A DNA stretch of 64,000 bases from Hymenobacter sp. 15J16-1T3B. Its GTDB lineage: Bacteria; Bacteroidota; Bacteroidia; Cytophagales; Hymenobacteraceae. The stretch covers positions 248,001-312,000 of the forward strand of contig NZ_JAJFAV010000007.1 in assembly GCF_020711235.1 (NCBI RefSeq). The letters run 5' to 3'. The notes beneath the pieces were generated by a model. It was given only the letters and a program-made list of their open reading frames with translations, made no database searches and was not told the DNA's origin. Made by a program: the position numbers and the translations under genes. Shown here one piece after another: positions 1 to 64,000 of this stretch. Positions within the stretch are counted from its first letter, which is position 1, and every line of letters starts with the position of its first letter.

Positions 1-42
1 GAGGCGGAACACCCCGGCGTGATGGCCCAGCGCCACCGCTAG
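1..42 (+). CDS. 3' end of an unidentified gene
   Basis: The first 42 bases read as an open frame in frame 1 and stop at a TAG at 40-42; the last residues are EAEHPGVMAQRHR. A terminator-like hairpin follows within 40 bases, which supports a real gene end. Too little is visible to name the product. Confidence 0.5.
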   Translation, partial: EAEHPGVMAQRHR

Positions 43-80
43 CCGCGGGGGCGGCCCGTGTTGCTCCTTATCCAAACCCC

Positions 81-105
81 AAGGCCCGGCAACGGGCCTT
101 TTTCT
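81..105 (+). terminator. Rho-independent terminator after the truncated first gene
   Basis: A perfect 8-bp stem (AAGGCCCG / CGGGCCTT) with a GCAA loop is followed by a T-rich stretch. It lies just after the stop codon at 42 and before the DUF2461 gene. Confidence 0.75.
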
Positions 106-197
106 TTGCCGGCGGCACTAACCACCGTCTCGGGTGGTTGTTCATCACCGGGCCCGCCGGCCCGCTTTTCGCACTTCCCACTTCCCCTTCTCCGCCC

Positions 198-872
198 GTG
201 ACGGACCTCGCCCCCGTACTCGAGTTTCTGCGCCAGCTCAAGCAGAACAACAACAAACCCTGGATGGACGCGCACCGCGCCGACTACCAGCGCGCCCGCA
301 AAACCTACACCGCCCTCATTGCCGACCTGCTGCAGCGCGCCCAGCAGTTTGAGCCCGGGCTCCTGACGCTCAGCCCGTCGGACGTGATGTACCGCATCAA
401 CAAAAACGACCGGTTTCAGCAAAGCGACGAGCCCTACAAAAACCACATGGGCGCCGGCCTCAAGCGCGACGGCCGCCAAAGCCCCTGGGCCGGCTACTTC
501 GTGGCCCTCGAGGCTGGCGGCGAAACCTACGTGGGCGCCGGCCGCTGGCAGCCCGAACCCCAGCAACTAGCCCGCATCCGCCAGGAAATTCACTACAACG
601 CCGACGCCTTCCACTCCATTCGCCAAGCTCCCGAGCTGCTGCGCGAATTCCCCAATGGCCTCGACATGAGCCAGGCCCTGCGCACCGCCCCCAAAGGCTA
701 CGACCGCACCGACCCCGACATCGAGTGGCTGCGGCTGAAAAGCTTCTTCGTGTGGCGCGCCTTCCCCGACAAAGAAGTGCTCCGCCCCGACTTCCCCGAG
801 CGCGTGCTGGCCGCCTGGCAAGCCGCGCAGCCGCTGGTCAGCTTCCTGAACGAAGCCATGGCGGGGGAATAA
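198..872 (+). CDS. DUF2461 (TIGR02453-type) family protein
   Basis: The 224-residue product matches the DUF2461 family in length and motifs: an N-terminal LAPVLEFLRQLKQNNNKPWM block, then YRINKNDRFQQSDEPYKNHMGA near residue 75 and GYFVALEAGGETYVGAG about 25 residues later. The family is widespread and of unknown function; I know no demonstrated reaction. The frame is open upstream to an ATG at 138, but those 20 extra residues are low-complexity Pro/Ser sequence, so the GTG at 198 (VTDLAPVLEF) is preferred. It is a single gene between a terminator and repeat element D. Confidence 0.85.
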   Translation: MTDLAPVLEFLRQLKQNNNKPWMDAHRADYQRARKTYTALIADLLQRAQQFEPGLLTLSPSDVMYRINKNDRFQQSDEPYKNHMGAGLKRDGRQSPWAGYFVALEAGGETYVGAGRWQPEPQQLARIRQEIHYNADAFHSIRQAPELLREFPNGLDMSQALRTAPKGYDRTDPDIEWLRLKSFFVWRAFPDKEVLRPDFPERVLAAWQAAQPLVSFLNEAMAGE

Positions 873-903
873 GGGAGTAAAGAGTAAGGAGCCCGATCAT
901 CCC

Positions 904-1086
904 GACAGCCATCCTGAGCGCAGCGAAGGACCTTCCTCCTACCCCGCACCGCCGCGGCTTACGCAGAGCCAAGCCCAAACGCCCCGCTCGACAGGATAGC
1001 AAAAAGAAGCGCAGCCACCAGATCGGTGGCTGCGCTTCTTTTTAACGGGGCTGAAGGAAGATCCTTCCCGCTGCTCAGGATGACGG
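904..1086. repeat. Repeat element D: TIR-bounded bidirectional terminator (family 2)
   Basis: The left end reads CATCCTGAGCGCAGCGAAGG and the right end is its inverse, CTGCTCAGGATGACGG. In the centre is a perfect 19-bp hairpin at 1001-1019/1025-1043 (core AAGAAGCGCAGCCACC, loop AGATC) with A5 on the left and T5 on the right, so it can terminate transcription from both sides. It fills the gap between the convergent DUF2461 and kinase genes. Copy E at 11856-12040 has the same ends and the same AAGCGCAGCCACC core. Confidence 0.8.
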
Positions 1087-1092
1087 GGCTTC

Positions 1093-1716
1093 TTAAAACA
1101 AGCCGAACAGCTTGCCCTGAATCTTCTCGATAATGACGCCCAGGTCTTCGGGGCGGGCCACGTAGTCGAGCTGGTTTACGTCGATGACGAGCAGCTTACC
1201 GGCGTCGTAGCTGCTGATCCACCGCTCGTAGTGCTCGTTGAGGTTTTTGAGGTACTCAATGCGCATGTGCGTCTCGTAGTCGCGGCCGCGCTTCTCGATC
1301 TGCTGGATGAGCTTGGGCAGATCGGCCTTGAGGTAGAGCAGCAAATCGGGCGGCTCCACCATGCTGATCATCGAATCGAACAGCGAGCGGTAGTTTTTGA
1401 AGTCCCGCTCGTTCATCAGGCCCGATTCGTTCAGGTTCGCGGCGAAGATGTGGGCGTCCTCGTAGATGGTGCGGTCCTGAATCACGCCCTTGTTACCCTT
1501 CTGCAGCTCCTTGATGCGCTGCGTCTGGCGGAAGCGGCTGTTGAGGAAGTACACCTGCAGGTGGAAGGCCCACCGCGGCATGTCGTCGTAAAAATCCTTC
1601 AGGTAGGGGTTGTCGTCGACGTCTTCCAGGAACACTTCCCACTGGAAGTGGTGGGCCAGCTTGTGAGCCAGGGTAGTCTTACCGGCGCCGATGTTGCCGA
1701 CAATGGCGATATGCAT
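1093..1716 (-). CDS. Deoxynucleoside kinase (dNK/dGK-dAK type)
   Basis: This cytoplasmic enzyme phosphorylates deoxynucleosides for nucleotide salvage. The 207-residue protein begins MHIAIVGNIGAGKTT; the P-loop GNIGAGKTT is at 7-15, the DRT motif (equivalent to the family's catalytic ERS/DRS) at 81-83 followed by YEDAHIFA, and an arginine-rich lid KRGRDYE at 142-148. Length and motif order fit the dNK family. An in-frame ATG 33 bases upstream would add a Cys/Pro stretch before the P-loop, so the start at 1716 is chosen. Which deoxynucleoside it prefers cannot be read from the sequence. Confidence 0.92.
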   Translation of the reverse strand: MHIAIVGNIGAGKTTLAHKLAHHFQWEVFLEDVDDNPYLKDFYDDMPRWAFHLQVYFLNSRFRQTQRIKELQKGNKGVIQDRTIYEDAHIFAANLNESGLMNERDFKNYRSLFDSMISMVEPPDLLLYLKADLPKLIQQIEKRGRDYETHMRIEYLKNLNEHYERWISSYDAGKLLVIDVNQLDYVARPEDLGVIIEKIQGKLFGLF

Positions 1717-1828
1717 GGGTGGAGGGCAAATGCAGAATGAGGCCGACAAAAGTACGGGAAAGCCGCGGGCCGATTGTGCTGAGTGCGCAGGAATTGCGGG
1801 GCCGCTGGAAATATGGTAACTTATCTAT

Positions 1829-2314
1829 ATGCCGCTGTCTGCCCCGCTTCCCCGCACCTGCAAAATCCATTCGCCCGTGGAATTGGTCTACCACGTCGAC
1901 GACGCACACGGGCAGCGCGTGGCCGACTTCGGCTATTTTGCCGCCGAGCGCGTGCTCTACATCCGTTGGCACGGCCACCTCACCGCCGACGAGGTCATCC
2001 GCGTGGCCGAGGCCAGCCTGCCGTGGCTGGAGCAGCTGCACCCCACGGGCCTGCTCAACGACAAGCGCGGCACCAGCGGCGACTGGGGCGAAGCCATGGC
2101 GTGGATCGAGTACGAGTGGATTCCGCGGGCCAAAGTCAGCGGCCTCACGGGCTTTGCCTACGTCATCAACGCCGACATGATGGTGTCGTTCGAAAACGCC
2201 GCCTTGATCGACAAAATCCGCGAGCAAGTGGAGTTACGCACGTTCTACAGCGTCGGGGCGGCCTGGAAATGGCTGCGCCAGCACACCTTTCGGCGCACTG
2301 GCGCAGCAGCTTAA
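1829..2314 (+). CDS. SpoIIAA/STAS-like small protein, function unknown
   Basis: A 161-residue soluble protein with no signal peptide. Visible features are a central VLYIRWHGHLTADEVIRVAEASL block, LLNDKRG near residue 75, and a C-terminal MMVSFENAALIDKI segment. This pattern (strand, amphipathic helix, LLxDxRG, strand) recalls SpoIIAA/STAS-like domains, but that is only a fold guess. The gene at 36132-36539 has the same order of motifs (VLVVRW, LLDVRR, MLVYERDEY) and is probably a distant paralogue. The gene stands alone and is convergent with the next one. Confidence 0.7.
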   Translation: MPLSAPLPRTCKIHSPVELVYHVDDAHGQRVADFGYFAAERVLYIRWHGHLTADEVIRVAEASLPWLEQLHPTGLLNDKRGTSGDWGEAMAWIEYEWIPRAKVSGLTGFAYVINADMMVSFENAALIDKIREQVELRTFYSVGAAWKWLRQHTFRRTGAAA

Positions 2315-2373
2315 ACCATTCGGGAATTGCCTAGCCTGTCACGTCGGCCTTGTCGGAGCATCTCGCGGACCAA

Positions 2374-2407
2374 TGCCGGATGGCCACCTCAACAAGGAAA
2401 TCCGGCA
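2374..2407. terminator. Weak hairpin between convergent genes
   Basis: An 8-bp inverted repeat (TGCCGGAT / ATCCGGCA) with an 18-base loop lies between the convergent gene ends at 2314 and 2451. There is no T-tract, so a terminator role is tentative. Confidence 0.3.
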
Positions 2408-2450
2408 GCTGCCCAGCTTCGCGCGGCCCGGCGGTCAGTAGGGCCTACTC

Positions 2451-3152
2451 TTACTCACTGATGGCCTCCTTGGTCTTTTTGGCCTGCTCCAAGGTGCGGA
2501 ACTCGGCCTGCCAGGAGCGAATGCGCAGGCGGTCATCGACCTCAATCAAGTCGCGCACTTTCTCGTAGCGCTGGTTGAGGCGGGTGAGCACCACCGAGGC
2601 CTGGGCCCAGTCCTCGGGCGTCCAGTTTTTGCGGTTGGTGCGCACGTAGTCGATGAAGCGGCTGTAGAGGTCGGTCATCTCCGACGCCCGGGCCGTGGTC
2701 ACGTTCACGTTTTCGCCGAGCATGCGCGTCTGGGTTTGCTGGGCCGTTTCGGGCTGGCTGGCTTGCTTTTCCAGGCGCTCCTGCCGGGCTTCCCAGGTTT
2801 CGTACCGGTTTTTCAGGCCGGCGTATTCGCGCTTGCCCGCCGCCGTGAGGCTGTCGAGGCCGCGGTCGATGCGCGAGCTTTGGGTTTCGTATTCTTCCTT
2901 GATGCGCGGCAGTTCGCGCTTGGTGACCACGTCGGCCTTGTCGAGGTGGTCGTTTACCCACTCGCGGAACACGCCTAGGTCGCGCTCCACGTCGGAGAGG
3001 ACTTGGTCGGTGGTCGACGACGCTTTGGAGGGCGTTTTGGCGGGCGTGGTGGTCTTGGTAGGCGTCTTGGCCGGCGTCGTTTGGGCCGAGGCCGCGGAGG
3101 CGACCAGCAGCGTGGCGGCGGCGAAGGCGGCAGAACGCAGGATTCGTTTCAT
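2451..3152 (-). CDS. Secreted coiled-coil protein, function unknown
   Basis: The 233-residue product starts MKRILRSAAFAAATLLVASAASAQ, a clear signal peptide with cleavage near residue 24, followed by a Thr/Pro/Lys-rich linker (TTPAKTPTKTTTPAKTPSK). The rest is strongly helical and charged, rich in Glu/Arg/Gln, consistent with long helices or coiled coil in the periplasm. The frame extends 13 codons upstream, but the signal peptide fixes the start at 3152. Similar proteins appear in other Bacteroidota as uncharacterised DUFs. I cannot assign a role. Confidence 0.75.
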   Translation of the reverse strand: MKRILRSAAFAAATLLVASAASAQTTPAKTPTKTTTPAKTPSKASSTTDQVLSDVERDLGVFREWVNDHLDKADVVTKRELPRIKEEYETQSSRIDRGLDSLTAAGKREYAGLKNRYETWEARQERLEKQASQPETAQQTQTRMLGENVNVTTARASEMTDLYSRFIDYVRTNRKNWTPEDWAQASVVLTRLNQRYEKVRDLIEVDDRLRIRSWQAEFRTLEQAKKTKEAISE

Positions 3153-3275
3153 AGCGAGCAACTGAGGGAAAAAAGAGGCGCGGTCCGGCACCGGGCCGCG
3201 GGGCCCGCAACCGGGCTACAGCCCGGCTCTTTAAATTTCGGGCCAAACCCACTTACGGGCCGGAAGAACGTTCGT

Positions 3276-3282
3276 TATTTTG
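3276..3282 (+). promoter_or_regulatory. Possible -7 box for the GNAT gene
   Basis: TATTTTG, close to the Bacteroidota -7 consensus TAnnTTTG, lies 26 bases before the ATG at 3308 in a local AT-rich patch. No convincing -33 box is seen. Confidence 0.3.
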
Positions 3283-3307
3283 CGAAATTATATTCTGCCC
3301 GCCTCCT

Positions 3308-3829
3308 ATGCCCGATTCGGTAGCCGCTCCCGTCACCATTCAGCCCGCCACCGCGGCCGATATTCCCCTCATCATCGAGCTGGCCGAGGCCACCTGGGAG
3401 CCCACCTACCGCTTCATTATCAGCAAGGAGCAAATCGAGTACATGTACCGCGTCATCTACACGCCCGCCTCGCTGGCGCGGCAGATGCAGGACGAGGGCC
3501 ACCGCTTTTTGCTGGTGTACTACGACGGCCACCCCGCCGGCTACGCGTCGTACAGCGCCCGCTCCACGGAGCCCGAGGTGTTCAAGCTGCACAAACTCTA
3601 CGTGCTACCTTCGCACCAGGGCCTGGGCCTGGGCCAGCGCCTGGTGACGGCCGTGGAGGGCGGCGCCCGCATGGCCGGCGGCCAGTGGCTGGAGCTGAAC
3701 GTGAACCGCCATAACCCCGCCCTCACGTTCTACCAGCGCCTGGGCTTTCAGCAGCACCGCGAGGAAGACATTCCCATCGGCCCGTACTGGATGAACGACT
3801 ACGTGATGCGAAAAAAGCTGAACGGGTAG
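3308..3829 (+). CDS. GNAT-family N-acetyltransferase
   Basis: A cytoplasmic acetyl-CoA-dependent acetyltransferase of 173 residues. The fold is shown by an N-terminal TIQPATAADIPLIIELA strand-helix, the strand KLHKLYVLPSHQGLGLGQRLV, where QGLGLG is the acetyl-CoA pyrophosphate loop (motif A), and the C-terminal ELNVNRHNPALTFYQRLGF motif B. The ending DIPIGPYWMNDYVMRK is typical of Bacteroidota GNATs related to spermidine/polyamine acetyltransferases, but the acceptor cannot be assigned. The gene appears to be monocistronic. Confidence 0.9.
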   Translation: MPDSVAAPVTIQPATAADIPLIIELAEATWEPTYRFIISKEQIEYMYRVIYTPASLARQMQDEGHRFLLVYYDGHPAGYASYSARSTEPEVFKLHKLYVLPSHQGLGLGQRLVTAVEGGARMAGGQWLELNVNRHNPALTFYQRLGFQQHREEDIPIGPYWMNDYVMRKKLNG

Positions 3830-3942
3830 TCGGGCAACCCGGGACTGGTGCCCGGTCCGCTTCGCTGTTCTCATTGCCGGCTCATTCCGCTGCCGCACCT
3901 GTCACCATCTACTCTGTCACTTCACCATTTTTCCTGTTCCCC

Positions 3943-4167
3943 ATGCCCACGAAACTCACCGTTAACAACAACGGCTCGTTGCGCGTCGAAGGCGAAGACT
4001 TCGTCATCGTCGACGCCCAAGGCAATGAGTACGGCCTGCAGGGCCGCACCCTGGTCAGCATCTGCCGCTGCGGCCTCTCCAGCAACAAGCCCTTCTGCGA
4101 CGGGTCGCACAAAGGCCACTTCGAGCACAACGCCGTAGCCTTCGACCTGCCGCCCAAGAAGGCATAA
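3943..4167 (+). CDS. CDGSH iron-sulfur domain protein
   Basis: A 74-residue protein with the CDGSH signature: Cys41, Cys43, Cys52 and His56 (CRCGLSSNKPFCDGSH), the three-Cys one-His ligands of a [2Fe-2S] cluster. It is a soluble small redox or cluster-transfer protein; bacterial partners are poorly known. The start at 3943 is chosen because the frame upstream is low-complexity and the domain's first strand begins a few residues after MPTKLTV. It ends next to repeat element A. Confidence 0.93.
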   Translation: MPTKLTVNNNGSLRVEGEDFVIVDAQGNEYGLQGRTLVSICRCGLSSNKPFCDGSHKGHFEHNAVAFDLPPKKA

Positions 4168-4200
4168 GTAGCCGCCGGCCAGCAGCACGGGTTCACCCCA

Positions 4201-4407
4201 CCGTCATTGCGAGAACGAAGGACGACGCCATCTTTCCTCTCGCGGCACGACACCGCAATTGGCAGGAGCCCAAAAGACACCGCCCGAAACTGCAAAAGCC
4301 AGTTTCGGGCGGTGTCTTTTTGGTTGGCAAGGATTGTAGCGGCAGTGCTCCTGGCGGAAGGCTTGGCGACGCCTTCTGCGGTTGCCGCGCTTCGCTCGCA
4401 ATGACGG
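4201..4407. repeat. Repeat element A: TIR-bounded bidirectional terminator (family 1)
   Basis: A 207-bp element with perfect 13-bp terminal inverted repeats, CCGTCATTGCGAG at 4201-4213 and CTCGCAATGACGG at 4395-4407. The centre is a perfect 20-bp hairpin (4272-4291/4301-4320; stem AAAAGACACCGCCCGAAACT, loop GCAAAAGCC) with A and T tracts on its two sides. It sits between convergent genes ending at 4167 and 4442. Copies B (42708) and C (48704) share ends, core and layout. Confidence 0.85.
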
Positions 4408-4441
4408 CCGGTGCGGCCGCTGGCTCAACCGGGGTGACGGT

Positions 4442-4702
4442 TTAGGCTTGCTGGAAGAGCTGGTTCACCAGGTCTACGTACTCCTGCCGGGCCTCCTCCT
4501 GGCCTTTGCCGTTCAGGCCGGCCCAGGCGTCGTACTTGGCAATGGCTTTGAAGTCGAAGCCGCCGGGCCGGTCGCCGCTCACGTCGCCCTCGGTGGCTTG
4601 CTTGTAGAGAGCGTAGAGCTTGAGCAGGGTCAGGTTGTCGGGTTTCTTGGGCAGTTGCTGGGCGCGGTCGGCGGCGTCCTGAAATTCTTGCTGGGTTGCC
4701 AT
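4442..4702 (-). CDS. Acyl-CoA-binding protein
   Basis: An 86-residue soluble protein matching the ACBP family in length and motifs: KKPDNLTLLKLYALYKQATEGD at 19-40 contains the YxLYKQAT signature, and KYDAW at 56-60 is the conserved Lys-Tyr-x-x-Trp acyl-CoA contact. It binds medium- and long-chain acyl-CoA esters and buffers or delivers them to lipid enzymes. The ATG at 4702 gives the standard family length; an upstream in-frame ATG would only add 11 unrelated residues. The gene is convergent with the CDGSH gene across repeat element A. Confidence 0.93.
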   Translation of the reverse strand: MATQQEFQDAADRAQQLPKKPDNLTLLKLYALYKQATEGDVSGDRPGGFDFKAIAKYDAWAGLNGKGQEEARQEYVDLVNQLFQQA

Positions 4703-4801
4703 GGGCGGGGAATGGGTAGAAAGTGAGCGGGCCACTGCGGCCCGGGCAGTAAGGTACGGATTGCGCGGAATTTGGTAGGCATGCAGCGTTCTTTTAGCGC
4801 G

Positions 4802-4809
4802 TATCTTCC
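4802..4809 (+). promoter_or_regulatory. Possible -7 box for the amidohydrolase gene
   Basis: TATCTTCC, resembling TAnnTTTG, lies 32 bases before the ATG at 4841, with a TTCTTT stretch about 13-20 bases further upstream. Tentative. Confidence 0.25.
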
Positions 4810-4840
4810 GCCATCCGGCCCTGCCTCATTTCCCACCACC

Positions 4841-6136
4841 ATGCGCCTCCGTTCCGCTCCTACCCTTTTCGCCCTGCTGGCACTGCTTCCTCTATCGGCT
4901 GCGGCCCAGAAAACCTACCTGCACTGCGGCCACCTGCTCGACGTGCGCGCCGGCCGCTTGCTCACGGAGCAAACCGTGGTGGTGGAAAACGGGCGGGTGC
5001 AGGCCGTACAAGCCGGCTACACGCCCGCCGCCGGTCCGGCCGACAAGGTTATCGACCTGCGCAACCGCACCGTGCTGCCCGGGCTCATCGACTGCCACGT
5101 GCACCTGGAGGGCGAAACCAGCCCCAACGGCTTCCTCAAGGAATTCACCGACAACCCCGCCGACGTGGCTTACCAAGCCGAAGTGTACGCCCGCACCACC
5201 CTGCGCGCGGGCTTTACCACCGTGCGCGACCTGGGCGGTTCGGGCGTCAACATTGCCTTGCGCAACGCCATCAACCGCGGCTTGGTGCAGGGGCCGCGCA
5301 TTTTCACCGCGGGCAAGGCCATCAGCGGCACCGGCGGGCACATGGACCCCACCAACGGCTACCGCCTCGACCTGATGGGCGTGCCGGGCCCGGCCGAAGG
5401 CGTGGCCAACGGCCCCAGCGAAGCCCGGCAGGCCGTGCGCGAGCAGTACAAGCGCGGCGCCGACCTGATCAAGATTGCCTCCACCGGCGGGGTGCTGTCG
5501 GTGGCCAAGGACGGCTCGGCCCCGCAGATGACGGAGGAGGAAATCCGGGCGGTGGTGGAAACGGCCCACGACCTGGGCCTGCGCGTGGCCTGCCACGCCC
5601 ACGGCGCCGAGGGCATGAAGCGGGCGGTGCGGGCCGGCGTCAACAGCATCGAGCACGGCACGCTCATGGACGACGAGGTATTCCGGCTTATGAAGAAAAA
5701 CGGCACTTGGTACGTGCCCACCATCATTGCCGGCAAATCGGTGGCCGACTCGGCCACGAAACACCCCAACTACTACCCGCCGCTGGTGACCCCCAAGGCC
5801 CTGGCCATTGGCCCCCGGCTGCAGGGCACATTCGGGCGCGCCTACAAGGCCGGGGTGAAAATTGCCTTCGGCACCGACGCCTCGGTGTACCGCCACGGCG
5901 TCAACGCCAAGGAATTCCAGTATATGGTGGAGGCCGGCATGCCCCCGCTCGAAGCCCTGCGCGCCGCCACGCTCAACGCCGCCGAGCTGCTCGGCCAACC
6001 CGACAACCTCGGCGCCCTGGAGCCCGGCAAGCTGGCCGACGTGGTGGCCGTCGACGGCGACCCGCTGCAGGACGTGGGCAGCCTGCTGCGGGTGCGCTTC
6101 GTGATGAAGCAGGGCGCGGTGTACCGGCAGGACTAA
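4841..6136 (+). CDS. Secreted metal-dependent amidohydrolase (imidazolonepropionase/Xaa-Pro dipeptidase-like)
   Basis: A 431-residue protein with a signal peptide (MRLRSAPTLFALLALLPLSAAAQ) and then the complete amidohydrolase barrel. The metal-binding HxH is at 86-88 (DCHVHLEG), the bridging Lys at 211 (LIKIASTGG), histidines at 252 and 272 (CHAHG, EHGT) and the catalytic Asp at 346 (FGTDAS). These define the COG1228 group, whose characterised bacterial members include exported Xaa-Pro dipeptidases, so hydrolysis of a dipeptide or N-acyl amino acid in the periplasm is likely. The exact substrate is not readable. The signal peptide fixes the start. Confidence 0.88.
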   Translation: MRLRSAPTLFALLALLPLSAAAQKTYLHCGHLLDVRAGRLLTEQTVVVENGRVQAVQAGYTPAAGPADKVIDLRNRTVLPGLIDCHVHLEGETSPNGFLKEFTDNPADVAYQAEVYARTTLRAGFTTVRDLGGSGVNIALRNAINRGLVQGPRIFTAGKAISGTGGHMDPTNGYRLDLMGVPGPAEGVANGPSEARQAVREQYKRGADLIKIASTGGVLSVAKDGSAPQMTEEEIRAVVETAHDLGLRVACHAHGAEGMKRAVRAGVNSIEHGTLMDDEVFRLMKKNGTWYVPTIIAGKSVADSATKHPNYYPPLVTPKALAIGPRLQGTFGRAYKAGVKIAFGTDASVYRHGVNAKEFQYMVEAGMPPLEALRAATLNAAELLGQPDNLGALEPGKLADVVAVDGDPLQDVGSLLRVRFVMKQGAVYRQD

Positions 6137-6222
6137 CCCGCGGGCCCCGGCAGCCGGCACGCATTACGCCCACAGGCCCCGACGTTTAGCCGGCTAATTG
6201 CCGTATTGCTATTACCCGTTTT

Positions 6223-6983
6223 ATGCCGCGCGTTACCTCTTATCTGCTCGGCGGCGCGTTGCTGCTGACCGTGCCCGCCCGGCGCAGCACCACCTGTACC
6301 TCGACCTGCGCGGGCAGTTTGAAGCCGGTTACGCCCAGGGGTGGCTGCGAGGACCCCAGGCCCCCGGGCTGCGCGTGCGTCCGGGCAGCGTGAGTCCCCG
6401 CCCTGGGGTGGCCCTGCGCCTGCGCGGCCCGGGCCGCTGGAGCACCTCGCTTGACTACGCCGTGGTCGTGCTGGACTGCAGCTACGTCATCACGCCACCG
6501 GCCGGCACCCCGAGCAGCTTGCTCCGGGCCCGCGTTGGTCACTCCTTCGAGCTGGAGCGGCTCAGCTGGCTAGCGCACTACCGCCCGGGCCGGGTCCATG
6601 ACCCGACCCGGGCGGTCCGCAATCTGCGCTTGATATGGGAGTTGCTGGCCGGGGCAGGAATAAACTACCTCGGGCGTGATGTGGAGCAGCAACGCGGCTT
6701 TAGCTACGTTGTCAGCAACCAGGATACCGTGCTGCGAGCCCGCAGCAGCTTCCACCGGGCCTGGGCGCCGCAGTTCACCGCAGGCCTCACCACCCGGGTG
6801 CACTGGCGCAACCGGGAGCGGGCTTTTGTGAGCGTGTATGTTGCCCAGGGCCTGGCCGACCTGCTCAGCTTTGAAACCCAGTACGGCGTTGGCGGCGCGG
6901 CCATCACCCAGGGCCAGTTGCGGGCCCGCGGTTCGGCCTTTGGCTTCACGCTGGGCCTGTATAGCTGGCCGGCTCGCTCGTAG
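6223..6983 (+). CDS. Probable outer-membrane beta-barrel protein, apparent frameshift in the signal peptide
   Basis: The main open frame runs to 6983 and codes for a protein rich in alternating hydrophobic/polar strands (LYLDLRGQFEAGYAQGW, SFGFTLGLYSW-like ends), as in small outer-membrane barrels. Its formal start at 6198 gives a poor N-terminus full of Arg and Tyr. In the +1 frame, ATG 6223 encodes a good signal peptide, MPRVTSYLLGGALLLTVPA. One extra C in the CCC at 6278-6280 would join the two as VPAPAQHHLYLDL, a typical cleavage site. So the gene is either frameshifted or carries a one-base sequence error. No family is recognised. Confidence 0.6.
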
Positions 6984-7018
6984 CGCAGTCACCTCGGCGG
7001 CCCCCTACGTGCGGCCGC

Positions 7019-7579
7019 TTACTCCTCCGGCGGCAGTTCGCGCAGCACCCGGCAGGGGTTGCCGGCCGCTACCACGCCCGCCGGAATATCCCGCGTGACC
7101 ACGCTGCCCGCCCCGATGGTGCTGCCCGCGCCGATGCGCACGCCGGGCAGCACGATGACGCCCGCGCCCAGCCAGGCCCGGTCGCCGATGACGATGGGAC
7201 GGGCAAACTCCCAGCCGGCCGTGCGCGGACCGGGCTCCACGGGGTGGCCGGCCGTGCTCAACACCACGTTCGGGGCAATGAACACGTCGTCGCCGATGGT
7301 GACGGGGGCGCAGTCGAGCACGGTGAGGTTGTAGTTGGCGTACACGCGGCGGCCCAGGCGTAGGTTGTAGCCGTAGTCGAGGCGCAGCGGGGCTTCGAGG
7401 TGGGCATCGGTGTCGCGGCCGAGCAGCTCGACCAGGGTGGCGCGGTCCAGGTCGACGGGGCTCTGGTTGTAGCGGTGGCAAAGCTCCTTGGCGCGGTGCC
7501 GCTCGGCCACCAGTTGCGGGTCGTTGGCCTGGTACAGTTCGCCAGCCAGCATCTTGTCTTTTTCGGTAGGAGCACTCAT
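7019..7579 (-). CDS. Sugar O-acetyltransferase (maltose/galactoside acetyltransferase type)
   Basis: A 186-residue cytoplasmic hexapeptide-repeat acetyltransferase. The N-terminal helical cap (TEKDKMLAGELYQANDPQL) is the Mac domain, and the left-handed beta-helix follows, with repeats such as VTIGDDVFIAPNVVL and VIGDRAWLGAGVIVLPGVRIGAGSTIGAGSVV. His112 in STAGHP is the catalytic base position. It transfers acetyl from acetyl-CoA to a sugar hydroxyl; family members act on maltose, glucose or galactosides, and the acceptor here is unknown. It is convergent with the gene before it, with only 35 bases between. Confidence 0.9.
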   Translation of the reverse strand: MSAPTEKDKMLAGELYQANDPQLVAERHRAKELCHRYNQSPVDLDRATLVELLGRDTDAHLEAPLRLDYGYNLRLGRRVYANYNLTVLDCAPVTIGDDVFIAPNVVLSTAGHPVEPGPRTAGWEFARPIVIGDRAWLGAGVIVLPGVRIGAGSTIGAGSVVTRDIPAGVVAAGNPCRVLRELPPEE

Positions 7580-7674
7580 GGCGGCGAAGGTAGCAGCCGG
7601 TTTGCGCAGGCCTGCTCCTACTCAACTCTTTACACCTAGAACGCAAAATCCTGGGGTAGAGAAGCTGGAGACCT

Positions 7675-9684
7675 TCATGCCTTCACCAGCGTGGGCTTCT
7701 GCGCGGCGTGAGCTTTTGCGTCGGGCAAGGGTTTGGCTTCCATCATCTGGGTGATGTGCTGCACACAGGCCGACTGACGAATGGAGGCGTGCCAGACGCA
7801 CACCATGTCGAACAGCAGGGCCGCCAGCCACCACACGTACAGTGCCACGGCAGTAGCCAGCAGCACCGGCCAGAGCGGCCCGGGCTCCTGGTCCTCGCGC
7901 ATCATGTGCGTGCCTTCCCACACCAGTACTCCTACGCCCAAGGCCCCCAGAACCAGCAGCGGCACCATGCCCCAGTGGGTACAGAACCGCGCCGTCAGGT
8001 AAGCTACCAGGGCGCCGGCTAGTGTTAGCAAAGGAAATTGACTGTGTTGGCGTAGCCAGTCGAGGCTATCCGCCCAATCAGCAGTTGCGTCCGCGCTGGC
8101 AAGTTGCCCGGCCAGCAGCAACCACCCGAGGCCCAGCCCCGCCAAAGCGCCGACCCAGGCGCCGACCTGCACCCAGCTGTTCTGCTTCAGCCGCGGCAGG
8201 CGCCCTACCAAGGTCAGACCGCCCAAGAGGCACATGCCGCCCAGGGCGCTGGCAAACACGAAATAGTCGCTGTTGAGCTTTTCGAGCGTGAAACTAAATA
8301 ACGGCTTGGCCGCCGCCGCTCCGGCGTTGGCGGCGGCCGCTACCTCGCCTACCGCTTGGCCAGCCTTGGTCGCAACGTCGCCGTAATTTTTAAAAAAGTA
8401 ATCAAGCAAGGCTTTGAATACGACGTACGCCGCGCCGAACAGCATGCCTAGCACGCCCACGTAGGGCAGCGTGTAACTGATCAGCTGCGCCTTCAGCTTG
8501 CTGCCCGGGGGTTTAGTGTAGACATCATGCCGGCGTTCGGGGGATTCATTGCGGTTGACCACCGTGCGGATAAAGTGGCCGAACACGTGCTCATCTTCCC
8601 AGTAGTCGACGTGGGCCTTGCCCGGAAACTGGTAGCGCGCAAATCCGTGGTCGTGTTGGTCTTCGAATTCGAAAACGCCTTTCAGGTTGTGCTGCTCGAG
8701 TCGGTTGCGGGCCTCGTCGAGGTTAAACCCGATGGGGTCACCGAAGTCGTAGTAGTTGCGCCAGTGGATTTTCTGATCCTGCTTGCGCTCCAAGCCCGCG
8801 CCCTCGGGCCAGCTAAACAGGTCTTCCCATAGAACAATATGCTTGTCAATCGGCGAGCCAAGCGTCATGAAGCCGCGCACTTGCTCCAGCCACGGAGCTT
8901 TGCCCGGCTCGTGCAGGGCTTGTAGCAGCCCCAGCAGCGACACGACCGTGCCTTCGCTGTGGGCCACTATGTGGATTTCGGCGCCCGGGTAGGCCTCGTG
9001 CACGCGCGTCAGCATCTTGTCGAAGGCGGTGAGGATTTGCCCGCGGGCCGTGCCGAACTCCGTCACTACCTGCACGTCGCCCAAGTAGTTATCGAGCAAT
9101 TTGCGCAGGTCAAACGTGAACAAACTTGCTTTTTCGGCCAGGTAACAGAAGCGCTCGGCCACTGCCAGGCTCTCAATCATCTCCGTCATGATGAACTTGA
9201 TGCGCTGAAACTCCGCATCGACAGCGCGGCGCTCGGACGCGGGCAGTTCCGGCCCCTGCCGCAACTGGGCCGCTTTTTGGCGCATGCGCATCCGCTCGAC
9301 GATGGTGCGAGCCCAGTTCTTGGCTTCCTCCAAGGTGTAACGTTCTTTGACTACTGCCCGGGGAATATCAGCCCAGTATACCTCGGCAAACGCCAAGTGC
9401 TGAAACTGCTCGCGTGGATACCAATCGGGCAGGCAATACAGATTATCCTTGGTGTGAAAGCTGCCTAGCGGTACCGCTGCTGGCGCGTGATGGTAAGAGC
9501 AGAAGCGGTTGACAACCGACTGCAACGTGCCAAAACTGTGCTGGTCGCCCACACCGTGTATTGCAACAATGACCTTGGTAACCTCCCGGCCGGACACAGC
9601 CGGAATCGGGCCCGCTTCGTGCACTTCTACTTGTGCCTGGCCAGATGAGGAAGAGAAGTTTGTTTGCGCAGAAATAGTGGCCAT
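7675..9684 (-). CDS. Alpha/beta-hydrolase fused to a C-terminal multi-pass membrane domain
   Basis: A 669-residue protein. Residues about 35-360 look like an alpha/beta-hydrolase: a first strand VIVAIHGVGDQHS near 37 (the HG oxyanion motif) and a nucleophile elbow HIVAHSEGT with Ser243 (GxSxG variant HSEGT). From about residue 390 there are six or so hydrophobic segments, for example LPYVGVLGMLFGAAYVVFKAL, LGLGWLLLAGQ and LWPVLLATAVALYVWWLAAL, so the C-terminal half is membrane-embedded. Substrate and partners are unknown. It is preceded by an AT-rich stretch (9690-9790), unlike its surroundings, so it may have been acquired by transfer. Confidence 0.75.
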   Translation of the reverse strand: MATISAQTNFSSSSGQAQVEVHEAGPIPAVSGREVTKVIVAIHGVGDQHSFGTLQSVVNRFCSYHHAPAAVPLGSFHTKDNLYCLPDWYPREQFQHLAFAEVYWADIPRAVVKERYTLEEAKNWARTIVERMRMRQKAAQLRQGPELPASERRAVDAEFQRIKFIMTEMIESLAVAERFCYLAEKASLFTFDLRKLLDNYLGDVQVVTEFGTARGQILTAFDKMLTRVHEAYPGAEIHIVAHSEGTVVSLLGLLQALHEPGKAPWLEQVRGFMTLGSPIDKHIVLWEDLFSWPEGAGLERKQDQKIHWRNYYDFGDPIGFNLDEARNRLEQHNLKGVFEFEDQHDHGFARYQFPGKAHVDYWEDEHVFGHFIRTVVNRNESPERRHDVYTKPPGSKLKAQLISYTLPYVGVLGMLFGAAYVVFKALLDYFFKNYGDVATKAGQAVGEVAAAANAGAAAAKPLFSFTLEKLNSDYFVFASALGGMCLLGGLTLVGRLPRLKQNSWVQVGAWVGALAGLGLGWLLLAGQLASADATADWADSLDWLRQHSQFPLLTLAGALVAYLTARFCTHWGMVPLLVLGALGVGVLVWEGTHMMREDQEPGPLWPVLLATAVALYVWWLAALLFDMVCVWHASIRQSACVQHITQMMEAKPLPDAKAHAAQKPTLVKA

Positions 9685-9916
9685 CCTCGAAACCGTTTAT
9701 AGTTATCAGAGCATAATAAAGTAGCAATTTACCAAGTCCAATGCAAGACTATCCATATTAAAATTGCCTAATACTTTCTTATTAAGTGAAACCTAGCAGC
9801 GCAACTAGCGCGGGTCTCCTCTGCCAAGGGCACGCGCTGCCGCATCACAAGCGTAACCCCAAAGCAAGGCGACCGTATGCCCCCCGCCGCGCCGTCCTTA
9901 AATTTCCCTGCTTTCC

Positions 9917-10432
9917 ATGAAGTCCCCCGACGTCGACGCCCTCGTCAAGAAATTCATTCAGCACAAGCTCACCCTGGCCCTGGCCGAAAGCTGCACCTGC
10001 GGCTGGGTGGCGGCCCAGCTGGCCCCGGCGCAGGGCGTGAGCGAGGTCTTGCTCGGCTCGGTGGTCACCTACCACGCCGAGGCCAAGCAGCGCCTGCTGG
10101 GCGTGAAGAAGAAAACCCTGGAGGAATATTCCGCCGAAAGCCAGCAGGTGGCCAACGAAATGGTGGAAGGCCTGCACAAGCACCTGCCCGCCGACGTGTG
10201 CGTGTCCATCACCGGCTTGTTCGGGCCCGGTGCCTCCGAAACGCCCGACAAGCCCGCCGGCACCATCTTCGTCACTATTCTGCTGGAAGGCCGTGCCCAC
10301 GAGTACCGCGAGGTGCTCCAAGGCGCCACCGACAAGTTTCGCGACCTGGCTGCGGATTTCATTTATACCAAGCTGGGCGAACTGCTGGCGCGGCGCCAGG
10401 ACAGCCCGACGGCGGCCGTGCAAGGCAGCTAG
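9917..10432 (+). CDS. CinA C-terminal-type nicotinamide-nucleotide amidohydrolase
   Basis: The 171-residue protein matches the stand-alone CinA C-terminal domain (PncC type), which deamidates nicotinamide mononucleotide in the pyridine-nucleotide cycle. The signature AESCTCGWVAAQL at 23-35 contains the catalytic Ser25 region; VVTYHAEAKQRLLGV at 49-63 carries the conserved Tyr and Lys; ITGLFGPGASETPDKPAGTIFV is the third motif. Two positions differ from the usual AESCTGG and TGIAGPGG, so activity is likely but not certain. Starts just 3' of a divergent intergenic region. Confidence 0.82.
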   Translation: MKSPDVDALVKKFIQHKLTLALAESCTCGWVAAQLAPAQGVSEVLLGSVVTYHAEAKQRLLGVKKKTLEEYSAESQQVANEMVEGLHKHLPADVCVSITGLFGPGASETPDKPAGTIFVTILLEGRAHEYREVLQGATDKFRDLAADFIYTKLGELLARRQDSPTAAVQGS

Positions 10433-10494
10433 CCCGCAGGCCCTCACATCATTAGGGGATTGACGACGGGGCCGCTAGCGCGGTTCTTTACGGC

Positions 10495-11076
10495 ATGAAC
10501 GTTCCCCGTCTGCTGGCCGGCATCATTGTGCTGCCCTTGGCCCTGAGCGCCGCCCGCGCCGAACCGCCCGGCCCCTACTACCGCACCACCCTAGGCCTGA
10601 CGGCCGGCTGGGGCGCCCCCTACGGCTGGGGCCTCGACGTGGGCCGTTTCTTCAGCGACAAGCTGGAGGCCACCGTGGGCGGCGGCCTGGCGGCCAGCGG
10701 CCTCAAGGCCGGCGCTGGGGCACGCTATTTTCTACTCCCGCAGCGCAATACGTCGCCCTACTTCGGCCTGAACGCGGTGTACTCCGGCCGCCTGCGCGAC
10801 CAGACCGCCTCCTTCAGCAACGACGTGCATTACGACGTGCGGCCCAGCGCGGTGCTGCACCTGCGCAGCGGCCTGCGTTGGCAGAGCGACCGGGTGGGCT
10901 TCCTCGGCACCTTGGGCTACGGCGTGCGCCTGAGCGGCTACCCCATCCGTTTTCGGGAGCCCGCCGAGGGGCAGGCCGGGCCGCGGCCCGAAACCGTGCG
11001 CATGGCGCGGGCCTTTGCGCCCGGCGGCCTGGAAATTTCCTTCGGCATGAGCATTGGGCTGGGCCCGCGGCGCTAG
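10495..11076 (+). CDS. Small outer-membrane beta-barrel protein (tandem copy 1)
   Basis: A 193-residue protein with a signal peptide (MNVPRLLAGIIVLPLALSAARA) and alternating strands ending in a short hydrophobic strand (GGLEISFGMSIGLG), as expected of a small OmpA/OmpW-like barrel. It is paralogous to the following gene: both contain GWGAPYG, GARYFL.P, PYFG, VLHLR.G.RWQ and GGLE.S in the same order. No ligand or function can be assigned. The two genes are 75 bases apart in the same direction and may be co-transcribed. Confidence 0.75.
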   Translation: MNVPRLLAGIIVLPLALSAARAEPPGPYYRTTLGLTAGWGAPYGWGLDVGRFFSDKLEATVGGGLAASGLKAGAGARYFLLPQRNTSPYFGLNAVYSGRLRDQTASFSNDVHYDVRPSAVLHLRSGLRWQSDRVGFLGTLGYGVRLSGYPIRFREPAEGQAGPRPETVRMARAFAPGGLEISFGMSIGLGPRR

Positions 11077-11151
11077 CGTAGCGGCGTTGTGCGGCAGGTT
11101 TTTCTGCCCGGCGCCCGTCGCAGTGCGTGCGCTTTTCCCCACCTTCGTAGT

Positions 11152-11835
11152 ATGAAGACCTATACTGTTGCTGCTATTGGGGCCGCTGTGCTGGCCGTAT
11201 TTACTGCTTTGGGGGCGCAGGCCCAGACCGAGCTGCCCAGCCGCCCCGACCCCGCGGCCCAGCCGGCGCCGCGGGTGCCCACGCCCACGGTTTCGGCGCC
11301 CTACAAAGCGCCGCCGCTGCCCAGCCTCTACCCCACCAGCGCCATCGGCCTCGAAATGGGCTGGGGCGCCCCGTACGGTTTCGGCGTGCAATATGCTTAC
11401 CTGGTGGCCCCGCACTTCGACGTCAACGCCGGGCTGGGGCTGGGCCTGGGCGGCAAAATCGGGGTGGGGGCACGCTATTTCCTGCGCCCCGACCGGCGCG
11501 TGACGCCCTACTTCGGGGCGGCGCTAGCCCGCACCGGCCGCATCGACAATGTGGACATGACGCTGAATGTGCGCGGCCGCGAGGAAAAGGCCAACTTCAG
11601 CTTTAAGCCCAGCGGCGTGCTGCACCTGCGCGGCGGGGTACGCTGGCAGCCCGGCTCGGTGGGCCTGCTGGGCTCCATCGGCTACGGCGCCCGCCTCACC
11701 GGCGACCCGGTGGTCTTCAACGATACCTACGCGTACGGCATGCCTTCCCAGGACATGGTCAACGTGGTGCGGGCCATGAGCGCCGGCGGCCTGGAGGTAT
11801 CGGTGGGGGTGCTTTTCGGCCTGGGCCGCAACTAG
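11152..11835 (+). CDS. Small outer-membrane beta-barrel protein (tandem copy 2)
   Basis: A 227-residue paralogue of the preceding gene. It has a signal peptide (MKTYTVAAIGAAVLAVFTALGAQAQ), then a Pro-rich linker of about 35 residues absent from copy 1, then the shared barrel (GLEMGWGAPYGFG, GARYFLRPDRRVTPYFG, VLHLRGGVRWQPGSVG, GGLEVSVGVLFGLG). The start at 11152 is set by the signal peptide; the frame extends upstream without a sensible N-terminus. It is followed by repeat element E. Confidence 0.75.
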   Translation: MKTYTVAAIGAAVLAVFTALGAQAQTELPSRPDPAAQPAPRVPTPTVSAPYKAPPLPSLYPTSAIGLEMGWGAPYGFGVQYAYLVAPHFDVNAGLGLGLGGKIGVGARYFLRPDRRVTPYFGAALARTGRIDNVDMTLNVRGREEKANFSFKPSGVLHLRGGVRWQPGSVGLLGSIGYGARLTGDPVVFNDTYAYGMPSQDMVNVVRAMSAGGLEVSVGVLFGLGRN

Positions 11836-11855
11836 CAGATGAGTAGCTAAGCTAG

Positions 11856-12040
11856 CCCGTCATCCTGAGCAGCGCGCAGGATCTTGCTCGCCCCTGCACT
11901 ACCTGAAAAGCGCAGCCACCAACGCCCATTCGTCAGGGCCGCTGTGGCTGCATTTTTTGTTCCGAGCTGGAGGGCGGAACGTGTCTGCTCGTTGGCTTCA
12001 GCGGCGGTGCAAGGTCCTTCGCTTGGGCTCAGGATGACGC
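11856..12040. repeat. Repeat element E: TIR-bounded terminator (family 2)
   Basis: The left end CCCGTCATCCTGAGC (11856-11870) and the right end GCTCAGGATGACG (12027-12039) are inverted copies. The interior holds AAAAGCGCAGCCAC (11906-11919) facing GTGGCTGCATTTTTT (11944-11958), a shorter version of element D's central hairpin with a T6 tail. It fills the gap between the convergent gene ends at 11835 and 12110. Confidence 0.75.
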
Positions 12041-12109
12041 TCTTTTGTCCGGTCATCAGCTCAGCCATCCATTTGCTCAGCCACGCATCTACCCATCTGC
12101 CTACCCGTC

Positions 12110-13147
12110 TCACTGATTGCGCGGGCGGCCGAGCACTAGGCGCAGGTTCAGGCGCACGATGTCGCCCACGGAGTCGCAGCGGTCGAATTCCTGGGTTTGG
12201 TGGTGCAGGTTCAGCTCCTTTTTGAGCTGGGCAATTTTGTCGGGCTGCGAGAGTTCCTCCTGCCGCATGCAGTCGACGAGGTCCTTGAGGCGGTACCGCT
12301 CGGCGCGGGCGCGGCGGGCCATCAGGGCTCGCTCCTCCACTTGGTACTGCCGGATGGTTTCGGCCGGGAGCAGGCGGCGCACCAAGTCCACCACGGGGCG
12401 GTTGTCGCGGAAGTACTGGGGCAGGTACATGGCCTTGTGGCCCTCGTAGCTCTGCTGGTCGAAGTCGATGGCGCGCACCCGGTACTGCTCGTCCTCGAAG
12501 TCGGGCGTCACGTCGACGACGTAGTTGTAGGAGCGCATGTCGCCGAGCAGGCGGGCAAAGCACCGCTCGTTGAACTTCACGAACTCCTTGGCAATGCGCA
12601 CCTGGTTGAGGTGGGGCCGGTCGAGGCGCGTGCGAATAAAATCGTCGCCGGGAATGCCGGCAATGTGCTCCTCGATAAGCGTGTCGCCGGCCACCAGAAA
12701 GTTGATGCTGTTCGGGCTCAGCAGGTGCTCCAGCTCCAGCCCGTACACCCGCGAGGCATCGGCGCGCTTGACGTAGAAGTAGTCGTAGTTGTCGTTGAAC
12801 TGGTTGACGATGCGCACCCGAAACGGGTTGGAATTGCCGAAGCGGCAGTAGTCGATGCGGTCGGCAATGAGGTGCTCGGTGAAGGACAGGTCGCCGTCGG
12901 TTTTCAGGCGGGCGTACACCTCGGTCAGGCCCTGGCTGAGCTCCAGCAGCGTGTGCGGCTCGTACTGCACGGTTTCCCAGAGCGTGTCCTTGCCCTGGCG
13001 GTCGAGCAAGGGAAACGAGCCGGTGTGGCGCAGCAAATCGGCGTAGGTGACGGGCAGGCGGGTTTCGCGGTCGTACTGGTGCAGGTACTGGCGCAGGCCC
13101 GCGCTGATGCGGTACGAGGGCTTTTTCTTGGAAATGTTGTCGTTCAT
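12110..13147 (-). CDS. Orphan protein with kinase-like motifs
   Basis: A 345-residue soluble protein. An N-terminal part (SYRISAGLRQYLHQYDRETRLPVTYADLL) is followed by YFYVKRADASRVYGLELEHLL, which could be a kinase Lys strand and Glu helix. Near the end, LLGDMRSYNYVVDV (Asp-x4-Asn) then YRVRAIDFDQQSYEG (Asp-Phe-Asp) resemble the catalytic loop and metal motif of APH/HipA-like kinases. The order and spacing fit that fold, but no glycine-rich loop is evident. The function is unknown. The start at 13147 (MNDNISKKKPS) is preferred over an ATG 39 bases upstream. Confidence 0.65.
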   Translation of the reverse strand: MNDNISKKKPSYRISAGLRQYLHQYDRETRLPVTYADLLRHTGSFPLLDRQGKDTLWETVQYEPHTLLELSQGLTEVYARLKTDGDLSFTEHLIADRIDYCRFGNSNPFRVRIVNQFNDNYDYFYVKRADASRVYGLELEHLLSPNSINFLVAGDTLIEEHIAGIPGDDFIRTRLDRPHLNQVRIAKEFVKFNERCFARLLGDMRSYNYVVDVTPDFEDEQYRVRAIDFDQQSYEGHKAMYLPQYFRDNRPVVDLVRRLLPAETIRQYQVEERALMARRARAERYRLKDLVDCMRQEELSQPDKIAQLKKELNLHHQTQEFDRCDSVGDIVRLNLRLVLGRPRNQ

Positions 13148-13275
13148 GGGGCGGGAAGCGGCGGTGGCAGCTGACAAGAACGGCAAACTCGGCGGCGGGG
13201 CGGCGGCAGGGAGTTCGGGCGTCGCCGAAAATTCCCGAACTTTAACCGCCTGACCGCATGTGCGGCCTTCTGCCC

Positions 13276-14496
13276 ATGAAAAAAGCTTTACTTCCTCTCG
13301 CGCTGGCCTTGCTCGTGCCGGTGTTTTCGCCCGGCTGGGGCTTCTTCGGCCACCGCACCATCACGCAGGTGGCCGTGTACGCTCTGCCGAGCGGCATGCA
13401 GAACTTCTACTTTCGGCACATGGCCCAGCTGGTGAAGCTGAGCACCGCCCCGGACGAGCGCCGCACCGACGACCCCAACGAGGAGCACAAACACTACATC
13501 GACATGGACCACTTCGGCGACAACCCCTTCGGGCTGATGCCGAAAGCCTACGACAAGGCGGTGGCCAAGTACACGGCCGACACGCTCAAGAAGTACGGCA
13601 CCGTGCCGTGGACGGTGCTGGAGGTGAAGGAAAAGCTCACCGACGCATTCCGGGACGGCGACACCACCGCCATCATTGCCCTCTCGGCCGACCTGGACCA
13701 CTACGTGGCCGACGCCTTCGTGCCGCTGCACACCACCGAAAACTACGACGGGCAGCTCACCAAGCAGCAGGGCATTCACTCGCTCTGGGAATCGAAGCTG
13801 CCGGAGCTGTTCATTGCCCAGTACAAGCTCGATTCGGAAAAAGCCGACTACCTCAAGGACCCGCAGGCGGCCATCTGGGGCGTGATCCAAAGCTCCTACG
13901 GCTTCCTCGGCGCCACCTTCGACATTGAGGCGGAGCTGAACAAGAAGTTTACCACCGAGAAGAAGTACACCTTCTCGCACAAGTACGGCAAGACGCGCCG
14001 CTCCTACTCCGACGAGTTTGCCAAGGAGTACAACAAGAAAGTGGGCGGCATGGTGGCCTACCGCCTGAAGGGCGCCCCCACCATGGTGGCCTCGTTCTGG
14101 TACTCGGCCTGGAAAGACGCCGGCAGCCCCGACCTGAACAAGCTCATGCGCCCGAGCAAGCTCAGCAAGGACGAAAAGGAGCAACTCGACACCCAGCTCA
14201 AGGCTTGGAAGGAAAACCAGCTGGTGGACCAGAACCTGCTGCTGGCCATGCAGAAGGAAGCCGCCGGCCCCACCAACCCCGCCGACATACCGGACGAAAC
14301 CTCGACGCCGGCCGCCCCGGCGGCGCCCGCCGACGCGCCCAAATCGGCGGAGGCCAAGCCCGCCGAGCAGCCGGCCAAGGTGAAAGTGAAGGAGAAGAAG
14401 GAGGACGCGCCCAAGCAGAAAGAGAAAACCAAAGTGAAGAAGGACGACGGGAAGAAGAAAGACGAGAAAAAATCCGACGACCCCTTCGGCGACTAA
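13276..14496 (+). CDS. S1/P1-nuclease-like secreted zinc protein with a Lys-rich tail
   Basis: A 406-residue exported protein of the S1/P1 nuclease and zinc phospholipase C superfamily. The signal peptide ends before WGFFGH, so Trp21 would become the mature N-terminus, the position that binds zinc in this superfamily. Other ligands are visible in HKHYIDMDHF and LDHYVADAFVPLHTTENYDG, where HxxxD and the HT of PLH are conserved. The expected activity is hydrolysis of a phosphodiester (nucleic acid or phospholipid) in the periplasm. The last 85 or so residues are an Ala/Pro then Lys/Glu/Asp-rich disordered tail, unusual for the family. The ATG at 13276 rather than 13258 fits the signal peptide. 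Confidence 0.82.
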   Translation: MKKALLPLALALLVPVFSPGWGFFGHRTITQVAVYALPSGMQNFYFRHMAQLVKLSTAPDERRTDDPNEEHKHYIDMDHFGDNPFGLMPKAYDKAVAKYTADTLKKYGTVPWTVLEVKEKLTDAFRDGDTTAIIALSADLDHYVADAFVPLHTTENYDGQLTKQQGIHSLWESKLPELFIAQYKLDSEKADYLKDPQAAIWGVIQSSYGFLGATFDIEAELNKKFTTEKKYTFSHKYGKTRRSYSDEFAKEYNKKVGGMVAYRLKGAPTMVASFWYSAWKDAGSPDLNKLMRPSKLSKDEKEQLDTQLKAWKENQLVDQNLLLAMQKEAAGPTNPADIPDETSTPAAPAAPADAPKSAEAKPAEQPAKVKVKEKKEDAPKQKEKTKVKKDDGKKKDEKKSDDPFGD

Positions 14497-14524
14497 AATC
14501 TACCCGTACGCCCTCGATTCGGCT

Positions 14525-14555
14525 AAACGCCCCCGGTTTCCGGGGGCGTTTTTGT
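14525..14555 (+). terminator. Terminator after the S1/P1-like gene
   Basis: Perfect 12-bp stem AAACGCCCCCGG / CCGGGGGCGTTT with a three-base loop, followed by further T residues. It lies 29 bases after the stop codon. Confidence 0.85.
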
Positions 14556-14650
14556 TTACCTCGGCTATAACTGTTACCGGGCCAGGGCGTTAGCCTTAGC
14601 GCCGCATGCTGTTCCGCGTTGTCGTATCCTCAACCATAACCCTGCGTCCT

Positions 14651-15553
14651 ATGATTCACCGCATTGACCGGCTGGCCCTGGAGCTGCCCACCCCCAAAAA
14701 CGCCTCGCCCAACGACGCGGCGGCCGTGCAGGAGCTACTCGGCGGCAAGTACGGCGAGATGTCGACGCTGATGAACTACACGTTCCAGTCGTTCAACTTT
14801 CGGGGGCGCAAGCGGCTGCGGCCGTTCTACGAGCTGGTGGCCAGCATTGCGGCGGAGGAATACAGCCACATCGAAGCCGTGTCGTACGCCATCAACCTGC
14901 TGCTGACCGGCACCACCAAGCGCGGGCACGACCCGGAGCCGGGCCCGCTGCAGGGTGCCGTGGACGCGCGCAACAGCTACCACTTCCTGAGCAGCAACCA
15001 GTGCGCCGTGCCCTACGACTCGATGGGCAACCCCTGGACCGGGCAGTACGTGCACAACTCCGGCAACCTGAAGCTGGACCTGCTGCACAACTTCTTCCTC
15101 GAATGCGGCGCCCGCGCCAACAAAATGCGGGTGTACTCGATGGTCACCGACCCCACGGCCCGCGAAATGGTGGGCTACCTGCTGGTGCGCGGCGGGGTGC
15201 ACGTGGTGGCCTACGCCCGCGCCCTCGAATACCTCACCGGCGTGGAAGTGACCAAGCTGGTGCCCGTGCCCGATTTGAGCAACAAAGCCTTCAAAGAGGC
15301 CCGCAAGCACGAGGAAAAGGGTCTGCACCGCAAGCTCTACACCTTCAGCCAGGAAGACTACCTGCAGGCCGGCCTGATCTGGAACGGCCCGCACCCCGAG
15401 GACGGGCAGCCGTTGGAAGTGGTGAAGGGCTCGGTGGAAGGTGTGCCCTACCCCGATTTGGAAGAAGAACCACAGCTGAACTCGCCCGGCGCCGACGACT
15501 ACGACCCGGATATGTTCAAGGACATTGCCAAGAAGCTCGGCATCAAGCTCTAA
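14651..15553 (+). CDS. Manganese catalase
   Basis: A 300-residue dimanganese catalase that converts hydrogen peroxide to water and oxygen in the cytoplasm. The four-helix bundle is recognisable: GGKYGEMSTLMNYTFQSFNF carries the first helix Glu, ELVASIAAEEYSHIEAV the second Glu and His ligands, FLECGARANKMRVY and LVRGGVHVVAYARALE the later Glu and His. Length matches the family. The ATG at 14651 gives the typical MIHRIDRLALELP start; an upstream ATG would add 15 residues of no family similarity. The gene lies between two terminators and is probably transcribed alone. Confidence 0.92.
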   Translation: MIHRIDRLALELPTPKNASPNDAAAVQELLGGKYGEMSTLMNYTFQSFNFRGRKRLRPFYELVASIAAEEYSHIEAVSYAINLLLTGTTKRGHDPEPGPLQGAVDARNSYHFLSSNQCAVPYDSMGNPWTGQYVHNSGNLKLDLLHNFFLECGARANKMRVYSMVTDPTAREMVGYLLVRGGVHVVAYARALEYLTGVEVTKLVPVPDLSNKAFKEARKHEEKGLHRKLYTFSQEDYLQAGLIWNGPHPEDGQPLEVVKGSVEGVPYPDLEEEPQLNSPGADDYDPDMFKDIAKKLGIKL

Positions 15554-15619
15554 CCGCCCCCACCAACGCCACCGACGCCCCCGGCCCGCGGCCGAACGGG
15601 CGGCTGCCTCGTATGTTTG

Positions 15620-15655
15620 TCCCCCGGACCCGCCCTTGGGTTCGGGGGATTTTTC
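15620..15655 (+). terminator. Terminator after the manganese catalase gene
   Basis: A 12-bp stem with one G-T pair (TCCCCCGGACCC / GGGTTCGGGGGA), loop GCCCTT, and a following TTTTT. It overlaps the 5' side of the next gene's leader. Confidence 0.8.
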
Positions 15656-15665
15656 GTGCCCGCTT

Positions 15666-16418
15666 ATGCTCCGCTCCCGCCCCACCCCGCTGCTGCCGGC
15701 CGCCTGTGGCCTGCTGACGATGCTGGCCGCCTGTAACCAGCAGCCCCCGCCCGCGCAGGAAAAGCCCGCTCCAGCGGCCCCGGCTATTCCCGGCCCCGAC
15801 CTGACGGCCATGCGCGACTCCAACGCCGTGCGTCTGCTAACGGCCTATGGCAAGGAACACCCCGAAACGCAGGTGCTCTTCCACACCTCAATGGGCGACG
15901 TGAAAGTGAAGTTGTACGAGGACACCCCGCTGCACCGGGCCAGCTTCCTGCTGCTCACCAACAAGGGCTACTTCGACCAAACCGTGTTTTACCGGGTGGA
16001 AAAGGGCTTCGTGGTGCAGGGCGGCAACTCCGACAAGCGCGAAATCAAGCTGGGCAAGTACCACATTCCGCCCGAGTTCCGGCCCGGCCACTTCCACCGC
16101 CGCGGCGCCCTGGGCATGGCCCGCTACGACGACGAGAAAAATCCCGGCAAGCTCTCCTCCTCCCACGACTTCTACTTCACCGTGGGCCAGAAATACACCC
16201 CGCAGCAGGCTCAGAGCATTGCCGGCCGCAAGCTCACCCCCGCCGAGCTCAAAACCTACGCCACCGAAGGCGGCGCCCCTGCCCTCGACGGCCAATACAC
16301 CGTCTTCGGCGAGGTCATCGAGGGCATGGACGTGGTGGAGAAAATCAACCAAGTGCCCGTCGACCGCTACGACTGGCCCGAGAAAGACGTGACCATGAAG
16401 GTCGAAGTAGTGAAGTGA
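15666..16418 (+). CDS. Cyclophilin-type peptidyl-prolyl isomerase, lipoprotein
   Basis: A 250-residue exported prolyl isomerase that helps fold envelope proteins. The N-terminus is a lipoprotein signal, with lipobox LAAC near residue 22, then a Pro/Ala linker. The cyclophilin domain starts around residue 70: VLFHTSMGDVKVKLYEDTPLHRASFLLLTNKGYFDQTVFYRV, then GFVVQGGNSD and, after an insertion, YTVFGEVIEGMDVVEKINQ. These are the core motifs of the family, though the usual catalytic Arg is within FYRV. The ATG at 15666 fits the signal peptide. Confidence 0.9.
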   Translation: MLRSRPTPLLPAACGLLTMLAACNQQPPPAQEKPAPAAPAIPGPDLTAMRDSNAVRLLTAYGKEHPETQVLFHTSMGDVKVKLYEDTPLHRASFLLLTNKGYFDQTVFYRVEKGFVVQGGNSDKREIKLGKYHIPPEFRPGHFHRRGALGMARYDDEKNPGKLSSSHDFYFTVGQKYTPQQAQSIAGRKLTPAELKTYATEGGAPALDGQYTVFGEVIEGMDVVEKINQVPVDRYDWPEKDVTMKVEVVK

Positions 16419-16467
16419 GTGGTTAGGTGTAGGTGCATACGCCAGCGGAGTGAATCAGACACGAAAA

Positions 16468-16503
16468 GAACGTCATTCCTCGGCTGCGCTCGGAATGACG
16501 TTC
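16468..16503. terminator. Minimal repeat-like hairpin F between convergent genes
   Basis: A 12-bp perfect inverted repeat (GAACGTCATTCC / GGAATGACGTTC) with a 12-base loop lies between the convergent gene ends at 16418 and 16521. The GTCATTCC core resembles the ends of the larger repeat families in this window, so it may be a stripped-down relative. Confidence 0.6.
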
Positions 16504-16520
16504 GGCTTATGAGGGGTGCC

Positions 16521-16967
16521 TTATTCCCCGCGGCGCACCCGCACCAGCCGCGAGTGCTGCGGATCGGCCGGCGACTCGTGCTGGTACTCGGCTAGTTCGC
16601 GCTTGGTGTAGGCGCGGGTGGCTTCGGCGGCGAAGATGTCGGGGCGGCTGGCGTCGGCATCGGCCGAGGCCACGGGCTTTCGGGCCGGGTGCGTGTACAC
16701 CGTGTCGCCGCCGAGCTTGTAGACTTGGTAGAAGTAGAACTGCTCGGCCGCGCTGCCCTCGGGCACGAAGCGCACCACCAGCACGTCGCCCACCAGCGGG
16801 TTGGCCAGGTATTCGGCGGTTTTATCGGCCGGCGGCGCGGGCACGGCCAGCGTGGTCGATTCGGTGCTGGCCGGCTCCGTGGCAGCTTGTTCGGGTTTGT
16901 TTTCGGACTGGCAGGCCGCGAGGCCCAGCAGCAACAGGGCCGCCACAGCGGCAACGGATTTACTCAT
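16521..16967 (-). CDS. Hypothetical lipoprotein
   Basis: A 148-residue lipoprotein: signal sequence MSKSVAAVAALLLLGLAACQS with lipobox LAAC, then a Glu/Ala/Thr-rich linker and a compact domain (AEYLANPLVGDVLVVRFVPEGSAAEQFYFYQVYKL). No known family is recognised. It lies after the M13 peptidase gene in the same direction but a strong terminator separates them. The start at 16967 is fixed by the signal peptide. Confidence 0.72.
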   Translation of the reverse strand: MSKSVAAVAALLLLGLAACQSENKPEQAATEPASTESTTLAVPAPPADKTAEYLANPLVGDVLVVRFVPEGSAAEQFYFYQVYKLGGDTVYTHPARKPVASADADASRPDIFAAEATRAYTKRELAEYQHESPADPQHSRLVRVRRGE

Positions 16968-17036
16968 ACTGCAAAGAAAAGGCTCGAACGGCGGCTCGGA
17001 GCTGGTTGTACGGTGATAAACCAACCCGCGGTAAAC

Positions 17037-17073
17037 AAAAAGGGCGGCCCGCATGGTGCGGGCCGCCCTTTTT
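17037..17073 (-). terminator. Terminator after the M13 peptidase gene
   Basis: Perfect 11-bp GC stem (GGGCGGCCCGC / GCGGGCCGCCC) with a five-base loop, A5 on one side and T5 on the other, so it can work in either direction. It ends the peptidase transcript that stops at 17111. Confidence 0.85.
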
Positions 17074-17110
17074 CAACTTTAAAAGGAGGCAACAGTTAGG
17101 CCATTGAGCC

Positions 17111-19237
17111 CTACCACACCTTGGCGCGGTCGGCTTGGGCGCGCATCATTTTCGCGTCCTCTTTGCAGCCGAAGGCCTCGTAGAACTGCGGCATGTTCAT
17201 CAGCGGGCCGTTGGTGCGGAACTGGGCCGGGCTGTGCGGGTCGGTCATCACCTGCTGGCGCAGGTACTCGGGGCGGGCATTGGTGCGCCACACCTGGGCC
17301 CACGAGAGGAAGAAGCGCTGGTCGGGCGTCAGGCCGTCGTACTTGGGGTAGTTGCCGTCGGGGTACTGCTTTTTCAGCTCCTTGTGCAGGGCCGTGTAGG
17401 CAATGTTGAGGCCCCCGAGGTCGGCCAGGTTTTCGCCCATGGTCAGCTTGCCGTTCACGTGCACCGAGTCGAGCGGGGTGAAAGCGTCGTACTGCTTGCC
17501 TACCACGGCGGCGCGGGCCTCAAACTTTTCCGCGTCTTCCTTGGTCCACCAATCCTTGAGGTTGCCCTCGGCGTCGTACTGGCGGCCCTGGTCGTCGAAG
17601 CCGTGGGTGATTTCGTGGCCGATGACGGCGCCCATGCCGCCGTAGTTCACCGCGTCGTCGGCGTTCGGGTCGAAGAACGGGGGCTGCATGATGCCGGCCG
17701 GGAAGACGATTTCGTTCATCGCCGGGTTGTAGTAGGCATTCACCGTGGGCGGCGTCATGCCCCACTCTTTGCGGTCGATGGGCTTACCGAACTTGCTGGT
17801 GTTGTCCTTGTAGCTCCACAGACGTGTGGCAATGACGTTCTGCAGGTAGGAGTCGCGCGAGATGGTCAGCGAGGAATAGTCCTTCCACTGGTCCGGGTAG
17901 CCGATTTTCACCGTGAAGGCGTTGAGCTTCTTCATGGCTTCCTTCTTGGTCGCGTCGCTCATCCAGTCGCTTTGCTGAATATGCTCGCCCATGGCCTCCT
18001 TGATGTTCTGCACCATCGTCATAGCCTTGGCCTTGGTGGCCGGCGTGAAGGCCTTGTCGACGTACAGCTGGCCGAAGGCTTCGCCCAGGGCGCCGTCGGT
18101 GGCGCGGTTCATGCGCTTCCAGCGGGGCTGCTGCTTCTTAGCGCCCGTCAGTACCTGCGTGAGCTTAAACGACTCGTCGTTGAAGGCCTGGGGCAGCGCC
18201 GAGGTCATCGACGTCACCAGGTGCCAGCGCAGGTAGGTTTTCAGGTCGGCCAGGGGCTCCTGCTTGAGCATGGTGTTCAGCTCCTGGAAGAAGGCCGGCT
18301 GGCCCACAATCACGTCCTTGGCGCTTTTCAGCTCCAGGTGCTCCAGGATGTGCTTGGGGTTCAGATTCGGGTACTTCTGCTGCAGCTGCGCCACCGTCAT
18401 CTTGTTGTAGTTGGCGTACGGGTCGCGCAGGTCCACCCGGCTCTTGGAGGCCTTCGCCAGGCGCGTCTCCAGGCGCATGATGGTAGCGGCGTTTTTCTGG
18501 GCCGTGGCCTCGTTGTCGCCGGCCAGCTTGAAGGTATTGACCAAGTAGGTCTGGTACGCCGCGCGAATGTTCTTCGAGCGGGCGTCGTCCTTCAGGTAGT
18601 AGTCGCGGTCGGGCAGCGAGAGGCCGCCCTGCGAGATGTTGACGGCGTACTGCGAGCTGATTTTGTCGTCCTGCCCCACGTAGGCGTTGAAAAACGCGCC
18701 AGTTTGCAGCTGCTGGCTGCGGGCAATCTGAATCTGCAGCCCGTCGAGGTTCTTGACGGCGCTGATGCGGTCCAGCTCCGGCTTCAGCGGCGCCATGCCG
18801 GCCTTTTCGATGGCCATGGTGTCCATGGCCGTGGCGTAGTAGTCGCCGACTTTTTGGGCGTTGGTGCCCTTGGCGGCGTTCTTATTGGCCGCAGCCTCCT
18901 GCAAGATCTGCCGCATCACGGCGTTGTTCTTGTCGGCCAGTTCGTTGAACGAGCCCCAGCGCACCTCGGCGGCCGGGATGGGGTTGTTCTTGTACCAGTT
19001 GCCCGAAGCGTACTGGTTGAAGTCTTGACAAGGCGAAGCTGCCTTATCGATGTTGCTCACGTTCAGGCCCGTGCCCTTCGGAAACGTTTCGGCAGCTGGA
19101 GCCGGCGTAGCGCTGGCGGTGGGCTGCGAAGCGGGGGCGGTGCTGGCCGTGGTGGTTTTGGAGCTGGAGGCGCAGCCTCCCAGCGCCAGCGCGCTCCAGG
19201 CCGTAGCGACCAGCGCTACGCGGTTGCGGTTTTTCAT
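17111..19237 (-). CDS. M13-family (neprilysin/PepO-like) zinc metallopeptidase, lipoprotein
   Basis: A 708-residue exported endopeptidase. The N-terminus MKNRNRVALVATAWSALALGGCASSS is a lipoprotein signal (lipobox LGGC). The catalytic HExxH motif HEITH is at 541-545 in GHEITHGFDDQGRQYD; the third zinc ligand is in ENLADLGGLNIAY, and VNAYYNPAMNEIVFPAG is the M13 substrate-binding block. Length matches full M13 enzymes, so both the N-terminal helical and C-terminal catalytic domains are present. It probably degrades peptides at the cell surface or in the periplasm. The start is fixed by the signal peptide. Confidence 0.95.
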   Translation of the reverse strand: MKNRNRVALVATAWSALALGGCASSSKTTTASTAPASQPTASATPAPAAETFPKGTGLNVSNIDKAASPCQDFNQYASGNWYKNNPIPAAEVRWGSFNELADKNNAVMRQILQEAAANKNAAKGTNAQKVGDYYATAMDTMAIEKAGMAPLKPELDRISAVKNLDGLQIQIARSQQLQTGAFFNAYVGQDDKISSQYAVNISQGGLSLPDRDYYLKDDARSKNIRAAYQTYLVNTFKLAGDNEATAQKNAATIMRLETRLAKASKSRVDLRDPYANYNKMTVAQLQQKYPNLNPKHILEHLELKSAKDVIVGQPAFFQELNTMLKQEPLADLKTYLRWHLVTSMTSALPQAFNDESFKLTQVLTGAKKQQPRWKRMNRATDGALGEAFGQLYVDKAFTPATKAKAMTMVQNIKEAMGEHIQQSDWMSDATKKEAMKKLNAFTVKIGYPDQWKDYSSLTISRDSYLQNVIATRLWSYKDNTSKFGKPIDRKEWGMTPPTVNAYYNPAMNEIVFPAGIMQPPFFDPNADDAVNYGGMGAVIGHEITHGFDDQGRQYDAEGNLKDWWTKEDAEKFEARAAVVGKQYDAFTPLDSVHVNGKLTMGENLADLGGLNIAYTALHKELKKQYPDGNYPKYDGLTPDQRFFLSWAQVWRTNARPEYLRQQVMTDPHSPAQFRTNGPLMNMPQFYEAFGCKEDAKMMRAQADRAKVW

Positions 19238-19376
19238 AAAAATGAAGGGAAAAGCGGTGATGGTAGTGGGAATTGGGCTGGTAAGGTAGCACAGAAGCGC
19301 GTTTTTACCGGCCTTGATGCCCTTTTCCCCCAACACTAGCCGGCCGCGGCTCGTTCAGGCGCGGGCAGCCGCGCCC

Positions 19377-19384
19377 TATCTTCG
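19377..19384 (+). promoter_or_regulatory. Possible -7 box very close to the MGMT-type gene
   Basis: TATCTTCG, resembling TAnnTTTG, is only 7 bases from the ATG at 19392, which would give a transcript with little or no leader. Tentative. Confidence 0.3.
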
Positions 19385-19391
19385 CATTTCC

Positions 19392-19748
19392 ATGAAGCAG
19401 CCCAACGAGCAGAACCGCAACTTCTTCCACGACGTGTACGAGGTGGTGCGCCTCGTGCCACCCGGCCGCGTGACCACCTACGGCGCCATTGCCGGCTACC
19501 TGGGCAGCCGCTCGGGCGCCCGCACCGTGGGCTGGGCCATGCAGGCCGCCCACGCCCTCAGCGGCGCCGAGTACGTGCCCTGCCACCGCGTCATCAACCG
19601 CCTCGGCATGCTCACTGGCAAGCAGTTTTTCGGCGGGCCCACGGCCATGCAGGCCGCCCTCGAAGCCGAAGGCGTGCGCGTCGTCGACGACCAGGTGCAG
19701 GACTTCCCGCGGCTGTTCTGGGACCCGAGCGTGGAGCTACAGCCCTGA
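19392..19748 (+). CDS. MGMT/Ogt-type DNA alkyltransferase domain protein
   Basis: A 118-residue protein made only of the C-terminal DNA-binding and active-site domain of O6-methylguanine-DNA methyltransferases. VVRLVPPGRVTTYGAIAGYLG is the helix-turn-helix, and the active-site VPCHRVIN keeps the acceptor Cys near residue 65, so it is not an alkyltransferase-like protein with Trp in place of Cys. The N-terminal domain of full MGMTs is absent, as in many short bacterial forms. It likely repairs or recognises alkylated guanine. Its stop is 6 bases from the convergent gene at 19755. Confidence 0.88.
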   Translation: MKQPNEQNRNFFHDVYEVVRLVPPGRVTTYGAIAGYLGSRSGARTVGWAMQAAHALSGAEYVPCHRVINRLGMLTGKQFFGGPTAMQAALEAEGVRVVDDQVQDFPRLFWDPSVELQP

Positions 19749-19754
19749 TAGCGG

Positions 19755-21170
19755 CTATTTCGGCCGCCCCGCCAGTTTACGCTGCGCCTGTTGCTGGCGC
19801 AGCACGCCGCGGCGCAGGTCGAACTGCGCTTCCCGGGCCGGCATTTCCACCAATGCCCCGGGCATCCATTTCAGATACACCGTCTGGCCGGCGTACGGGT
19901 ACACCGACGCACATGCTTCGGGCTGTCCCGTCGCCCGGATGCACAGCTGCGCGGGGCCGCGCCGTTCCTGCCACACCAAGGTTGTCTGCACGGAATCCGC
20001 GCTGAGCGCGCCGTAGGGCTGGCCGTTGACCTCCACGGTGGCGGCGGCCGGCGTGCGCCCGTACAGCACCAAGCGGGCAGGCTGGCCGGGCACGGCCGGC
20101 AGGTAGTGCGCGGGCGGCTCGGCTAGCGGCGCCAGGGGCTCGGCTTCCACTGCCCCGGTAAGCAGGTTCAGCCAGAGCTCCTGCCGATAGCTGCTCGTAT
20201 TGTTGGCCGCAATCAGTCCGCCGACCAGCCCGCCCGTCAGCGCCGCCGCATTTACCGCGCCGGCATCGGGGGCACTCGGCGCCACGAAGCGGTAGCCCTC
20301 GGTGGTGCGTTCCAATTGGTAGAAATGCCGCCGATGCAGGATGTACGTGTGCTTTCCGTCGCAGTAGCCCCAGGCGTCGCGCACGGGGGTGCGCTGGCCG
20401 CCGGCCCCCACGTAGTGCACCTCAATTTCGTCGGTGCCGGCCCAGCCGGCTTTCGTGCTGGGGCTTCTGGTCAGCGTCGTCGGGTGCTGCGCGTCGGGCT
20501 GGTTGTAGCGAAATGCCTGGAAGCTGCGGTAGATGCCCGCGGCCGGCGCCGCGGCGGCCTGCTCGATGGGAAACGGCAGCAAGGCCAGCAGCGGCGTCAC
20601 CGGCTGCGCTACTTCGGCGGCCGTGAGCACGGCGTGCACGGTCAGCCCCCGGGCGGCAGCCGAGTCGAGCTGCGTCAGGCATTGCTGCACGGCCGCGGCG
20701 ATATTGACGGGATGCCGGGCCGTCACGTCCACGTCGCGGTGCAGCGCGCGGCCTGCGGCCCGCAGCACCAGTTCGTAGCGCTGGTCGGGCAACATCCGCA
20801 GAAAATCCACCACCAGTTCCGCCGTCCCGGTTTCCGAATTGTTGGCGGTCAGTTCGCTCACGCGCAGCCGGTGCACGCGCATGGCGTAGGGCGTGGTGGC
20901 GGCCCCCACGCCGGTAGCCAGCAGATCCGTCAGCGCCACGGGCAGCGGCTCGCGCAGGGCGGCCAGCGTGCGTTTGTTGTCGAGTCCCTTCTGCACCCAC
21001 CCGATGCCGACGCGGTCGGCGCGGGCGTCGATTACCTGCTGCACCCGCCCGCAGCGCAACGGCGCGGTCAGCTTCTGTTCGACCAGCGAAATGTACTTTA
21101 CCTGCGCCAGTGCCGGCATCGGCAGCAGCAGGGCGCACTTCACGGCGTACAACAGGGCCTTCCCCGGCAT
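19755..21170 (-). CDS. Secreted protein of unknown function
   Basis: A 471-residue protein with a signal peptide (MPGKALLYAVKCALLLPMPALAQ). Segments of note are YCDGKHTYILHRRHFYQLER near the middle, a Gly/Ala-rich AALTGGLVGGLIAANN that could be a short membrane or flexible segment, and a late beta-rich part (RLVLYGRTPAAATVEVNGQPYGAL). No known domain is recognised. It follows the response-regulator gene in the same direction, 33 bases away, so the two may be co-transcribed. Confidence 0.7.
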   Translation of the reverse strand: MPGKALLYAVKCALLLPMPALAQVKYISLVEQKLTAPLRCGRVQQVIDARADRVGIGWVQKGLDNKRTLAALREPLPVALTDLLATGVGAATTPYAMRVHRLRVSELTANNSETGTAELVVDFLRMLPDQRYELVLRAAGRALHRDVDVTARHPVNIAAAVQQCLTQLDSAAARGLTVHAVLTAAEVAQPVTPLLALLPFPIEQAAAAPAAGIYRSFQAFRYNQPDAQHPTTLTRSPSTKAGWAGTDEIEVHYVGAGGQRTPVRDAWGYCDGKHTYILHRRHFYQLERTTEGYRFVAPSAPDAGAVNAAALTGGLVGGLIAANNTSSYRQELWLNLLTGAVEAEPLAPLAEPPAHYLPAVPGQPARLVLYGRTPAAATVEVNGQPYGALSADSVQTTLVWQERRGPAQLCIRATGQPEACASVYPYAGQTVYLKWMPGALVEMPAREAQFDLRRGVLRQQQAQRKLAGRPK

Positions 21171-21203
21171 TCTGTAACTAGATTCAGATAAGCAGCTGAC
21201 GGC

Positions 21204-21608
21204 TCACACCGTGGCCGTCACCTTGCGCCCCACCGCGGCGTAAATCAGCCGGCGCATTTCTTCCGGCGAGGCATTTTTAAGCAGGTAGCCGAAGGCGCCC
21301 TCGCTTTTCAGGCTCTCGATGAGTTCGGGCTCGTCGTGCATGGAGATGATGATGACGCGCACCTGCGGGTACTGCACGCGCAGCAGGCGAGTGGTTTGCA
21401 GCCCGTCGAGAATGGGCATCTGCAAGTCCATCAGAATCACGTCGGGGCGCACGGGCACCGAGTCGAGGCGTTCGAGCAGGTCCTGCCCGTCGCCGGCTTC
21501 GAAGAGCACTTCCATCTCGTCGAACCCCGTCAGCAGGGCGCGCAGGCCCTTGCGGAACAGGATGTGGTCGTCGGCAATGGCTAGCCGGATCGGCGAAGTA
21601 GAACTCAT
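21204..21608 (-). CDS. Stand-alone response-regulator receiver domain
   Basis: A 134-residue receiver domain of the NarL type: acidic pair IADDH at 11-15, phospho-acceptor Asp61 in LMDLQMPILDG, and Lys111 in YLLKNAS. The protein stops right after the last receiver helix (MRRLIYAAVGRKVTATV). The LuxR-type helix-turn-helix normally found in this family is missing. Its ATG overlaps the stop of the histidine kinase gene by ATGA, so the two are translationally coupled and the kinase is surely its phosphodonor. It probably acts by protein contact rather than DNA binding. Confidence 0.88.
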   Translation of the reverse strand: MSSTSPIRLAIADDHILFRKGLRALLTGFDEMEVLFEAGDGQDLLERLDSVPVRPDVILMDLQMPILDGLQTTRLLRVQYPQVRVIIISMHDEPELIESLKSEGAFGYLLKNASPEEMRRLIYAAVGRKVTATV

Positions 21609-22435
21609 GAGGTAAGCGAGACGGTAAGCGGCGCAGCCGCCGGAGTGGATTGAGCAATAGGAAGATAGGCGGCCGGGAAGGAAATCCAAACCCGGGTACC
21701 GGCCCCGGGGGCCGATTCGTGGCGGAGCACGCCGCGTAGCACGGCTACGCGGCTGCGCAGGTTGGTCAGGCCCAGCCCAGTGCGAATATCAGGCGAAGTC
21801 ATGGCTTCGATGGCGGCGTGGTTGTAGCCCACCCCGTCGTCGGCGTATTCGATGGCGAGGCGGTGCTCCCCGTATTCCAGGCGCACGGTGATTTGCCGGG
21901 CCTGGGCGTGCTTGAGGCCGTTGCCGAGCAACTCCTGCACCACGCGGTACACGGCCAGTTCGTGGTGCGGAGGCAGGCGGCGGGGCTCCCCTACCTGCTG
22001 AATGGTGACGCGAGGGCCGCCTTCGGGCACGGCCCGGCCCAGGGCCTCCACGGCAAAGGCCAGCCCGAATTTTTGGAGCACGGCCGGCAGCAGGTTGCGC
22101 GAGATGCGGCGCACTTCCGAAATGGCTTGGTCGAGCATGGCTGTCATTTCCACCGTGGTAGCCGATTCGGGCAGGCCGCTCAGGTGCAGCTTCACGATGG
22201 AGAGCATGGTGCCGACGGCGTCGTGCAGGTCGCCGGCGATGCGGCGGCGTTCCTCCTCCTGGGCCAGCAGTGCCGCTTCCAGCGACTGGGCCTGAGCATA
22301 CTCCCGCTCGCGGCGCAGCTCCTCCTGCTGCTGCAGCAGCCGGCGCTGGTAACGCAGCACAAAGCCCACAATGCCCAGCGCCAGGATCAGCAAGACCGGC
22401 GTGACGAGCATGAGGGACATAAGCAGGGAGTTCAT
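21605..22435 (-). CDS. NarL-group sensor histidine kinase, one membrane segment
   Basis: A 276-residue kinase with one N-terminal membrane helix (about 8-27), a short coiled coil, and then the HisKA_3 dimerisation motif with phospho-acceptor His71 in EERRRIAGDLHDAVGTML. The ATPase domain shows the N-box VVQELLGNGLKHA, the G1 box DDGVGYN and TGLGLTNLRSRV. There is no extracellular sensor domain, so signal input must come from another protein or the cytoplasm. It overlaps its partner receiver gene by four bases. Confidence 0.92.
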   Translation of the reverse strand: MNSLLMSLMLVTPVLLILALGIVGFVLRYQRRLLQQQEELRREREYAQAQSLEAALLAQEEERRRIAGDLHDAVGTMLSIVKLHLSGLPESATTVEMTAMLDQAISEVRRISRNLLPAVLQKFGLAFAVEALGRAVPEGGPRVTIQQVGEPRRLPPHHELAVYRVVQELLGNGLKHAQARQITVRLEYGEHRLAIEYADDGVGYNHAAIEAMTSPDIRTGLGLTNLRSRVAVLRGVLRHESAPGAGTRVWISFPAAYLPIAQSTPAAAPLTVSLTS

Positions 22436-22756
22436 TCAGTAGATTACATCAAGACTCGGGGCGGGCCATGCCGGGCGAACAGCCGCGCAGAAGCACAAGA
22501 ACCCGAATGCAAACCCCGGAGGGCGGAGGCAATGGCTCGGAAGGTCTAAATGTAGCCGATGTTAGCGGCATTTCCCAACGCGCATATTACAGGCACCTCG
22601 CCATAAGCCAAGTTATCCTATCCGGGGTTCTATCCCACCAAGTGGCGCCAGTGCAGCGAGCGGGCTGATTTGCGCGGGGCTTTCTTGCTAAAACCGGTTA
22701 GGCCCCGGAGTGCCGTTCCTTCGCAGGCGGTGCATCCGGCAGCGGGGCTTCGGACC
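22436..22756. other. Intergenic stretch without supported gene
   Basis: The short open frames here have no family signature or codon-level support. The stretch lies upstream of the histidine kinase gene and downstream of the membrane protein gene at 22757, and probably holds the kinase promoter. I see no repeat or strong hairpin. Confidence 0.5.
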
Positions 22757-23452
22757 TCAGGCCGCTTTCGGGCCGTAGGACTCGCCGGCCTGCGGCTGTG
22801 CTTCGCGCCAGAGGGCCCCGGTCATCAGCACCAAGTTGATGATGTAGGAAGCATCGATGATAAAGCCCATAACCGAAACGGCCAGCGGATTGCGGGTGTC
22901 GTTCAGGTAGCTCATGACCGAGCCTGCGTAGTAAATGCTCAATCCCACGCTTACCGTAAACATGAAGTTATGCCACGGATTGTCGAGGCGCATTTCCCGA
23001 ACCCACTGCTCGAAGTAGAGCAAAATCATGATAATCATGAGCGGCACCTGCACGGCCCGGGCCACTAGGTTCTCGTGGTTGAGACCTTCCAACCAGAACG
23101 CGTCGGCCAGTGCGACCAGCGTAAATACGGCGCCGACCCACGGCATGACGCGGCGCACCGGTTTCAGGTCGTAAGCCTGGTAATAGGCCCAGCCCAGCAG
23201 CCAGGTTTCCACCAGCACCGTGACGTGAAACAGGTACATATTAGTGTGCAGCACCTTGCGGCTCCACCGGTCGACGACGGCTTCCAGCGCCCAGAAGCCG
23301 AAATACCCAACGATGATTCGGGCCGGCGCCGAGAGGCTGCCCCAGCGCCGGAGCCCGATAATCAGGGGAATAAATACGCCAAAGCTGCTTATGTAATTAA
23401 GCACGTGTCTGGCCGTATCAAGCCATGCGGGCGCTGGCGTGGGAGCATCCAT
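22757..23452 (-). CDS. Multi-pass membrane protein (paralogue 1), function unknown
   Basis: A 231-residue integral membrane protein with about seven hydrophobic helices. It shares with the gene at 23931 the order: LNYISSFGVFIPLIIGLRRWGSL, YFGFWALEAVVDRWSRKVLH, LVETWLLGWAYYQA, LLYFEQWV, and a C-terminal hydrophobic hairpin. The conserved N-terminal Gly-Arg-Arg-Trp, the Glu in FWALEA and the Lys-Val-Leu-His motif suggest a functional site in the membrane. No known family is recognised. A 105-residue unknown gene separates the two paralogues. Confidence 0.72.
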   Translation of the reverse strand: MDAPTPAPAWLDTARHVLNYISSFGVFIPLIIGLRRWGSLSAPARIIVGYFGFWALEAVVDRWSRKVLHTNMYLFHVTVLVETWLLGWAYYQAYDLKPVRRVMPWVGAVFTLVALADAFWLEGLNHENLVARAVQVPLMIIMILLYFEQWVREMRLDNPWHNFMFTVSVGLSIYYAGSVMSYLNDTRNPLAVSVMGFIIDASYIINLVLMTGALWREAQPQAGESYGPKAA

Positions 23453-23467
23453 CGCCCAAAGGTACGC

Positions 23468-23785
23468 TTAGGCTTCGCCGTTGCAAAGAGGGCTAGCGGC
23501 GCAGCAGTTGTCCGGGCACTTTTCGCCCTTGTTGCCCACTCGGTCCAGGATATCCTTGCCTTCGCCGTCGGCGGCAACGGTCACCAGCGTCATCTTGCCG
23601 GTTTCGTCGTAAGCGAAGTAAAAGCGCAGGCCTTTGGCGCCGGCTTGGTTGAGCAACTCGGTGAGCATGGCCTTGCCGAAGAACACGCCCTTATTCTGGG
23701 TGGGCTGCTCTTCGCGGAACACGGTCGTCATTTCCACGCCTGCCTCCAGGCTGATGAGGCTGCCTTCGTCGCCGCTGAATCCCAT
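23468..23785 (-). CDS. Small conserved protein with a Cys-rich tail
   Basis: A 105-residue soluble protein. The body (SLISLEAGVEMTTVFRE, GVFFGKAMLTELLNQAGAKGLRFYFAYDETGKMTLVTVAADGEGKDIL) resembles small Bacteroidota proteins of unknown function; the end CPDNCCAASPLC has four cysteines in a short stretch, possibly a metal site. The ATG at 23785 gives the family-like start MGFSGDEGSL; an ATG at 23824 would add 13 residues. It is 16 bases from the membrane protein gene downstream and may be co-transcribed with it. Confidence 0.7.
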   Translation of the reverse strand: MGFSGDEGSLISLEAGVEMTTVFREEQPTQNKGVFFGKAMLTELLNQAGAKGLRFYFAYDETGKMTLVTVAADGEGKDILDRVGNKGEKCPDNCCAASPLCNGEA

Positions 23786-23930
23786 AAAGTTGTTGGTGAA
23801 TAGGTGAAAGTGGAAAGAGGTCAATGCCCAGTATAGGCGCCCAAATATATGTATCCACCTACATTATTAAGCCAATAATTTTCTGGATTCATCTTGGCAG
23901 CCCCTCCGCGTCGGAGCAGCACTAAGATTC

Positions 23931-24653
23931 TCAACGGTTAAGGCTTACTTCGCGACTTAGCGTCTGCCCTACCATCTGCGCGGGCCCTGCCGACGCCCGT
24001 TTCCCTTCCACGCGGAAGGCTTCGATGAGCAGCCCCAGGCACACCAGGAACAGCAGATCGATAACAGCCCCCAGCGGCACTTGCAGGTCGCGGCTGGTAG
24101 CCATGGGCATCAGCACGTAACCGGTGATGGAACCGGTCAAGTAGATCATCTGCCCACTGCTGACGTAAAACATGCCTTCGCGCAGCCCGATGCGGCGTTC
24201 GGGCATGTGTACCCATCGTTCGAAGTAGAACATGATCAGCACAACCAGCAGGATGGTTTCGGCCGTGTGGGCGTACACGTTCATTTCCCAAATGCCGCTG
24301 AGCACCGTGGCGTCGGCCACGGCTATGGCAGTGAAAGCGGCCCCGCCCAGCAGCCAGCGGCGGGGGTGTTGGGCCCCGAGAGCCAGGTAGTAGGCCCAGG
24401 CCAGCAGCAGCGTTTCGGCCAGCACGTCGATGTGATACATCGGCCGGTTATTATGCAGCACCTTGCGGCAAAACAGGTTGACGGGGGCCTCCAGGGACCA
24501 GAACAAACAATACCACCACACCGCCCGCATGGGGCTCGATAGTCGGTCCCAGCGGCGCCGGCCCATCACCGTGGGCACGATGATGCCGAAACTCCCCACG
24601 TAGTTGATGAGCATGTTCCAGTGGTCCAGCCACGGCGGCCATTCGAAACTCAT
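23931..24653 (-). CDS. Multi-pass membrane protein (paralogue 2), function unknown
   Basis: A 240-residue paralogue of the gene at 22757, with about seven hydrophobic helices and the same motif order: INYVGSFGIIVPTVMGRRRWDRL, YCLFWSLEAPVNLFCRKVLH, LAETLLLAWAYYLA, FYFERWV, and YLTGSITGYV. The end is a hydrophilic Lys/Arg-rich tail. It lies just after xseB in the same direction, but a functional link is doubtful. Function unknown. Confidence 0.72.
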   Translation of the reverse strand: MSFEWPPWLDHWNMLINYVGSFGIIVPTVMGRRRWDRLSSPMRAVWWYCLFWSLEAPVNLFCRKVLHNNRPMYHIDVLAETLLLAWAYYLALGAQHPRRWLLGGAAFTAIAVADATVLSGIWEMNVYAHTAETILLVVLIMFYFERWVHMPERRIGLREGMFYVSSGQMIYLTGSITGYVLMPMATSRDLQVPLGAVIDLLFLVCLGLLIEAFRVEGKRASAGPAQMVGQTLSREVSLNR

Positions 24654-24679
24654 AGTACCAACAACTCAGAAGCAAGTGG

Positions 24680-24913
24680 TTAGGCCTCGGCGTTGTCGTC
24701 TTCCTCGTCGAGGGCGTCGAACACGCGGTCGAGGGTGGCCTCGGCGGTGCGCAGGCGCTGCTTGCAGAAGCGGATCAGTTCGGCGGCGCGCTCGGCGCTG
24801 GCGGTCAGGTCGTCCACGTCGACGGATTCGGTTTCGAGGCGGCGCAGCAGCACTTCCAGCTCGGCAATGGCGTCGCGGTAGCTGCGGTCGGCGGCGGGTT
24901 GTTGGTCAGGCAT
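24680..24913 (-). CDS. xseB: Exodeoxyribonuclease VII small subunit
   Basis: A 77-residue helical protein matching XseB in length and motif: YRDAIAELEVLLRRLETESVDVDDLTASAERAAELIRFCKQRLRTAEATLDRVF, with the typical LE.L...LE pair of helices and an acidic C-terminus. Several small subunits bind each XseA to form the nuclease that degrades single-stranded DNA into oligonucleotides. It lies 45 bases downstream of xseA in the same direction. Confidence 0.92.
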   Translation of the reverse strand: MPDQQPAADRSYRDAIAELEVLLRRLETESVDVDDLTASAERAAELIRFCKQRLRTAEATLDRVFDALDEEDDNAEA

Positions 24914-24958
24914 GTCAGGCGGTAATCGGAGTCGTTAAGGAATATGCGGAAGCCGCTA

Positions 24959-26455
24959 TCAGAACGGCAGGCGCGGAGCGGCCGGGTTGATAACCTGCAC
25001 GGGCAAGGGGCCGGCGGGCAGCTGCAGCACGAGCACGGTGCCGGGGGGCGTGGCGGGCGTGAGCGGCTGCAGGCTGTCGGCGTGCAGGTAGCCGCGCCGG
25101 GCCAGCGGCACCGGGTCGAGGGCGGCGTGGCGGGTGGTGGCGGCCGAAAGGGCCAGGGCGTGGCGGGCGGTGGCGCGCACGGCCGCCAGCTCCAGCTCGT
25201 AGCGCTGGCGCAGCAGGGCCTCGCGGCGGCGCTGGTGCTGGCGCCGGCAGCGCCGCAGCAGCTCGCGGCCGAGGTGGCGCACGTACTGGCGTTGGCGCTC
25301 CACGGCTCGGCGGGCGGTGCGCTGCAACTGGTGGCGCTGGGCGGTGAGCTGCCGGGCTTCGCGTTGCAAGGCCTCGCGCGGGGCGTCGGTAGCGCGGCGC
25401 AGGCGCTGGCGCAGCACCGTTTGCTCGGCGGCGAGGCGGCCCTGGCTGGCCTGCACCAGCTGCCGGCCCAGGCGCTCCAGCCCGGCGCCGTACTGGGCCA
25501 GTTGCTGCAGCATCAGCTCGTGAATGCGCACGCCGTAGCCGTCGAAGGCCGCGTCGAGCCGGGCGAGGCGCTCGACCAGAAAAATGGCCACGGCCGTGGG
25601 CGTTTTGAGCGAGGTGTGGGCGGCGAGGTCCACCACGGCTTCGTCGCGGTCGTGGCCGATGCCGGTGAGCACCGGCAGCGGAAACGCCCCCACGGCCGCG
25701 GCAAGGCCGAAGTCATCGAAGCACAGCAGGTCGGTGCGGGAGCCGCCGCCGCGGATGATGACCACTGCATCGAAGGCCGTCCGCTCGCGCCGGATCATAT
25801 CCAGCGCGGCCAACATGCTGGCCGGGGCATCTTGGCCCTGCATCTGAGCCGGGAACAGGGCCACCTCGAAGGCGTAAGGCGCTTCTTCCAGCTGGCGCAC
25901 GAAGTCCTGCCAGCCCGCCGCCGTGGCCGACGACACCACCGCCAGCCGCTGCGGGGCCAGCGCCAGGGGCAGGCGCTTGTTGCGTTCCAGCAAGTCGCGC
26001 TCCTTAAGCTTGGCAATAGTTTCGGCGCGCTGCCGGGCCAGGTCGCCCACGGTATAGGAGGCGTCGAGGGCAATGACGTCGAGGCTGAGGCCGTACTGCT
26101 CGTGGAAGCGCACCTGGCAGCGGGCCAGCACCCGCAGGCCGGCGCGCAGTTCCTGCCCGGTTTGCTCCTCAAAATGCGGCCCGAGCACCTCGTAGCGGGT
26201 GCGCCAGATGGTGGCCCGCACCTGGGTGCGCACCTCGGCGCCGCCGGGGCCGGCCGCGGGGTCGGTGAGGGTAAGGTAGCAGTGGCCGGCGCCGAAGCGC
26301 GGCAAGGTGATTTCGGCAATTTCGGCCGTCACCCAGTAGGCGTCGTCGAAGGCGAGGTGCAGCACGTCGCGCACGCGGCGCAGCAGCTCGGCCAGGGGCA
26401 CGGGTGCCGGCGGCAGCAGCGGAGTGGCGGTACGGCGGGGACTACGGGGAGGCAT
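24959..26455 (-). CDS. xseA: Exodeoxyribonuclease VII large subunit
   Basis: The 498-residue catalytic subunit of exonuclease VII. An N-terminal OB-fold (VLHLAFDDAYWVTAEIAEITLPRFGAGHCYLTLTD) is followed by the catalytic domain with LAVVSSATAAGWQDFVRQL, VVIIRGGGSRTDLLCFDDF, PVLTGIGHDRDEAVVDLAAHTSLKTPTAVA, the family's diagnostic blocks. A long Arg/Gln-rich coiled coil follows, then the C-terminal barrel-like strand segment. It is followed by xseB, as in many genomes, and both act in DNA repair and mismatch processing. Confidence 0.95.
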   Translation of the reverse strand: MPPRSPRRTATPLLPPAPVPLAELLRRVRDVLHLAFDDAYWVTAEIAEITLPRFGAGHCYLTLTDPAAGPGGAEVRTQVRATIWRTRYEVLGPHFEEQTGQELRAGLRVLARCQVRFHEQYGLSLDVIALDASYTVGDLARQRAETIAKLKERDLLERNKRLPLALAPQRLAVVSSATAAGWQDFVRQLEEAPYAFEVALFPAQMQGQDAPASMLAALDMIRRERTAFDAVVIIRGGGSRTDLLCFDDFGLAAAVGAFPLPVLTGIGHDRDEAVVDLAAHTSLKTPTAVAIFLVERLARLDAAFDGYGVRIHELMLQQLAQYGAGLERLGRQLVQASQGRLAAEQTVLRQRLRRATDAPREALQREARQLTAQRHQLQRTARRAVERQRQYVRHLGRELLRRCRRQHQRRREALLRQRYELELAAVRATARHALALSAATTRHAALDPVPLARRGYLHADSLQPLTPATPPGTVLVLQLPAGPLPVQVINPAAPRLPF

Positions 26456-26898
26456 GCAACCTGCAAGGTACGGATGAATGCGTGGATGCCGGAATGCACA
26501 GCTATGCGTGTGGGCAGATAACAGACAAGCCGCTAACCCGGATTCTCATCCGTAGCCCTGGCCCAGGACCTTACTTCTGCCCTGCTCCGCCTCGCCCTAC
26601 TACGAGCAAACGTTGTTGCCGCCGGCTGAAATACCGACGCGCAGCCGCCGCGGCCCTGGCGGAAGAACGTGCTGATGGCGGCGCTTCCCCGTTAGTACGA
26701 GGCGCGAGCAAGGGCCTTCGGCCGCGCCTCCGAATGACGGGCTTGGCTACTCAGCTGCTGCCCTATTCGCATCCGTACCGCCGTTGCTGCGCAAATCCCA
26801 TACTCGGCCGTTTCAACCCAGACGCCGGGGCCGCCGTAGGAACCGCAGTTGCCGCTCGAAGCCTCACCTACCATTCTCACCCAAAACACCCGCACATC
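26456..26898. other. Divergent intergenic region with a repeat-end remnant
   Basis: This 443-bp gap separates the divergent xseA and DUF892 genes. It has no supported coding sequence: the frame open upstream of 26899 is low-complexity and lacks a start. It contains a single repeat end at 26697-26741 and must hold the promoters of both flanking genes. Confidence 0.5.
26697..26741. repeat. One-ended remnant of a repeat element
   Basis: Read on the minus strand, this begins CCCGTCATTCGGAGGCGCGG and continues CCGAAGGCCCTTGCTCGC, resembling the GTCATnCnGAGCGnAGC...GAAGG ends of the repeat families here. I find no partner end or central hairpin nearby. It is the only repeat-like end not between convergent genes. 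Confidence 0.4.
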
Positions 26899-27402
26899 AT
26901 GAGTTTCTTTGAAGGCAAGCTCAATTCCCTGGACGACCTGTTCGCCGAACAGCTGAAAGACTTGTACAGCGCCGAAAACCAGTTGGTGAAGGCCCTCCCG
27001 ATGATGGCCCAGGAAGCCAGCGACCCGCGCCTGCGCGAGGCGTTTCAGATGCACCTGCAGGAAACGCAGGATCAGGTGTCGCGCCTGGAGCAAATCGGCC
27101 GCAGCCTGAGCCTGGACCTGGGCGGGCACACCTGCAAGGCCATGCAGGGGCTGGTGGCCGAGGGCAAGGAAACCCTGAGCGAAGACGCCACCCCCGAGGT
27201 GAAGGACGCCGCCCTGATTGCCGCCTCGCAGCGCATCGAGCACTACGAAATATCGGGCTACGGCACGGCGCGGCACTTTGCCGAGCGCCTGGGCCACGCC
27301 GAAGCGGCGGCGCTGCTCTCGCAAACGCTGCAGGAAGAGCAACTCACTGACACCAAGCTGAATGATTTAGCCAAAGGCTACATCAACCAGCGCGCTATGT
27401 AA
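26899..27402 (+). CDS. DUF892 (YciE/YciF-type) ferritin-like protein
   Basis: A 167-residue four-helix-bundle protein of the YciF group: SLDDLFAEQLKDLYSAENQLVKALPMMAQEA, MHLQETQDQVSRLEQI, and IAASQRIEHYEISGYGTARHFAERLG carry the Glu/His residues that form a di-iron site in the ferritin-like family. Members are stress-induced (osmotic and general stress in enterobacteria), but their reaction is unknown. The ATG at 26899 is chosen because the domain begins immediately after MSFFEGKLN. A strong terminator follows. Confidence 0.9.
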   Translation: MSFFEGKLNSLDDLFAEQLKDLYSAENQLVKALPMMAQEASDPRLREAFQMHLQETQDQVSRLEQIGRSLSLDLGGHTCKAMQGLVAEGKETLSEDATPEVKDAALIAASQRIEHYEISGYGTARHFAERLGHAEAAALLSQTLQEEQLTDTKLNDLAKGYINQRAM

Positions 27403-27442
27403 CGCCGTATACTGCCCGGCGCACGGCCGGGCCGCCCTTTCT

Positions 27443-27477
27443 CCAAAAAAAGCCTGCAACGCGCAGGCTTTTTTTGG
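27443..27477 (+). terminator. Terminator after the DUF892 gene
   Basis: Stem AAAAAAAGCCTGC / GCAGGCTTTTTTT with loop AACGC; A7 and T7 tracts on the two sides make it effective in either direction. Confidence 0.9.
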
Positions 27478-27605
27478 GTCTACTGGACTTGTCCGTGAAC
27501 TGGCCGGGTGTTTGCGCGCCCGGCAACTTTCCGCCGGGTTTCGGCTGTTGTGCCTGGTCGGCCCGGCAGCAAGCCCGGCCGTTCTGCTTTTCTATACCTC
27601 TTGTC

Positions 27606-28754
27606 ATGCCCCAAACCGAGCCGTTAACCGACTCCCCAAACGTTCACCACGAAACCAGCGGCCCCGAAGAACCCCGCTCCGGCGGCGCGTGGCGCTGGTG
27701 GCTGCTGGCCGCCGCGGTGGTGGCGGTGCTGGCCTTCGTCAAAATCAAGTACTTCCCCTCGCAGTCGGCCGAAGGCGGCAAGGGCGGCGGCAAAGGAGCC
27801 GCGGGCGGCGGGCCGGTGCCCGTGCAGGTGTACGTGGTTAAGCCCACCAAGCTCACCGACGCCGTGGCCGCCACCGGCTCGGTGCTGGCCGACGAGCAGG
27901 TGACCGTGCGCAGCGAAATCAACGGGCGCATCACCAGCCTGAACTTCCAGGAAGGCCAGCCGGTGCGCAAGGGCCAGCTGCTGCTGACCATCAACGCCGA
28001 CGAAATCCAAGCCCAGCTGCAGAAGCTGCGCTACAACATCAAGCTCTACGCCGACCAGGAAAAGCGCCAGCGCACCCTGCTCGAAAAAGAGTACATCAGC
28101 GCCCAGGAGTACGAACAGTCGAACAATGCTCTGCTCACGGCCCAGGCCGATTTGCGCCTCCTGCAGGCCCAGCTGGCCAAAGCTTACGTGCGGGCCCCGT
28201 TCAACGGCGTGGTGGGGCTGCGCTCGGTGTCGGTGGGCGCCTACGTATCGCCGAACTCGCCCATCACCACCGTGTCGCGGGTGTCGCCGGTGAAGGTAGA
28301 CTTCGCCGTACCGGGCCGCTACGCCTCGGCCGTGAAAGTGGGCGACCAGGTGCAGGTGCTCGACGAAGCCTCGAACAAGAAGTACACCGCCAAGGTCTAC
28401 GCCATCAACCCGCAGATCGACCCGACCTCGCGCACGCTCTCGGTGCGGGCCATCTACCCCAACAGCCAACAGGAGCTGCGCCCCGGCGCCTTCGTGCGGG
28501 TGAACCTGCAGATCGGGCAGGTCGACGAGGCCATTCAGATTCCGACCGAGTCGGTGTCGCCGGAAGCCTCGGGCTACATCGTGTACAAAGTAGTGAAGGG
28601 CAAGGCCGAGCGGCAGCCGGTCAAGATTGGGATTCGCTCGGAAAGCCTGATTCAAATTACCGACGGCTTGGCCCAGGGCGACACGATTCTGCGCACCGGC
28701 ATCCTGCAAGTGAAGCCCGGCGACAAGGTGAAGATTCAGAAAAGCAACCCCTAA
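27606..28754 (+). CDS. RND efflux periplasmic adaptor (membrane-fusion protein)
   Basis: A 382-residue adaptor that links an inner-membrane RND pump to an outer-membrane channel. A single membrane anchor is at about 29-47 (WRWWLLAAAVVAVLAFVKI). Then come a Gly-rich linker, the lipoyl half-motif (LNFQEGQPVRKGQLLLTINADE), a helical hairpin (coiled coil, YADQEKRQRTLLEKEYISAQEYEQ) and beta-barrel (VKVDFAVPGRYASAVKVGDQVQV) domains. The ATG at 27606 is preferred; the frame continues upstream without a good start. It is the first gene of the efflux operon with the pump at 29334 and TolC at 32543. Confidence 0.93.
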   Translation: MPQTEPLTDSPNVHHETSGPEEPRSGGAWRWWLLAAAVVAVLAFVKIKYFPSQSAEGGKGGGKGAAGGGPVPVQVYVVKPTKLTDAVAATGSVLADEQVTVRSEINGRITSLNFQEGQPVRKGQLLLTINADEIQAQLQKLRYNIKLYADQEKRQRTLLEKEYISAQEYEQSNNALLTAQADLRLLQAQLAKAYVRAPFNGVVGLRSVSVGAYVSPNSPITTVSRVSPVKVDFAVPGRYASAVKVGDQVQVLDEASNKKYTAKVYAINPQIDPTSRTLSVRAIYPNSQQELRPGAFVRVNLQIGQVDEAIQIPTESVSPEASGYIVYKVVKGKAERQPVKIGIRSESLIQITDGLAQGDTILRTGILQVKPGDKVKIQKSNP

Positions 28755-28798
28755 CGGCCGCTTCTTCCTTGCTGTTCGCCCCCGAAACGCCCCCGTTG

Positions 28799-29254
28799 AT
28801 GAACGTCCCCGCTCCTATTACCGTTAGCGAAGTCCTCTTCCGCCCCGCCGCAGCCGCCGACGCGGAGGCGCTGGCCGGGTTGATTGGCTCTATCGGCTAC
28901 CCCACCGAGGCCGCCGTGCTGCGCCGGCGCTTGGCCCACCTCACGGCCGCCGGCGACCAAGTGCTGGTGGCGGATTTGCAAGGCCGGGTGGTGGGCTACG
29001 CGCATTTGCACCAGATGCCCTTCCTGCACCGCGCCCCTGACGGCCGCGTGGTGACGCTGGCCGTGGCCGAAGAGCTGCGCAGCCAGGGCCTGGGCCGGCG
29101 CCTGCTGCAGGAGGCCGAGCGGGTGCTGCGCGAGTGGGGCTGCGGGCGCGTGGAAATCACCAGCGGCTTCTCGCGCGAGGCGGCGCACCGCTTTTACCTG
29201 CGCGAGGGCTACCAGGAACAGTCCAAGCGCTTCGTGAAGCTGCTCGGCGGCTGA
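28799..29254 (+). CDS. GNAT-family N-acetyltransferase inside the efflux operon
   Basis: A 151-residue acetyltransferase: LFRPAAAADAEALAGLIGSIGYPT at the N-terminus, VVTLAVAEELRSQGLGRRLLQEAE with the acetyl-CoA loop RSQGLG, and VEITSGFSREAAHRFYLREGYQEQ at the C-terminus. These are the standard GNAT motifs, and the architecture resembles aminoglycoside or small-amine acetyltransferases, but the substrate is not known. The gene lies between the adaptor and pump genes, 44 and 79 bases from each, so it is probably in the same operon. The ATG at 28799 is preferred to one 30 bases upstream. Confidence 0.85.
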   Translation: MNVPAPITVSEVLFRPAAAADAEALAGLIGSIGYPTEAAVLRRRLAHLTAAGDQVLVADLQGRVVGYAHLHQMPFLHRAPDGRVVTLAVAEELRSQGLGRRLLQEAERVLREWGCGRVEITSGFSREAAHRFYLREGYQEQSKRFVKLLGG

Positions 29255-29333
29255 TGTTTCGGCCGCCCTTCCCTTGCCGAAGTATCTCCGGCCGCCTCGT
29301 TTTTCCCAATAGAACCTACCGCAGTTTGCTGCT

Positions 29334-32300
29334 ATGAGTATATCCTCCACCAGTATCGACCGGCCCGTACTGGCCATCGTGATGAGCGTGGTCATCGTGC
29401 TCTTCGGCGTGATTGGCTACCGCTACCTCTCGGTGCGCGAGTACCCCAGCGTCGATCCGCCCATCATCACCGTGAGCGGCTCCTACACCGGCGCCTCGGC
29501 CGACGTGATTCAGTCGCAGGTGACCGAGCCGCTGGAAGAAGGCATCAACGGCATTGCCGGCATCAAAAACCTCACGTCCACCTCGCGCGACGGCCGCTCC
29601 AACATCACCGTGGAGTTTGACCTCGAAGCCGACCTGGAAACGGCCGCCAACGACGTGCGCGACAAGGTGTCGAGCGTGCAGGGCCGCCTGCCCCGCGACA
29701 TGGACCCGCCCACCGTCACCAAGGCCAACGCCGACTCGCAGCCCATCATGATGGTGTACCTCAGCTCCGACAAGCGCAGCCTGCTGGAGCTGACCGACTA
29801 CGCCGTGAACGTGCTCAAGGAGCGGATTCAGACCATCCCGGGTGTGTCGGAAGTGCGCGTGTTCGGGGAGCGGCGTTACTCCATGCGCCTCTGGCTCGAC
29901 CCGGTGAAGCTTACCGCCCTGCGCGTGTCGCCGACGGAGGTGCAGCAGGCGCTGACGCGCGAAAACGTGGAGCTGCCCTCCGGCTCGGTGCAGGGCAGCA
30001 GCACCCAGCTCACGCTGCGCACCATGGGCCGCCTGAGCACCGAGGCCGACTTCAACAACCTCATCTTGCGCCGCGACTCCACCTCGCTGATTCGCCTCAG
30101 CGACGTGGGCTACGCCGAGCTGTACCCCGAAAACGACCAGACCCTGTTTCGCGTCAACGGCGTGCCGCAGGTGGGCGTGGCCGTGATTCCGCAGCCGGGC
30201 TCGAACCAGATTGAAATTGCCGACGCGTTCAACAAGCGCCTGACGCAGCTGCGTACCGACTTGCCAAAGGACCTGAAAATCCAGCCGGGCTTCGACAATT
30301 CGCAGTTCGTGCGCAAGTCCTTGAATGAGGTGAAGCACACCATCTTCGAGGCCTTCGTGCTCGTGGTGGTCATCATCTTCCTCTTCCTGCGCGACTGGCG
30401 CAGCACCATCATCCCGATGGTGGCCATTCCGGTGTCCTTGGTGGGTATTTTCTTCGTGATGTACCTGCTGAACTTCTCGGTGAACGTGCTCACCACCCTG
30501 GCCATCGTGCTGGCCATTGGTCTGGTAGTCGACGACGCCATTGTGGTGCTCGAAAACATTTACTCGCGCATCGAGGCGGGCGAAGAACCCATGGAAGCGG
30601 CCCACAAGGGCTCCAACGAAATCTTCTTCGCCATCATTTCCACCACGGTGGTGCTGGCGGCGGTATTCTTGCCGGTGGTATTTCTCTCGGGCATCACCGG
30701 CCGCCTGTTCCGCGAGTTTGGCATCGTGGTGGCCGGCTCGGTGCTGATTTCGGCCTTCGTGTCGCTGACCCTGACGCCGATGATGTCGTCGCGGCTGCTT
30801 AAGCGCAGCGAGACGCACAACTGGTTTTACCGCAAAACCGAGCCCTTCTTCGAGAAGCTCACCAACGGCTACAAGCACAGCCTGGAAAGCTTCCTGGCGA
30901 ACCGCATCTGGGCCTGGCTGATGGTGGCGGCCACCATTGGCGGCATCGCGTTTTTCATCAAGGCCATTCCCTCGGAGCTGGCCCCGATTGAGGACCGCTC
31001 GCGCGTGAACATCAGCGCCACAGCCCCGGAAGGCTCCTCGTTCGAATTCATGGACGCATACATGAGCCAGATGCAGCAGGCGGCCATGGACTCGGCCGGC
31101 GCGAACATGAGCAGCACCTACGCCGTGACCTCGCCGGGCTCGGGCTCGGGCGCCAACTCCGGCATTGCCCGCGTGCTGCTGGTGGATCCGGACGCGCGGA
31201 AAATGACCCAGCAGCAACTCGCCGACAAGCTTAGCGGCATGGTGAAGAAGTTCTCCGCGGCCCGCGCCTCGGTGTCGCAGGACCAGAGTATTGGCGGCGG
31301 CGGCGGGGGTGGCGGCGGGGGCGGTGGCCTGCCGGTGCAGTTCGTGGTGCAAAACCAGGACTTCGAGAAGCTGCGCGAAATCGTGCCCAAGTTTCTGGCC
31401 GCGGCCCAGGCCGACCCGACCTTTCAGTTCGCCGACGTGAACCTGAAGTTCAACAAGCCCGAGCTGCGCATCATCATCGACCGGGAAAAAGCACAGTCGC
31501 TGGGTGTGTCGGTGCAGGACATTTCGCAGACCCTGCAGGCCGGCCTCTCGGGCCAACGCTACGGCTACTTCCTGCGGGAGGGCAAGCAGTACCAGATCAT
31601 CGGGCAGGTGGCCCGCGAGGACCGCAACCAGCCCCTGGACGTGCGCCTGCTCTCGGTGAAAAACAACCGCGGCGAGCAAGTGCAGCTCGATAACGTGGTG
31701 CGCCTGGTGGAAAGCAGCACCCCGCCGCAGCTCTACCGCTTCAACCGCTACAACGCGGCCACGTTCTCGGCTTCCCTGGCCAAGGGCAAGACCGTGGGCG
31801 ACGGTATTGCCGCCATGCAGGCCATTGCCGACAAGCTGCTCGACGACACGTACTCCACCGAGCTGGCCGGCACCTCCCGCGACTTCCAGGAAAGCTCCTC
31901 CTCGCTGGTGTTTGCCTTCGGCCTGGCGCTGCTGCTGATTTACCTCACGCTGGCGGCGCAGTTCGAGAGCTTTAAGGACCCGGCCATCATCATGGTGACG
32001 GTGCCGCTGGCCCTGGCCGGGGCGCTGCTGAGCCTGTGGTACTTCAACCAGACGCTCAACATCTTCTCGCAGATTGGCATCATCATGCTCATCGGCCTGG
32101 TGACCAAAAATGGCATCCTCATCGTGGAGTTTGCCAACCAGCGGGCCGAGCAGGGCGTGCATTACCTCGAAGCGCTGGTAGAAGCCGCTGCCACCCGCTT
32201 CCGCCCCATTCTGATGACCTCGCTGTGCGCCATTCTCGGCATCATGCCCATTGCCATTGCCACCGGCGCCGGCGCCCTGAGCCGCCGCGCCATGGGCATC

Positions 32301-32462
32301 GGCGTGGTGGGCGGCCTGGTGTTTGCCACCGGCCTGACGCTCTACATCGTACCGGTGATGTACTCGTACTTCGCCACGGCCAAGAAAAAGCACGCCAAGC
32401 CCGCGCCCAGCGAGGATACCAGCAAGCACGCCGAGCCGGCCGAACCGGCTTTGGCGCACTAA
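29334..32462 (+). CDS. RND efflux pump, hydrophobe/amphiphile family (AcrB-like)
   Basis: A 1042-residue inner-membrane pump of the HAE1 group that exports drugs or other amphiphiles using the proton gradient. SISSTSIDRPVLAIVMSVVIVLFGVIGY is the first membrane segment, followed by the porter domain (YPSVDPPIITVSGSYTGASADVI) and the second repeat. TM4 has LAIVLAIGLVVDDAIVVLENI, where the Asp-Asp pair is the proton relay. The length and 12-helix plan match AcrB. A run of 12 glycines at 654-665 lies in a surface loop of the second periplasmic repeat. It is co-directional with the adaptor and TolC genes. Confidence 0.95.
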   Translation: MSISSTSIDRPVLAIVMSVVIVLFGVIGYRYLSVREYPSVDPPIITVSGSYTGASADVIQSQVTEPLEEGINGIAGIKNLTSTSRDGRSNITVEFDLEADLETAANDVRDKVSSVQGRLPRDMDPPTVTKANADSQPIMMVYLSSDKRSLLELTDYAVNVLKERIQTIPGVSEVRVFGERRYSMRLWLDPVKLTALRVSPTEVQQALTRENVELPSGSVQGSSTQLTLRTMGRLSTEADFNNLILRRDSTSLIRLSDVGYAELYPENDQTLFRVNGVPQVGVAVIPQPGSNQIEIADAFNKRLTQLRTDLPKDLKIQPGFDNSQFVRKSLNEVKHTIFEAFVLVVVIIFLFLRDWRSTIIPMVAIPVSLVGIFFVMYLLNFSVNVLTTLAIVLAIGLVVDDAIVVLENIYSRIEAGEEPMEAAHKGSNEIFFAIISTTVVLAAVFLPVVFLSGITGRLFREFGIVVAGSVLISAFVSLTLTPMMSSRLLKRSETHNWFYRKTEPFFEKLTNGYKHSLESFLANRIWAWLMVAATIGGIAFFIKAIPSELAPIEDRSRVNISATAPEGSSFEFMDAYMSQMQQAAMDSAGANMSSTYAVTSPGSGSGANSGIARVLLVDPDARKMTQQQLADKLSGMVKKFSAARASVSQDQSIGGGGGGGGGGGGLPVQFVVQNQDFEKLREIVPKFLAAAQADPTFQFADVNLKFNKPELRIIIDREKAQSLGVSVQDISQTLQAGLSGQRYGYFLREGKQYQIIGQVAREDRNQPLDVRLLSVKNNRGEQVQLDNVVRLVESSTPPQLYRFNRYNAATFSASLAKGKTVGDGIAAMQAIADKLLDDTYSTELAGTSRDFQESSSSLVFAFGLALLLIYLTLAAQFESFKDPAIIMVTVPLALAGALLSLWYFNQTLNIFSQIGIIMLIGLVTKNGILIVEFANQRAEQGVHYLEALVEAAATRFRPILMTSLCAILGIMPIAIATGAGALSRRAMGIGVVGGLVFATGLTLYIVPVMYSYFATAKKKHAKPAPSEDTSKHAEPAEPALAH

Positions 32463-32542
32463 CCAGTCGAAAGCTTCGCTGCTCCGTTGAGGGGCGGGGC
32501 TTTCCAGTCACCTTTTAGCTTCGATTTCGCAAGCTTCCCCGA

Positions 32543-33994
32543 ATGCGTTTCCCCACACACATAGCCCCGTTCCGCTCCCTCCTACCGGCCGTGGCGCTGC
32601 TGCTGCCCCTGGCCGCCGCTGCCCAGCAGCCCGGCAAGGCCCCCGCCAAGGCGCCCAACCCCGGCAGCCAGCTGGCCCAGCCGCAGACGGTGGCGCCCGG
32701 CACGCCCCTGTCGCTGGAAGAAGCCATCCGCCTCGGGCTCGAAAACAATTACGGCATCCGTATTGCGCGCCGCGACGAGGAAATCGTGCGCAACAACGTG
32801 ACGCGCGGCAACGCTGGGCAGCTGCCCACCGTCAGCGGCAACCTCTCGCGCACGTTCAACATCAACTACTCGCGCCAGCAGCTCAACAACACCGAGCCGC
32901 GCCTCGTCAGCGGCGGCAAGGCCAACGCCCTGGGCGTGGGATTGGGCCTGAACTGGACCATTTTCGACGGGCTGGGCATGTTCATCGCCTACGACCGGCT
33001 GCGCACCCTCGACCAGCAGCAGCAGCAGGTCACGCGCGCCACCGTGGAGCAGGCCGTGGCCGACATCACCGACGCCTACTACACCGTGGTGCGCGAGCGG
33101 GGCAAGATCCGGGCGTTTGAGGAGGCGCTGAAAGTCGGGCAGGCACGCATCGACCTGACGCAGGCGCAGGTGGACGTGGGCGTGACGGCCAAGGTGGAGC
33201 TGCTCACGGCCCAGGTGGACTACAACGCCGACCGCGCCCTGCTCATTCAGCAGCAGGAAGCCCTGGCCACGGCCAAAACCAACCTCAACAACCTGCTCGG
33301 TCGCGCGCCGAGCACCGACATGAACCCGGCCGACTCCATCGTGGTGAACCGGGCGCTAAACAAGGAACAGGTAGTAGCCGGCATCGTGGAGCGCAACCCG
33401 GTGCTGCAGCAGGCCCGCTTGGGCGTGGACGTGGCCACGCTGGAGCGCAAGCAGGTGGCCGCCACGCGCCTGCCCCAGGTGGACGTGGTGGGCGGCTACA
33501 ACCTGAACCGCAACATCAACAACGCTGCCTTCATCAACACGCCCCAGGGTTCGACCTTGGCCACCAACACCAACCGCGTGTACGGGCCCAACTACGGCGT
33601 AGTGGCTTCGGTGCCCATCTTCGACGGCTTCAACCGCCGCCGCCTGGAGCAAAATGCCCGTGTGAACATCGAGCGCAGCAAGCTGCAGCTCGACCAAGCC
33701 CAGCTCGACCTCAACACCCAGGCCGAGCAGGCCTTTTTGCAGTACCAAAACCGCCTGCAGCTGCTGGACTTGGAAGAAAGCAACATTCAGCTGGCCCGCC
33801 AGAACGTGGCCATCACGCTGGAGCGCTACCGCCTGGGACTGCTCAACCAACTCTCGCTACGCGAAGCTCAGCGCAACCTGCTCGACGCCGAAAACCGCCT
33901 GCTCGACGCCCGCTTCTTGGCCAAGCAGGCCGAAGTGGTGCTGCGCCAGCTCAGCGGCGACTTGGTGCAGCAACCGCCGGGCGCGCCGAAATAA
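32543..33994 (+). CDS. TolC-family outer-membrane efflux channel
   Basis: A 483-residue exported protein: signal peptide (FRSLLPAVALLLPLAAAAQQ), then a Pro-rich segment and two repeats of the outer-membrane efflux protein domain, each with long helices: LSLEEAIRLGLENNYGIRIARRDEEI, TRATVEQAVADITDAYYTVVRERGKIRAFEEALKV, and DQAQLDLNTQAEQAFLQYQNRLQLLDLEES. This matches TolC in length and plan. It forms the outer-membrane trimeric tunnel that completes the complex with the adaptor (27606) and pump (29334). It ends next to a hairpin terminator. Confidence 0.93.
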   Translation: MRFPTHIAPFRSLLPAVALLLPLAAAAQQPGKAPAKAPNPGSQLAQPQTVAPGTPLSLEEAIRLGLENNYGIRIARRDEEIVRNNVTRGNAGQLPTVSGNLSRTFNINYSRQQLNNTEPRLVSGGKANALGVGLGLNWTIFDGLGMFIAYDRLRTLDQQQQQVTRATVEQAVADITDAYYTVVRERGKIRAFEEALKVGQARIDLTQAQVDVGVTAKVELLTAQVDYNADRALLIQQQEALATAKTNLNNLLGRAPSTDMNPADSIVVNRALNKEQVVAGIVERNPVLQQARLGVDVATLERKQVAATRLPQVDVVGGYNLNRNINNAAFINTPQGSTLATNTNRVYGPNYGVVASVPIFDGFNRRRLEQNARVNIERSKLQLDQAQLDLNTQAEQAFLQYQNRLQLLDLEESNIQLARQNVAITLERYRLGLLNQLSLREAQRNLLDAENRLLDARFLAKQAEVVLRQLSGDLVQQPPGAPK

Positions 33995-34003
33995 GTTGCT
34001 TCG

Positions 34004-34066
34004 CCCCGAAACCCCGCCGCCCGCGCTGCCCCAACAGGGGACGACGCGGGCGGCGGGGTTTCGGGG
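34004..34066. terminator. Bidirectional hairpin between convergent genes
   Basis: A perfect 22-bp stem (34004-34025/34045-34066; left arm CCCCGAAACCCCGCCGCC and on) with a 19-base loop lies between the convergent gene ends at 33994 and 34083. The arms share a CCGAAAC segment with the family 1 repeat core but no repeat ends flank it. Confidence 0.8.
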
Positions 34067-34082
34067 CAGCTGTAGCGGCGGC

Positions 34083-34292
34083 TTAGTGGTCGATGCGGTT
34101 GAGCAGGTGAATCATGTTTTTTAGCTGATCGGTCAGCTGCTTGTCGCGGTGCTCGGCGGTGGCGTAGGCCAGGTAGGCCGAAAAGCTCATTTCCGCCTGC
34201 AGCACCGGGCTGTTGGCCACGATAACTTGGTAGTCGCGAAAGTGCTCTTCCAGCATGGTCGTGCGGGCGGTTAGTTCCTGGGCAGTGCTCAT
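34083..34292 (-). CDS. Small protein of unknown function (69 residues)
   Basis: A 69-residue hydrophilic, mostly helical protein: TARTTMLEEHFRDYQVIVANSPVLQAEMSFSAYLAYATAEHRDKQLTDQLKNMIHLLNRI. No signal peptide or membrane segment. It heads a run of five small same-strand genes (34083-35770). No family is recognised; a short coding call is supported by position and by the clean start and stop. Confidence 0.55.
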   Translation of the reverse strand: MSTAQELTARTTMLEEHFRDYQVIVANSPVLQAEMSFSAYLAYATAEHRDKQLTDQLKNMIHLLNRIDH

Positions 34293-34304
34293 CGGTGGAG
34301 AATA

Positions 34305-34589
34305 TCAGGAAAGCGAGGAAGGGTGAAAAAACGCGAAGACGGCTCGTTCCAGCTGCTGCGGCTCGCGCATGGGCAGACGCCGCAGCACGGCCGCCGTGTC
34401 GTGACTGTCGGCGGCCGTCGAGAGCAGGTAGCTGGCCTCGCCCACCCGCCACAGCGCGTAGAGCTGCGGCCCGTCGGCGGGGCAGTCGCGGTGGCGGTAC
34501 ACGCGCACGTCGTCCATGCGCCAGCTCAGCGGGTCGCCCAGCGGGGGCTGGTAATCGAAGCCGGCGGCCTGGAAATCGGCGCGGGTCAT
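34305..34589 (-). CDS. Small protein of unknown function, paralogue of 34607
   Basis: A 94-residue soluble protein (FQAAGFDYQPP, VRVYRHRDC, LYALWRVG, LERAVFAFFHP). The motif order FxAxGF, VYRH, LYAL and LxRAVxAFF is shared with the next gene upstream at 34607, so the two are tandem paralogues. No known domain. It is 12 bases from its neighbour at 34292. Confidence 0.6.
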   Translation of the reverse strand: MTRADFQAAGFDYQPPLGDPLSWRMDDVRVYRHRDCPADGPQLYALWRVGEASYLLSTAADSHDTAAVLRRLPMREPQQLERAVFAFFHPSSLS

Positions 34590-34606
34590 GACCTACTAGC
34601 CCGGGG

Positions 34607-34957
34607 CTAGCGGGTGGCCTCGTGCGGAAAACCGACGGGCTTCCAGCGCTTGGGCGCCGGAATGTCCTCGGCCCGGCCGCCGTGGGTGGTAAAAAACGCG
34701 TCGACGGCCCGCTGCAAGCCCGGCAGGTCGTCGATGGCCAGGTCTTGCACCACGTCCTGATGAGCTAGCGGCCAGGGCAGCATGCTCAGGCGCCAGCGCG
34801 GAATGCCGAAGGGCAAGGCCAGAAACAAGTGGCTGCCGTCCCGCGCGGCTTGGTCGTGGCGGTACAGCCAGGTATTGAAGAAAGTCGACGTCGGCCGCCC
34901 CTGGCCGGAGTCGGTAACGGGGCTGAAACCCAGCGCGTGAAAGGAAGGAGCGGTCAT
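34607..34957 (-). CDS. Small protein of unknown function, paralogue of 34305
   Basis: A 116-residue soluble protein sharing the order FxALGF, LYRH, LFLAL, and LQRAVDAFF with the gene at 34305, plus a longer loop and a C-terminal KRWKPVGFPHEATR tail. The frame opens upstream, but the ATG at 34957 gives an N-terminus that aligns with the paralogue. Function unknown. Confidence 0.6.
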   Translation of the reverse strand: MTAPSFHALGFSPVTDSGQGRPTSTFFNTWLYRHDQAARDGSHLFLALPFGIPRWRLSMLPWPLAHQDVVQDLAIDDLPGLQRAVDAFFTTHGGRAEDIPAPKRWKPVGFPHEATR

Positions 34958-35056
34958 CGGGAGAAGGGAAAAAAGGTGACGTAAAACGAACCGAACAACT
35001 CCCGCCGCCCACTCGGACCAGGGCACCACGCAGCCAGCGGCCGCGCGGTGTGGCGT

Positions 35057-35335
35057 TTAATTGAGCCAAGTCGAGCACACCATGCGGAAGCGGTGCGGCG
35101 CAAAGGCGTTGTAGTGCGGGGGCGGGGCCGTCAGGCCGAGCAAATACACCAGGGTGATGCCGCGGTGGGCGTTTTGCACCACGCGCACGGGGTACACGCG
35201 GCCTTCTTCGGGCCAGTCGCCGACGTGGCCGGGCGGGCGGCCGCTGGCGTCGAGGCAGCGGGCATAGTCGAGCACGGGGCTAACCAGCAGCGCCGCCGCG
35301 AGGGAAAGGTTGGTATCGGGGAGAAACGGCGTCAT
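35057..35335 (-). CDS. Small protein of unknown function (92 residues)
   Basis: A 92-residue protein with a mixed hydrophobic and polar body: LSLAAALLVSPVLDYARCLD, GRVYPVRVVQNAHRGITLVYLLGL, and a C-terminal FRMVCSTWLN. It is in the same run as the small genes around it and has no recognised family. The compact strand-like pattern suggests a small beta-rich fold. Confidence 0.55.
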   Translation of the reverse strand: MTPFLPDTNLSLAAALLVSPVLDYARCLDASGRPPGHVGDWPEEGRVYPVRVVQNAHRGITLVYLLGLTAPPPHYNAFAPHRFRMVCSTWLN

Positions 35336-35392
35336 GGGAATCGGGCTGAAGGGTGGGAAAGCCCGCGGCAGCCAGTGCCGGGAGGAAGCGGC

Positions 35393-35770
35393 CTAGCGCG
35401 GCGGATCGGCCGCGGCGTAGTACAGGGCCAGGCGGCCGGCTATTTCGCCGGGGGCCATTTCCTGCTGCAGCACGTACTGCCCGCCTTCGAGCAGGCGCAG
35501 GTACACGGAAGCGGGATTGTCGGGCACCGCCGGCGTGCTGTATACCTCGACCTCGGCCAGCAACGGGGTGCGCAGGTAGGCGTTGAAGTACAGCGAGTGG
35601 GCGTCGGTCAGCTGCTGACTGAGGTAGGTGGGATGGTACGGGCTGAGGCTGCGAAACACCAGTTGCGCCCGCTCCTGCAGCCGCCCGGATGCCTCCGGCA
35701 GCCACGCCTGTCCGGCCAAGAGCTGCAGCAGGTTGCTGCAGGCGTATTTATAGGACCACTGACTGTTCAT
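35393..35770 (-). CDS. Small protein of unknown function (125 residues)
   Basis: A 125-residue soluble protein: WSYKYACSNLLQLLAGQAWLPEASGRLQERAQLVFRSL, HSLYFNAYLRTPLLAEVEVYSTP, and ASVYLRLLEGGQYVLQQEMAPGEIAGRLALYYAA. The frame is open far upstream, but those residues are Arg- and Pro-rich and lack structure, so the ATG at 35770 is used. Function unknown; it ends the run of small genes. Confidence 0.6.
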   Translation of the reverse strand: MNSQWSYKYACSNLLQLLAGQAWLPEASGRLQERAQLVFRSLSPYHPTYLSQQLTDAHSLYFNAYLRTPLLAEVEVYSTPAVPDNPASVYLRLLEGGQYVLQQEMAPGEIAGRLALYYAAADPPR

Positions 35771-36131
35771 ACCACATCCAAACGGCCGCTTGGCGGCCAC
35801 CCACTCAGTCCATAGCCCCGGCGTACTATCACCGGTTCGCAGCTCTTGACCTTGGCCTGTACGCAGTCCCGGCGGCGGCGGCCGGTTTTTACTCGTCCGT
35901 AGGAAAATAAATATCCGCCTGCGCCTGCAACCCCGGCGGACGGCCTGCCCCGCGCCCATTGCCTTGCGCGCCGGCGGCGTCGCGGGTTGCGGCGCCCCGT
36001 GCCCGCCAACCACGGCTTAGCGACTGCGCGGCGGCCGCTTGCCCGCGCCAATTGCACTCCGCGGGGAAAGATGCACCGGGCGCCGGCGCACTAGGCTGCG
36101 TATTTGGATTGGAGCGCCTAACTTGCTGGCT

Positions 36132-36539
36132 ATGCTACCGCCTAGCTGCTCGATTCAATACCGCTCCGACTTGCAGGTGCTCGTGGTGCGCTGGCCCGCC
36201 GATGCGCCGCTGCCGCAGCTGCAGGCCGATTTTGAGGCTGTGCTGCACGCAGCGGCTTCGCACCAGGCCCACCGCTGGCTGCTCGACGTGCGCCGCCGCG
36301 AAGACCTGGCGCCGGAGCTGGCCCACTGGACTACCCACGACTTCTTTCCGCGGGCTGCCGCGCAGCTGGGCGCTCCGCCCCTGCGCATTGCCACCCTGGC
36401 TTCGCCCACCCGCATGTTGGTGTATGAGCGCGACGAATACCAGCGCCGCACCCTGGCCTACGGGCAAGCCGACAGCCGCCCCTACCGCCTGCTGCTGTTC
36501 GGCGACGAGGGCGCCGCCATGCAGTGGCTGAACGGCTGA
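36132..36539 (+). CDS. SpoIIAA/STAS-like small protein, function unknown
   Basis: A 135-residue soluble protein: IQYRSDLQVLVVRWPADAPLPQLQADFEAVLH, HRWLLDVRRREDLAPELAHW, IATLASPTRMLVYERDEYQRRTLAYG, and YRLLLFGDEGAAMQWLNG. The layout (RW strand, helix, LLDxRR, strand) resembles STAS-like proteins and matches the gene at 1829 in motif order. The ATG at 36132 is preferred because upstream residues are low-complexity. It is convergent with the hydrolase at 36708. Confidence 0.65.
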   Translation: MLPPSCSIQYRSDLQVLVVRWPADAPLPQLQADFEAVLHAAASHQAHRWLLDVRRREDLAPELAHWTTHDFFPRAAAQLGAPPLRIATLASPTRMLVYERDEYQRRTLAYGQADSRPYRLLLFGDEGAAMQWLNG

Positions 36540-36707
36540 GTCCGGCAAGGTCCACCGGTTGTTCCTTGCCGCTTCCGCGGGCGTTGGCCTTGGAGCCAGC
36601 CCCGTTGTTCCGCGTCGGCAATCCGTGCGCAGCCCCGGTCTTGCCGAATCGACCAAGCTTGGAATTCGGGCTGCCCGGCCCCGGCGTGTACTGCGCCGGG
36701 CACCACC

Positions 36708-37673
36708 TTATGCAGCCCGGCGGGGCAGCTTTTTCAGCCACGTGAGCACGGCTTGCCGAAACGCCTCGGGCTCCTCTACGAAGGGCACGTGCCCGGTTTG
36801 CATCAGCGCTACCTGCTGGCGCGGAAAGCGAAACAGCTTGTAATGGTTGGCGCCGATGCACAGGTCCCGCTTGCCCGTCATCACCAGCACCGGCGCTTTG
36901 ATGTCCGGCGTCAGGGCCGTGAAGTCGCGCTGGTAGTCGCTGATGCCCATGGCGTACTGGCCAAACTCGTTGCCGGTGTGCGGGTTGCTTTCGTCGGCTT
37001 TGCTGACACTGTCGAAGCCGGCGTCGGTGGTGTACTGCAGCTGGCGCCACACGTTGTGCTCGTTGAAGTGCTGCACCATCAGCCCGAACCGTTCCTGCAC
37101 GGGCTTGCCTTGGTCGAGGTAGGGCGTGCGGTCGGGCACTTGCACGAAATCAAAGCCGCTTTGAATCATGTCCTGCATGGAGGCCGGCAGGTTCAGCGTG
37201 CATTCCACCAGCACCAAGCCGCGCACACGTTCGGGGTGGCGAGCAGCGTATTCGGTGGCAATGGTGCCGCCGAAGCTGTGGGCCATCAGCACCCAGCTTT
37301 CCAAGCCGAGCTGCTGGCGGACGTCTTCCAAATCCTGCACCAGGCGGGCCAGGGAGTAGTCGTGGCGGGGGGCGTTCTGGCTACGGCCGCAGCCGCGCTG
37401 GTCCAGCCAGATCATCTGCAGCCGGTCGTTGAGCAGGGGGCCGGCCAGCTGCTCCGGCATGCCGCTCCAGGCGCCGGGCCCGCCGTGCACGAACACGCAG
37501 GGCACACCCTGCCCGGTGACGGAGGCAAATAGCTGCACGCCGTCGGTTGTTTTAAGGGCGACGGGGCCGTTGGTAAGCTTAGCGGGCCGGGGCGCGGCCA
37601 GCAGCGTGAGCGGAAACAGCAGGGCCAGCAGCAGAGCGGCCCGGCGCGGGCGGTGGGCAAGGAAGCGGAACAT
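36708..37673 (-). CDS. Secreted alpha/beta-hydrolase, proline-iminopeptidase-like
   Basis: A 321-residue exported hydrolase with a signal peptide (MFRFLAHRPRRAALLLALLFPLTLLAAPRPA). HGGPGAWSGM carries the oxyanion HGGPG motif, LDQRGCGRSQ is the conserved DQRGxGxS block, and the nucleophile elbow is in LMAHSFGGTIATEYA (GxSxG variant with His-Ser-Phe-Gly-Gly). This combination is typical of prolyl aminopeptidases and related peptidases/esterases. The substrate cannot be fixed. The catalytic His is in the C-terminal GHVPFVEEPEAFR. The start is set by the signal peptide. Confidence 0.87.
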   Translation of the reverse strand: MFRFLAHRPRRAALLLALLFPLTLLAAPRPAKLTNGPVALKTTDGVQLFASVTGQGVPCVFVHGGPGAWSGMPEQLAGPLLNDRLQMIWLDQRGCGRSQNAPRHDYSLARLVQDLEDVRQQLGLESWVLMAHSFGGTIATEYAARHPERVRGLVLVECTLNLPASMQDMIQSGFDFVQVPDRTPYLDQGKPVQERFGLMVQHFNEHNVWRQLQYTTDAGFDSVSKADESNPHTGNEFGQYAMGISDYQRDFTALTPDIKAPVLVMTGKRDLCIGANHYKLFRFPRQQVALMQTGHVPFVEEPEAFRQAVLTWLKKLPRRAA

Positions 37674-37962
37674 GGGGATGGAAGTAAGGCAGCAGGCCGC
37701 CATCCGGGGCGGCTCCGGGGCGACAGATGCGGGCCGTTTCGGTTCCGTTGCCTGCGTCGAGGCACCGCCCCCCCTCGGCACCAGCAAGGGCTTCACGCCC
37801 AGGGTCAACATTTTCGGCCGGCCGGGGCAGCAGAGCGGAACCGGAAGCGCACCCGGGTCCTGCCCCCCCACCCCGGCGGGCGGCAGGGCCTTGGCAGCTG
37901 CGCGGGCCGCCGTTACTTTTACCGCTGCTTCCCACCACTATTGCTCCAACCCGCTCCGCACT

Positions 37963-40422
37963 ATGGCCCAACGCTACCCCTCTTTTTACCTGCTGCTGGC
38001 CTTTGTGGCCTCCCTGCTAAGCGCCGCCCCGGCCCTGGCCCAAAACGTGGGCATCGGCACCACGGCCCCCGATGCCTCCGCCGCCCTCGACGTCGTGGCC
38101 TCCGACAAAGGAGCCCTGCTGCCGCGCGTGGCTAATGCCGCCGCCATTGCCGCGCCCGCCGCCGGCCTCATTGTGTACCAAACGGGCGGCACCCAGCCGG
38201 GCTTTTGGTACAACAGCGGCAGCAGCGGCGCCCCGAAGTGGCTGCGCCTGACCGACTCGAACGGCGTGAGTTACGACCCGGCCAGCGGCCTGCAGGTGGG
38301 CCCCGGCCCGGTGCAGGCCGCTGTTAACGTACCGCCCGGCTCGACCGGCTCCAGCAGCAACGCCCCGTTTCGCGGCGGTTCTAACTCGGCTCGCACCGAA
38401 ACTATTTACCCAGCGGCCACGCTGCAAAGCTGGGGGCTACGGGCCGGAGCCATTACCTCGCTGAGCTACTTCATTTCCAGTAAGAACTCCTCCGACACCT
38501 ACACCAACTTCACCCTGGCCCTGGGCCAGAGCACTGCCACCAACGTGACGGGCACCTTCAGCAGCGGCCTCACCACGGTGTATACCGGCAACGTGACCGT
38601 GCCCGCTACCGGGCAGGTGCTGCAGCTGGTGTTCAACGCCGGCACCTTCGTGTGGGACGGCAGCAGCAACCTGGTGGTGCAGTCCTGCTTCGAAAAGGCC
38701 ACCGCCAGCTCCGACGACTTTGTCTCCGTGGACATTATAAATGACAGCCGCATGTCCAGCGCCGGGAGCAGTGGCCAGTGTGCTGCCACCAGCGGCATCA
38801 CCAGCTTCTTTCGACCCAAACTGGGGTTTACCCAGCCCGGCACCTCCTACACGCTCACGCCCACGGCGGGCCAAGCCGGCCAGGTGCTGACCCAGCAGGC
38901 TGACGGGCGGGTGCTCTTTCAGGACCCGCAGTGGACGCAGGACGGCACCAACCTGTACCCGACCACGTTGACCAGCAAGGTGGGCGTGGGCACCAGAATC
39001 CCCGCCTTGGGCCTGGACGTGGCCTCCGGTACGCTGGGGCTGCGAAACACCAACGCCTGGGACCACCTCTACTGGCAGCACGACGGCTCGCTGGCCGTGA
39101 TGCGGGCCGGCGGGGCCGAATCGGGCCTCTCCCTGCAGGTGGGCAGCGGCGCCGCCGACTCCTATGGCGCCGCCGGCCAGAACTACCGCGAAGGGCTACG
39201 CCTGCTCTCCGACGGCCGGGTGGGCCTGGGCACGGGCACGCTCATCACGGGCTACCGCGCCACGGTGGGCACGGCCAGCCCGGCCGAAAACGGCCTGTAT
39301 GTGGGCCTGAACGGCAGCAGCACGGCCAACTCGCTGAAGCTGGAGCACAATGGCTCCAACCTCGTCGTGCACCCCGCCTCGGCCGGCGGCACCAGCACGG
39401 TGCTGGAAAACACGGCCGGCCCGCTGCTGCTCAACGCCAGCACGAGCAACCGGGTGGGCGTGGGCTCGTACGCCCCGGCCGCCCGGCTGGAGGTGCAGGG
39501 CGGTGCCAACGCCGACGGCAGCAACGACCCGGTGGCCCTGAGCTTGGCCTGGCGCAACGGCGGCTACCGCCACTTCCTGCGCACCCGCCACGCCCAGGGA
39601 ACCACCAGCAACGCCCTGGAAGTATACCTGAACACCTCCGGCTCGGCCGATGGCAGCACTCAGCCCGGCACCGGCAACATTCTGGCCCTGAGCGTGCTCA
39701 CCCAGGACGGCGCCCGCCTAGGCGTGGGCACGGGCACCCCGCGCGGCCCCCTCGACGTGCCTGCTCCCGGCGACACGTACCTGATCAACGACCCGAACGT
39801 GGGCGAAGGTCAGTCGGTGTACCTGCCCGGACACTTGTTCCTGGCGCCCTACAACAGCGGTACGCCCGCTGCCTACCTGCAGGCCCGCATTCCGAACCCG
39901 ACCAGCAGCACTAGCTTGGCGCTAGTGCTGCGCACCACCTACCAGGGCAATTTGCGCGACGCCCTCACGCTAAACCCCGATGGCTCGGCCGTGGTCTACG
40001 GCTCCGTGCGGGCCAACGGCGTCACGCTGGTCTCCGACGCGCGCTTCAAGCAGCAGGTGCGCCCGCTCGACGGGGCGCTGGCTTCGGTGCTGCGCTTGCG
40101 CGGGGTGCGCTACCAGTGGAACGCGCTGGGCGTGCAGCACGGCGGCACGGCCGGCCAGGAGCAAATCGGCCTGCTGGCCCAAGAAGTAGAGCAGATTTAC
40201 CCGGAGCTGGTGCACACCGATGCGCAAGGCTACAAGTCGGTGAACTACGCCCAGCTGACGCCTGTGCTACTGGAGGCCCTGCGCGAGCAGCAGCGCCAGA
40301 TCGAGCAGCTGCGCGGCCGCGCCGCCCAAGCCGACGCCGACCACGCGGCCCTGCTCACGCTGCAGGAGCAGGTGGCCCGGCTGCAGCAGGCCGTGGCCCC
40401 GGCTGCGCAGGCTCAGCGCTAG
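37963..40422 (+). CDS. Secreted fibre-like protein with C-terminal Peptidase_S74 chaperone domain
   Basis: An 819-residue surface protein. Signal peptide MAQRYPSFYLLLAFVASLLSAAPALAQ, then NVGIGTTAPDASAALDV, a head found on many Bacteroidota surface fibres. The middle (residues ~70-680) is a repetitive Gly/Ser/Thr-rich beta-fibre. Around residue 690 the intramolecular chaperone of phage tailspikes begins: VSDARFKQQVRPLDGALASVLRLRGVRYQWN, then EQIGLLAQEVEQIYPELV and NYAQLTPVLLEALREQQRQIEQL, ending in a short coiled coil. The S74 domain normally self-cleaves after helping trimerise the fibre; the Ser-Asp pair at the cut site is present. Start chosen for the signal peptide; upstream frame is unrelated. 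Confidence 0.88.
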   Translation: MAQRYPSFYLLLAFVASLLSAAPALAQNVGIGTTAPDASAALDVVASDKGALLPRVANAAAIAAPAAGLIVYQTGGTQPGFWYNSGSSGAPKWLRLTDSNGVSYDPASGLQVGPGPVQAAVNVPPGSTGSSSNAPFRGGSNSARTETIYPAATLQSWGLRAGAITSLSYFISSKNSSDTYTNFTLALGQSTATNVTGTFSSGLTTVYTGNVTVPATGQVLQLVFNAGTFVWDGSSNLVVQSCFEKATASSDDFVSVDIINDSRMSSAGSSGQCAATSGITSFFRPKLGFTQPGTSYTLTPTAGQAGQVLTQQADGRVLFQDPQWTQDGTNLYPTTLTSKVGVGTRIPALGLDVASGTLGLRNTNAWDHLYWQHDGSLAVMRAGGAESGLSLQVGSGAADSYGAAGQNYREGLRLLSDGRVGLGTGTLITGYRATVGTASPAENGLYVGLNGSSTANSLKLEHNGSNLVVHPASAGGTSTVLENTAGPLLLNASTSNRVGVGSYAPAARLEVQGGANADGSNDPVALSLAWRNGGYRHFLRTRHAQGTTSNALEVYLNTSGSADGSTQPGTGNILALSVLTQDGARLGVGTGTPRGPLDVPAPGDTYLINDPNVGEGQSVYLPGHLFLAPYNSGTPAAYLQARIPNPTSSTSLALVLRTTYQGNLRDALTLNPDGSAVVYGSVRANGVTLVSDARFKQQVRPLDGALASVLRLRGVRYQWNALGVQHGGTAGQEQIGLLAQEVEQIYPELVHTDAQGYKSVNYAQLTPVLLEALREQQRQIEQLRGRAAQADADHAALLTLQEQVARLQQAVAPAAQAQR

Positions 40423-40480
40423 TTCCGGGGCCGCCCAGGCCGTAGTTGCCAAGGACAGCCGCTGGGGTCTGTTATCGGCC

Positions 40481-40534
40481 AGCCAACGCAAAGGCCCGGT
40501 TTCCTTCAGCGGAAGCCGGGCCTTTGCGTTGGCT
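40481..40534. terminator. Terminator hairpin between convergent genes
   Basis: A 19-bp perfect outer stem (AGCCAACGCAAAGGCCCGG / CCGGGCCTTTGCGTTGGCT) with a further 4 bp inside and a loop TTCAGC. It separates the convergent gene ends at 40422 and 40548. Confidence 0.85.
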
Positions 40535-40547
40535 GGGGCAGTTTAGT

Positions 40548-41837
40548 TTAGGGCTTGGCCGGGGCGGCGGGCACGGCCGGCGGGGGCGTCAGGGCCCGCA
40601 GCTGCTGCAACGCCTCCTGGGTTTCCTTCAGGGTCTTTTTCTCCTTTTCGTCCTCGGCTTGCGGCAGCTTGTTGCCGTTGTCGAAAAAGGCCAGGATGTT
40701 GGCCTGTACCGGGGCCGTCACGCTGGCAAATTTGTCTTTCTCCAGCTTGCGCACCCATTCGCCGTAGGTTTCGTCGGCCAAGCCGTATTCGCCCACTTTG
40801 GTGGGCTTGCCGGTGTCGAAGTCGAAGTTGGGCAGGGCCGCGGGCGTTACGGCTTGGGCCTGCCGCGTTTCGGTCAGCAGGCGGCAGTAGTCGGTCATTA
40901 CGTCGCTGAAGCTCTGCTTGAACAGCTTCTGGGCCTCGGGCGTGGGCAGCTTGAAGGCGAACGGCCGTAGCGGCCCGATTTTGGGCAGAATCTTGATGAG
41001 CTTGGCCATGACGCGGGCGCCAAACCCGGGCTTGTCGTAGCCGGTGCCGTATTCCCGGCGAAACTTCCGCTCGTTGTGCTGGTAGAGGTAGTCGCGGCGG
41101 CGGGCGCGCGGGTCGAGCTTGCGGATGTTGTCGCGCTCGGCGTGCCAAGCGGCGCGGGCGGCGGTAGGAATCAGCTGGCTCACGGCGAAGCGGAAGGTGG
41201 CCACGCTCGCGTCGAGGTTCACCACAATCTGCTTGAGCTCCAAGCCGTAGGTTTTCTGAAAGGCCCGCTCCAGCACTGGTTTGCTCACGTGAAACCCGAT
41301 GAAGTCGTGGTAGGTGTCGGAGCGGTAGCGGCCGGCGGCCAGCTGCACCACGTCGAAGGCAAACTCCAACTGGGTGTGCTGAATGGGCGCCTCGAAGTAG
41401 GTGACCGAGGGCCCAAACTTCTGGCCCAGCTCGGGGTACACCGAGGGCATGGCCCGGTTGGTGCCCTCCGAGTGCCCCTTGATATCGGCCACGTAGTGGG
41501 CCATGGCGCCGAGGGCAAAGGCGTACTCGTTGCGGTCCTGGGCCTCCGTGAGCAGGTTGCGCACGAAGTCGCCGGAGCGCACGTAGTGGGTCAGGTCGGT
41601 GAAGAGCTTGGAGCCAAGCGGGTAGTAGCCCATGTCCTGCACAATGGCTCCGCCGTAGGCGTAGCTTTTGGCTTCAATCCACTGCTCGCGGGTGGCGCCG
41701 GGAAAGCGCTGCTCCAGCAGCGGGCGCAGGCAGCGCCGCCAGCAGGTATCGACGTTGGCTTGGTGGGTGAGGACGGAATAGGCGGCGGAGGGCAGTGGGG
41801 CGGCGAGCAGCAGCACCAGCAACAGGCGAAGCAACAT
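40548..41837 (-). CDS. Secreted zinc-dependent phospholipase C-like protein
   Basis: A 429-residue exported protein of the zinc-dependent phospholipase C superfamily. The signal peptide (MLLRLLLVLLLAAPLPSAA) is followed by YSVLTHQANVDTCW, where His is the first zinc ligand, then a middle zinc-site block ALGAMAHYVADIKGHSEGTNRAM with His-x3-Asp and a His-Ser-Glu. The C-terminal part is helical and Lys/Glu-rich. The likely activity is phosphodiester or phospholipid cleavage at the cell surface. The start is fixed by the signal peptide. It is distantly related to the S1/P1-like protein at 13276. Confidence 0.82.
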   Translation of the reverse strand: MLLRLLLVLLLAAPLPSAAYSVLTHQANVDTCWRRCLRPLLEQRFPGATREQWIEAKSYAYGGAIVQDMGYYPLGSKLFTDLTHYVRSGDFVRNLLTEAQDRNEYAFALGAMAHYVADIKGHSEGTNRAMPSVYPELGQKFGPSVTYFEAPIQHTQLEFAFDVVQLAAGRYRSDTYHDFIGFHVSKPVLERAFQKTYGLELKQIVVNLDASVATFRFAVSQLIPTAARAAWHAERDNIRKLDPRARRRDYLYQHNERKFRREYGTGYDKPGFGARVMAKLIKILPKIGPLRPFAFKLPTPEAQKLFKQSFSDVMTDYCRLLTETRQAQAVTPAALPNFDFDTGKPTKVGEYGLADETYGEWVRKLEKDKFASVTAPVQANILAFFDNGNKLPQAEDEKEKKTLKETQEALQQLRALTPPPAVPAAPAKP

Positions 41838-41937
41838 AGGCGGGACGGGCGGCCGCGGCGGCAACCTCAGCCGCAAACGGCAAACCGCCCCGGCACGTTG
41901 CCGTACCACCGGGCAGTACCATTCTCTTCCCCTGCCG

Positions 41938-42672
41938 ATGGCCCCCCGCTCCAAGACCACTCACCTACCGCTCTACATTTCCCTAGGCATCGTGGCCGCG
42001 CTGGTGGCCGCCTATTTCGGCTGGCCCGCCTTTCAGCAGCAGGTGCAGGCCGGCTGGGCAGCGTTGCGCAGCGGCGAGCAGCAGCAAGTGGCCGAGTGGG
42101 TGGAGCAATTCGGCTTGTGGGGGCCGGTGGTGCTGGTGCTGGCCATGGTGGCCCAGATGTTTTTGTTTGTCATCAACAACGCCCTGCTCATTCTGGTGGC
42201 CGTGCTGGCCTACGGGCCGTGGTGGGGCTCCTTGCTGGCCTGGGTGGGCGTGCTCACGGCCAGCTCCCTGGGTTACTGGATCGGGCGCAGCCTGGGCGAG
42301 TCGTTTATCATTCGCCTGCTGGGCCAGAAGGCCGAGCACAAAGTTGCCGACTTCGTGACGCGCTACGGCGCCGGGGCGGTGGCCCTGGCCCGGCTCACGC
42401 CCATCGTTTCGAACGACGCCATCAGCTTCGTGGCCGGCGTGGCGCGCATGGGCTACTGGAAATTCATCAGCGTGACGGCCGTGGCCATCATGCCGCTGAT
42501 CGGGTTGCTGGCCTACCTCGGGCAGGACGGGCAGCGGCTCAAAACCGGCCTGCTGTGGGTATCGGGTGTGGGGCTGCTGCTCTTCGGCGCTTACATCTGG
42601 TGGGACAAAACGCGCCGCCCGGCCGCCGACGACGCCGGCAGCTGGCGCCCTCGCCGGCCGGAGTACCGCTAG
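41938..42672 (+). CDS. TVP38/TMEM64 (DedA-like) membrane protein
   Basis: A 244-residue integral membrane protein of the DedA/SNARE-associated superfamily. An N-terminal helix (LYISLGIVAALVAAYFG), then the core: LVLAMVAQMFLFVINNALLILVAVLAYGPWWGSLLAWVGVLTASSLGYWIGRSLG with re-entrant segments, and YGAGAVALARLTPIVSNDAISFVAGVARMGYWKFI, the family's second block with the conserved Arg. These proteins are lipid or small-molecule carriers of uncertain substrate. Ends next to repeat element B. Confidence 0.9.
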   Translation: MAPRSKTTHLPLYISLGIVAALVAAYFGWPAFQQQVQAGWAALRSGEQQQVAEWVEQFGLWGPVVLVLAMVAQMFLFVINNALLILVAVLAYGPWWGSLLAWVGVLTASSLGYWIGRSLGESFIIRLLGQKAEHKVADFVTRYGAGAVALARLTPIVSNDAISFVAGVARMGYWKFISVTAVAIMPLIGLLAYLGQDGQRLKTGLLWVSGVGLLLFGAYIWWDKTRRPAADDAGSWRPRRPEYR

Positions 42673-42707
42673 GCTTCCCAAAGCAATGAGCCCAACGGCA
42701 GCATCCG

Positions 42708-42890
42708 CCGTCATTGCGAGCGAAGCGCGGCAATCCTTCCTCCCGTAACACCGCCGCTGCAATACTTGCTACCCGAAAACCAGCCCCGCCCGAAACTGCA
42801 AACGTCAGTTTCGGGCGGGGCTGGTTTGAGTGTTTGCCAGTGGGGCCGTAGGGGCGCGAGCGGGAGGATTGCCGCGCTTGCGCAGCTACT
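42708..42890. repeat. Repeat element B: TIR-bounded bidirectional terminator (family 1)
   Basis: Left end CCGTCATTGCGAGCGAAGCG; the right end is decayed (GGATTGCCGCGCTTGCGCAGC, in place of GGATTGCCGCGCTTCGCTCG-CAATGAC). The central hairpin is perfect over 21 bp (42777-42797/42807-42827) with the shared CCGCCCGAAACT core and loop GCAAACGTC. It lies between the convergent gene ends at 42672 and 42949. Confidence 0.8.
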
Positions 42891-42948
42891 CGGGGCCTCA
42901 TCCTCCGCTTTTAGCGCGCAGGATATGCCCCGCACGCGCTCCGGGCTG

Positions 42949-43158
42949 TTACGCCTCCTTTATCTCGAATCCTTCTTCTTCGACGGCGGCCACAACCTGC
43001 TGGGGCGTGAGCGAGTCGGATTCTACCGTGAGGACTTTTTGGGGTGAGGCCGTGTCGACCTGCCAGTGGCCGGTGCCGGCCAGCTCGTTGAGCACCGGCG
43101 TGACGGCGCGCACGCAGTTCTGGCAGTTAATGGTGGTGGTAAAACGCAGGGTTTTCAT
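42949..43158 (-). CDS. Heavy-metal-associated (HMA) domain protein, probable copper chaperone
   Basis: A 69-residue HMA protein with metal-binding Cys12 and Cys15 in TTINCQNCVRAVTPVL, and KVLTVESDSLTPQQVVAAVEEEGFEI matching the second half of the fold. The usual metal site is MxCxxC; here it is INCQNC. It likely carries copper in the cytoplasm. It is divergent from the porin at 43415 and belongs to the copper module. Confidence 0.88.
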   Translation of the reverse strand: MKTLRFTTTINCQNCVRAVTPVLNELAGTGHWQVDTASPQKVLTVESDSLTPQQVVAAVEEEGFEIKEA

Positions 43159-43346
43159 CGGGAAAGCAACTTAGAAGTGAAGGCCGCCCGCGACGGAGCA
43201 GCTGGGGTCGTTATTCTGGTAACGGCAAAACTAGCCGCGCGGTGCCGCCCCGGCCGTACAGGATTCGCGGCGGGCTGTTACAACATTTTTGGCGGCGGCG
43301 CGGGCTAAAAGCGCCCAGGTGTGCCAGAGGTCGGGCCGGACGGGCG

Positions 43347-43353
43347 TACCTTG
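43347..43353 (+). promoter_or_regulatory. Possible -7 box for the porin gene
   Basis: TACCTTG, resembling TAnnTTTG, lies about 60 bases before the ATG at 43415. Tentative; no clear -33 box. Confidence 0.25.
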
Positions 43354-43414
43354 CAGCCGCTTTCCCGCCGACCGGTAGCCGCGTCGGCTTTTTTGTTCTC
43401 TTACCCCGTTTTGC

Positions 43415-44827
43415 ATGCGGCAGAATTGGTGGCGCCCCACCGCGCTGATTGTCCTGGCCGGCTCGCTGAGCGCGCAGGCCCAGACCACTCCCCCACCCAA
43501 CACCGACACCCAGGCGGCGCAGGCCGCGCCGGTGCCCCCGCAGGCCACCACGCCCGCGTTTGTTCCGCTCAAGGACGGCAAACTCCCGCTCAGCGAGGAC
43601 GGCAGCCGCTACGTGAAGCTGACACTGCTCAACCAGGCTTGGCTGCACTACAACCAGAGCAACCCCGGGTCGCGCGTCAACGGGCGCAACGAGCCGCACA
43701 CGCTCGACGCGGCCATCCGGCGCTTCCGCATCCAGTTCTACGGGCAGCTCACCGACCGCGTGTTCATCTACTCGCAAATCGGTATCAATAACTTCGGCTA
43801 CCTCTCGGAGCGCAAGCAGTTTTTCTTTCTGCACGACGCGGTGGGCGAGTACGCAGTGGCCAAAACCCGCCTGTCGCTCGGCACCGGCCTGGGCGCCTGG
43901 AACGGCCTGTCGCGCTTCACGGCTTCGTCTACGGCTTCCATTCTGGGCCTGGATTTGCCGCTGGTGGCCGAAACCACCAACGACGTGAACGACCAGTTCG
44001 GGCGCAAGCTGAGCGTGTACGCCAAGGGCAAGCTCGGCAAGCTGGACTACCGCGTGGCCGTGAGTAAGCCGCTCATCGTGGCCCCGAACACGCCGCCGGT
44101 GGGCGTAGCCGCGTTTTCCAGCCTGGCGCCGCGGGCCCAATTTCAGGGTTACTTCCAGTGGCAGTTTCTGGATCAGGAAAGCAACCTGACGCCCTACGCG
44201 GCGGGCACGTACTTGGGCAAAAAGCGCGTGTTCAACCTCGGCGCGGGCTTTATCATGCAGCCCAAGGCTCTGTGGTACCGCCCCGGCCCGATTGGCGGTT
44301 TCGCCACTGGCCCCGACACGGTGCAGGTAGCCCTGAAGCAGTTTGCCGTTGATGCCTACTACGATGCGCCCGTAGGCCCCGCGGACAAGGGGCAGGCCCT
44401 GAGCGCCTACGCGGCCTTCTACCACCTCGACTACGGCCCGAATTACACCCGCAACACGGCCCCGCTGAGCCCGACCAACGGCATCGCCCCGGGCACTGCC
44501 ACGCTCAACAACGGCGGCAACGGCTGGCCGGCCTACGGCACCGGCAACGTGCTCTACGGACAGCTGGGCTACAAATTGCCCGACAACCTGCTGGGCTCAA
44601 CCACCTTCCTGCCCTATGTAAGCGTGCAGCACGCCCGCTACAAGCGCCTCAACGACCCAATGAACTACGTCGACGTGGGCCTGAACTGGCTGCTGGCGGG
44701 CCACACCTCCAAACTCACCGTGGCCTACCAAAACCGGCCCATTTTCACCCCGGACGGCACCGGCCACTACAACCGCACCAGCGACCGAAGTGCCGTGGTG
44801 GCCCAGTACCAGGTGTCGTTCAACTAA
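43415..44827 (+). CDS. Outer-membrane porin (OprO/OprP-like)
   Basis: A 470-residue exported barrel protein. Signal peptide (MRQNWWRPTALIVLAGSLSAQAQ), Pro/Thr/Ala-rich linker of about 30 residues, then many alternating strands: YVKLTLLNQAWLHYNQ, IRRFRIQFYGQLTDRVFIYSQIGINNFGY, FGRKLSVYAKGKLGKLDYRVAV, and a last strand SDRSAVVAQYQVSFN ending in aromatic/hydrophobic residues. This fits the phosphate-selective porin superfamily, but ion choice cannot be read. It lies between the HMA gene and the Csp gene, so a link to metal handling is possible but inferred. Confidence 0.75.
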   Translation: MRQNWWRPTALIVLAGSLSAQAQTTPPPNTDTQAAQAAPVPPQATTPAFVPLKDGKLPLSEDGSRYVKLTLLNQAWLHYNQSNPGSRVNGRNEPHTLDAAIRRFRIQFYGQLTDRVFIYSQIGINNFGYLSERKQFFFLHDAVGEYAVAKTRLSLGTGLGAWNGLSRFTASSTASILGLDLPLVAETTNDVNDQFGRKLSVYAKGKLGKLDYRVAVSKPLIVAPNTPPVGVAAFSSLAPRAQFQGYFQWQFLDQESNLTPYAAGTYLGKKRVFNLGAGFIMQPKALWYRPGPIGGFATGPDTVQVALKQFAVDAYYDAPVGPADKGQALSAYAAFYHLDYGPNYTRNTAPLSPTNGIAPGTATLNNGGNGWPAYGTGNVLYGQLGYKLPDNLLGSTTFLPYVSVQHARYKRLNDPMNYVDVGLNWLLAGHTSKLTVAYQNRPIFTPDGTGHYNRTSDRSAVVAQYQVSFN

Positions 44828-44847
44828 CTGCTCCTTTAGCAGCCGTT

Positions 44848-44901
44848 CCGAATGCGAAGCGGCCCGTTTCCAGCGTTGGAAACGGGCCGCTTCGCATTCG
44901 G
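44848..44901. terminator. Long hairpin between convergent genes
   Basis: A perfect 25-bp stem (44848-44872/44877-44901; left arm begins CCGAATGCGAAGCGGCCCG) with a 4-base loop GCGT. It lies between the porin stop at 44827 and the Csp gene end at 44913. Confidence 0.8.
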
Positions 44902-44912
44902 GACCGGTGCGC

Positions 44913-45242
44913 TTACGCGGCCATGCCCGCGCGGCAGGCTTCCTCGCAGCGGCGGCAGGCTTCGGCGCACTGCTGGCAGTGCTCGTGCTGGTGCTGGCCG
45001 CACTCCGCGGCGCACAGGCGACAGATTTCGGCGCACTCGCGCAGCAGGTGCGCGGCGTGCTCCGAGCCGCGGGCCACGAGGCGGGCCGTCAGGGCGCAGA
45101 TGTCGCTGCAGTCGCGGTCGAGCGAGATGCAGCGGGCCATCATGCTTACGTCGTCTTCCTGCAGGCAGGCGGAGGCGCAGTTTTCGCAGGCGGCCACGCA
45201 GGCGTTCAGGGCCTGCAGCAGCGGTTGATTGGACTGGTTCAT
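44913..45242 (-). CDS. Four-helix-bundle copper-storage protein (Csp family)
   Basis: A 109-residue protein with 16 cysteines lining a predicted four-helix bundle (NACVAACENCASACLQ, ARCISLDRDCSDICAL, LRECAEICRLCAAEC, HCQQCAEACRRCEEACRAG). This spacing is typical of Csp proteins, which store many Cu(I) ions in the bundle core. There is no signal peptide, so it is the cytosolic (Csp3) type. Neighbouring copper genes support the role. Confidence 0.92.
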   Translation of the reverse strand: MNQSNQPLLQALNACVAACENCASACLQEDDVSMMARCISLDRDCSDICALTARLVARGSEHAAHLLRECAEICRLCAAECGQHQHEHCQQCAEACRRCEEACRAGMAA

Positions 45243-45347
45243 GGGCGTGGGGTTGATGAAGCGGGAGAAAGACGGTCCGCTTCTTTACCCCATTTCAGCC
45301 CCGCGGGTTGGTACAAGATGTTCCCACGGCCCGTACAGGATTGCGGC

Positions 45348-45638
45348 TTAGCTTTTCTTTTCCAGGTCCATTTCGCACACCGGGCACTTGCCGGGCTTGG
45401 TGCTCTGGCTGCCCTCGCAGCCCATGGGGCACACGTAGGTGGTGGTGCCGAGGTTGGTTTGGTCGCCGGTGCCACCCTCGGTTTCGGGGCGGGCCACTTC
45501 GTCGGTGGGCTGCTGAATTTTGGCCGAATCGGCGGTGGCGGCGGTGGGCGCAGCCGGCGTTTCGGCTTCGTTGGTGGGCTTGCTGTTGCAGGCGGTCAGG
45601 AGGCTGGCGGCAACCAGCAGGGCGAAAAGCTTGTTCAT
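45348..45638 (-). CDS. Lipoprotein with heavy-metal-binding (HMBD) domain
   Basis: A 96-residue lipoprotein: signal with lipobox LLTAC (Cys17), a Thr/Ala/Pro-rich linker, and a C-terminal domain TYVCPMGCEGSQSTKPGKCPVCEMDL near residue 70. The CPM...CPVCxM pattern is the heavy-metal-binding domain found in CusB-like and CopA-linked proteins and binds copper or related metals. It is placed in the periplasm by the lipid anchor. The gene lies between Csp and CopA, divergent from the latter. Confidence 0.85.
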   Translation of the reverse strand: MNKLFALLVAASLLTACNSKPTNEAETPAAPTAATADSAKIQQPTDEVARPETEGGTGDQTNLGTTTYVCPMGCEGSQSTKPGKCPVCEMDLEKKS

Positions 45639-45828
45639 ATCGGCAGAGACAATGCGGCGGGGCGGTTGATTCCCACGGGGGCAAAGGTACGGCCCGGCGC
45701 CTCAGCCCCGCCCCTTGCCCGAATTGCGTACGGCGCCACCCCAAATTCTGCACCTGCGCGCCGTCAGCGCCCAAATCCCGTACGCGGCCGGGCCTGATTT
45801 CGTACCGCCGCCGGCCCCGCGCCTGCCG

Positions 45829-45835
45829 TACTTTG
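45829..45835 (+). promoter_or_regulatory. Possible -7 box for the copper ATPase gene
   Basis: TACTTTG, close to TAnnTTTG, lies about 80 bases before the ATG at 45914. No copper-responsive operator was identified around it. Tentative. Confidence 0.25.
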
Positions 45836-45913
45836 TGATGTCGGCCCCGTGGTCTTTCGCCGCCTCGCCGTCTTCGTTGCCCGACCCCACCGGGCCGGTT
45901 TCTCCCTTCGATT

Positions 45914-48208
45914 ATGGAACCGCACACCCTCGCTCCGCCCACCCAAACCGCTACCCTCGACATCGAGGGCATGACCTGCGCCTCCTGCGCCCGCTTCGTG
46001 GAAAAAGCCCTGACGCGCACGCCCGGTGTGCAGCGCGCCGTGGTGAACCTGGCCACCGAAAAAGCTACCGTCGACTACGAGCCCGCCCAAATTGACCGCG
46101 CCGGCCTCGCGGCGGCCGTCGTCAACGCCGGCTACGCGGTGGCCGCTCCGCCCGCGCCCACCCAGTCGGCCGCCGAGCGCACGGCCGAACTGGACGCGCA
46201 GAAAGCCGCCGCCTACGCCCGCCTCAAGCGCCGCTTTCAGGTGGCGCTGGGCCTCACGCTCGTCATCATGCCCGCTTCCATGCTGCTGATGCTGCCCGCG
46301 GCGATGCAGCGCGTGCCGATGGCGGCGGCCAACTACGTCTTGCTGCTGCTTACCTCGCCGGTGCTGCTCTACAGCGGCCGGGAGTTTTACACCTCGGCCT
46401 GGAACGCCTTCCGCCACCGCGCCGCCAACATGGACACCCTGGTGGCCGTAGGCACCGGCGCGGCCTTTCTCTACAGCCTTGCCGCCACGGTGGCCCCGGG
46501 GCTGTTTGCTGCCCGCGGCCTCACCGCCGAAGTGTACTACGACACCACGGCCACCATCATCACGCTCATCCTGCTGGGCAAAGTGCTCGAGCAGCGCGCT
46601 AAGACGCGCACCTCGGCCGCCATCCGCCAGCTCATCGGCCTGCAGGCCCGCACCGCCCGCCTGCTCCGCCCCGACGGCTCGGCAACCGACGTGCCTATCG
46701 AGCAGGTGCAGCCCGGCGACGTGGTGCTGGTGCGCCCGGGCGAGAAAATTGCCACCGACGGTGTGGTGCTCGACGGCCATTCCGCCGTCGACGAGAGCAT
46801 GCTCACGGGCGAGAGTCTGCCGGTGGAAAAGCAGGCCGGCGCGCCGGTGTACGGCGCCACGCTCAACAAAACCGGCGCCTTCCGCTTCCGCGTCACGCAG
46901 GTGGGCGCCGACACCATGCTGGCCCACATCATCCGCTTGGTGGAGGACGCGCAGGGCTCCCGCGCCCCTGTGCAGCGCCTCGCCGACCGCGTCAGCGCCA
47001 TTTTTGTGCCCACGGTGGTCGTCATTGCCCTGCTCACCTTCGTGCTCTGGTTTGACCTCGCCCCCGAGGGCACGCGCCTGCCGTTGGCCCTGACCAACTT
47101 CGTGGCCGTGCTCATCATTGCCTGCCCCTGCGCGCTGGGCTTGGCCACGCCCACGGCCATTATGGTGGGCACCGGCAAGGGCGCCGAGTACGGCGTACTG
47201 GTGCGCAACGCCGAAGCCCTGGAAAAAGCCCACCAGGTCACCACCGTACTGCTCGACAAAACCGGCACCCTCACCCGCGGCGAGCCGGCCGTAACGGCCT
47301 TTGTGCCGGCGCCGGACGTGGCGGATGCCGCCGCGCTGCTGGCCCAATTGGCGGCCGTGGAACGGCAATCCGAGCACCCGCTGGCGGCAGCGGTGGTGCG
47401 CTACGCCGCAGCCCAGGTCGGTGCGCCCGCCCTTCCCGCCGTAACCGAGTTTCGGGCCTACGAGGGCCGCGGGGCCGGCGCTACCGTCAGCGGGGCGCGC
47501 GTGCTCATCGGCAACCGGCGCCTGCTGCAGGAGCACGGCATCGAGCTGGGCCCAGCGCTGAGCAACCACGCCGAAGCGCTGCTGGCCGAAGCCAACACGC
47601 TGCTCTACGCCGCCGCCGACGGGCGGGCCGTGGCGCTGCTGGCCGTGGCCGATACGCTGCGCGAGTCGTCGGCGGAGGCGGTGCGGCGGCTGCAGCAGCT
47701 GGGCCTGGAGGTGGTCATGCTCACCGGCGACAACCAGCCCACGGCCGCCCGCGTGGCCGCGCAGGTCGGCATCCGGCGCTATTACGCCGAGGTGCTGCCC
47801 CAGGACAAGGCCGGCAAAGTGCAGGAGCTGCAGGCTGAAGGCCGGGTGGTGGCCATGGTCGGCGACGGTATCAACGACGCGCCCGCGCTGGCCCAGGCCG
47901 ACCTGGGCCTGGCCATCGGCTCGGGCACCGACGTGGCCATGGAAGCGGCCGGCATCACCCTCATGCGTTCCGATTTGCAGGGCGTGGTCACGGCCATCGA
48001 GTTGTCGCGCCGCACCCTGGGCGTTATCCGACAAAACCTGTTTTTCGCCTTCGTCTACAACACCCTGGGCATTCCGGTGGCGGCGGGCCTGCTCTACCCC
48101 TTCTTCGGCCTCACCCTCTCGCCCATGCTGGCAGCGGCGGCCATGGCCCTCAGTTCGGTCTCGGTGCTCACCAATTCGCTGCGCCTGCGCCGCTTCCGGC
48201 CGCGCTAA
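45914..48208 (+). CDS. copA: P1B-type copper-transporting ATPase (CopA-like)
   Basis: A 764-residue inner-membrane ATPase that exports Cu(I). One N-terminal HMA domain has GMTCASC at 19-25; then two membrane helices, [21 protein letters not shown], and the actuator TGES motif in [11 protein letters not shown]. The metal-entry CPC motif is at 404-406 ([13 protein letters not shown]), the phosphorylated Asp448 in DKTGTLTRG, the HP locus 488-489 in [10 protein letters not shown], then [10 protein letters not shown] and [11 protein letters not shown]. These are all P1B-1 features. It starts the pair with the cupredoxin gene 62 bases downstream. Confidence 0.96.
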
Positions 48209-48270
48209 CGCCCGGCGCCGTTGTCTCCTTTCGCTCACCAACCACGCGAACCAAGCCTTCGCGCTGTTCT

Positions 48271-48651
48271 ATGGACCTTGCCGAAATCTTCGTTACCGCC
48301 GGCGGACTGGCCCTGGCCGGGCTGGTCGTCTGGTATTTCTTCTTTGCTGCCCCCGAAGCTGCCGTCAGCGCCGTGTCCGCAGCGGGCGGCGTGCAGGAGG
48401 TGGCCGTGACGGTGAAGGGCGGCTACTCGCCGGCCGTCATCGAAGTACAGCACGGCCGGCCGGTGCAACTCAGCTTCTACCGCGACGAAGACGCCGACTG
48501 TTCCGAGGAGGTCGTGTTCCCCGATTTCAATCTGCGCCGCGCGCTACCCGCTTTCCAGACCACGCTCATCGAGCTGCTGCCCCAGCAGCCCGGCCGCTTC
48601 GAGTTTACCTGCGGCATGGGCATGCTGCGCGGCAGCCTGGTGGTGAAATAG
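48271..48651 (+). CDS. Membrane-anchored cupredoxin-domain protein
   Basis: A 126-residue protein with one N-terminal membrane helix (about 5-26, FVTAGGLALAGLVVWYFFFAA) and a cupredoxin domain: VAVTVKGGYSPAVIEVQHGRPVQLSFYRDEDADCSEEVVFPDFNLRRAL and GRFEFTCGMGMLRGSLVV. The Cys in DADC and the CGMGM loop resemble the copper ligands of the plastocyanin-like fold. It follows CopA and probably accepts or holds copper on the periplasmic side. Ends next to repeat element C. Confidence 0.87.
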   Translation: MDLAEIFVTAGGLALAGLVVWYFFFAAPEAAVSAVSAAGGVQEVAVTVKGGYSPAVIEVQHGRPVQLSFYRDEDADCSEEVVFPDFNLRRALPAFQTTLIELLPQQPGRFEFTCGMGMLRGSLVVK

Positions 48652-48703
48652 GAAGCTTGCTTCGAGGGAAAAGGCGCGGGACGGCAATAGCTACGACCGC
48701 GGC

Positions 48704-48897
48704 ACTACTGGTCATTGCGAGCGAAGCGAAGCAATCCTTCCTCGTAATAGCACCGCCGACGCAATCCTTGCTAAAAACGCCACCGCCCGAAACCAGCAAC
48801 TCTGGTTTCGGGCGGTGGCGTTTTTAGCAAGTAGTTATTGCACCGATTCTGCCGCGGAAGGATTGCTTCGTCGTGCCTGCTCGCAATGACCAGTGGT
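48704..48897. repeat. Repeat element C: TIR-bounded bidirectional terminator (family 1)
   Basis: Ends ACTACTGGTCATTGCGAGC (48704-48722) and GCTCGCAATGACCAGTGGT (48879-48897) are inverted copies with one mismatch. The central hairpin is perfect over 29 bp (48767-48795/48803-48831) with the core CCACCGCCCGAAACCA, loop GCAACTC, and T5 on the right. It fills the space between the convergent gene ends at 48651 and 48950. Confidence 0.85.
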
Positions 48898-48949
48898 GCC
48901 GTCGTTGTTGATGTCGGGTGCGGCCTGAAGAGGTTGGTAACAAAGGCTG

Positions 48950-49582
48950 CTACGCCTTTTTCTTCCACTTGATGGTGCAGCCGATGGCTTTGGTCGAGCT
49001 GGTCTGCACGGCTTGGCCGGCCAGCAGCTGGCCCATGGCATCTTCCACGTAGCGCTGGGTAGCGGCTTTGGCGTCCTCCGTGTTGTTGTCGATGGCACCG
49101 ATGTAGGCCACTTTGAAGTCTTGGCCGGTGCGCTGCAGCACGTACACGTGCGGGGTGCGAGTGGCGCCGAAGGTGCGGGCCACGTCCTGCGTTTCGTCCA
49201 TCAGGTACGGGAAGGCGTAGTGCTTGTCCTTGGCGCGCTTCTGCATGTCGGCGTAGGAGTCGCCGGGGGCCACCTGCGGGTCGTTGGGGTTGATGGCCAG
49301 CACCGGGTAGCCTTTGGCGGCGTACTTCTGGTTCAGGGCAATGACGCGGTCCTCGTAGGCCCTGGCGTAGGGGCAGGTGTTGCAGGTAAACACCACGATG
49401 TAACCCTTCACGGCCGCGTTGCCGCCCAACGACACCAGCTTGCCGTCGACGTTCTTGAGCTTGAAGTCCGCGACTTTGTCGCCAACCTGGTAGCCGCCCT
49501 CGGCCGGGGCGAAACGGAACGCGGTGCCGACGGTGAGGACCACGGCCAGCAGCGCAAACAAAACAGACAGGGACTTTTTCAT
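48950..49582 (-). CDS. Exported thioredoxin-fold (AhpC/TSA-type) protein
   Basis: A 210-residue protein with a signal peptide (MKKSLSVLFALLAVVLTVGTAF). The redoxin domain shows VGDKVADFKLKNVDGKLVSL, then VVFTCNTCPYARAYEDRVIALNQKY with CxxC at 67-70, and GATRTPHVYVLQ with the cis-Pro. It is probably a periplasmic thiol oxidoreductase or peroxiredoxin-like protein. A TlpA-like gene lies 34 bases upstream in the same direction, so they may be co-transcribed. Confidence 0.9.
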   Translation of the reverse strand: MKKSLSVLFALLAVVLTVGTAFRFAPAEGGYQVGDKVADFKLKNVDGKLVSLGGNAAVKGYIVVFTCNTCPYARAYEDRVIALNQKYAAKGYPVLAINPNDPQVAPGDSYADMQKRAKDKHYAFPYLMDETQDVARTFGATRTPHVYVLQRTGQDFKVAYIGAIDNNTEDAKAATQRYVEDAMGQLLAGQAVQTSSTKAIGCTIKWKKKA

Positions 49583-49616
49583 GCGTTGCGAGAGAAAAAG
49601 GTGAACATCGAAAACT

Positions 49617-50108
49617 CTACGGGGCCTGGGCGGCCAGCACGGCTTTTTCCAGCTCGGCCAGGGTGAGCGGCTGCTCGAAGCGTTGCCGCCGCTGCCGGGC
49701 GTTGTTGAGCACCAGCGTAAAGGGCAAGGCCCCCGACCACTGCCGGTCAATGCCGTCAATGTACGCGTTTTGGTCCGCCTCATTCAGCAGCCATACCCGC
49801 GACTTCAGCCCTTGTTTTTGCACGAACGGCCGCACTTTGGCGTCAAGCTTGGACGGAAAATCCAGGCTCACCAGCAGCACCTGCACCTTCTGGCGGGCGT
49901 ACTTGGCGCGCAGCTGCTCGAAGTGCGGCAGCTCCTCGATGCAGGGCTTGCACCAAGTGGCCCAGAAGTTCACCACGTAGGTGGTGTCGGTGGGGCGTTG
50001 CAATAGTTGCTGCAGGGCGGGCAGCTTCACCACGCGCACCTGCTGGGCGCGGGCGGCGGGGGCCGCGGCCAGCAGCAAAAGCACCAAGGGCCGGACGAGC
50101 TTGATCAT
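49617..50108 (-). CDS. TlpA-like periplasmic thioredoxin
   Basis: A 163-residue protein with a signal peptide (MIKLVRPLVLLLLAAAPAARA). It then has the thioredoxin fold with WATWCKPCIEELPHFEQL (CxxC at 53-56) and GALPFTLVLNN (cis-Pro). It likely reduces disulfides in periplasmic proteins. It lies upstream of the AhpC/TSA-type gene in the same direction. Start fixed by the signal peptide. Confidence 0.9.
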   Translation of the reverse strand: MIKLVRPLVLLLLAAAPAARAQQVRVVKLPALQQLLQRPTDTTYVVNFWATWCKPCIEELPHFEQLRAKYARQKVQVLLVSLDFPSKLDAKVRPFVQKQGLKSRVWLLNEADQNAYIDGIDRQWSGALPFTLVLNNARQRRQRFEQPLTLAELEKAVLAAQAP

Positions 50109-50185
50109 ACGGGACAAACCGGCGCGGGCCGGCAGGGTTCGTTGCGCTACTGACACCGCCGGCCGCGCCGGGGCTGCAAGCGGCC

Positions 50186-50947
50186 TCACTCACCGAGCCA
50201 CCAGCGCCGCCGGGGCTTGGCGCGGGTGCGCAGCTTGTACTTCTCCACCGCGTGCCGCTCGATGTGGGCCAGGGCCTCGTCCACCGAGTCGGTGTAGGTC
50301 AGCAGGTTCAGGTCGCGGGCCGAAATGGTGTGGTGCTGGGCCATTTGCTCGAGCAGTGCGGCCAGCGGCGCCCAGTACTCCCGGCCCACAACCACCACCG
50401 GGAAGTCCTGGATTTTGCCGGTCTGAATCAGCGTCAGCGCCTCGAAGAATTCGTCCATGGTGCCGATGCCGCCGGGCATGATGACGAAGGCGTAGGAGTA
50501 CTTGACCAGCAGCACCTTGCGCACGAAAAAGTAACGACAGGTCAGCCACTTGTCGAGGTAGGGGTTGGGCGCCTGCTCCTGGGGCAGCAGGATGTTCAGA
50601 CCCACCGACAAGCCGCCGGCTTCGCGGGCGCCGCGGTTGGCGGCTTCCATCAGGCCCGGCCCGCCGCCCGTCAGGATGGTGAAGCCCAGCCGGCTCAGCC
50701 CCGCGCCCAGGGCCCGGGCCTGCTCGTAGAAGGGCGTGCCCGCCGCCACCCGCGCCGAGCCAAACACCGACACGCACGGCCCGACGAAGTGCAGGGTGCG
50801 GATGCCGCGGAAAAACTCCCAGAGCACCAGCAGCAGAAACTTCAGCTCGTTGGTGCGCGCCCGGGGACCTTCCAGAAACCGGCGTTCCTGCTGGCGCGCC
50901 GCGGCCGTGGCCTGCGCAGTCGGGGTTGAGGCGTCGGAATCGTTCAT
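50186..50947 (-). CDS. LOG-family (TIGR00730) Rossmann-fold protein
   Basis: A 253-residue protein with the LOG signature: GGGPGLMEAANRGA at 94-107 and PGGIGTMDEFFE at 158-169, where PGGxGTxxE is the active-site motif. Characterised members release free cytokinins from nucleotides or are nucleotide 5'-monophosphate nucleosidases (PpnN-like), so nucleotide salvage is likely. The N-terminal ~40 residues are a basic extension. It is followed by the TlpA gene in the same direction. Confidence 0.93.
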   Translation of the reverse strand: MNDSDASTPTAQATAAARQQERRFLEGPRARTNELKFLLLVLWEFFRGIRTLHFVGPCVSVFGSARVAAGTPFYEQARALGAGLSRLGFTILTGGGPGLMEAANRGAREAGGLSVGLNILLPQEQAPNPYLDKWLTCRYFFVRKVLLVKYSYAFVIMPGGIGTMDEFFEALTLIQTGKIQDFPVVVVGREYWAPLAALLEQMAQHHTISARDLNLLTYTDSVDEALAHIERHAVEKYKLRTRAKPRRRWWLGE

Positions 50948-50984
50948 GGCGGGGCGGGGCTCGGCGGCAAGCTACAACACGAAA

Positions 50985-51008
50985 CCGGCGCCCCGCAGGA
51001 GGCGCCGG
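50985..51008 (-). terminator. Hairpin after the PAS gene
   Basis: Stem CCGGCGCC / GGCGCCGG with an 8-base loop, followed on the minus strand by TTTCG. It lies between the PAS gene stop (51036) and the LOG gene start (50947). Confidence 0.45.
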
Positions 51009-51035
51009 CATCTTACCCGCCCTGCTGGTCGGCGT

Positions 51036-51881
51036 TTAGGCCTGGCCCAGCTGCTGCTTTAGCTGTAGTACTTGGTGCTCCAGGTCCAAGGTCCGGAACG
51101 TCACTTTGGCTTCCAGGTCGGCGTAGGCACGCTCAATGCGCTCCTGCAGTGCTTTTTGCTCGGTGATGTCGGTGCAGGTGCCAAACCACTGCACGATCTG
51201 GCCTTGCTCGTCGCGAATGGGCTTGGCCAGTCCCAAAAACCAGCGGTACTGCCCGTCGCGCCCCTTGAAGCGGTACTCGATTTCGTAGTCGTCGCCGGTG
51301 GCCAGCGAGTGGCTCCACACCTGCCGGGCGCGGGCCTGGTCGTCGGGGTGCAGCAGGTTGTTCCACATTTCGGTGCCCTGGCTCTGCTCCACGGTGTAGC
51401 CCGTGTAATCGATCCAGCGCTGGTTGAAGAAGATGTGGTAGCCGGCCGGGTCGGTGAGCCACACCATCTGCGGAATCTGCTCCACCACGAAGCGGTACTC
51501 GTCGTCGCGGCGCTTGGCCTGGCTGATGTCGCTGATGGTGCCCACGAAGCGCACGGCCTGGGTGCGCGTCTCGTCGAAGTAGGCGCGGCCGGTGGCGCGC
51601 AGCCAGCGCACCAGCCCGTCGGGCGCCACGGTGCGGTACTCGATGTCGTACTCGCCCGAGCCGCGCGGATCCAACGCCTGCTGCACCACCGCGTCGGTGT
51701 GGGCGCGGTCGTCGGGGTGCAGGCCGGCCAGGAAACGCGCGTAATCCACGGGTTCGGTCGGGGGCAGGCCGAACAGCTCCTTGCAGCGGGCCGACCACTG
51801 CAGTTCGCCGCTGATGGGGTTAAAATCCCAGGTTCCGACGCCCGCCGCCTCGACGGCGGCCTGCAATCGGTCGTAGCTCAT
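51036..51881 (-). CDS. PAS-domain protein without a kinase domain
   Basis: A 281-residue cytoplasmic protein with two PAS/PAC units: VGTWDFNPISGELQWS..RVRWLRATGRAYFDETRTQAVRFVGTISDIS and VVEQIPQMVWLTDPAGYHIFFNQRWIDYTGY...YRWFLGLAKPIRDEQGQIVQWFGTCTDITEQKA. It ends in a coiled coil of about 40 residues (RIERAYADLEAKVTFRTLDLEHQVLQLKQQL) that would normally lead into a histidine kinase, but no kinase follows. It may act as a sensor adaptor. The first ATG at 51908 would add nine residues; the start at 51881 (MSYDRLQAAVEAAG) fits the domain edge. Confidence 0.85.
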   Translation of the reverse strand: MSYDRLQAAVEAAGVGTWDFNPISGELQWSARCKELFGLPPTEPVDYARFLAGLHPDDRAHTDAVVQQALDPRGSGEYDIEYRTVAPDGLVRWLRATGRAYFDETRTQAVRFVGTISDISQAKRRDDEYRFVVEQIPQMVWLTDPAGYHIFFNQRWIDYTGYTVEQSQGTEMWNNLLHPDDQARARQVWSHSLATGDDYEIEYRFKGRDGQYRWFLGLAKPIRDEQGQIVQWFGTCTDITEQKALQERIERAYADLEAKVTFRTLDLEHQVLQLKQQLGQA

Positions 51882-51934
51882 GGTTGGGGAAGCGTCGGGG
51901 TGTAGCATCGGGATACGCTCGGCTCGGAAGCGGC

Positions 51935-52297
51935 TCAGGGTTGGGTGAGCAGCACTTCCATGCCCGAAAGAAAGTAGAGGTTAAGCTGGCTGGTGAGGCC
52001 GTCGGCCGACCGGCGCAAGCGGGTAACCAAGGCGCGGGTGCGCTCCTCGGCCAGCTGGATGTCCAAATAAGGGCGCTGCAGCAGCGCGTCGCGCTGCACC
52101 GACCACTGCCCGTCTTGGGTTAACGCACCGGGCGTCTGCACCTGCAAATGCCCGGGTTCCAACCGCAATTGGGTGGCTTGGGCCAGCGCACTGCTGGGGT
52201 CGGTTTGGTTGAGCACCCGGTCGGTTACGTGCCACGCACCAGTCAGGAAATCATCCGGCAGTTGTTGCAGGTTGACGTCGAAGAGCAGATCAGACAT
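51935..52297 (-). CDS. Lipocalin-like small protein, function unknown
   Basis: A 120-residue soluble protein: MSDLLFDVNLQQLPDDFLTGAWHVTDRVLNQ, LRLEPGHLQVQTPG, QWSVQRDALLQRPYLDIQL, LNLYFLSGMEVLLTQP. The GAWHVxDR segment and the alternating strands recall lipocalin-like domains. The ATG at 52297 is preferred over one at 52345 because the domain begins there. Function unknown. Confidence 0.6.
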   Translation of the reverse strand: MSDLLFDVNLQQLPDDFLTGAWHVTDRVLNQTDPSSALAQATQLRLEPGHLQVQTPGALTQDGQWSVQRDALLQRPYLDIQLAEERTRALVTRLRRSADGLTSQLNLYFLSGMEVLLTQP

Positions 52298-52498
52298 GCG
52301 TGGGCGGTAGACGGCGAGACAATGGAGTTGGCAAAGATACCCCAATACGACATATAAAGTTTCAATACCCGGTGCATTAACTACGTATATATACTTACAA
52401 GCACCAAAAACTACGTAGCACTATGACTATATTGGTGTCCTAGGCGTCATTACGGAGCTGGTGCCGACCTTTGCGGCACACTGCTCCGACTACCAGCC

Positions 52499-53350
52499 AT
52501 GCCTATTGCCTTTCCCCGCCTGGCCGCTCTTGGCCTGCCGCTACTGCTGCTCAGCGCTTGCGGTAACGACGACCCCACGCCAACTTCCCCGCCCTTAAGC
52601 GAACATCTGACCCTGGGCAACCCCAGCGGCACTACCGCCGAAGCGGGCAACACCCGCAACTACCTGCTCGATAAGCCGCAGTACGCGCTCAGCTACCACC
52701 GCGACCGGGGCATTCCGAACTGGGTATCGTGGCACCTGAGCGCCGACTGGCTGGGCGCCGCATCCCGGCAGGACGACTTCCGCGCCGATGCCAGCCTGCC
52801 CGCCGGCTGGTACCAGCCCACGGCCAGCAGCTACCAGGGCTCGGGCTTTGACCGCGGCCACCACTGCCCCTCGGCGGACCGCACCAAGTCCGTAGCCGAC
52901 AACTCGGCCACCTTTCTGATGAGCAACATGGCCCCGCAGGCGCCCAACAACAACCAGCGCACCTGGGCCGCCCTGGAGGACTACTGCCGCACGCTCGTCG
53001 GGCAGGGCAACGAGTTGTACATCGTCTGCGGCTCCTACGGCACCGGCGGCACCGGTAGCAACGGCCCGGCCAGCAGCACTGACCAAGGCCGCGTAACGGT
53101 GCCGGCCCGCTTCTGGAAAGTGGTGGTGGTGCTGCCCGTTGGCAACAACGACGCCGCCCGCGTGGACGCCAATACCCGCGTCATTGCCGTCGATACGCCC
53201 AACGACAACGCCATCGGCAGCGCCTGGGGCCCCTACCGCACCACCGTCGACGCCATCGAAACGGCGACCGGGCTGGACCTGCTTTCGGCGGTGAAGGCCA
53301 GCGTGCAGACCGCCGTGGAGGCCCGCACCGACACCGGCCCGACGAGCTAG
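52499..53350 (+). CDS. DNA/RNA non-specific endonuclease, lipoprotein
   Basis: A 283-residue exported nuclease of the NUC/EndA family. Signal with lipobox LLSAC (Cys21), a Pro/Thr linker, then WHLSADWLG, the DRGH motif at 118-121 (GFDRGHHCPSADRT, catalytic His121), and MSNMAPQAPNNNQRTWAALEDYCR with the magnesium-binding Asn. It cleaves DNA and RNA without sequence preference at the cell surface, for nutrient use or defence against foreign DNA. Its stop overlaps the convergent gene's stop. Confidence 0.93.
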   Translation: MPIAFPRLAALGLPLLLLSACGNDDPTPTSPPLSEHLTLGNPSGTTAEAGNTRNYLLDKPQYALSYHRDRGIPNWVSWHLSADWLGAASRQDDFRADASLPAGWYQPTASSYQGSGFDRGHHCPSADRTKSVADNSATFLMSNMAPQAPNNNQRTWAALEDYCRTLVGQGNELYIVCGSYGTGGTGSNGPASSTDQGRVTVPARFWKVVVVLPVGNNDAARVDANTRVIAVDTPNDNAIGSAWGPYRTTVDAIETATGLDLLSAVKASVQTAVEARTDTGPTS

Positions 53351-53685
53351 CGCACCGGCAGCGGCCGCACTTCGCCCGTGAGCTTGTCGATTTCGAAGGC
53401 CGCACGGTTGGGCATGCGCTTGGCCCAGTCGGTGCGCGGCACCAGCGCCTGCCACAGCGCGTCGACTTCCACCAAGCGCGCCGAATCCACGACGTACAAG
53501 TTGGCCTGGGGCTGCTGGCGCAGGTAACGAGCCAGCGCAGCACGGGCATCGGCCTCTGTGGCGGCGCTGGCCGTGGTGGGCGCGGGGGCGTTTTGTACCA
53601 CCGGCGGCTGGTCGGCAGCAGTTCGGGTTTGACAGCTGGCCAGCAGGCAGCACGCTGCCACGGGCAGGATCAGAAAGTAGTTCAT
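53347..53685 (-). CDS. Small hypothetical lipoprotein
   Basis: A 112-residue lipoprotein: MNYFLILPVAACCLLASCQT with lipobox LLASC (Cys18), an Ala/Thr/Pro-rich linker, and a helical region ARAALARYLRQQPQANLYVVDSARLVEVDALWQALVPRTDWAKRM. The stop codon overlaps the stop of the nuclease gene on the other strand by four bases (CTAG). Function unknown. Confidence 0.7.
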   Translation of the reverse strand: MNYFLILPVAACCLLASCQTRTAADQPPVVQNAPAPTTASAATEADARAALARYLRQQPQANLYVVDSARLVEVDALWQALVPRTDWAKRMPNRAAFEIDKLTGEVRPLPVR

Positions 53686-53873
53686 CAGCGAGAAGAATTG
53701 GGAGAAGGCCGGTTTGTTTAGCGCCGCAACGCCCCAGCGGGTTGGCGGGGCAGGCTTACCGGCGGCAAGTTACCGAGTCGGCCCACGCCCTACCCCGCAC
53801 AAGCCCCCGCTATTCTTGCCTGGAAGGTCTGGCCTACCGCAGCCCAGATTGGGCACTCGTTAGCTTGTGCGCC

Positions 53874-54632
53874 TTACATATCCAGCCATTGCTTGAAGGC
53901 GTTGGCGCGGCTGCTGCTCACTATCTGCTCGGCCGCCGAAGCGGGCTTCAGCACCAACGACAGGCGCCCTTTGAAGTAAGGGCGTACCTCCTGCACCGCG
54001 GCGATATGAACGATTAGCTGACGGTTGGCCCGGAAGAATTGCTTGGCGTCCAGCTCCTGCTCTAATTGGTCGAGGGTAAGGTTGATGATGAAGCGCGGGC
54101 CGGCGTGCGTGACCAAAAAAACCACGCCTTCTTCGGCGTAGAAGTATGCCACATCGTCCACCGCCACCGCCTTCATGGCTTGTCCGTGTTTGACCATGAA
54201 GCGCGTTCGAGTCGCCGGGCTGGCAGTCGACTGCACGAGCTGCCGCAGGTTGCCCAAGCCCTGGGCCAGGTGCTGCTGCTGCAGGGCTTCGTGCTTTTTC
54301 AGGGCCTGGGCCACATCCTCCGCCGCAATGGGCTTGAGCAGGTAATCGATGCTGTTGACCCGAAAGGCTTCGATGGCGTACTGGTTGTAGGCCGTGGTGA
54401 AAATCACCGGGCACGTCACCTCCACCTGCCGAAAAATGGCGAAGCTGTTGCCGTCGGCGAGGTGTATGTCGCAGAAAAGCAGGTCGGGCGACTGGTGCAG
54501 CCGCAGCCACTCCACGGCTTCTTCCACCGACTCTACGGTCGCGACAATGTGCGCCTGCGGCCGCAGGCGGCGGATGATGCCGGCCAGGGCTTCGGCGGCC
54601 AGCTGTTCGTCTTCGATCAGGAGTACGTTCAT
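53874..54632 (-). CDS. LytTR-type response regulator
   Basis: A 252-residue regulator: receiver domain with Asp55 in LLFCDIHLADG and Lys in YLLKPIAAEDV, then a C-terminal LytTR DNA-binding domain (RTRFMVKHGQAMKAVAVDDVAYFYAEEGVVFLVTHAG... FFRANRQLIVHIAAVQEVRPYFKGRLSLVLKPASAAEQIVSSSRANAFKQWLDM). It pairs with the kinase at 54629, whose stop overlaps its ATG by ATGA. Probable target genes are nearby, such as the receptor at 55719. Confidence 0.92.
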   Translation of the reverse strand: MNVLLIEDEQLAAEALAGIIRRLRPQAHIVATVESVEEAVEWLRLHQSPDLLFCDIHLADGNSFAIFRQVEVTCPVIFTTAYNQYAIEAFRVNSIDYLLKPIAAEDVAQALKKHEALQQQHLAQGLGNLRQLVQSTASPATRTRFMVKHGQAMKAVAVDDVAYFYAEEGVVFLVTHAGPRFIINLTLDQLEQELDAKQFFRANRQLIVHIAAVQEVRPYFKGRLSLVLKPASAAEQIVSSSRANAFKQWLDM

Positions 54633-55651
54633 GCGTCGGGAGCAGCGGGCAGCAGGGGCAGCCGCACGGTAAAAGTGTCGTCGGTGGCCAGCACGGTCAC
54701 GGGCCGGTCGGTCAGGTGCTGGTAACGCCGCACCACGTTCGGCAGGCCGTGGCCGGTGCCGGGTTCCGGCTCCAGCCGGAGCTGGCGGTTGTTTTCGACC
54801 ACCAGCCAGTCATCTGCCACGAAGAGCCGCACCCGCAAGGGCTGACTTTTCGTGGCGCGGTTGTGCTTGAACGCGTTTTCGAGCAGCAGCTGCAGCACCG
54901 CCGGCGGCACGCGGCAGGCGTGGTATTGCACGGGCACGCGCACCGCAATGTCGAGCGTGTCGCCGAAGCGAGTTTTCATCAGGTAGATGTACGCCTCGGC
55001 CACCCCCAGCTCGGCCCGGAGTGGCACTGTGGCTTGGTCGCTGTGCTCCAGCACCGCCCGGTACACCCCCGAGAGCCGTTGCAGAAACGCCGCCGCCTGG
55101 TCCTGGTTTTTGTAAATCAACGAGCCGAGCACGTTCAGGCTGTTGAACAGGAAGTGCGGGTTGACTTGGCTTTTGAGCGCGGCCAGCTGCGCCTGGTAGC
55201 TTTCCTTCTGCAGCTGATCGGCTTGCCAGTACGCCTGCTGCAGCTTTTTGCGCACCCGTTCACCTTCCACGAAGTAGTAAAAGAACAACGAGGCCACCGC
55301 CGTTACCACCAAGACCAGCCGCACCGCTTGCGGGGGAAACTCGGCGGTGGGAATCAGCAGGTATTGGGGCAGGAACACGAAGAGTACGCTCAGCACGATG
55401 CCCGTGGCGGCTACGGCCGCGCCCTCCAGCAACTTCCGGCTCCAGCCGGGCAAGCCCCCCAACGTTTTAGTGGCCGCGACCCGGGCAATTTGTTCGTGTA
55501 CCCAGAAACAGGCGAGCAGAAAGCAAAAGATGAAGGGCAGTTCCACCATGCCGCGCAGGTCGAAAAACCACAGCGTGCCCAGCTTGATGAAGACGACGGT
55601 GTAAAACCAAGCCACCGCCGTCAGGCCGGCAATTGTAAGGCGTCTTAGCAT
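54629..55651 (-). CDS. LytS-like sensor histidine kinase
   Basis: A 340-residue membrane kinase with four N-terminal membrane helices. The His_kinase (PF06580) motif ALKSQVNPHFLFNSLNVLGSL has phospho-acceptor His166; the ATPase domain shows VLQLLLENAFKHN and GTGHGLPNVVRRYQHLT. There is no separate sensor domain. It overlaps the LytTR regulator gene by four bases and likely phosphorylates it. Confidence 0.9.
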   Translation of the reverse strand: MLRRLTIAGLTAVAWFYTVVFIKLGTLWFFDLRGMVELPFIFCFLLACFWVHEQIARVAATKTLGGLPGWSRKLLEGAAVAATGIVLSVLFVFLPQYLLIPTAEFPPQAVRLVLVVTAVASLFFYYFVEGERVRKKLQQAYWQADQLQKESYQAQLAALKSQVNPHFLFNSLNVLGSLIYKNQDQAAAFLQRLSGVYRAVLEHSDQATVPLRAELGVAEAYIYLMKTRFGDTLDIAVRVPVQYHACRVPPAVLQLLLENAFKHNRATKSQPLRVRLFVADDWLVVENNRQLRLEPEPGTGHGLPNVVRRYQHLTDRPVTVLATDDTFTVRLPLLPAAPDA

Positions 55652-55718
55652 GGCAAGTAGCGGAATGCGGACGGGGGTCCGGGAAGCCCTAGCCCCCGCC
55701 CGCGAGCGGTATCGGGCC

Positions 55719-58148
55719 TTACTCGCTGGCGCGGTTCAGCTCCTCCAAGCTAGTGTTACGGGGTTTGGCGTTGAACGTAGCGCCCCGGCGGAAGGAGTAG
55801 CGCACTTGCAGGCCTACGCTCTGCGTGCCGCGGTACACGTCGAAGGCGGTGCGGTTGGCTTCGGCCTGGAAGGCGCCGCGCAGGTGGCGCGAGCGGAACA
55901 TATCTGCTACGTTCAGGCTCACGTCCAGCTTATCGTCGAGAAAGCTGCGCTTCAGCCCGGCGTCCACCCACCACAGCCGCTGCACCTGGTAGATGCCGTA
56001 GGCCTGAGGGCCGAGGTACACGCCGCTGACTTCCAGCCTGAGCCCGGCCGGCAGCTCCACGCGGTGGGTGCTCTGCAGAAAGTAGTGCAGGCGGGTGTTG
56101 CGCACGGACTGGCCCTGCAGCTCGGTGCGGAAGTTTTGGTAGGACACGCTGAGCACGTTGCTGACCTGCCAGCGGGCCGCCAGGCGCAGGGGCGCTACCA
56201 GGGTGCCGCTCAGTTGGTCGAAGCGGCGCACGTTGCGCTGCTGCAACACCGTCAGGGTGTCCACGAGGCGCTGGGTGGGCACTTCGGCCATGTAGTCGGC
56301 CGTGCGGGCGTAGCCCAGCGTCAGGTTATAGGTGGATTTCAGCGTCTGGCTCAGCTGCCAGGCGTTCGTGTACTGGGGCCGCAGTTGCGGGTTGCCCTGC
56401 GCCACGGTGTACGGGTCGACGAAAAACACGAAGGGGTTCAGGTGCTCGTACTGCGGGCGCGTAATGCGGCGGCTGTACTGGTAGCCGATTTGGTAATCTT
56501 TGCTGACCCGCTGCTGCACGAACACGCTGGGAAACAGGTTCAGGTAGCGCCGGCTGGTGATTTGGTGCAGCGTCGGCGACGTGCCCCGGCTGCGGGTCTG
56601 CTCGGCGCGCAGGCCGGCCTGCAGCTGCCACCGCTCGCCCAGGCTGGTGGCCAAGTTGGCGTAGCCGGCGTAAATGGCTTCTTGGTACAAAAAGCGGTTG
56701 CTGCGCGTCACATCCAGCCGGGCCGCTTCCAGTCCAGTTTCCTGGTAGAAAGCCAGGTCGTTGTCGGAGCGTACTTGGCTGTGCTTGGCGCCCAGCTCTA
56801 GCTTCGTCTTGGCCCCCAGAGGGCGCGTGTAGTCGGTTTTGACGGCGAAGATGCCGTAGCGCACGGGGTTGTGGCTGCTGAAACGCTGCACCGGCTCCGC
56901 TGCTCCCGCCGGGAGGTCTACGTACCGGTTTTGGTAGTCGCTGTGGGTTAGGTCGCGCAGGGTGGCGTAGTCGACCTCGGCCGCCAGGGTGGTGCCCAGC
57001 GTATCGAGCTGGCCCAGGTAGTGCAGGTCAACGGTGCCGCTGCGCAGGCGGTTGGCTTGGCGGTTGCGGGCCAGCACGCGCTGCGGGCCGGCCGTGATGC
57101 CGGTGCCCAGCCGGGTTTCCGAGGCGAAGTCAGTGGCTTCGTCGGCCAGCACCAGGTGCGCGGTAGCACCGACGCTGTGCCGCGCCGTGAAGTCGTAGTC
57201 GGTACCTAGGCGCAGGGTCGGGGCTGTCCGGAAGCCCGTCTGCTCACCCTGCTGCTCCAAGGCCAGGTCGGCGCTAGCCGAGCCGAAGGTGCGCTGCATG
57301 CGAGTAGACTGCCGGGTCGGCCGCCGGGCCAGGTCCAGGCTGCCGAACGAGCTCCACGGCCCCTGCTTGAGGTTCACGGTGCTGCCGGCACTGTACCCGG
57401 CCGCGCCGTTGTAGTGGGTCCCGGCGTAGGTGCTGCCGCTGAGCCCCAGCGCGGCGTTTTTCTTCAGGGTGAGGTTGATGACGCCCGCCGCCCCTTCCGC
57501 GTCGAAGCGGGCCGAGGGGTTGCTCATCAATTCCAGCGTGCGCAGCTGGGCGGCGGGCAGGTTCTGCAGCAAGGTTTGCAGCTCCCGGCGCGAGAGGTAC
57601 ACCCGCTTGCCGTCGAGCAGGATTTGCACGCCGCTTTTGCCGTTGAGCTGGATGTTGCCGTCCTGGTCCACGAACACCCCGGGCGCCTTGCTTAGCACGT
57701 CGAAGGCCGTGTTGCCGGCCGTTAGCGCCGAGCCGTCCACGTTCACCACGAGCCGATCAGGGTGCTGCTCCAGCAACGGTTTCTGGGCCCGGACGGTGAC
57801 GCCCTGCAACAGCTGCGGGCTGGTCTGGAGCGTGATATTGCCCAGCGTCCGAACCACTTGGGCTTGGTCGGCCGTCAGCACCGGGGATGTCCAGGCGCGG
57901 TAGCCTAAGGCGTTGATCTTGATCCGGTACGTGCCCGGAGCCGGGACCGGCAGGCGAAACACCCCGTTCATATCGGTGGCCATGCCCGTCACGAAAGCGG
58001 AGTCGGTGGCTTGTTCCACCGATACGTTGGCAAACGGCAAGGCCGCGTGCTGCGGGTCGAGCACCGTGCCCGTCAGCGTAATAGGTTGTTGGGCCAGGGC
58101 GGTGCGGCAGCAGAGCAGCAGCGGCAACAGGCAAAAACGCAGATTCAT
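55719..58148 (-). CDS. TonB-dependent-receptor-like outer-membrane protein (OMP_b-brl_3 type)
   Basis: An 809-residue outer-membrane protein. Signal peptide (MNLRFCLLPLLLCCRTALAQQ), then a carboxypeptidase-regulatory-like domain (TLTGTVLDPQHAALPFANVSVEQATDSAFVTG). A plug region (AFDVLSKAPGVFVDQDGNIQLNGKSGVQILLDGKRVYLS...GAAGVINLTLKKN) follows, and a large barrel ends in SVGLQVRYSFRRG. This is the group of TonB-like receptors lacking a typical TonB box. It may import a peptide or carbohydrate, but the substrate is unknown. It lies between two sensor pairs facing opposite directions. Confidence 0.9.
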   Translation of the reverse strand: MNLRFCLLPLLLCCRTALAQQPITLTGTVLDPQHAALPFANVSVEQATDSAFVTGMATDMNGVFRLPVPAPGTYRIKINALGYRAWTSPVLTADQAQVVRTLGNITLQTSPQLLQGVTVRAQKPLLEQHPDRLVVNVDGSALTAGNTAFDVLSKAPGVFVDQDGNIQLNGKSGVQILLDGKRVYLSRRELQTLLQNLPAAQLRTLELMSNPSARFDAEGAAGVINLTLKKNAALGLSGSTYAGTHYNGAAGYSAGSTVNLKQGPWSSFGSLDLARRPTRQSTRMQRTFGSASADLALEQQGEQTGFRTAPTLRLGTDYDFTARHSVGATAHLVLADEATDFASETRLGTGITAGPQRVLARNRQANRLRSGTVDLHYLGQLDTLGTTLAAEVDYATLRDLTHSDYQNRYVDLPAGAAEPVQRFSSHNPVRYGIFAVKTDYTRPLGAKTKLELGAKHSQVRSDNDLAFYQETGLEAARLDVTRSNRFLYQEAIYAGYANLATSLGERWQLQAGLRAEQTRSRGTSPTLHQITSRRYLNLFPSVFVQQRVSKDYQIGYQYSRRITRPQYEHLNPFVFFVDPYTVAQGNPQLRPQYTNAWQLSQTLKSTYNLTLGYARTADYMAEVPTQRLVDTLTVLQQRNVRRFDQLSGTLVAPLRLAARWQVSNVLSVSYQNFRTELQGQSVRNTRLHYFLQSTHRVELPAGLRLEVSGVYLGPQAYGIYQVQRLWWVDAGLKRSFLDDKLDVSLNVADMFRSRHLRGAFQAEANRTAFDVYRGTQSVGLQVRYSFRRGATFNAKPRNTSLEELNRASE

Positions 58149-58703
58149 GATTCAGGAGCTTGAGCGATGGTCCGGCCCCGGCCTACTTGGCCGGTGTGGA
58201 ACAAAAGTCCTGAGCGGCCTTGGCGGCCGAAATCGGATTCCTATGAAGCGGGACGTGGCACCCGTGAAATGGGATATAGTCGCAGTGAGTTGCCTAGCTG
58301 CGCAAGCCCGTCGACAGGGGACGAGCGGGCAGCCGCCCGGGGCAGGTACCAGCAGTTGCAGCAGCACTTTACCGCTCCCAACCTAGCCACACCGCGGCGC
58401 CTGCTGCCCCGGGCTGCCGAAACCTCGCCGACCAAAGAGGGCCACCAAGCTGCGCCGCGTGGAAGCAGCCGACGCGGCGCATTTCTTTCCCGAAGGCGAA
58501 ATCACCTTTCCGGTCTAGCTGGAGCTCCAGGATATGGTTGCAGGTAGAGACACGGGCGCAGCCGATTTCCATGGCAGTTGTCCAAACAACGGTGTTCAGC
58601 GCTACAAACGCCGTGCTCATCACCTTTTTCTGGGGCTATAACTGATGAAGGAATACCTTCATGTCAGGTAGTCTAGCACCCATACCAGCTAGGCTACACG
58701 ATC
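58149..58703. other. Intergenic stretch with a regulator-gene remnant
   Basis: This 555-bp gap between the divergent receptor and the second kinase holds no intact gene. It contains the LytTR regulator remnant at 58347-58518. A short stretch at 58605-58625 (CGCCGTGCTCATC) recurs at 60896-60908 on the other side of the second pair. It must also contain the promoters of both flanking genes. Confidence 0.5.
58347..58518 (+). pseudogene. Remnant of a LytTR response-regulator gene
   Basis: The DNA reads as YQQLQQHFTAPNLATPRRLL and, after a frameshift, as KLRRVEAADAAHFFPEGEITF, ending in a stop. These match YQQLQQHFAAPDLGTLRRLL and KLRSVEVADVAYFFSEDKVTF of the intact regulator at 59822-60577 almost residue for residue. 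Both ends are lost. This is a decayed copy of that regulator, centred on the linker and start of the LytTR domain. Confidence 0.8.
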
Positions 58704-59825
58704 ATGAGGCGGATTAACTCAAGTCCCATCCGGCAACTTACCAATCAGCAGTGCTGGCGGGTGGCCCTGAGCCTGCTGGTGATTTATTACCCTATCCTGC
58801 TCTACCTGGGCTTTCCCAATTGGGACCATACCCTGCCGGGCTTTGTGCGGGTGCTGCCCTTTACGGCTGAGTCCTGCGCCATCATGCTGCCACTGTTCTA
58901 CCTGTGGCTGCGCGTGGCCGAGCGCGTGCAACACTATTTGTTCCGCCGGTTTGGGGAGGATTCGGTGCTGGAAATGGCCTGGCCGGCGCAGCTCATCACC
59001 TTTCTGGTCTCGGTGGTGCTGGCCGTGCTGCTGGCCGTGATTCACCTGCAGCTGCTCCGCAGCGTCAACAACGGCCTGATGGCGCTGGGCTTTCCCAGTC
59101 AGATGTACCCGGATGGCAACCCGGAAGCGCGCAACGTGCTGCGCCGGGCCATCAACGGCTTCTTCGTTATGCTGATGCTGGCCGTTTTCTACTTGCTGGC
59201 CAACCGCCGCGCCTCCGGGCAGGTGCAGGAGTACCACCAGCAAACCGAGCAACTGAAAAACGAGCAGGTGCAAGCCCAACTGGCAGCCTTGAAAAGCCAG
59301 GTCAATCCGCACTTCCTCTTCAATAGCCTCAACATCCTGACCTCCTTGGTCGACACCGACCCGAAGCTCTCCATTCGCTTCATCGGGCAGCTGGCCCGGG
59401 TGTACCGCTACACCCTGGAGCAGCAGGAGCAGCAACTGGTGCCGCTGCAAACCGAGCTGGACTTCATTCAGTCGTATATCTTCCTGCTGCACATTCGCTT
59501 TCGCGACAAGCTACAGGTGCTGGTGCAGGTGCCCGAAGCTGTGGCCGCGCAGCGCCGGATTGCGCCGCTTACCTTGCAGTTGCTGCTGGAAAACGTGGTG
59601 AAGCACAACCAGATGTCGGCCGAGCTGCCGCTGCGGGTGCTGCTGGTGGCCACCGACGACGAGCTGCTGGTGCGCAACAACGTGCAGGCCCGCCCCAGCC
59701 CGGCGGCCGCGTCGACCCACGTGGGGCTGTCCAACATCCGCAACCGCTACCACTACCTCACCGACCGCCCCGTGGTGGTGGAAGAAACCAGCCAGGATTT
59801 CACCGTGCGCATCCCCCTGCTATGA
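58704..59825 (+). CDS. LytS-like sensor histidine kinase (second pair)
   Basis: A 373-residue membrane kinase with four membrane helices (about 18-36, 52-72, 96-118, 153-167). The motif ALKSQVNPHFLFNSLNILTSL has phospho-acceptor His203; LTLQLLLENVVKHN and HVGLSNIRNRYHYLTDRPVVV are in the ATPase domain. It overlaps the regulator at 59822 by ATGA and is of the same class as the pair at 53874-55651. Confidence 0.9.
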   Translation: MRRINSSPIRQLTNQQCWRVALSLLVIYYPILLYLGFPNWDHTLPGFVRVLPFTAESCAIMLPLFYLWLRVAERVQHYLFRRFGEDSVLEMAWPAQLITFLVSVVLAVLLAVIHLQLLRSVNNGLMALGFPSQMYPDGNPEARNVLRRAINGFFVMLMLAVFYLLANRRASGQVQEYHQQTEQLKNEQVQAQLAALKSQVNPHFLFNSLNILTSLVDTDPKLSIRFIGQLARVYRYTLEQQEQQLVPLQTELDFIQSYIFLLHIRFRDKLQVLVQVPEAVAAQRRIAPLTLQLLLENVVKHNQMSAELPLRVLLVATDDELLVRNNVQARPSPAAASTHVGLSNIRNRYHYLTDRPVVVEETSQDFTVRIPLL

Positions 59826-60577
59826 ACGTTCTCATCGTCGAAGACGAGGCCTTGTCGGCCGAACGCCTCGCCGCCCAGCTGCGCGCCTACGACCCGCGCA
59901 TCACCGTGCTGGCCCAGTTGCCGTCGGTAGCCAAAGCCGTGGCCTGGCTGCAGGCCCACCCGGCCCCTGATTTGCTTTTTCTCGACATTCACCTCGAAGA
60001 TGATCTGAGCTTTCGCATCCTGGAGCAAGTGCCGCTGCGCGCGCCGGTGGTCTTCACCACCGCTTACGACCAGTACCTGCTCGATGCCTTTCGGGTCAAC
60101 GGCATTGCGTACCTGCTCAAGCCCATCGACGACGAGGAGTTGGCCGCGGCCCTGAGCAAGTACCAGCAGCTACAGCAGCACTTCGCCGCCCCCGACCTGG
60201 GCACGTTGCGGCGCCTGCTGACGCCGGCCGCTCCGGCCTACAAGGAGCGGTTTATGATCAGCGCCGGGGCCAAACTGCGCAGCGTGGAAGTGGCCGACGT
60301 GGCGTACTTCTTCTCCGAAGACAAAGTCACTTTTCTTGTCACCCACAAAGGCCAGCTGCTACCCGTCGACTTCACCCTGGACAAGCTCGGGGAAATGCTG
60401 AACCCGCACGATTTCTTTCGCGTCAACCGCCAGTACCTGGTGCGCATGCAGGCCCTGGACAACGTGCACGTGTACTCCGCCGGCAAGTACCGGCTGGAAC
60501 TGCGCCCGCCGGCCCGCCACGAGGTATTCGTCAGCCAAGTGCGCCTCTCCGAATTCAAGCAGTGGATGGGTAAATAA
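59822..60577 (+). CDS. LytTR-type response regulator (second pair)
   Basis: A 251-residue regulator with Asp55 in LLFLDIHLEDD and Lys in YLLKPIDDEEL, then the LytTR DNA-binding domain (KLRSVEVADVAYFFSEDKVTFLVTHKGQLLPVDFTLDKLGEMLNPHDFFRVNRQYLVRMQALDNVHVYSAGKYRLELRPPARHEVFVSQVRLSEFKQWMG). It is translationally coupled to the kinase at 58704. It is the likely source of the remnant at 58347. Confidence 0.92.
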   Translation: MNVLIVEDEALSAERLAAQLRAYDPRITVLAQLPSVAKAVAWLQAHPAPDLLFLDIHLEDDLSFRILEQVPLRAPVVFTTAYDQYLLDAFRVNGIAYLLKPIDDEELAAALSKYQQLQQHFAAPDLGTLRRLLTPAAPAYKERFMISAGAKLRSVEVADVAYFFSEDKVTFLVTHKGQLLPVDFTLDKLGEMLNPHDFFRVNRQYLVRMQALDNVHVYSAGKYRLELRPPARHEVFVSQVRLSEFKQWMGK

Positions 60578-61060
60578 GCCTCATCAGGCTGCTCAACGCC
60601 CCTACCCCACTCTTTCCAAGCCCCCGACGTGCTCTGCTGCAGCGTGCGTCGGGGGCTTATTGCTGCTCATCTGATTCAAGGCAAGGGCCGGCTAGTACGG
60701 CACGAATACCGCGTGCCTACCCTGCGTACCCGCAGACAAGGGAGGCTGCCAAGCGCGAGGCAGGTGGTGCTTTTCTGCGCCCTGGCGTCATGCTTCCCCT
60801 GAAGCTGCCGCGCTCCGCGGAAAGCAGGTGACACCGGGCGGCGCATCACCTCAGTAGTTCATCAGCCAAGTCCCAGGATTCATCCGTCAAAGGCCGTGCT
60901 CATCCGCTTTCTTTTTCGGCCCCCGAGGCGCTTGCGGACCTTTGAATCAGTTCTGCACCGCCGCTCTGAATTCATCGACCTTAAGCACTAGTACCCCACG
61001 GTACCCGGGGCGGCGACGCAGACCTGTCATTCAACCCATTCACTTTTTCCGTTTGGCTCC
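60578..61060. other. Intergenic stretch without supported gene
   Basis: This 483-bp gap after the second regulator gene holds a clear terminator at 60618-60658 and no supported coding sequence. It includes a short stretch (GCCGTGCTCATCC near 60896) that resembles one at 58605 in the other gap. It must hold the promoter of the Ohr gene. Confidence 0.5.
60618..60658 (+). terminator. Terminator after the second regulator gene
   Basis: Stem AAGCCCCCGACG / CGTCGGGGGCTT with a 17-base loop. The right arm is followed by ATTG, so the T-tail is weak. Confidence 0.7.
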
Positions 61061-61498
61061 ATGTCACAATCTGTGTTGACCTCGCCCACGTTCAAAAAAG
61101 CCGTGTACACGGCCAAAACCCACACCGTAGGTGGCCGCACCGGCACGGCCCGCAGCTCCGACGGCCGCCTCGATGTGCAGCTCTCCACGCCCGGCACTAC
61201 CGGCCAAGGCACCAACCCTGAGCAGCTGTTTGCCGCCGGCTGGTCGGCCTGCTTCGAGGGAGCCCTCGGCAAAGCCGCGGCCAACCGCGACGTAAAGCTG
61301 CCCGGCGTTCCGAGCATCGATGCTGAAATCGACCTGTGCCTGGAAGACGGCGCCTACTCCCTGCAAGCCCGCCTGAACGTGAGCCTGCCGGGCCTGGATT
61401 CGGAGCTGGCACGGACCCTAATCGAGGACGCGCACCAGATCTGCCCGTACTCCAAAGCCATCCGCGGCAACGTGCCCGTCGCCCTCAACCTGGTCTAA
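61061..61498 (+). CDS. ohr: Organic hydroperoxide resistance protein (Ohr/OsmC family)
   Basis: A 145-residue peroxidase that reduces organic hydroperoxides using thiols. It matches Ohr: FKKAVYTAKTHTVGGRTGTARSSDGRLDVQLSTPG at the N-terminus, the active-site Cys64 in LFAAGWSACFEGAL, and Cys128 in DAHQICPYSKAIRGN; both catalytic cysteines are present. An extra Cys93 is not part of the active site. A DUF1223 gene, a TetR regulator and a multidrug exporter follow, suggesting a stress-response region. Confidence 0.95.
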   Translation: MSQSVLTSPTFKKAVYTAKTHTVGGRTGTARSSDGRLDVQLSTPGTTGQGTNPEQLFAAGWSACFEGALGKAAANRDVKLPGVPSIDAEIDLCLEDGAYSLQARLNVSLPGLDSELARTLIEDAHQICPYSKAIRGNVPVALNLV

Positions 61499-61505
61499 CC
61501 CCGCG

Positions 61506-61553
61506 GCCTCAACCCGCCCGGTCGGCCGTTGGTCCGACCGGACGGGTTGAGGC
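61506..61553 (+). terminator. Hairpin after the Ohr gene
   Basis: A 19-of-20 bp stem (outer arm GCCTCAACCCG / CGGGTTGAGGC, inner arm CCGGTCGG / CCGACCGG, one C-A mismatch) with an 8-base loop. It starts 7 bases after the Ohr stop codon; no T-tract follows. Confidence 0.65.
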
Positions 61554-61585
61554 GCCGCTGGTCCCGGACCGTCGCTCCTTTACTG

Positions 61586-62416
61586 ATGTCCGTCATGAAT
61601 AATCTGTTTCTGGCCCTGCCGGTGATTCCCGCCGCCTCGGCCGCCCTGTTGTGCACCCAAGTCGCCTACGCGCCACCGGTTTCGCGTCCGGCAGCCACGT
61701 GGGCGGTACCCACGGCCGGTACCCCGCGCGTCCCCGTGGTCGTGGAGCTGTTTACTTCCGAAGGTTGCTCGTCCTGTCCGGCCGCCGATGAAGCTCTGCG
61801 CGAGTTGGGCGCAGCCCAGGCCGTAGCGGGCGTCGAAATCATTGCCCTCGGGCAGCACGTCGACTACTGGAACCGCCTGGGCTGGCGCGACCCGTTTTCC
61901 TCGCCGCAATTCACGGCCCGGCAGCGCTGGTACGCCGAGCATTTTGCCGAAGGCAACTATACGCCGCAGGCCGTAGTGAACGGCCGCTACCAATTGGTGG
62001 GCAGCCAGCGCCGTTCGCTGTTAAGCGCTATTACCCAAGCCGCCCAAGCCCCGCGCGCCACGGTAACGCTGGCTCGGGCCGCTGGCAGCGCCTTACGCGT
62101 GCAGGTAAGCCACTTACCCTCCGGCACCACCAGCACCCGCGTCGCGCTGGCCCTCACCGAAGCGGGCCTATCGAGCCACGTGGGCCGGGGCGAAAACGCC
62201 GGGCGCTTGTTGCAGCATGCTCCGCTGGTGCGCACTTGGCGTACCCTGGGCATGGTGGGCGCAGACGGTACGTTTGCCACTACCGCGCCGCTGGACCTAG
62301 AAGAAAACTGGCAAGTCAATAACCTGCGGGTCGTCGTGCTGGTGCAGGAAATAGATTCCCGTCGCGTTGTCGGCGCGGCCAGCCTGGCGCTGGCATCCGG
62401 TCAAGCCACTCGCTAA
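61586..62416 (+). CDS. DUF1223 family exported protein
   Basis: A 276-residue protein with a signal peptide-like start (MSVMNNLFLALPVIPAASAALL) and the DUF1223 signature: VVVELFTSEGCSSCPAADEALREL with Cys61 and Cys64 in a thioredoxin-like fold, then GQHVDYWNRLGWRDPFSSPQFTARQRWYA and YTPQAVVNGRYQLVG. The family is probably a thiol-active secreted protein, function unproven. Start chosen at 61586; a nearby ATG at 61595 is possible. It may be in the stress region with Ohr. Confidence 0.88.
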   Translation: MSVMNNLFLALPVIPAASAALLCTQVAYAPPVSRPAATWAVPTAGTPRVPVVVELFTSEGCSSCPAADEALRELGAAQAVAGVEIIALGQHVDYWNRLGWRDPFSSPQFTARQRWYAEHFAEGNYTPQAVVNGRYQLVGSQRRSLLSAITQAAQAPRATVTLARAAGSALRVQVSHLPSGTTSTRVALALTEAGLSSHVGRGENAGRLLQHAPLVRTWRTLGMVGADGTFATTAPLDLEENWQVNNLRVVVLVQEIDSRRVVGAASLALASGQATR

Positions 62417-62496
62417 GGAACCTGCGGACGTCAAAAATCCCTGGCACGGCTGCTGCCATTGCCCAGGTTAAAGCCTACAATCTGCAGCGCGTTTAA

Positions 62497-62516
62497 ACAT
62501 ATGGACTACCATATGT
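62497..62516. promoter_or_regulatory. Inverted repeat upstream of the TetR gene
   Basis: ACATATGG-ACTA-CCATATGT, an 8+4+8 perfect inverted repeat, lies about 23 bases (centre to centre) from the TATACC palindrome that follows. It may be a second operator or part of the promoter. Confidence 0.5.
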
Positions 62517-62521
62517 GTATT

Positions 62522-62537
62522 TATACCAATCGGTATA
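62522..62537. promoter_or_regulatory. Candidate TetR operator upstream of its own gene
   Basis: TATACC-AATC-GGTATA, a perfect 6+4+6 inverted repeat, lies 16 bases before the GTG start of the TetR gene. Its near-copy at 63168-63183 is upstream of the exporter gene, which points to autoregulation and exporter control. The layout ACC-N4-GGT resembles the NemR box of E. coli. Confidence 0.7.
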
Positions 62538-62553
62538 TTTCAAACTCAGAACC

Positions 62554-63150
62554 GTGACCAAAGCCGAGCGCACCCGCCAGTTCATCATCGAGCAAACGGC
62601 CCCCATTTTCAACAAACAAGGCTATGCTGGCACCACGCTCAGCGACTTGACCACCTCCACCGGGCTAACCAAAGGTGCCATTTACGGCAATTTTGAAAAC
62701 AAGGAGGAAGTAGCCCTGGCGGCCTTTGATTACAACTTGCAGCTTGTCCAGCAAGGCCTGCAGCCCGGGCTCGATAGCTCGGTGTCTGTGCTCGAGCGGC
62801 TGCGGGCCCTGCCCCGTTTCTACCGCCAGACCTATCCGAAGCTGCAGTGTATGGGTGGCTGCCCCGTACTCAATGCCGCGGTAGAAGTGGACGACGCCCC
62901 ACCGGCCGCTTTGCAGCAGAGGGTACAGCAGAGCGTGCGCCGTTGGCAAGAATCCATTGTCGGCTTGATTCAGGAAGGTCAGCAGATTGGCGAAATCCCC
63001 GCTGCAGTAGACGCGCCGCGCTACGCCACCCTATTCATTGCTCTGGTCGAGGGCAGCATGACGGTGGCCCGCGCCACGGCCAACCCGACAACCTTGCTCA
63101 ACAGCCTGGCCCACATTGAGCATTTAATCGACACAGACCTGACGGTCTGA
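62554..63150 (+). CDS. TetR/AcrR-family transcriptional repressor
   Basis: A 198-residue repressor. KAERTRQFIIEQTAPIFNKQGYAGTTLSDLTTSTGLTKGAIYGNFENKEEVALAAF is the helix-turn-helix, and the C-terminal ligand domain follows. Two cysteines at about 99 and 103 (LQCMGGCPV) sit near the position of the redox Cys106 of E. coli NemR, so a reactive-electrophile or quinone signal is plausible. A GTG at 62554 is taken as the start because the upstream ATG would place the operator inside the coding sequence. It probably represses itself and the exporter. Confidence 0.88.
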   Translation: MTKAERTRQFIIEQTAPIFNKQGYAGTTLSDLTTSTGLTKGAIYGNFENKEEVALAAFDYNLQLVQQGLQPGLDSSVSVLERLRALPRFYRQTYPKLQCMGGCPVLNAAVEVDDAPPAALQQRVQQSVRRWQESIVGLIQEGQQIGEIPAAVDAPRYATLFIALVEGSMTVARATANPTTLLNSLAHIEHLIDTDLTV

Positions 63151-63158
63151 CTTTTTTT
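63134..63158 (+). terminator. Terminator overlapping the end of the TetR gene
   Basis: Stem CAGACC / GGTCTG with loop TGAC, then C and a T7 tract. The stem overlaps the last codons and stop of the TetR gene. Its AGACC-N4-GGTCT sequence also has the form of the operator motif, so a dual role is possible. Confidence 0.6.
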
Positions 63159-63167
63159 GCTCAAAAA

Positions 63168-63183
63168 TATACCGAACAGTATA
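63168..63183. promoter_or_regulatory. Candidate TetR operator upstream of the exporter gene
   Basis: TATACC-GAAC-AGTATA, matching the operator at 62522 in 11 of 12 arm positions and spacing, lies 15 bases before the exporter ATG at 63199 and would overlap its promoter. Supports direct repression of the exporter. Confidence 0.65.
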
Positions 63184-63198
63184 ATAACAATCCGCATC

Positions 63199-64000
63199 AT
63201 GTCTTCTCTCCGGCTTTTCTTGCTTTGCGCGACGGTTATTTGCGCGGCCGTGATGGAGCTCATCGACACGAGCATCGTCAACGTGGCTCTCTCGCATTTG
63301 AGTGGCAACCTGGGCGCCACGCTGGCCGACACCTCTTGGGTGATTACGGCCTACGCCATTGCCAACATCATCGTGATTCCCATCACTAGCTATTTGGCCA
63401 CGCGGTTGGGTCGGCGGCGCTATTTCATTGGCTCGGTGGTGCTGTTCACGTTGGCTTCGGCGTTCTGCGGCACGGCCACCAATATCTGGGTCCTGGTGGC
63501 CTTCCGCTTCGTGCAGGGTCTGGGCGGGGGTGCGTTGCTGTCCACGTCACAGGCCATCGTGTTTGAGGCCTTTCCGCCGGCCAAGCGGGGCATTGCCGCG
63601 GCGTTGTTCGGCATCGGGGTGTTTACCGGGCCCACCATCGGCCCAACGCTGGGCGGCTATATTCTCGACGTGACCAGCTGGCACTGGATCTTCCTCGTCA
63701 ACGTACCCATCGGCATTATCGTCGCCATTGCGTCGTTTTTGCTCGTGCCGGAGCCAGCCGCGGCCGCCACCCCGGCGCGCACGCAGATGGACTGGCTAGG
63801 CCTCGGGCTGCTGGTATTAGGCGTGGGCTCGTTGCAAGTGGTGCTCGAGCGCGGGCAGGAAGAAGACTGGTTCGAGACGCCTTACATTCTGCAGCTGAGC
63901 GTAGCCGCGGCGCTGGGCCTGGTCGGCTTCGTTTGGTGGGAGCTGCGTACGGCACAGCCCATCGTCAATTTGCGGGTGCTGAAAAGCCGCTCGCTTGCGG
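63199..64000 (+). CDS. DHA2-family multidrug exporter (EmrB/QacA type), cut by the window end
   Basis: The first 267 residues of a drug:proton antiporter; the gene continues beyond 64000. The motif MELIDTSIVNVAL in the first helix is the DHA2 motif D1, TSYLATRLGRRRYFIGS is motif A, RFVQGLGGGALLSTSQAIVFEAFP is motif B, and GPTIGPTLGGYI is motif C of the 14-helix antiporters. The operator at 63168 indicates control by the TetR protein. The start is ATG 63199. Confidence 0.9.
   Translation, partial: MSSLRLFLLCATVICAAVMELIDTSIVNVALSHLSGNLGATLADTSWVITAYAIANIIVIPITSYLATRLGRRRYFIGSVVLFTLASAFCGTATNIWVLVAFRFVQGLGGGALLSTSQAIVFEAFPPAKRGIAAALFGIGVFTGPTIGPTLGGYILDVTSWHWIFLVNVPIGIIVAIASFLLVPEPAAAATPARTQMDWLGLGLLVLGVGSLQVVLERGQEEDWFETPYILQLSVAAALGLVGFVWWELRTAQPIVNLRVLKSRSLA

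Follow-up and report, generated by a model that had tools for sequence, protein, structure and literature searches.

The repeat family described here appears, as judged from the sequence of Hymenobacter sp. 15J16-1T3B and its relatives, to be almost confined to the 3' ends of genes and able to replace ordinary terminators between facing genes. We consider it probable (roughly 0.7) that the elements are CGTC-type REP-like head-out dimers of a REPIN/MITE-like kind, whose spacer of about 100 bp is a bidirectional intrinsic terminator and which were tolerated and then retained at 3' ends. The family joins two subjects usually treated apart, intrinsic terminators and REP-type repeats, about whose function at gene ends there is debate. 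As related Hymenobacter genomes contain similar repeat ends both with a terminator and without one, the family constitutes a natural experiment, and the question whether a selfish repeat can become a working gene-end signal and then be retained is made directly testable.

Three copies in the window

The window, a stretch of 64,000 nucleotides, contains three copies (A, B and C), which a preceding sequence-only reading had placed correctly and had rightly assigned to one family with a common plan. Their features are as follows.

4190-4416, plus strand: copy A, whole element, family profile match of 142 bits
3943-4167 (plus, CDGSH domain) and 4442-4702 (minus, acyl-CoA-binding protein): convergent genes flanking copy A
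4272-4320: central hairpin of copy A, 21-bp stem, loop of 7, bidirectional terminator anatomy
4203-4213, plus strand: end motif GTCATTGCGAG, left end of A
4395-4405, minus strand: end motif GTCATTGCGAG, right end of A
42698-42879, minus strand: copy B, element whose right end has decayed, profile match of 151.5 bits
41938-42672 (plus, VTT domain) and 42949-43158 (minus, HMA domain): convergent genes flanking copy B
42777-42827: central hairpin of copy B, 22-bp stem, loop of 7
42710-42720, plus strand: end motif GTCATTGCGAG, left end of B
48702-48899, minus strand: copy C, element, profile match of 129.8 bits (minus, 48702-48891) and 113.9 bits (plus, 48710-48899)
48271-48651 (plus, cupredoxin-like) and 48950-49582 (minus, AhpC/TSA family): convergent genes flanking copy C
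48767-48831: central hairpin of copy C, 30-bp stem, loop of 5
48711-48721, plus strand: end motif GTCATTGCGAG, left end of C
48880-48890, minus strand: end motif GTCATTGCGAG, right end of C

Allowing at most one mismatch, GTCATTGCGAG was matched six times in the window, five of the matches being exact (two in A, one in B and two in C); shuffled sequences gave a mean of 0.93 matches and 0 of 100 shuffles reached six. Of the outer inverted repeat proposed for the three copies, the exact GTCATTGCGAG is present in A, B and C, but the 18-base repeat differs among them: the left end of A is the variant GTCATTGCGAGAACGAAGGACG, so the 18 bases are not identical in all copies. The right end of B had been called decayed, and the GTCATTGCGAG motif is indeed lost there. 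The central hairpins are perfect as claimed, although each stem is one pair longer than had been counted. Folding of the three hairpins on either strand yielded z-scores of -7.6 to -14.9, and in each of the six folds 0 of 200 shuffles were as stable. The placement of all three copies between convergent genes and the terminator anatomy of the hairpin are points missing from the sequence-only reading.

Rfam returned no family at gathering score for the window. A terminator scan of positions 38000-57000 gave 21 hits versus 17.3 in shuffles, i.e. no excess; the same scan caught the hairpin of C partly and that of B not at all, and consequently a separate stem scan of our own was used for the gene gaps.

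The family in the genome and the architecture of the element

A genome-wide search for further copies, as had been suggested, located 69 copies of the family in the Hymenobacter sp. 15J16-1T3B genome. The element comprises about 200 bases, in which a head-out pair of GTCATTGCGAG...GCAATCC ends flanks the perfect central hairpin, and the hairpin follows the plan A-tract, GC-rich stem, T-tract, which is the anatomy of an intrinsic terminator on both strands. GTCATTGCGAGCGAAGC with at most two mismatches was matched at 126 places (0 for the reversed-pattern control), and 24 perfect CCGCCCGAAAC...GTTTCGGGCGG hairpins were found (control 0). The ends were matched 57 times on the forward and 62 times on the reverse strand, and among these matches are 31 outward-facing end pairs within 330 bp, two of which are of the GTCATTCCGAG kind. 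As a within-genome control, this related GTCATTCCGAG repeat lay at 6 convergent and 21 other places after 26 further clusters overlapping the GTCATTGCGAG-ended family had been dropped; the control is noisy, since an 11-base motif with one mismatch yields many chance matches, and it was given no weight.

The base preceding GTC in 87 ends was C in 42, A in 30, T in 12 and G in 3. The end palindrome ATTGC...GCAAT comprises five pairs and, past an internal loop, an inner stem of two to three; two element ends, when folded, gave z-scores of -0.51 and 0.06. The GCAATCC tail is common, and the next base is T rather than A. That the ends are complementary outside the core motif as well, noted before for A and C, was confirmed: another 14 bases, which end in CGG, are involved and belong to the element itself, but the flanks outside the element are not complementary above chance (0.292 within and 0.273 between copies; largest of 500 permutations 0.305; 106 copies). 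Had the element inserted into the loop of a pre-existing terminator, its outer flanks would be complementary; these 106 copies do not support such an origin.

Covariation in the central stem

The compensatory change in the stem that had been read from three copies holds over 149 hairpins in a covariation test. Identity within versus between copies was 0.88 versus 0.60 at stem position -1, 0.83 versus 0.40 at -2, 0.76 versus 0.52 at -4 and 0.72 versus 0.40 at -5, the strong covariation thereby comprising several outer stem pairs.

We regard it as unlikely that these paired changes stem from a mutation process, in which template switching perfects quasi-palindromes, instead of from selection for RNA structure. 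Long palindromes are known to mutate by template switching, and some double transversions (at -2, A-T in 71 and C-G in 45 of the 149 hairpins) would fit such a process, as would the likeness between the outer ends of one copy, which lies slightly above chance (0.604 versus 0.567; largest permutation 0.602). However, the inner arms of the same copy are not homogenised and show no excess (0.457 within, 0.499 between), the stems of ordinary terminators at orthologous gaps are also kept while their sequence changes, and the process leaves both the 3'-end location and the conservation of sites unexplained.

Mobility

The proposed MITE/REPIN-like layout with inverted ends is supported, and terminal inverted repeats and empty sites, by which a MITE is recognised, are both present. 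The check for a RAYT/Y1 transposase was run and came out negative, PF01797 being absent from this genome; it is also absent from a relative (G006) whose genome carries the hairpins. Of 204 family genomes, 156 contain Y1/RAYT, and the end motif was found near 3 of 30 Y1 loci in ten relatives, all three in one genome. With no such gene found in this genome and the motif linked to these 3 of 30 loci, Y1/RAYT was rejected as the mobiliser. Target-site duplications of 2 to 9 bases showed no excess over 200 permutations (67 copies, mostly old), and copy C found no match in plasmid and phage collections searched in distant mode. No longer element with the same ends was noticed among the GTCATTGCGAGCGAAGC matches listed.

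Location between genes

In unselected stretches of its own genome the family occupies 14 of the 104 convergent gaps, 6 of the 345 tandem gaps and none of the 106 divergent ones; the values for a stretch of H. jeollabukensis are 10 of 85, 2 of 314 and 0 of 85 (Fisher p for convergent gaps versus the rest, 4e-7 and 9e-7, respectively). Among 66 located copies, 23 are in tandem gaps and one is in a divergent gap. For comparison, in another genus only two of the 16 loci of dimers that have such ends but no terminator are convergent, versus 14 of 20 in the own genome (p 0.0008).

Ordinary hairpins occur in 38 of 72 and 34 of 61 element-free convergent gaps, versus 6 of 102 and 2 of 81 divergent gaps. 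A perfect stem of at least 9 bp is present in 10 of 13 element-bearing convergent gaps of the own genome and in 9 of 10 of H. jeollabukensis, eight and six gaps, respectively, being bidirectional by the rule of our analysis; both tandem copies in H. jeollabukensis are without such a stem. Outside the element, the scan of both species detected no second stem of at least 9 bp in any element-bearing gap.

Comparison of sites with relatives

Among 57 orthologous convergent gaps compared between the own genome and the H. jeollabukensis stretch, 9 are occupied in both, 48 in neither and none in one only; at orthologous tandem sites of the same stretch occupancy is common to 1 of 7. Empty sites in relatives, proposed earlier as a mark of mobility, were found for C in two genomes (G002 and G003) and for B in G002. 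Of the window sites, which lie outside the stretch compared above, only A is shared with these two relatives; B and C are not (B is empty in at least one), so the conservation of sites is incomplete. At site C, both relatives carry an ordinary A-stem-T terminator-like hairpin in place of the element.

A purely selfish MITE/REPIN-like element, which lands anywhere, survives where it is harmless and uses its hairpin for mobility as a cruciform or single-stranded substrate and not for termination, is quite improbable. Inverted ends, high copy number and empty sites agree with it; furthermore, the available parts of PMC3733652 and PMC3049150 indicate that repeats in general commonly sit at 3' ends, and those of PMC3733652 that such enrichment is known for repeats without terminators. 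Against it, the stem is flanked by A- and T-tracts and the covariation is concentrated in the stem, the terminator-less dimers are not concentrated at convergent gaps, occupancy in the compared stretch is shared at 9 of 9 convergent versus 1 of 7 tandem sites, and no transposase was identified.

Despite the shared occupancy, the sequences at the orthologous gaps have diverged to the level of paralogs, copies at orthologous sites reaching a median SW score per length of 0.22 versus 0.23 for random family members (37 comparisons). In 8 of 42 comparisons, spread over seven sites, reversing the interior gives a clearly better fit; five comparisons at four sites (rank at most 0.05) look as if both copies descend from a single insertion and have kept its orientation. 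Element-free convergent gaps diverge equally fast (median 0.27 versus 0.28), hence divergence alone requires no replacement, and wholesale replacement of orthologous copies is weakened by this control. Repeated hits, by which the element would target terminators or convergent gaps and its copies would be replaced or re-inserted without the sites being inherited, would accommodate the paralog-like scores and the reversed interiors but are very unlikely in view of the four same-orientation sites, the divergence of the element-free gaps, the 48 gaps empty in both species (many with terminator-like stems) and the fact that no enzyme was identified.

Proposed mechanism

For the terminator-bearing dimer retained at 3' ends, the observations are its anatomy, the covariation, its position at 3' ends, the conserved occupancy of convergent gaps in one compared stretch and the lack of a second such hairpin next to it; that it terminates transcription, displaces the former terminator and is kept by selection is what we infer. 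A polymerase arriving from the gene on either side would copy the A-tract, stem and T-tract into RNA and halt there; because of this two-way stop an insertion behind a stop codon would be harmless, whereas one before a gene or inside an operon would cut off transcription and be eliminated. Once in place, the element would do the work of the resident terminator. The latter may decay or disappear, and a site with an element would then tend to be kept. More tentatively, a mobile terminator might capture its site: it would bring its own two-way stop, the resident terminator would be lost, the element would become needed and, renewed or flipped in place, would conserve occupancy but not sequence.

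Comparison with known systems

Searching the literature with the end motif as text gave, by titles, no paper on bacterial repeats, and none was found that joins MITE, convergent genes and terminator (or bidirectional terminator). CGTC-tagged REPs, according to the available part of Di Nocera et al. 2013 (PMC3733652), have CGTC, or its variants TGTC and CCTC, as their terminal tag, an 8-9 bp stem that opens with AT, a loop of 4-5 and an unpaired tail that is mostly CCA; they have no dedicated transposase known and are present in Bacteroidetes. The Hymenobacter elements partly resemble their HH dimers, in the GTC-containing tag on the outside, the AT opening the palindrome and the CC tail, in occurring mainly as tag-outside dimers (the REP spacer measures 20-100 bp and may hold stem-loops) and in lying mostly in convergent or unidirectional gene gaps by 3' ends. 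They differ in that the Hymenobacter tag is often AGTC, which is not a variant listed in that part of the paper, and in that no continuous stem of 8-9 bp was seen in their ends. A spacer with the covarying anatomy of a bidirectional terminator characterises the Hymenobacter family and is undescribed for CGTC REPs in the available part of PMC3733652, from whose text the word 'terminator' is absent.

With REPINs, as far as the accessible parts of PMC3116915 and PMC2817692 describe them, the family shares the two short palindromes set in inverted orientation on either side of a spacer, the high copy number and the extragenic location; unlike RAYT-linked REPINs, it lives in a genome in which no Y1/RAYT gene was found, and has no GTAG tag. 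Paired DNA uptake sequences of Neisseria and Pasteurellaceae act as terminators and are enriched in tail-to-tail regions (PMC1852404, in part). Common to both systems would be the co-option of a genome repeat for termination, here proposed for Hymenobacter; the uptake-sequence stem, however, consists of two copies of a 9-11-nt word, whereas in Hymenobacter the stem lies between the repeat ends as a module of its own. Finally, SPRITE, as portrayed in the available portion of PMC3049150, is a short repeat scattered through the genome and similar to an intrinsic terminator; it lies between convergent genes in 15 of 30 cases (over-represented) and was possibly co-opted as a terminator. It is AT-rich with AAAA/TTTT ends, whereas the Hymenobacter family has a GC-rich stem between long GTCATTGCGAG ends; going by its sequence, the family is predicted to work like SPRITE without being a member.

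Anatomy and copy number of the repeat family

The ~200-bp repeat family is real: it is best read as a REP-like dimer which carries a putative bidirectional terminator and is probably kept at gene 3′ ends. The three copies claimed by the sequence-only reading were confirmed, and each lies in a convergent gap:

4190-4416, copy A: between genes for a CDGSH protein and an acyl-CoA-binding protein
42698-42879, copy B: between genes for a VTT protein and an HMA protein
48702-48899, copy C: between genes for a cupredoxin and an AhpC-TSA protein

The outermost part of the element is a 14-base CGG-containing stretch at each end; next comes the end motif GTCATTGCGAG, which in most copies leads into a block resembling GCAATCC, and the central perfect hairpin measures 21, 22 and 30 bp in A, B and C. 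The right end of B, described as decayed, indeed lacks the end motif. Since the two inner arms are unlike each other in sequence in most copies, the element can be assigned an orientation. In some copies the ends are longer, with additional sequence (e.g. GGTCGACGTAGTCAAGCGCGG or CCGCAGGAAGGCGTAGCC) inserted on one or both sides (G000:C22:117374-117612, G000:C22:130669-130915, G000:C33:256801-257070; G000 denotes this genome), so that the ends themselves are modular. B and C bracket HMA-domain, P-type ATPase and cupredoxin-like genes at 42949-48651, possibly a metal-handling cluster.

Within the genome (6.33 Mb, 42 contigs; window at G000:C40:248001-312000) GTCATTGCGAGCGAAGC with up to 2 mismatches occurred at 126 places and perfect CCGCCCGAAAC hairpins at 24, with 0 in the reversed-pattern and hairpin controls. 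A 182-base query gave at least 84 matches with 40 of 104 candidates scored, many of them one copy seen on both strands, and 69 distinct copies were located (66 first, then 3 more). A profile search yielded 20 copies in 664 kb, namely two contig stretches picked for collinearity with G003 (taken as H. jeollabukensis) plus the window, and 12 in 600 kb of G003; scaling up the searched stretches gives, very roughly, 190 copies in total.

Gene context

Gap classes were assigned with a purpose-made codon-usage gene caller. The first 66 copies, a set picked up by well-preserved ends or hairpins that covers just a fraction of the 126 places, sat 42 times in convergent, 23 times in tandem and once in divergent gaps, and the segments holding them contained 24 convergent, 131 tandem and 41 divergent gaps without an element. 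In unselected stretches elements were present in 14/104 convergent, 6/345 tandem and 0/106 divergent own gaps, and in 10/85, 2/314 and 0/85 of H. jeollabukensis (convergent versus rest, Fisher p 4e-7 and 9e-7). In most convergent gaps the distance from each element end to the neighbouring stop codon ranges from several bases to several tens of bases.

The central hairpin

By anatomy the central hairpin is a terminator and would be expected to stop transcription: its consensus reads AAAACAGC(C/A)CCGCCCGAAAC, loop, and the complement ending in TTTT, and A, B and C folded on both strands with z of -7.6 to -14.9. Compensatory change in the stem, proposed from the three copies, was borne out as covariation at the outer pairs of 149 hairpins from four genomes of the genus (G000, G002, G003, G006) selected by the core alone. 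Match within versus between copies was 0.88/0.60 at position -1, 0.83/0.40 at -2, 0.76/0.52 at -4 and 0.72/0.40 at -5, with a smaller excess (0.09-0.15) at the remaining positions out to -10 and none at -11 and -12. Of 360 pair sites from 36 orthologous comparisons, 207 retained both pairing and sequence, 51 retained pairing although both bases differed, 95 lacked pairing in one of the two copies and 7 in both. The covariation centres on the hairpin: the outer element ends exhibited only a slight within-copy excess (0.604 vs 0.567; largest of 500 permutations 0.602), and no excess was seen for the inner arms (0.457 vs 0.499). A small set of motifs recurs in the loops, in one orientation or the other (GGTAACTC/GAGTTACC, CAGATGC/GCATCTG; e.g. 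G000:C37:401709-401741, G000:C37:424464-424496), also in the relatives.

Comparison with ordinary terminators

The element stands where ordinary terminators stand. Perfect stems of at least 9 bp were found in 38/72 element-free convergent gaps of this genome (shuffled 1/72) and 34/61 of H. jeollabukensis, and in 6/102 and 2/81 divergent gaps. For element-bearing gaps the values were 10/13 and 9/10 (convergent; 8 and 6 with a stem bidirectional by our rule) and 4/5 and 0/2 (tandem). Beyond the element itself, no further stem of this kind was found in any of the 30 element-bearing gaps, whose leftover flanks are short. Of 42 orthologous element-free convergent gaps, 21 had a stem in both species, 10 in a single species and 11 in neither; shared stems keep their pairing while the sequence changes, and the hairpin of the element thus behaves like ordinary ones. 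Further long perfect hairpins in the window, at 1001-1043, 17037-17073, 27443-27477 and 44848-44901, most of which have A- and T-tracts, resemble ordinary terminators present in single copy.

Site conservation and mobility

For 341 of the 555 own gaps, the G003 stretch contained an orthologous counterpart. Convergent ones were occupied in both species in 9 cases, in one only in 0 and 0, and in neither in 48 (p 1e-10); for tandem gaps the counts were 1 in both, 5 own only, 1 G003 only and 212 in neither (p 0.05). At site A, outside the compared stretch, both G002 and G003 have the element. Occupancy is thus strongly but not completely conserved, C being empty in both relatives and B in at least one. 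The empty sites to which the sequence-only reading had tied a mobile origin were found: C is empty in G002 and G003 (gap of 77-78 bp vs 298 bp here), and no match to the family was found at B in G002 (244 vs 276 bp) or in the fetched G003 locus, where most of the left gene is unmatched. The empty sites argue for past movement or loss of the element. In both relatives the gene pair of site C is separated by a short gap with another A-stem-T hairpin, which is not recognisable in the gap occupied by C; no other finding points as directly to an ability of the element to take over a terminator site, as may have happened here, and it concerns this one site.

Similarity between orthologous copies mostly did not exceed that of random members (medians 0.22 vs 0.23; 37 comparisons of loci fetched for holding a hairpin), and divergence was equally large in element-free convergent gaps (0.27 vs 0.28; random 0.11). 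By profile, 23 of 46 comparisons agreed in orientation, 13 were opposed and 10 could not be decided, some sites being counted repeatedly. Inner arms matched clearly better forward in 16/42 comparisons and inverted in 8/42 (7 sites); the best inverted case, C21:19397, ranks above 98% of paralogs in similarity, an indication of inversion in place or renewed insertion at that site.

The Y1 transposase, tied to REPINs and present in 156/204 family genomes, was rejected as mobiliser: it was not found in G000 or G006, its presence does not track that of the hairpin, and as a rule it shows no linkage to the element ends. This agrees with PMC3733652, according to which there is apparently no transposase dedicated to CGTC repeats. 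No target duplication was visible at the copies.

Distribution in relatives

Searched for in 8 genomes grouped as the same genus, the central hairpin occurred in 4, at 30, 19, 23 and 19 places. The ends are widespread, given the exact motif GTCATTGCGAGCGAAGC in 47/204 family genomes and a looser form in 102/395 genomes sampled across the phylum. In a different genus of the family, 6 of 11 selected genomes contained tag-outside pairs (pattern allowing 72-132 bases); two, G096 and G098, held more than 100 short head-out GTCATTGCGAG pairs each, with quite different spacers (e.g. GCACCAGAACGA...TCGTTCTGGTGC). By eye, none of 16 readable loci there had an A-stem-T spacer, and 11 were tandem, 3 divergent and 2 convergent, vs 14/20 convergent in G000 (p 0.0008). 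A second repeat family with GTCATTCCGAG ends (window 16489-16499; 121-bp head-out pairs at G000:C11:489790-489910 and G000:C13:36054-36174) has a similar general layout without the CGCCCGAAAC hairpin.

Comparison with known systems

Among the matches listed from the open-licence literature, no paper was found that combines a REP-like dimer with a built-in terminator. Judged against the available text of PMC3733652, the family shares with CGTC REP dimers part of the tag, the dimer layout, the host phylum and the 3′-end location, whereas its common AGTC tag does not fit; because of this misfit and an unconfirmed stem rule, we file it as resembling the CGTC REP superfamily and not as a proven member. 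A review of prokaryotic MITEs, in the part available (PMC10969869), treats a terminator role as conceivable and cites SPRITE as a pointer. Going by the accessible portions of both papers, SPRITE, a small interspersed repeat resembling an intrinsic terminator, is the functionally nearest system (PMC3049150), followed by paired uptake sequences (PMC1852404).
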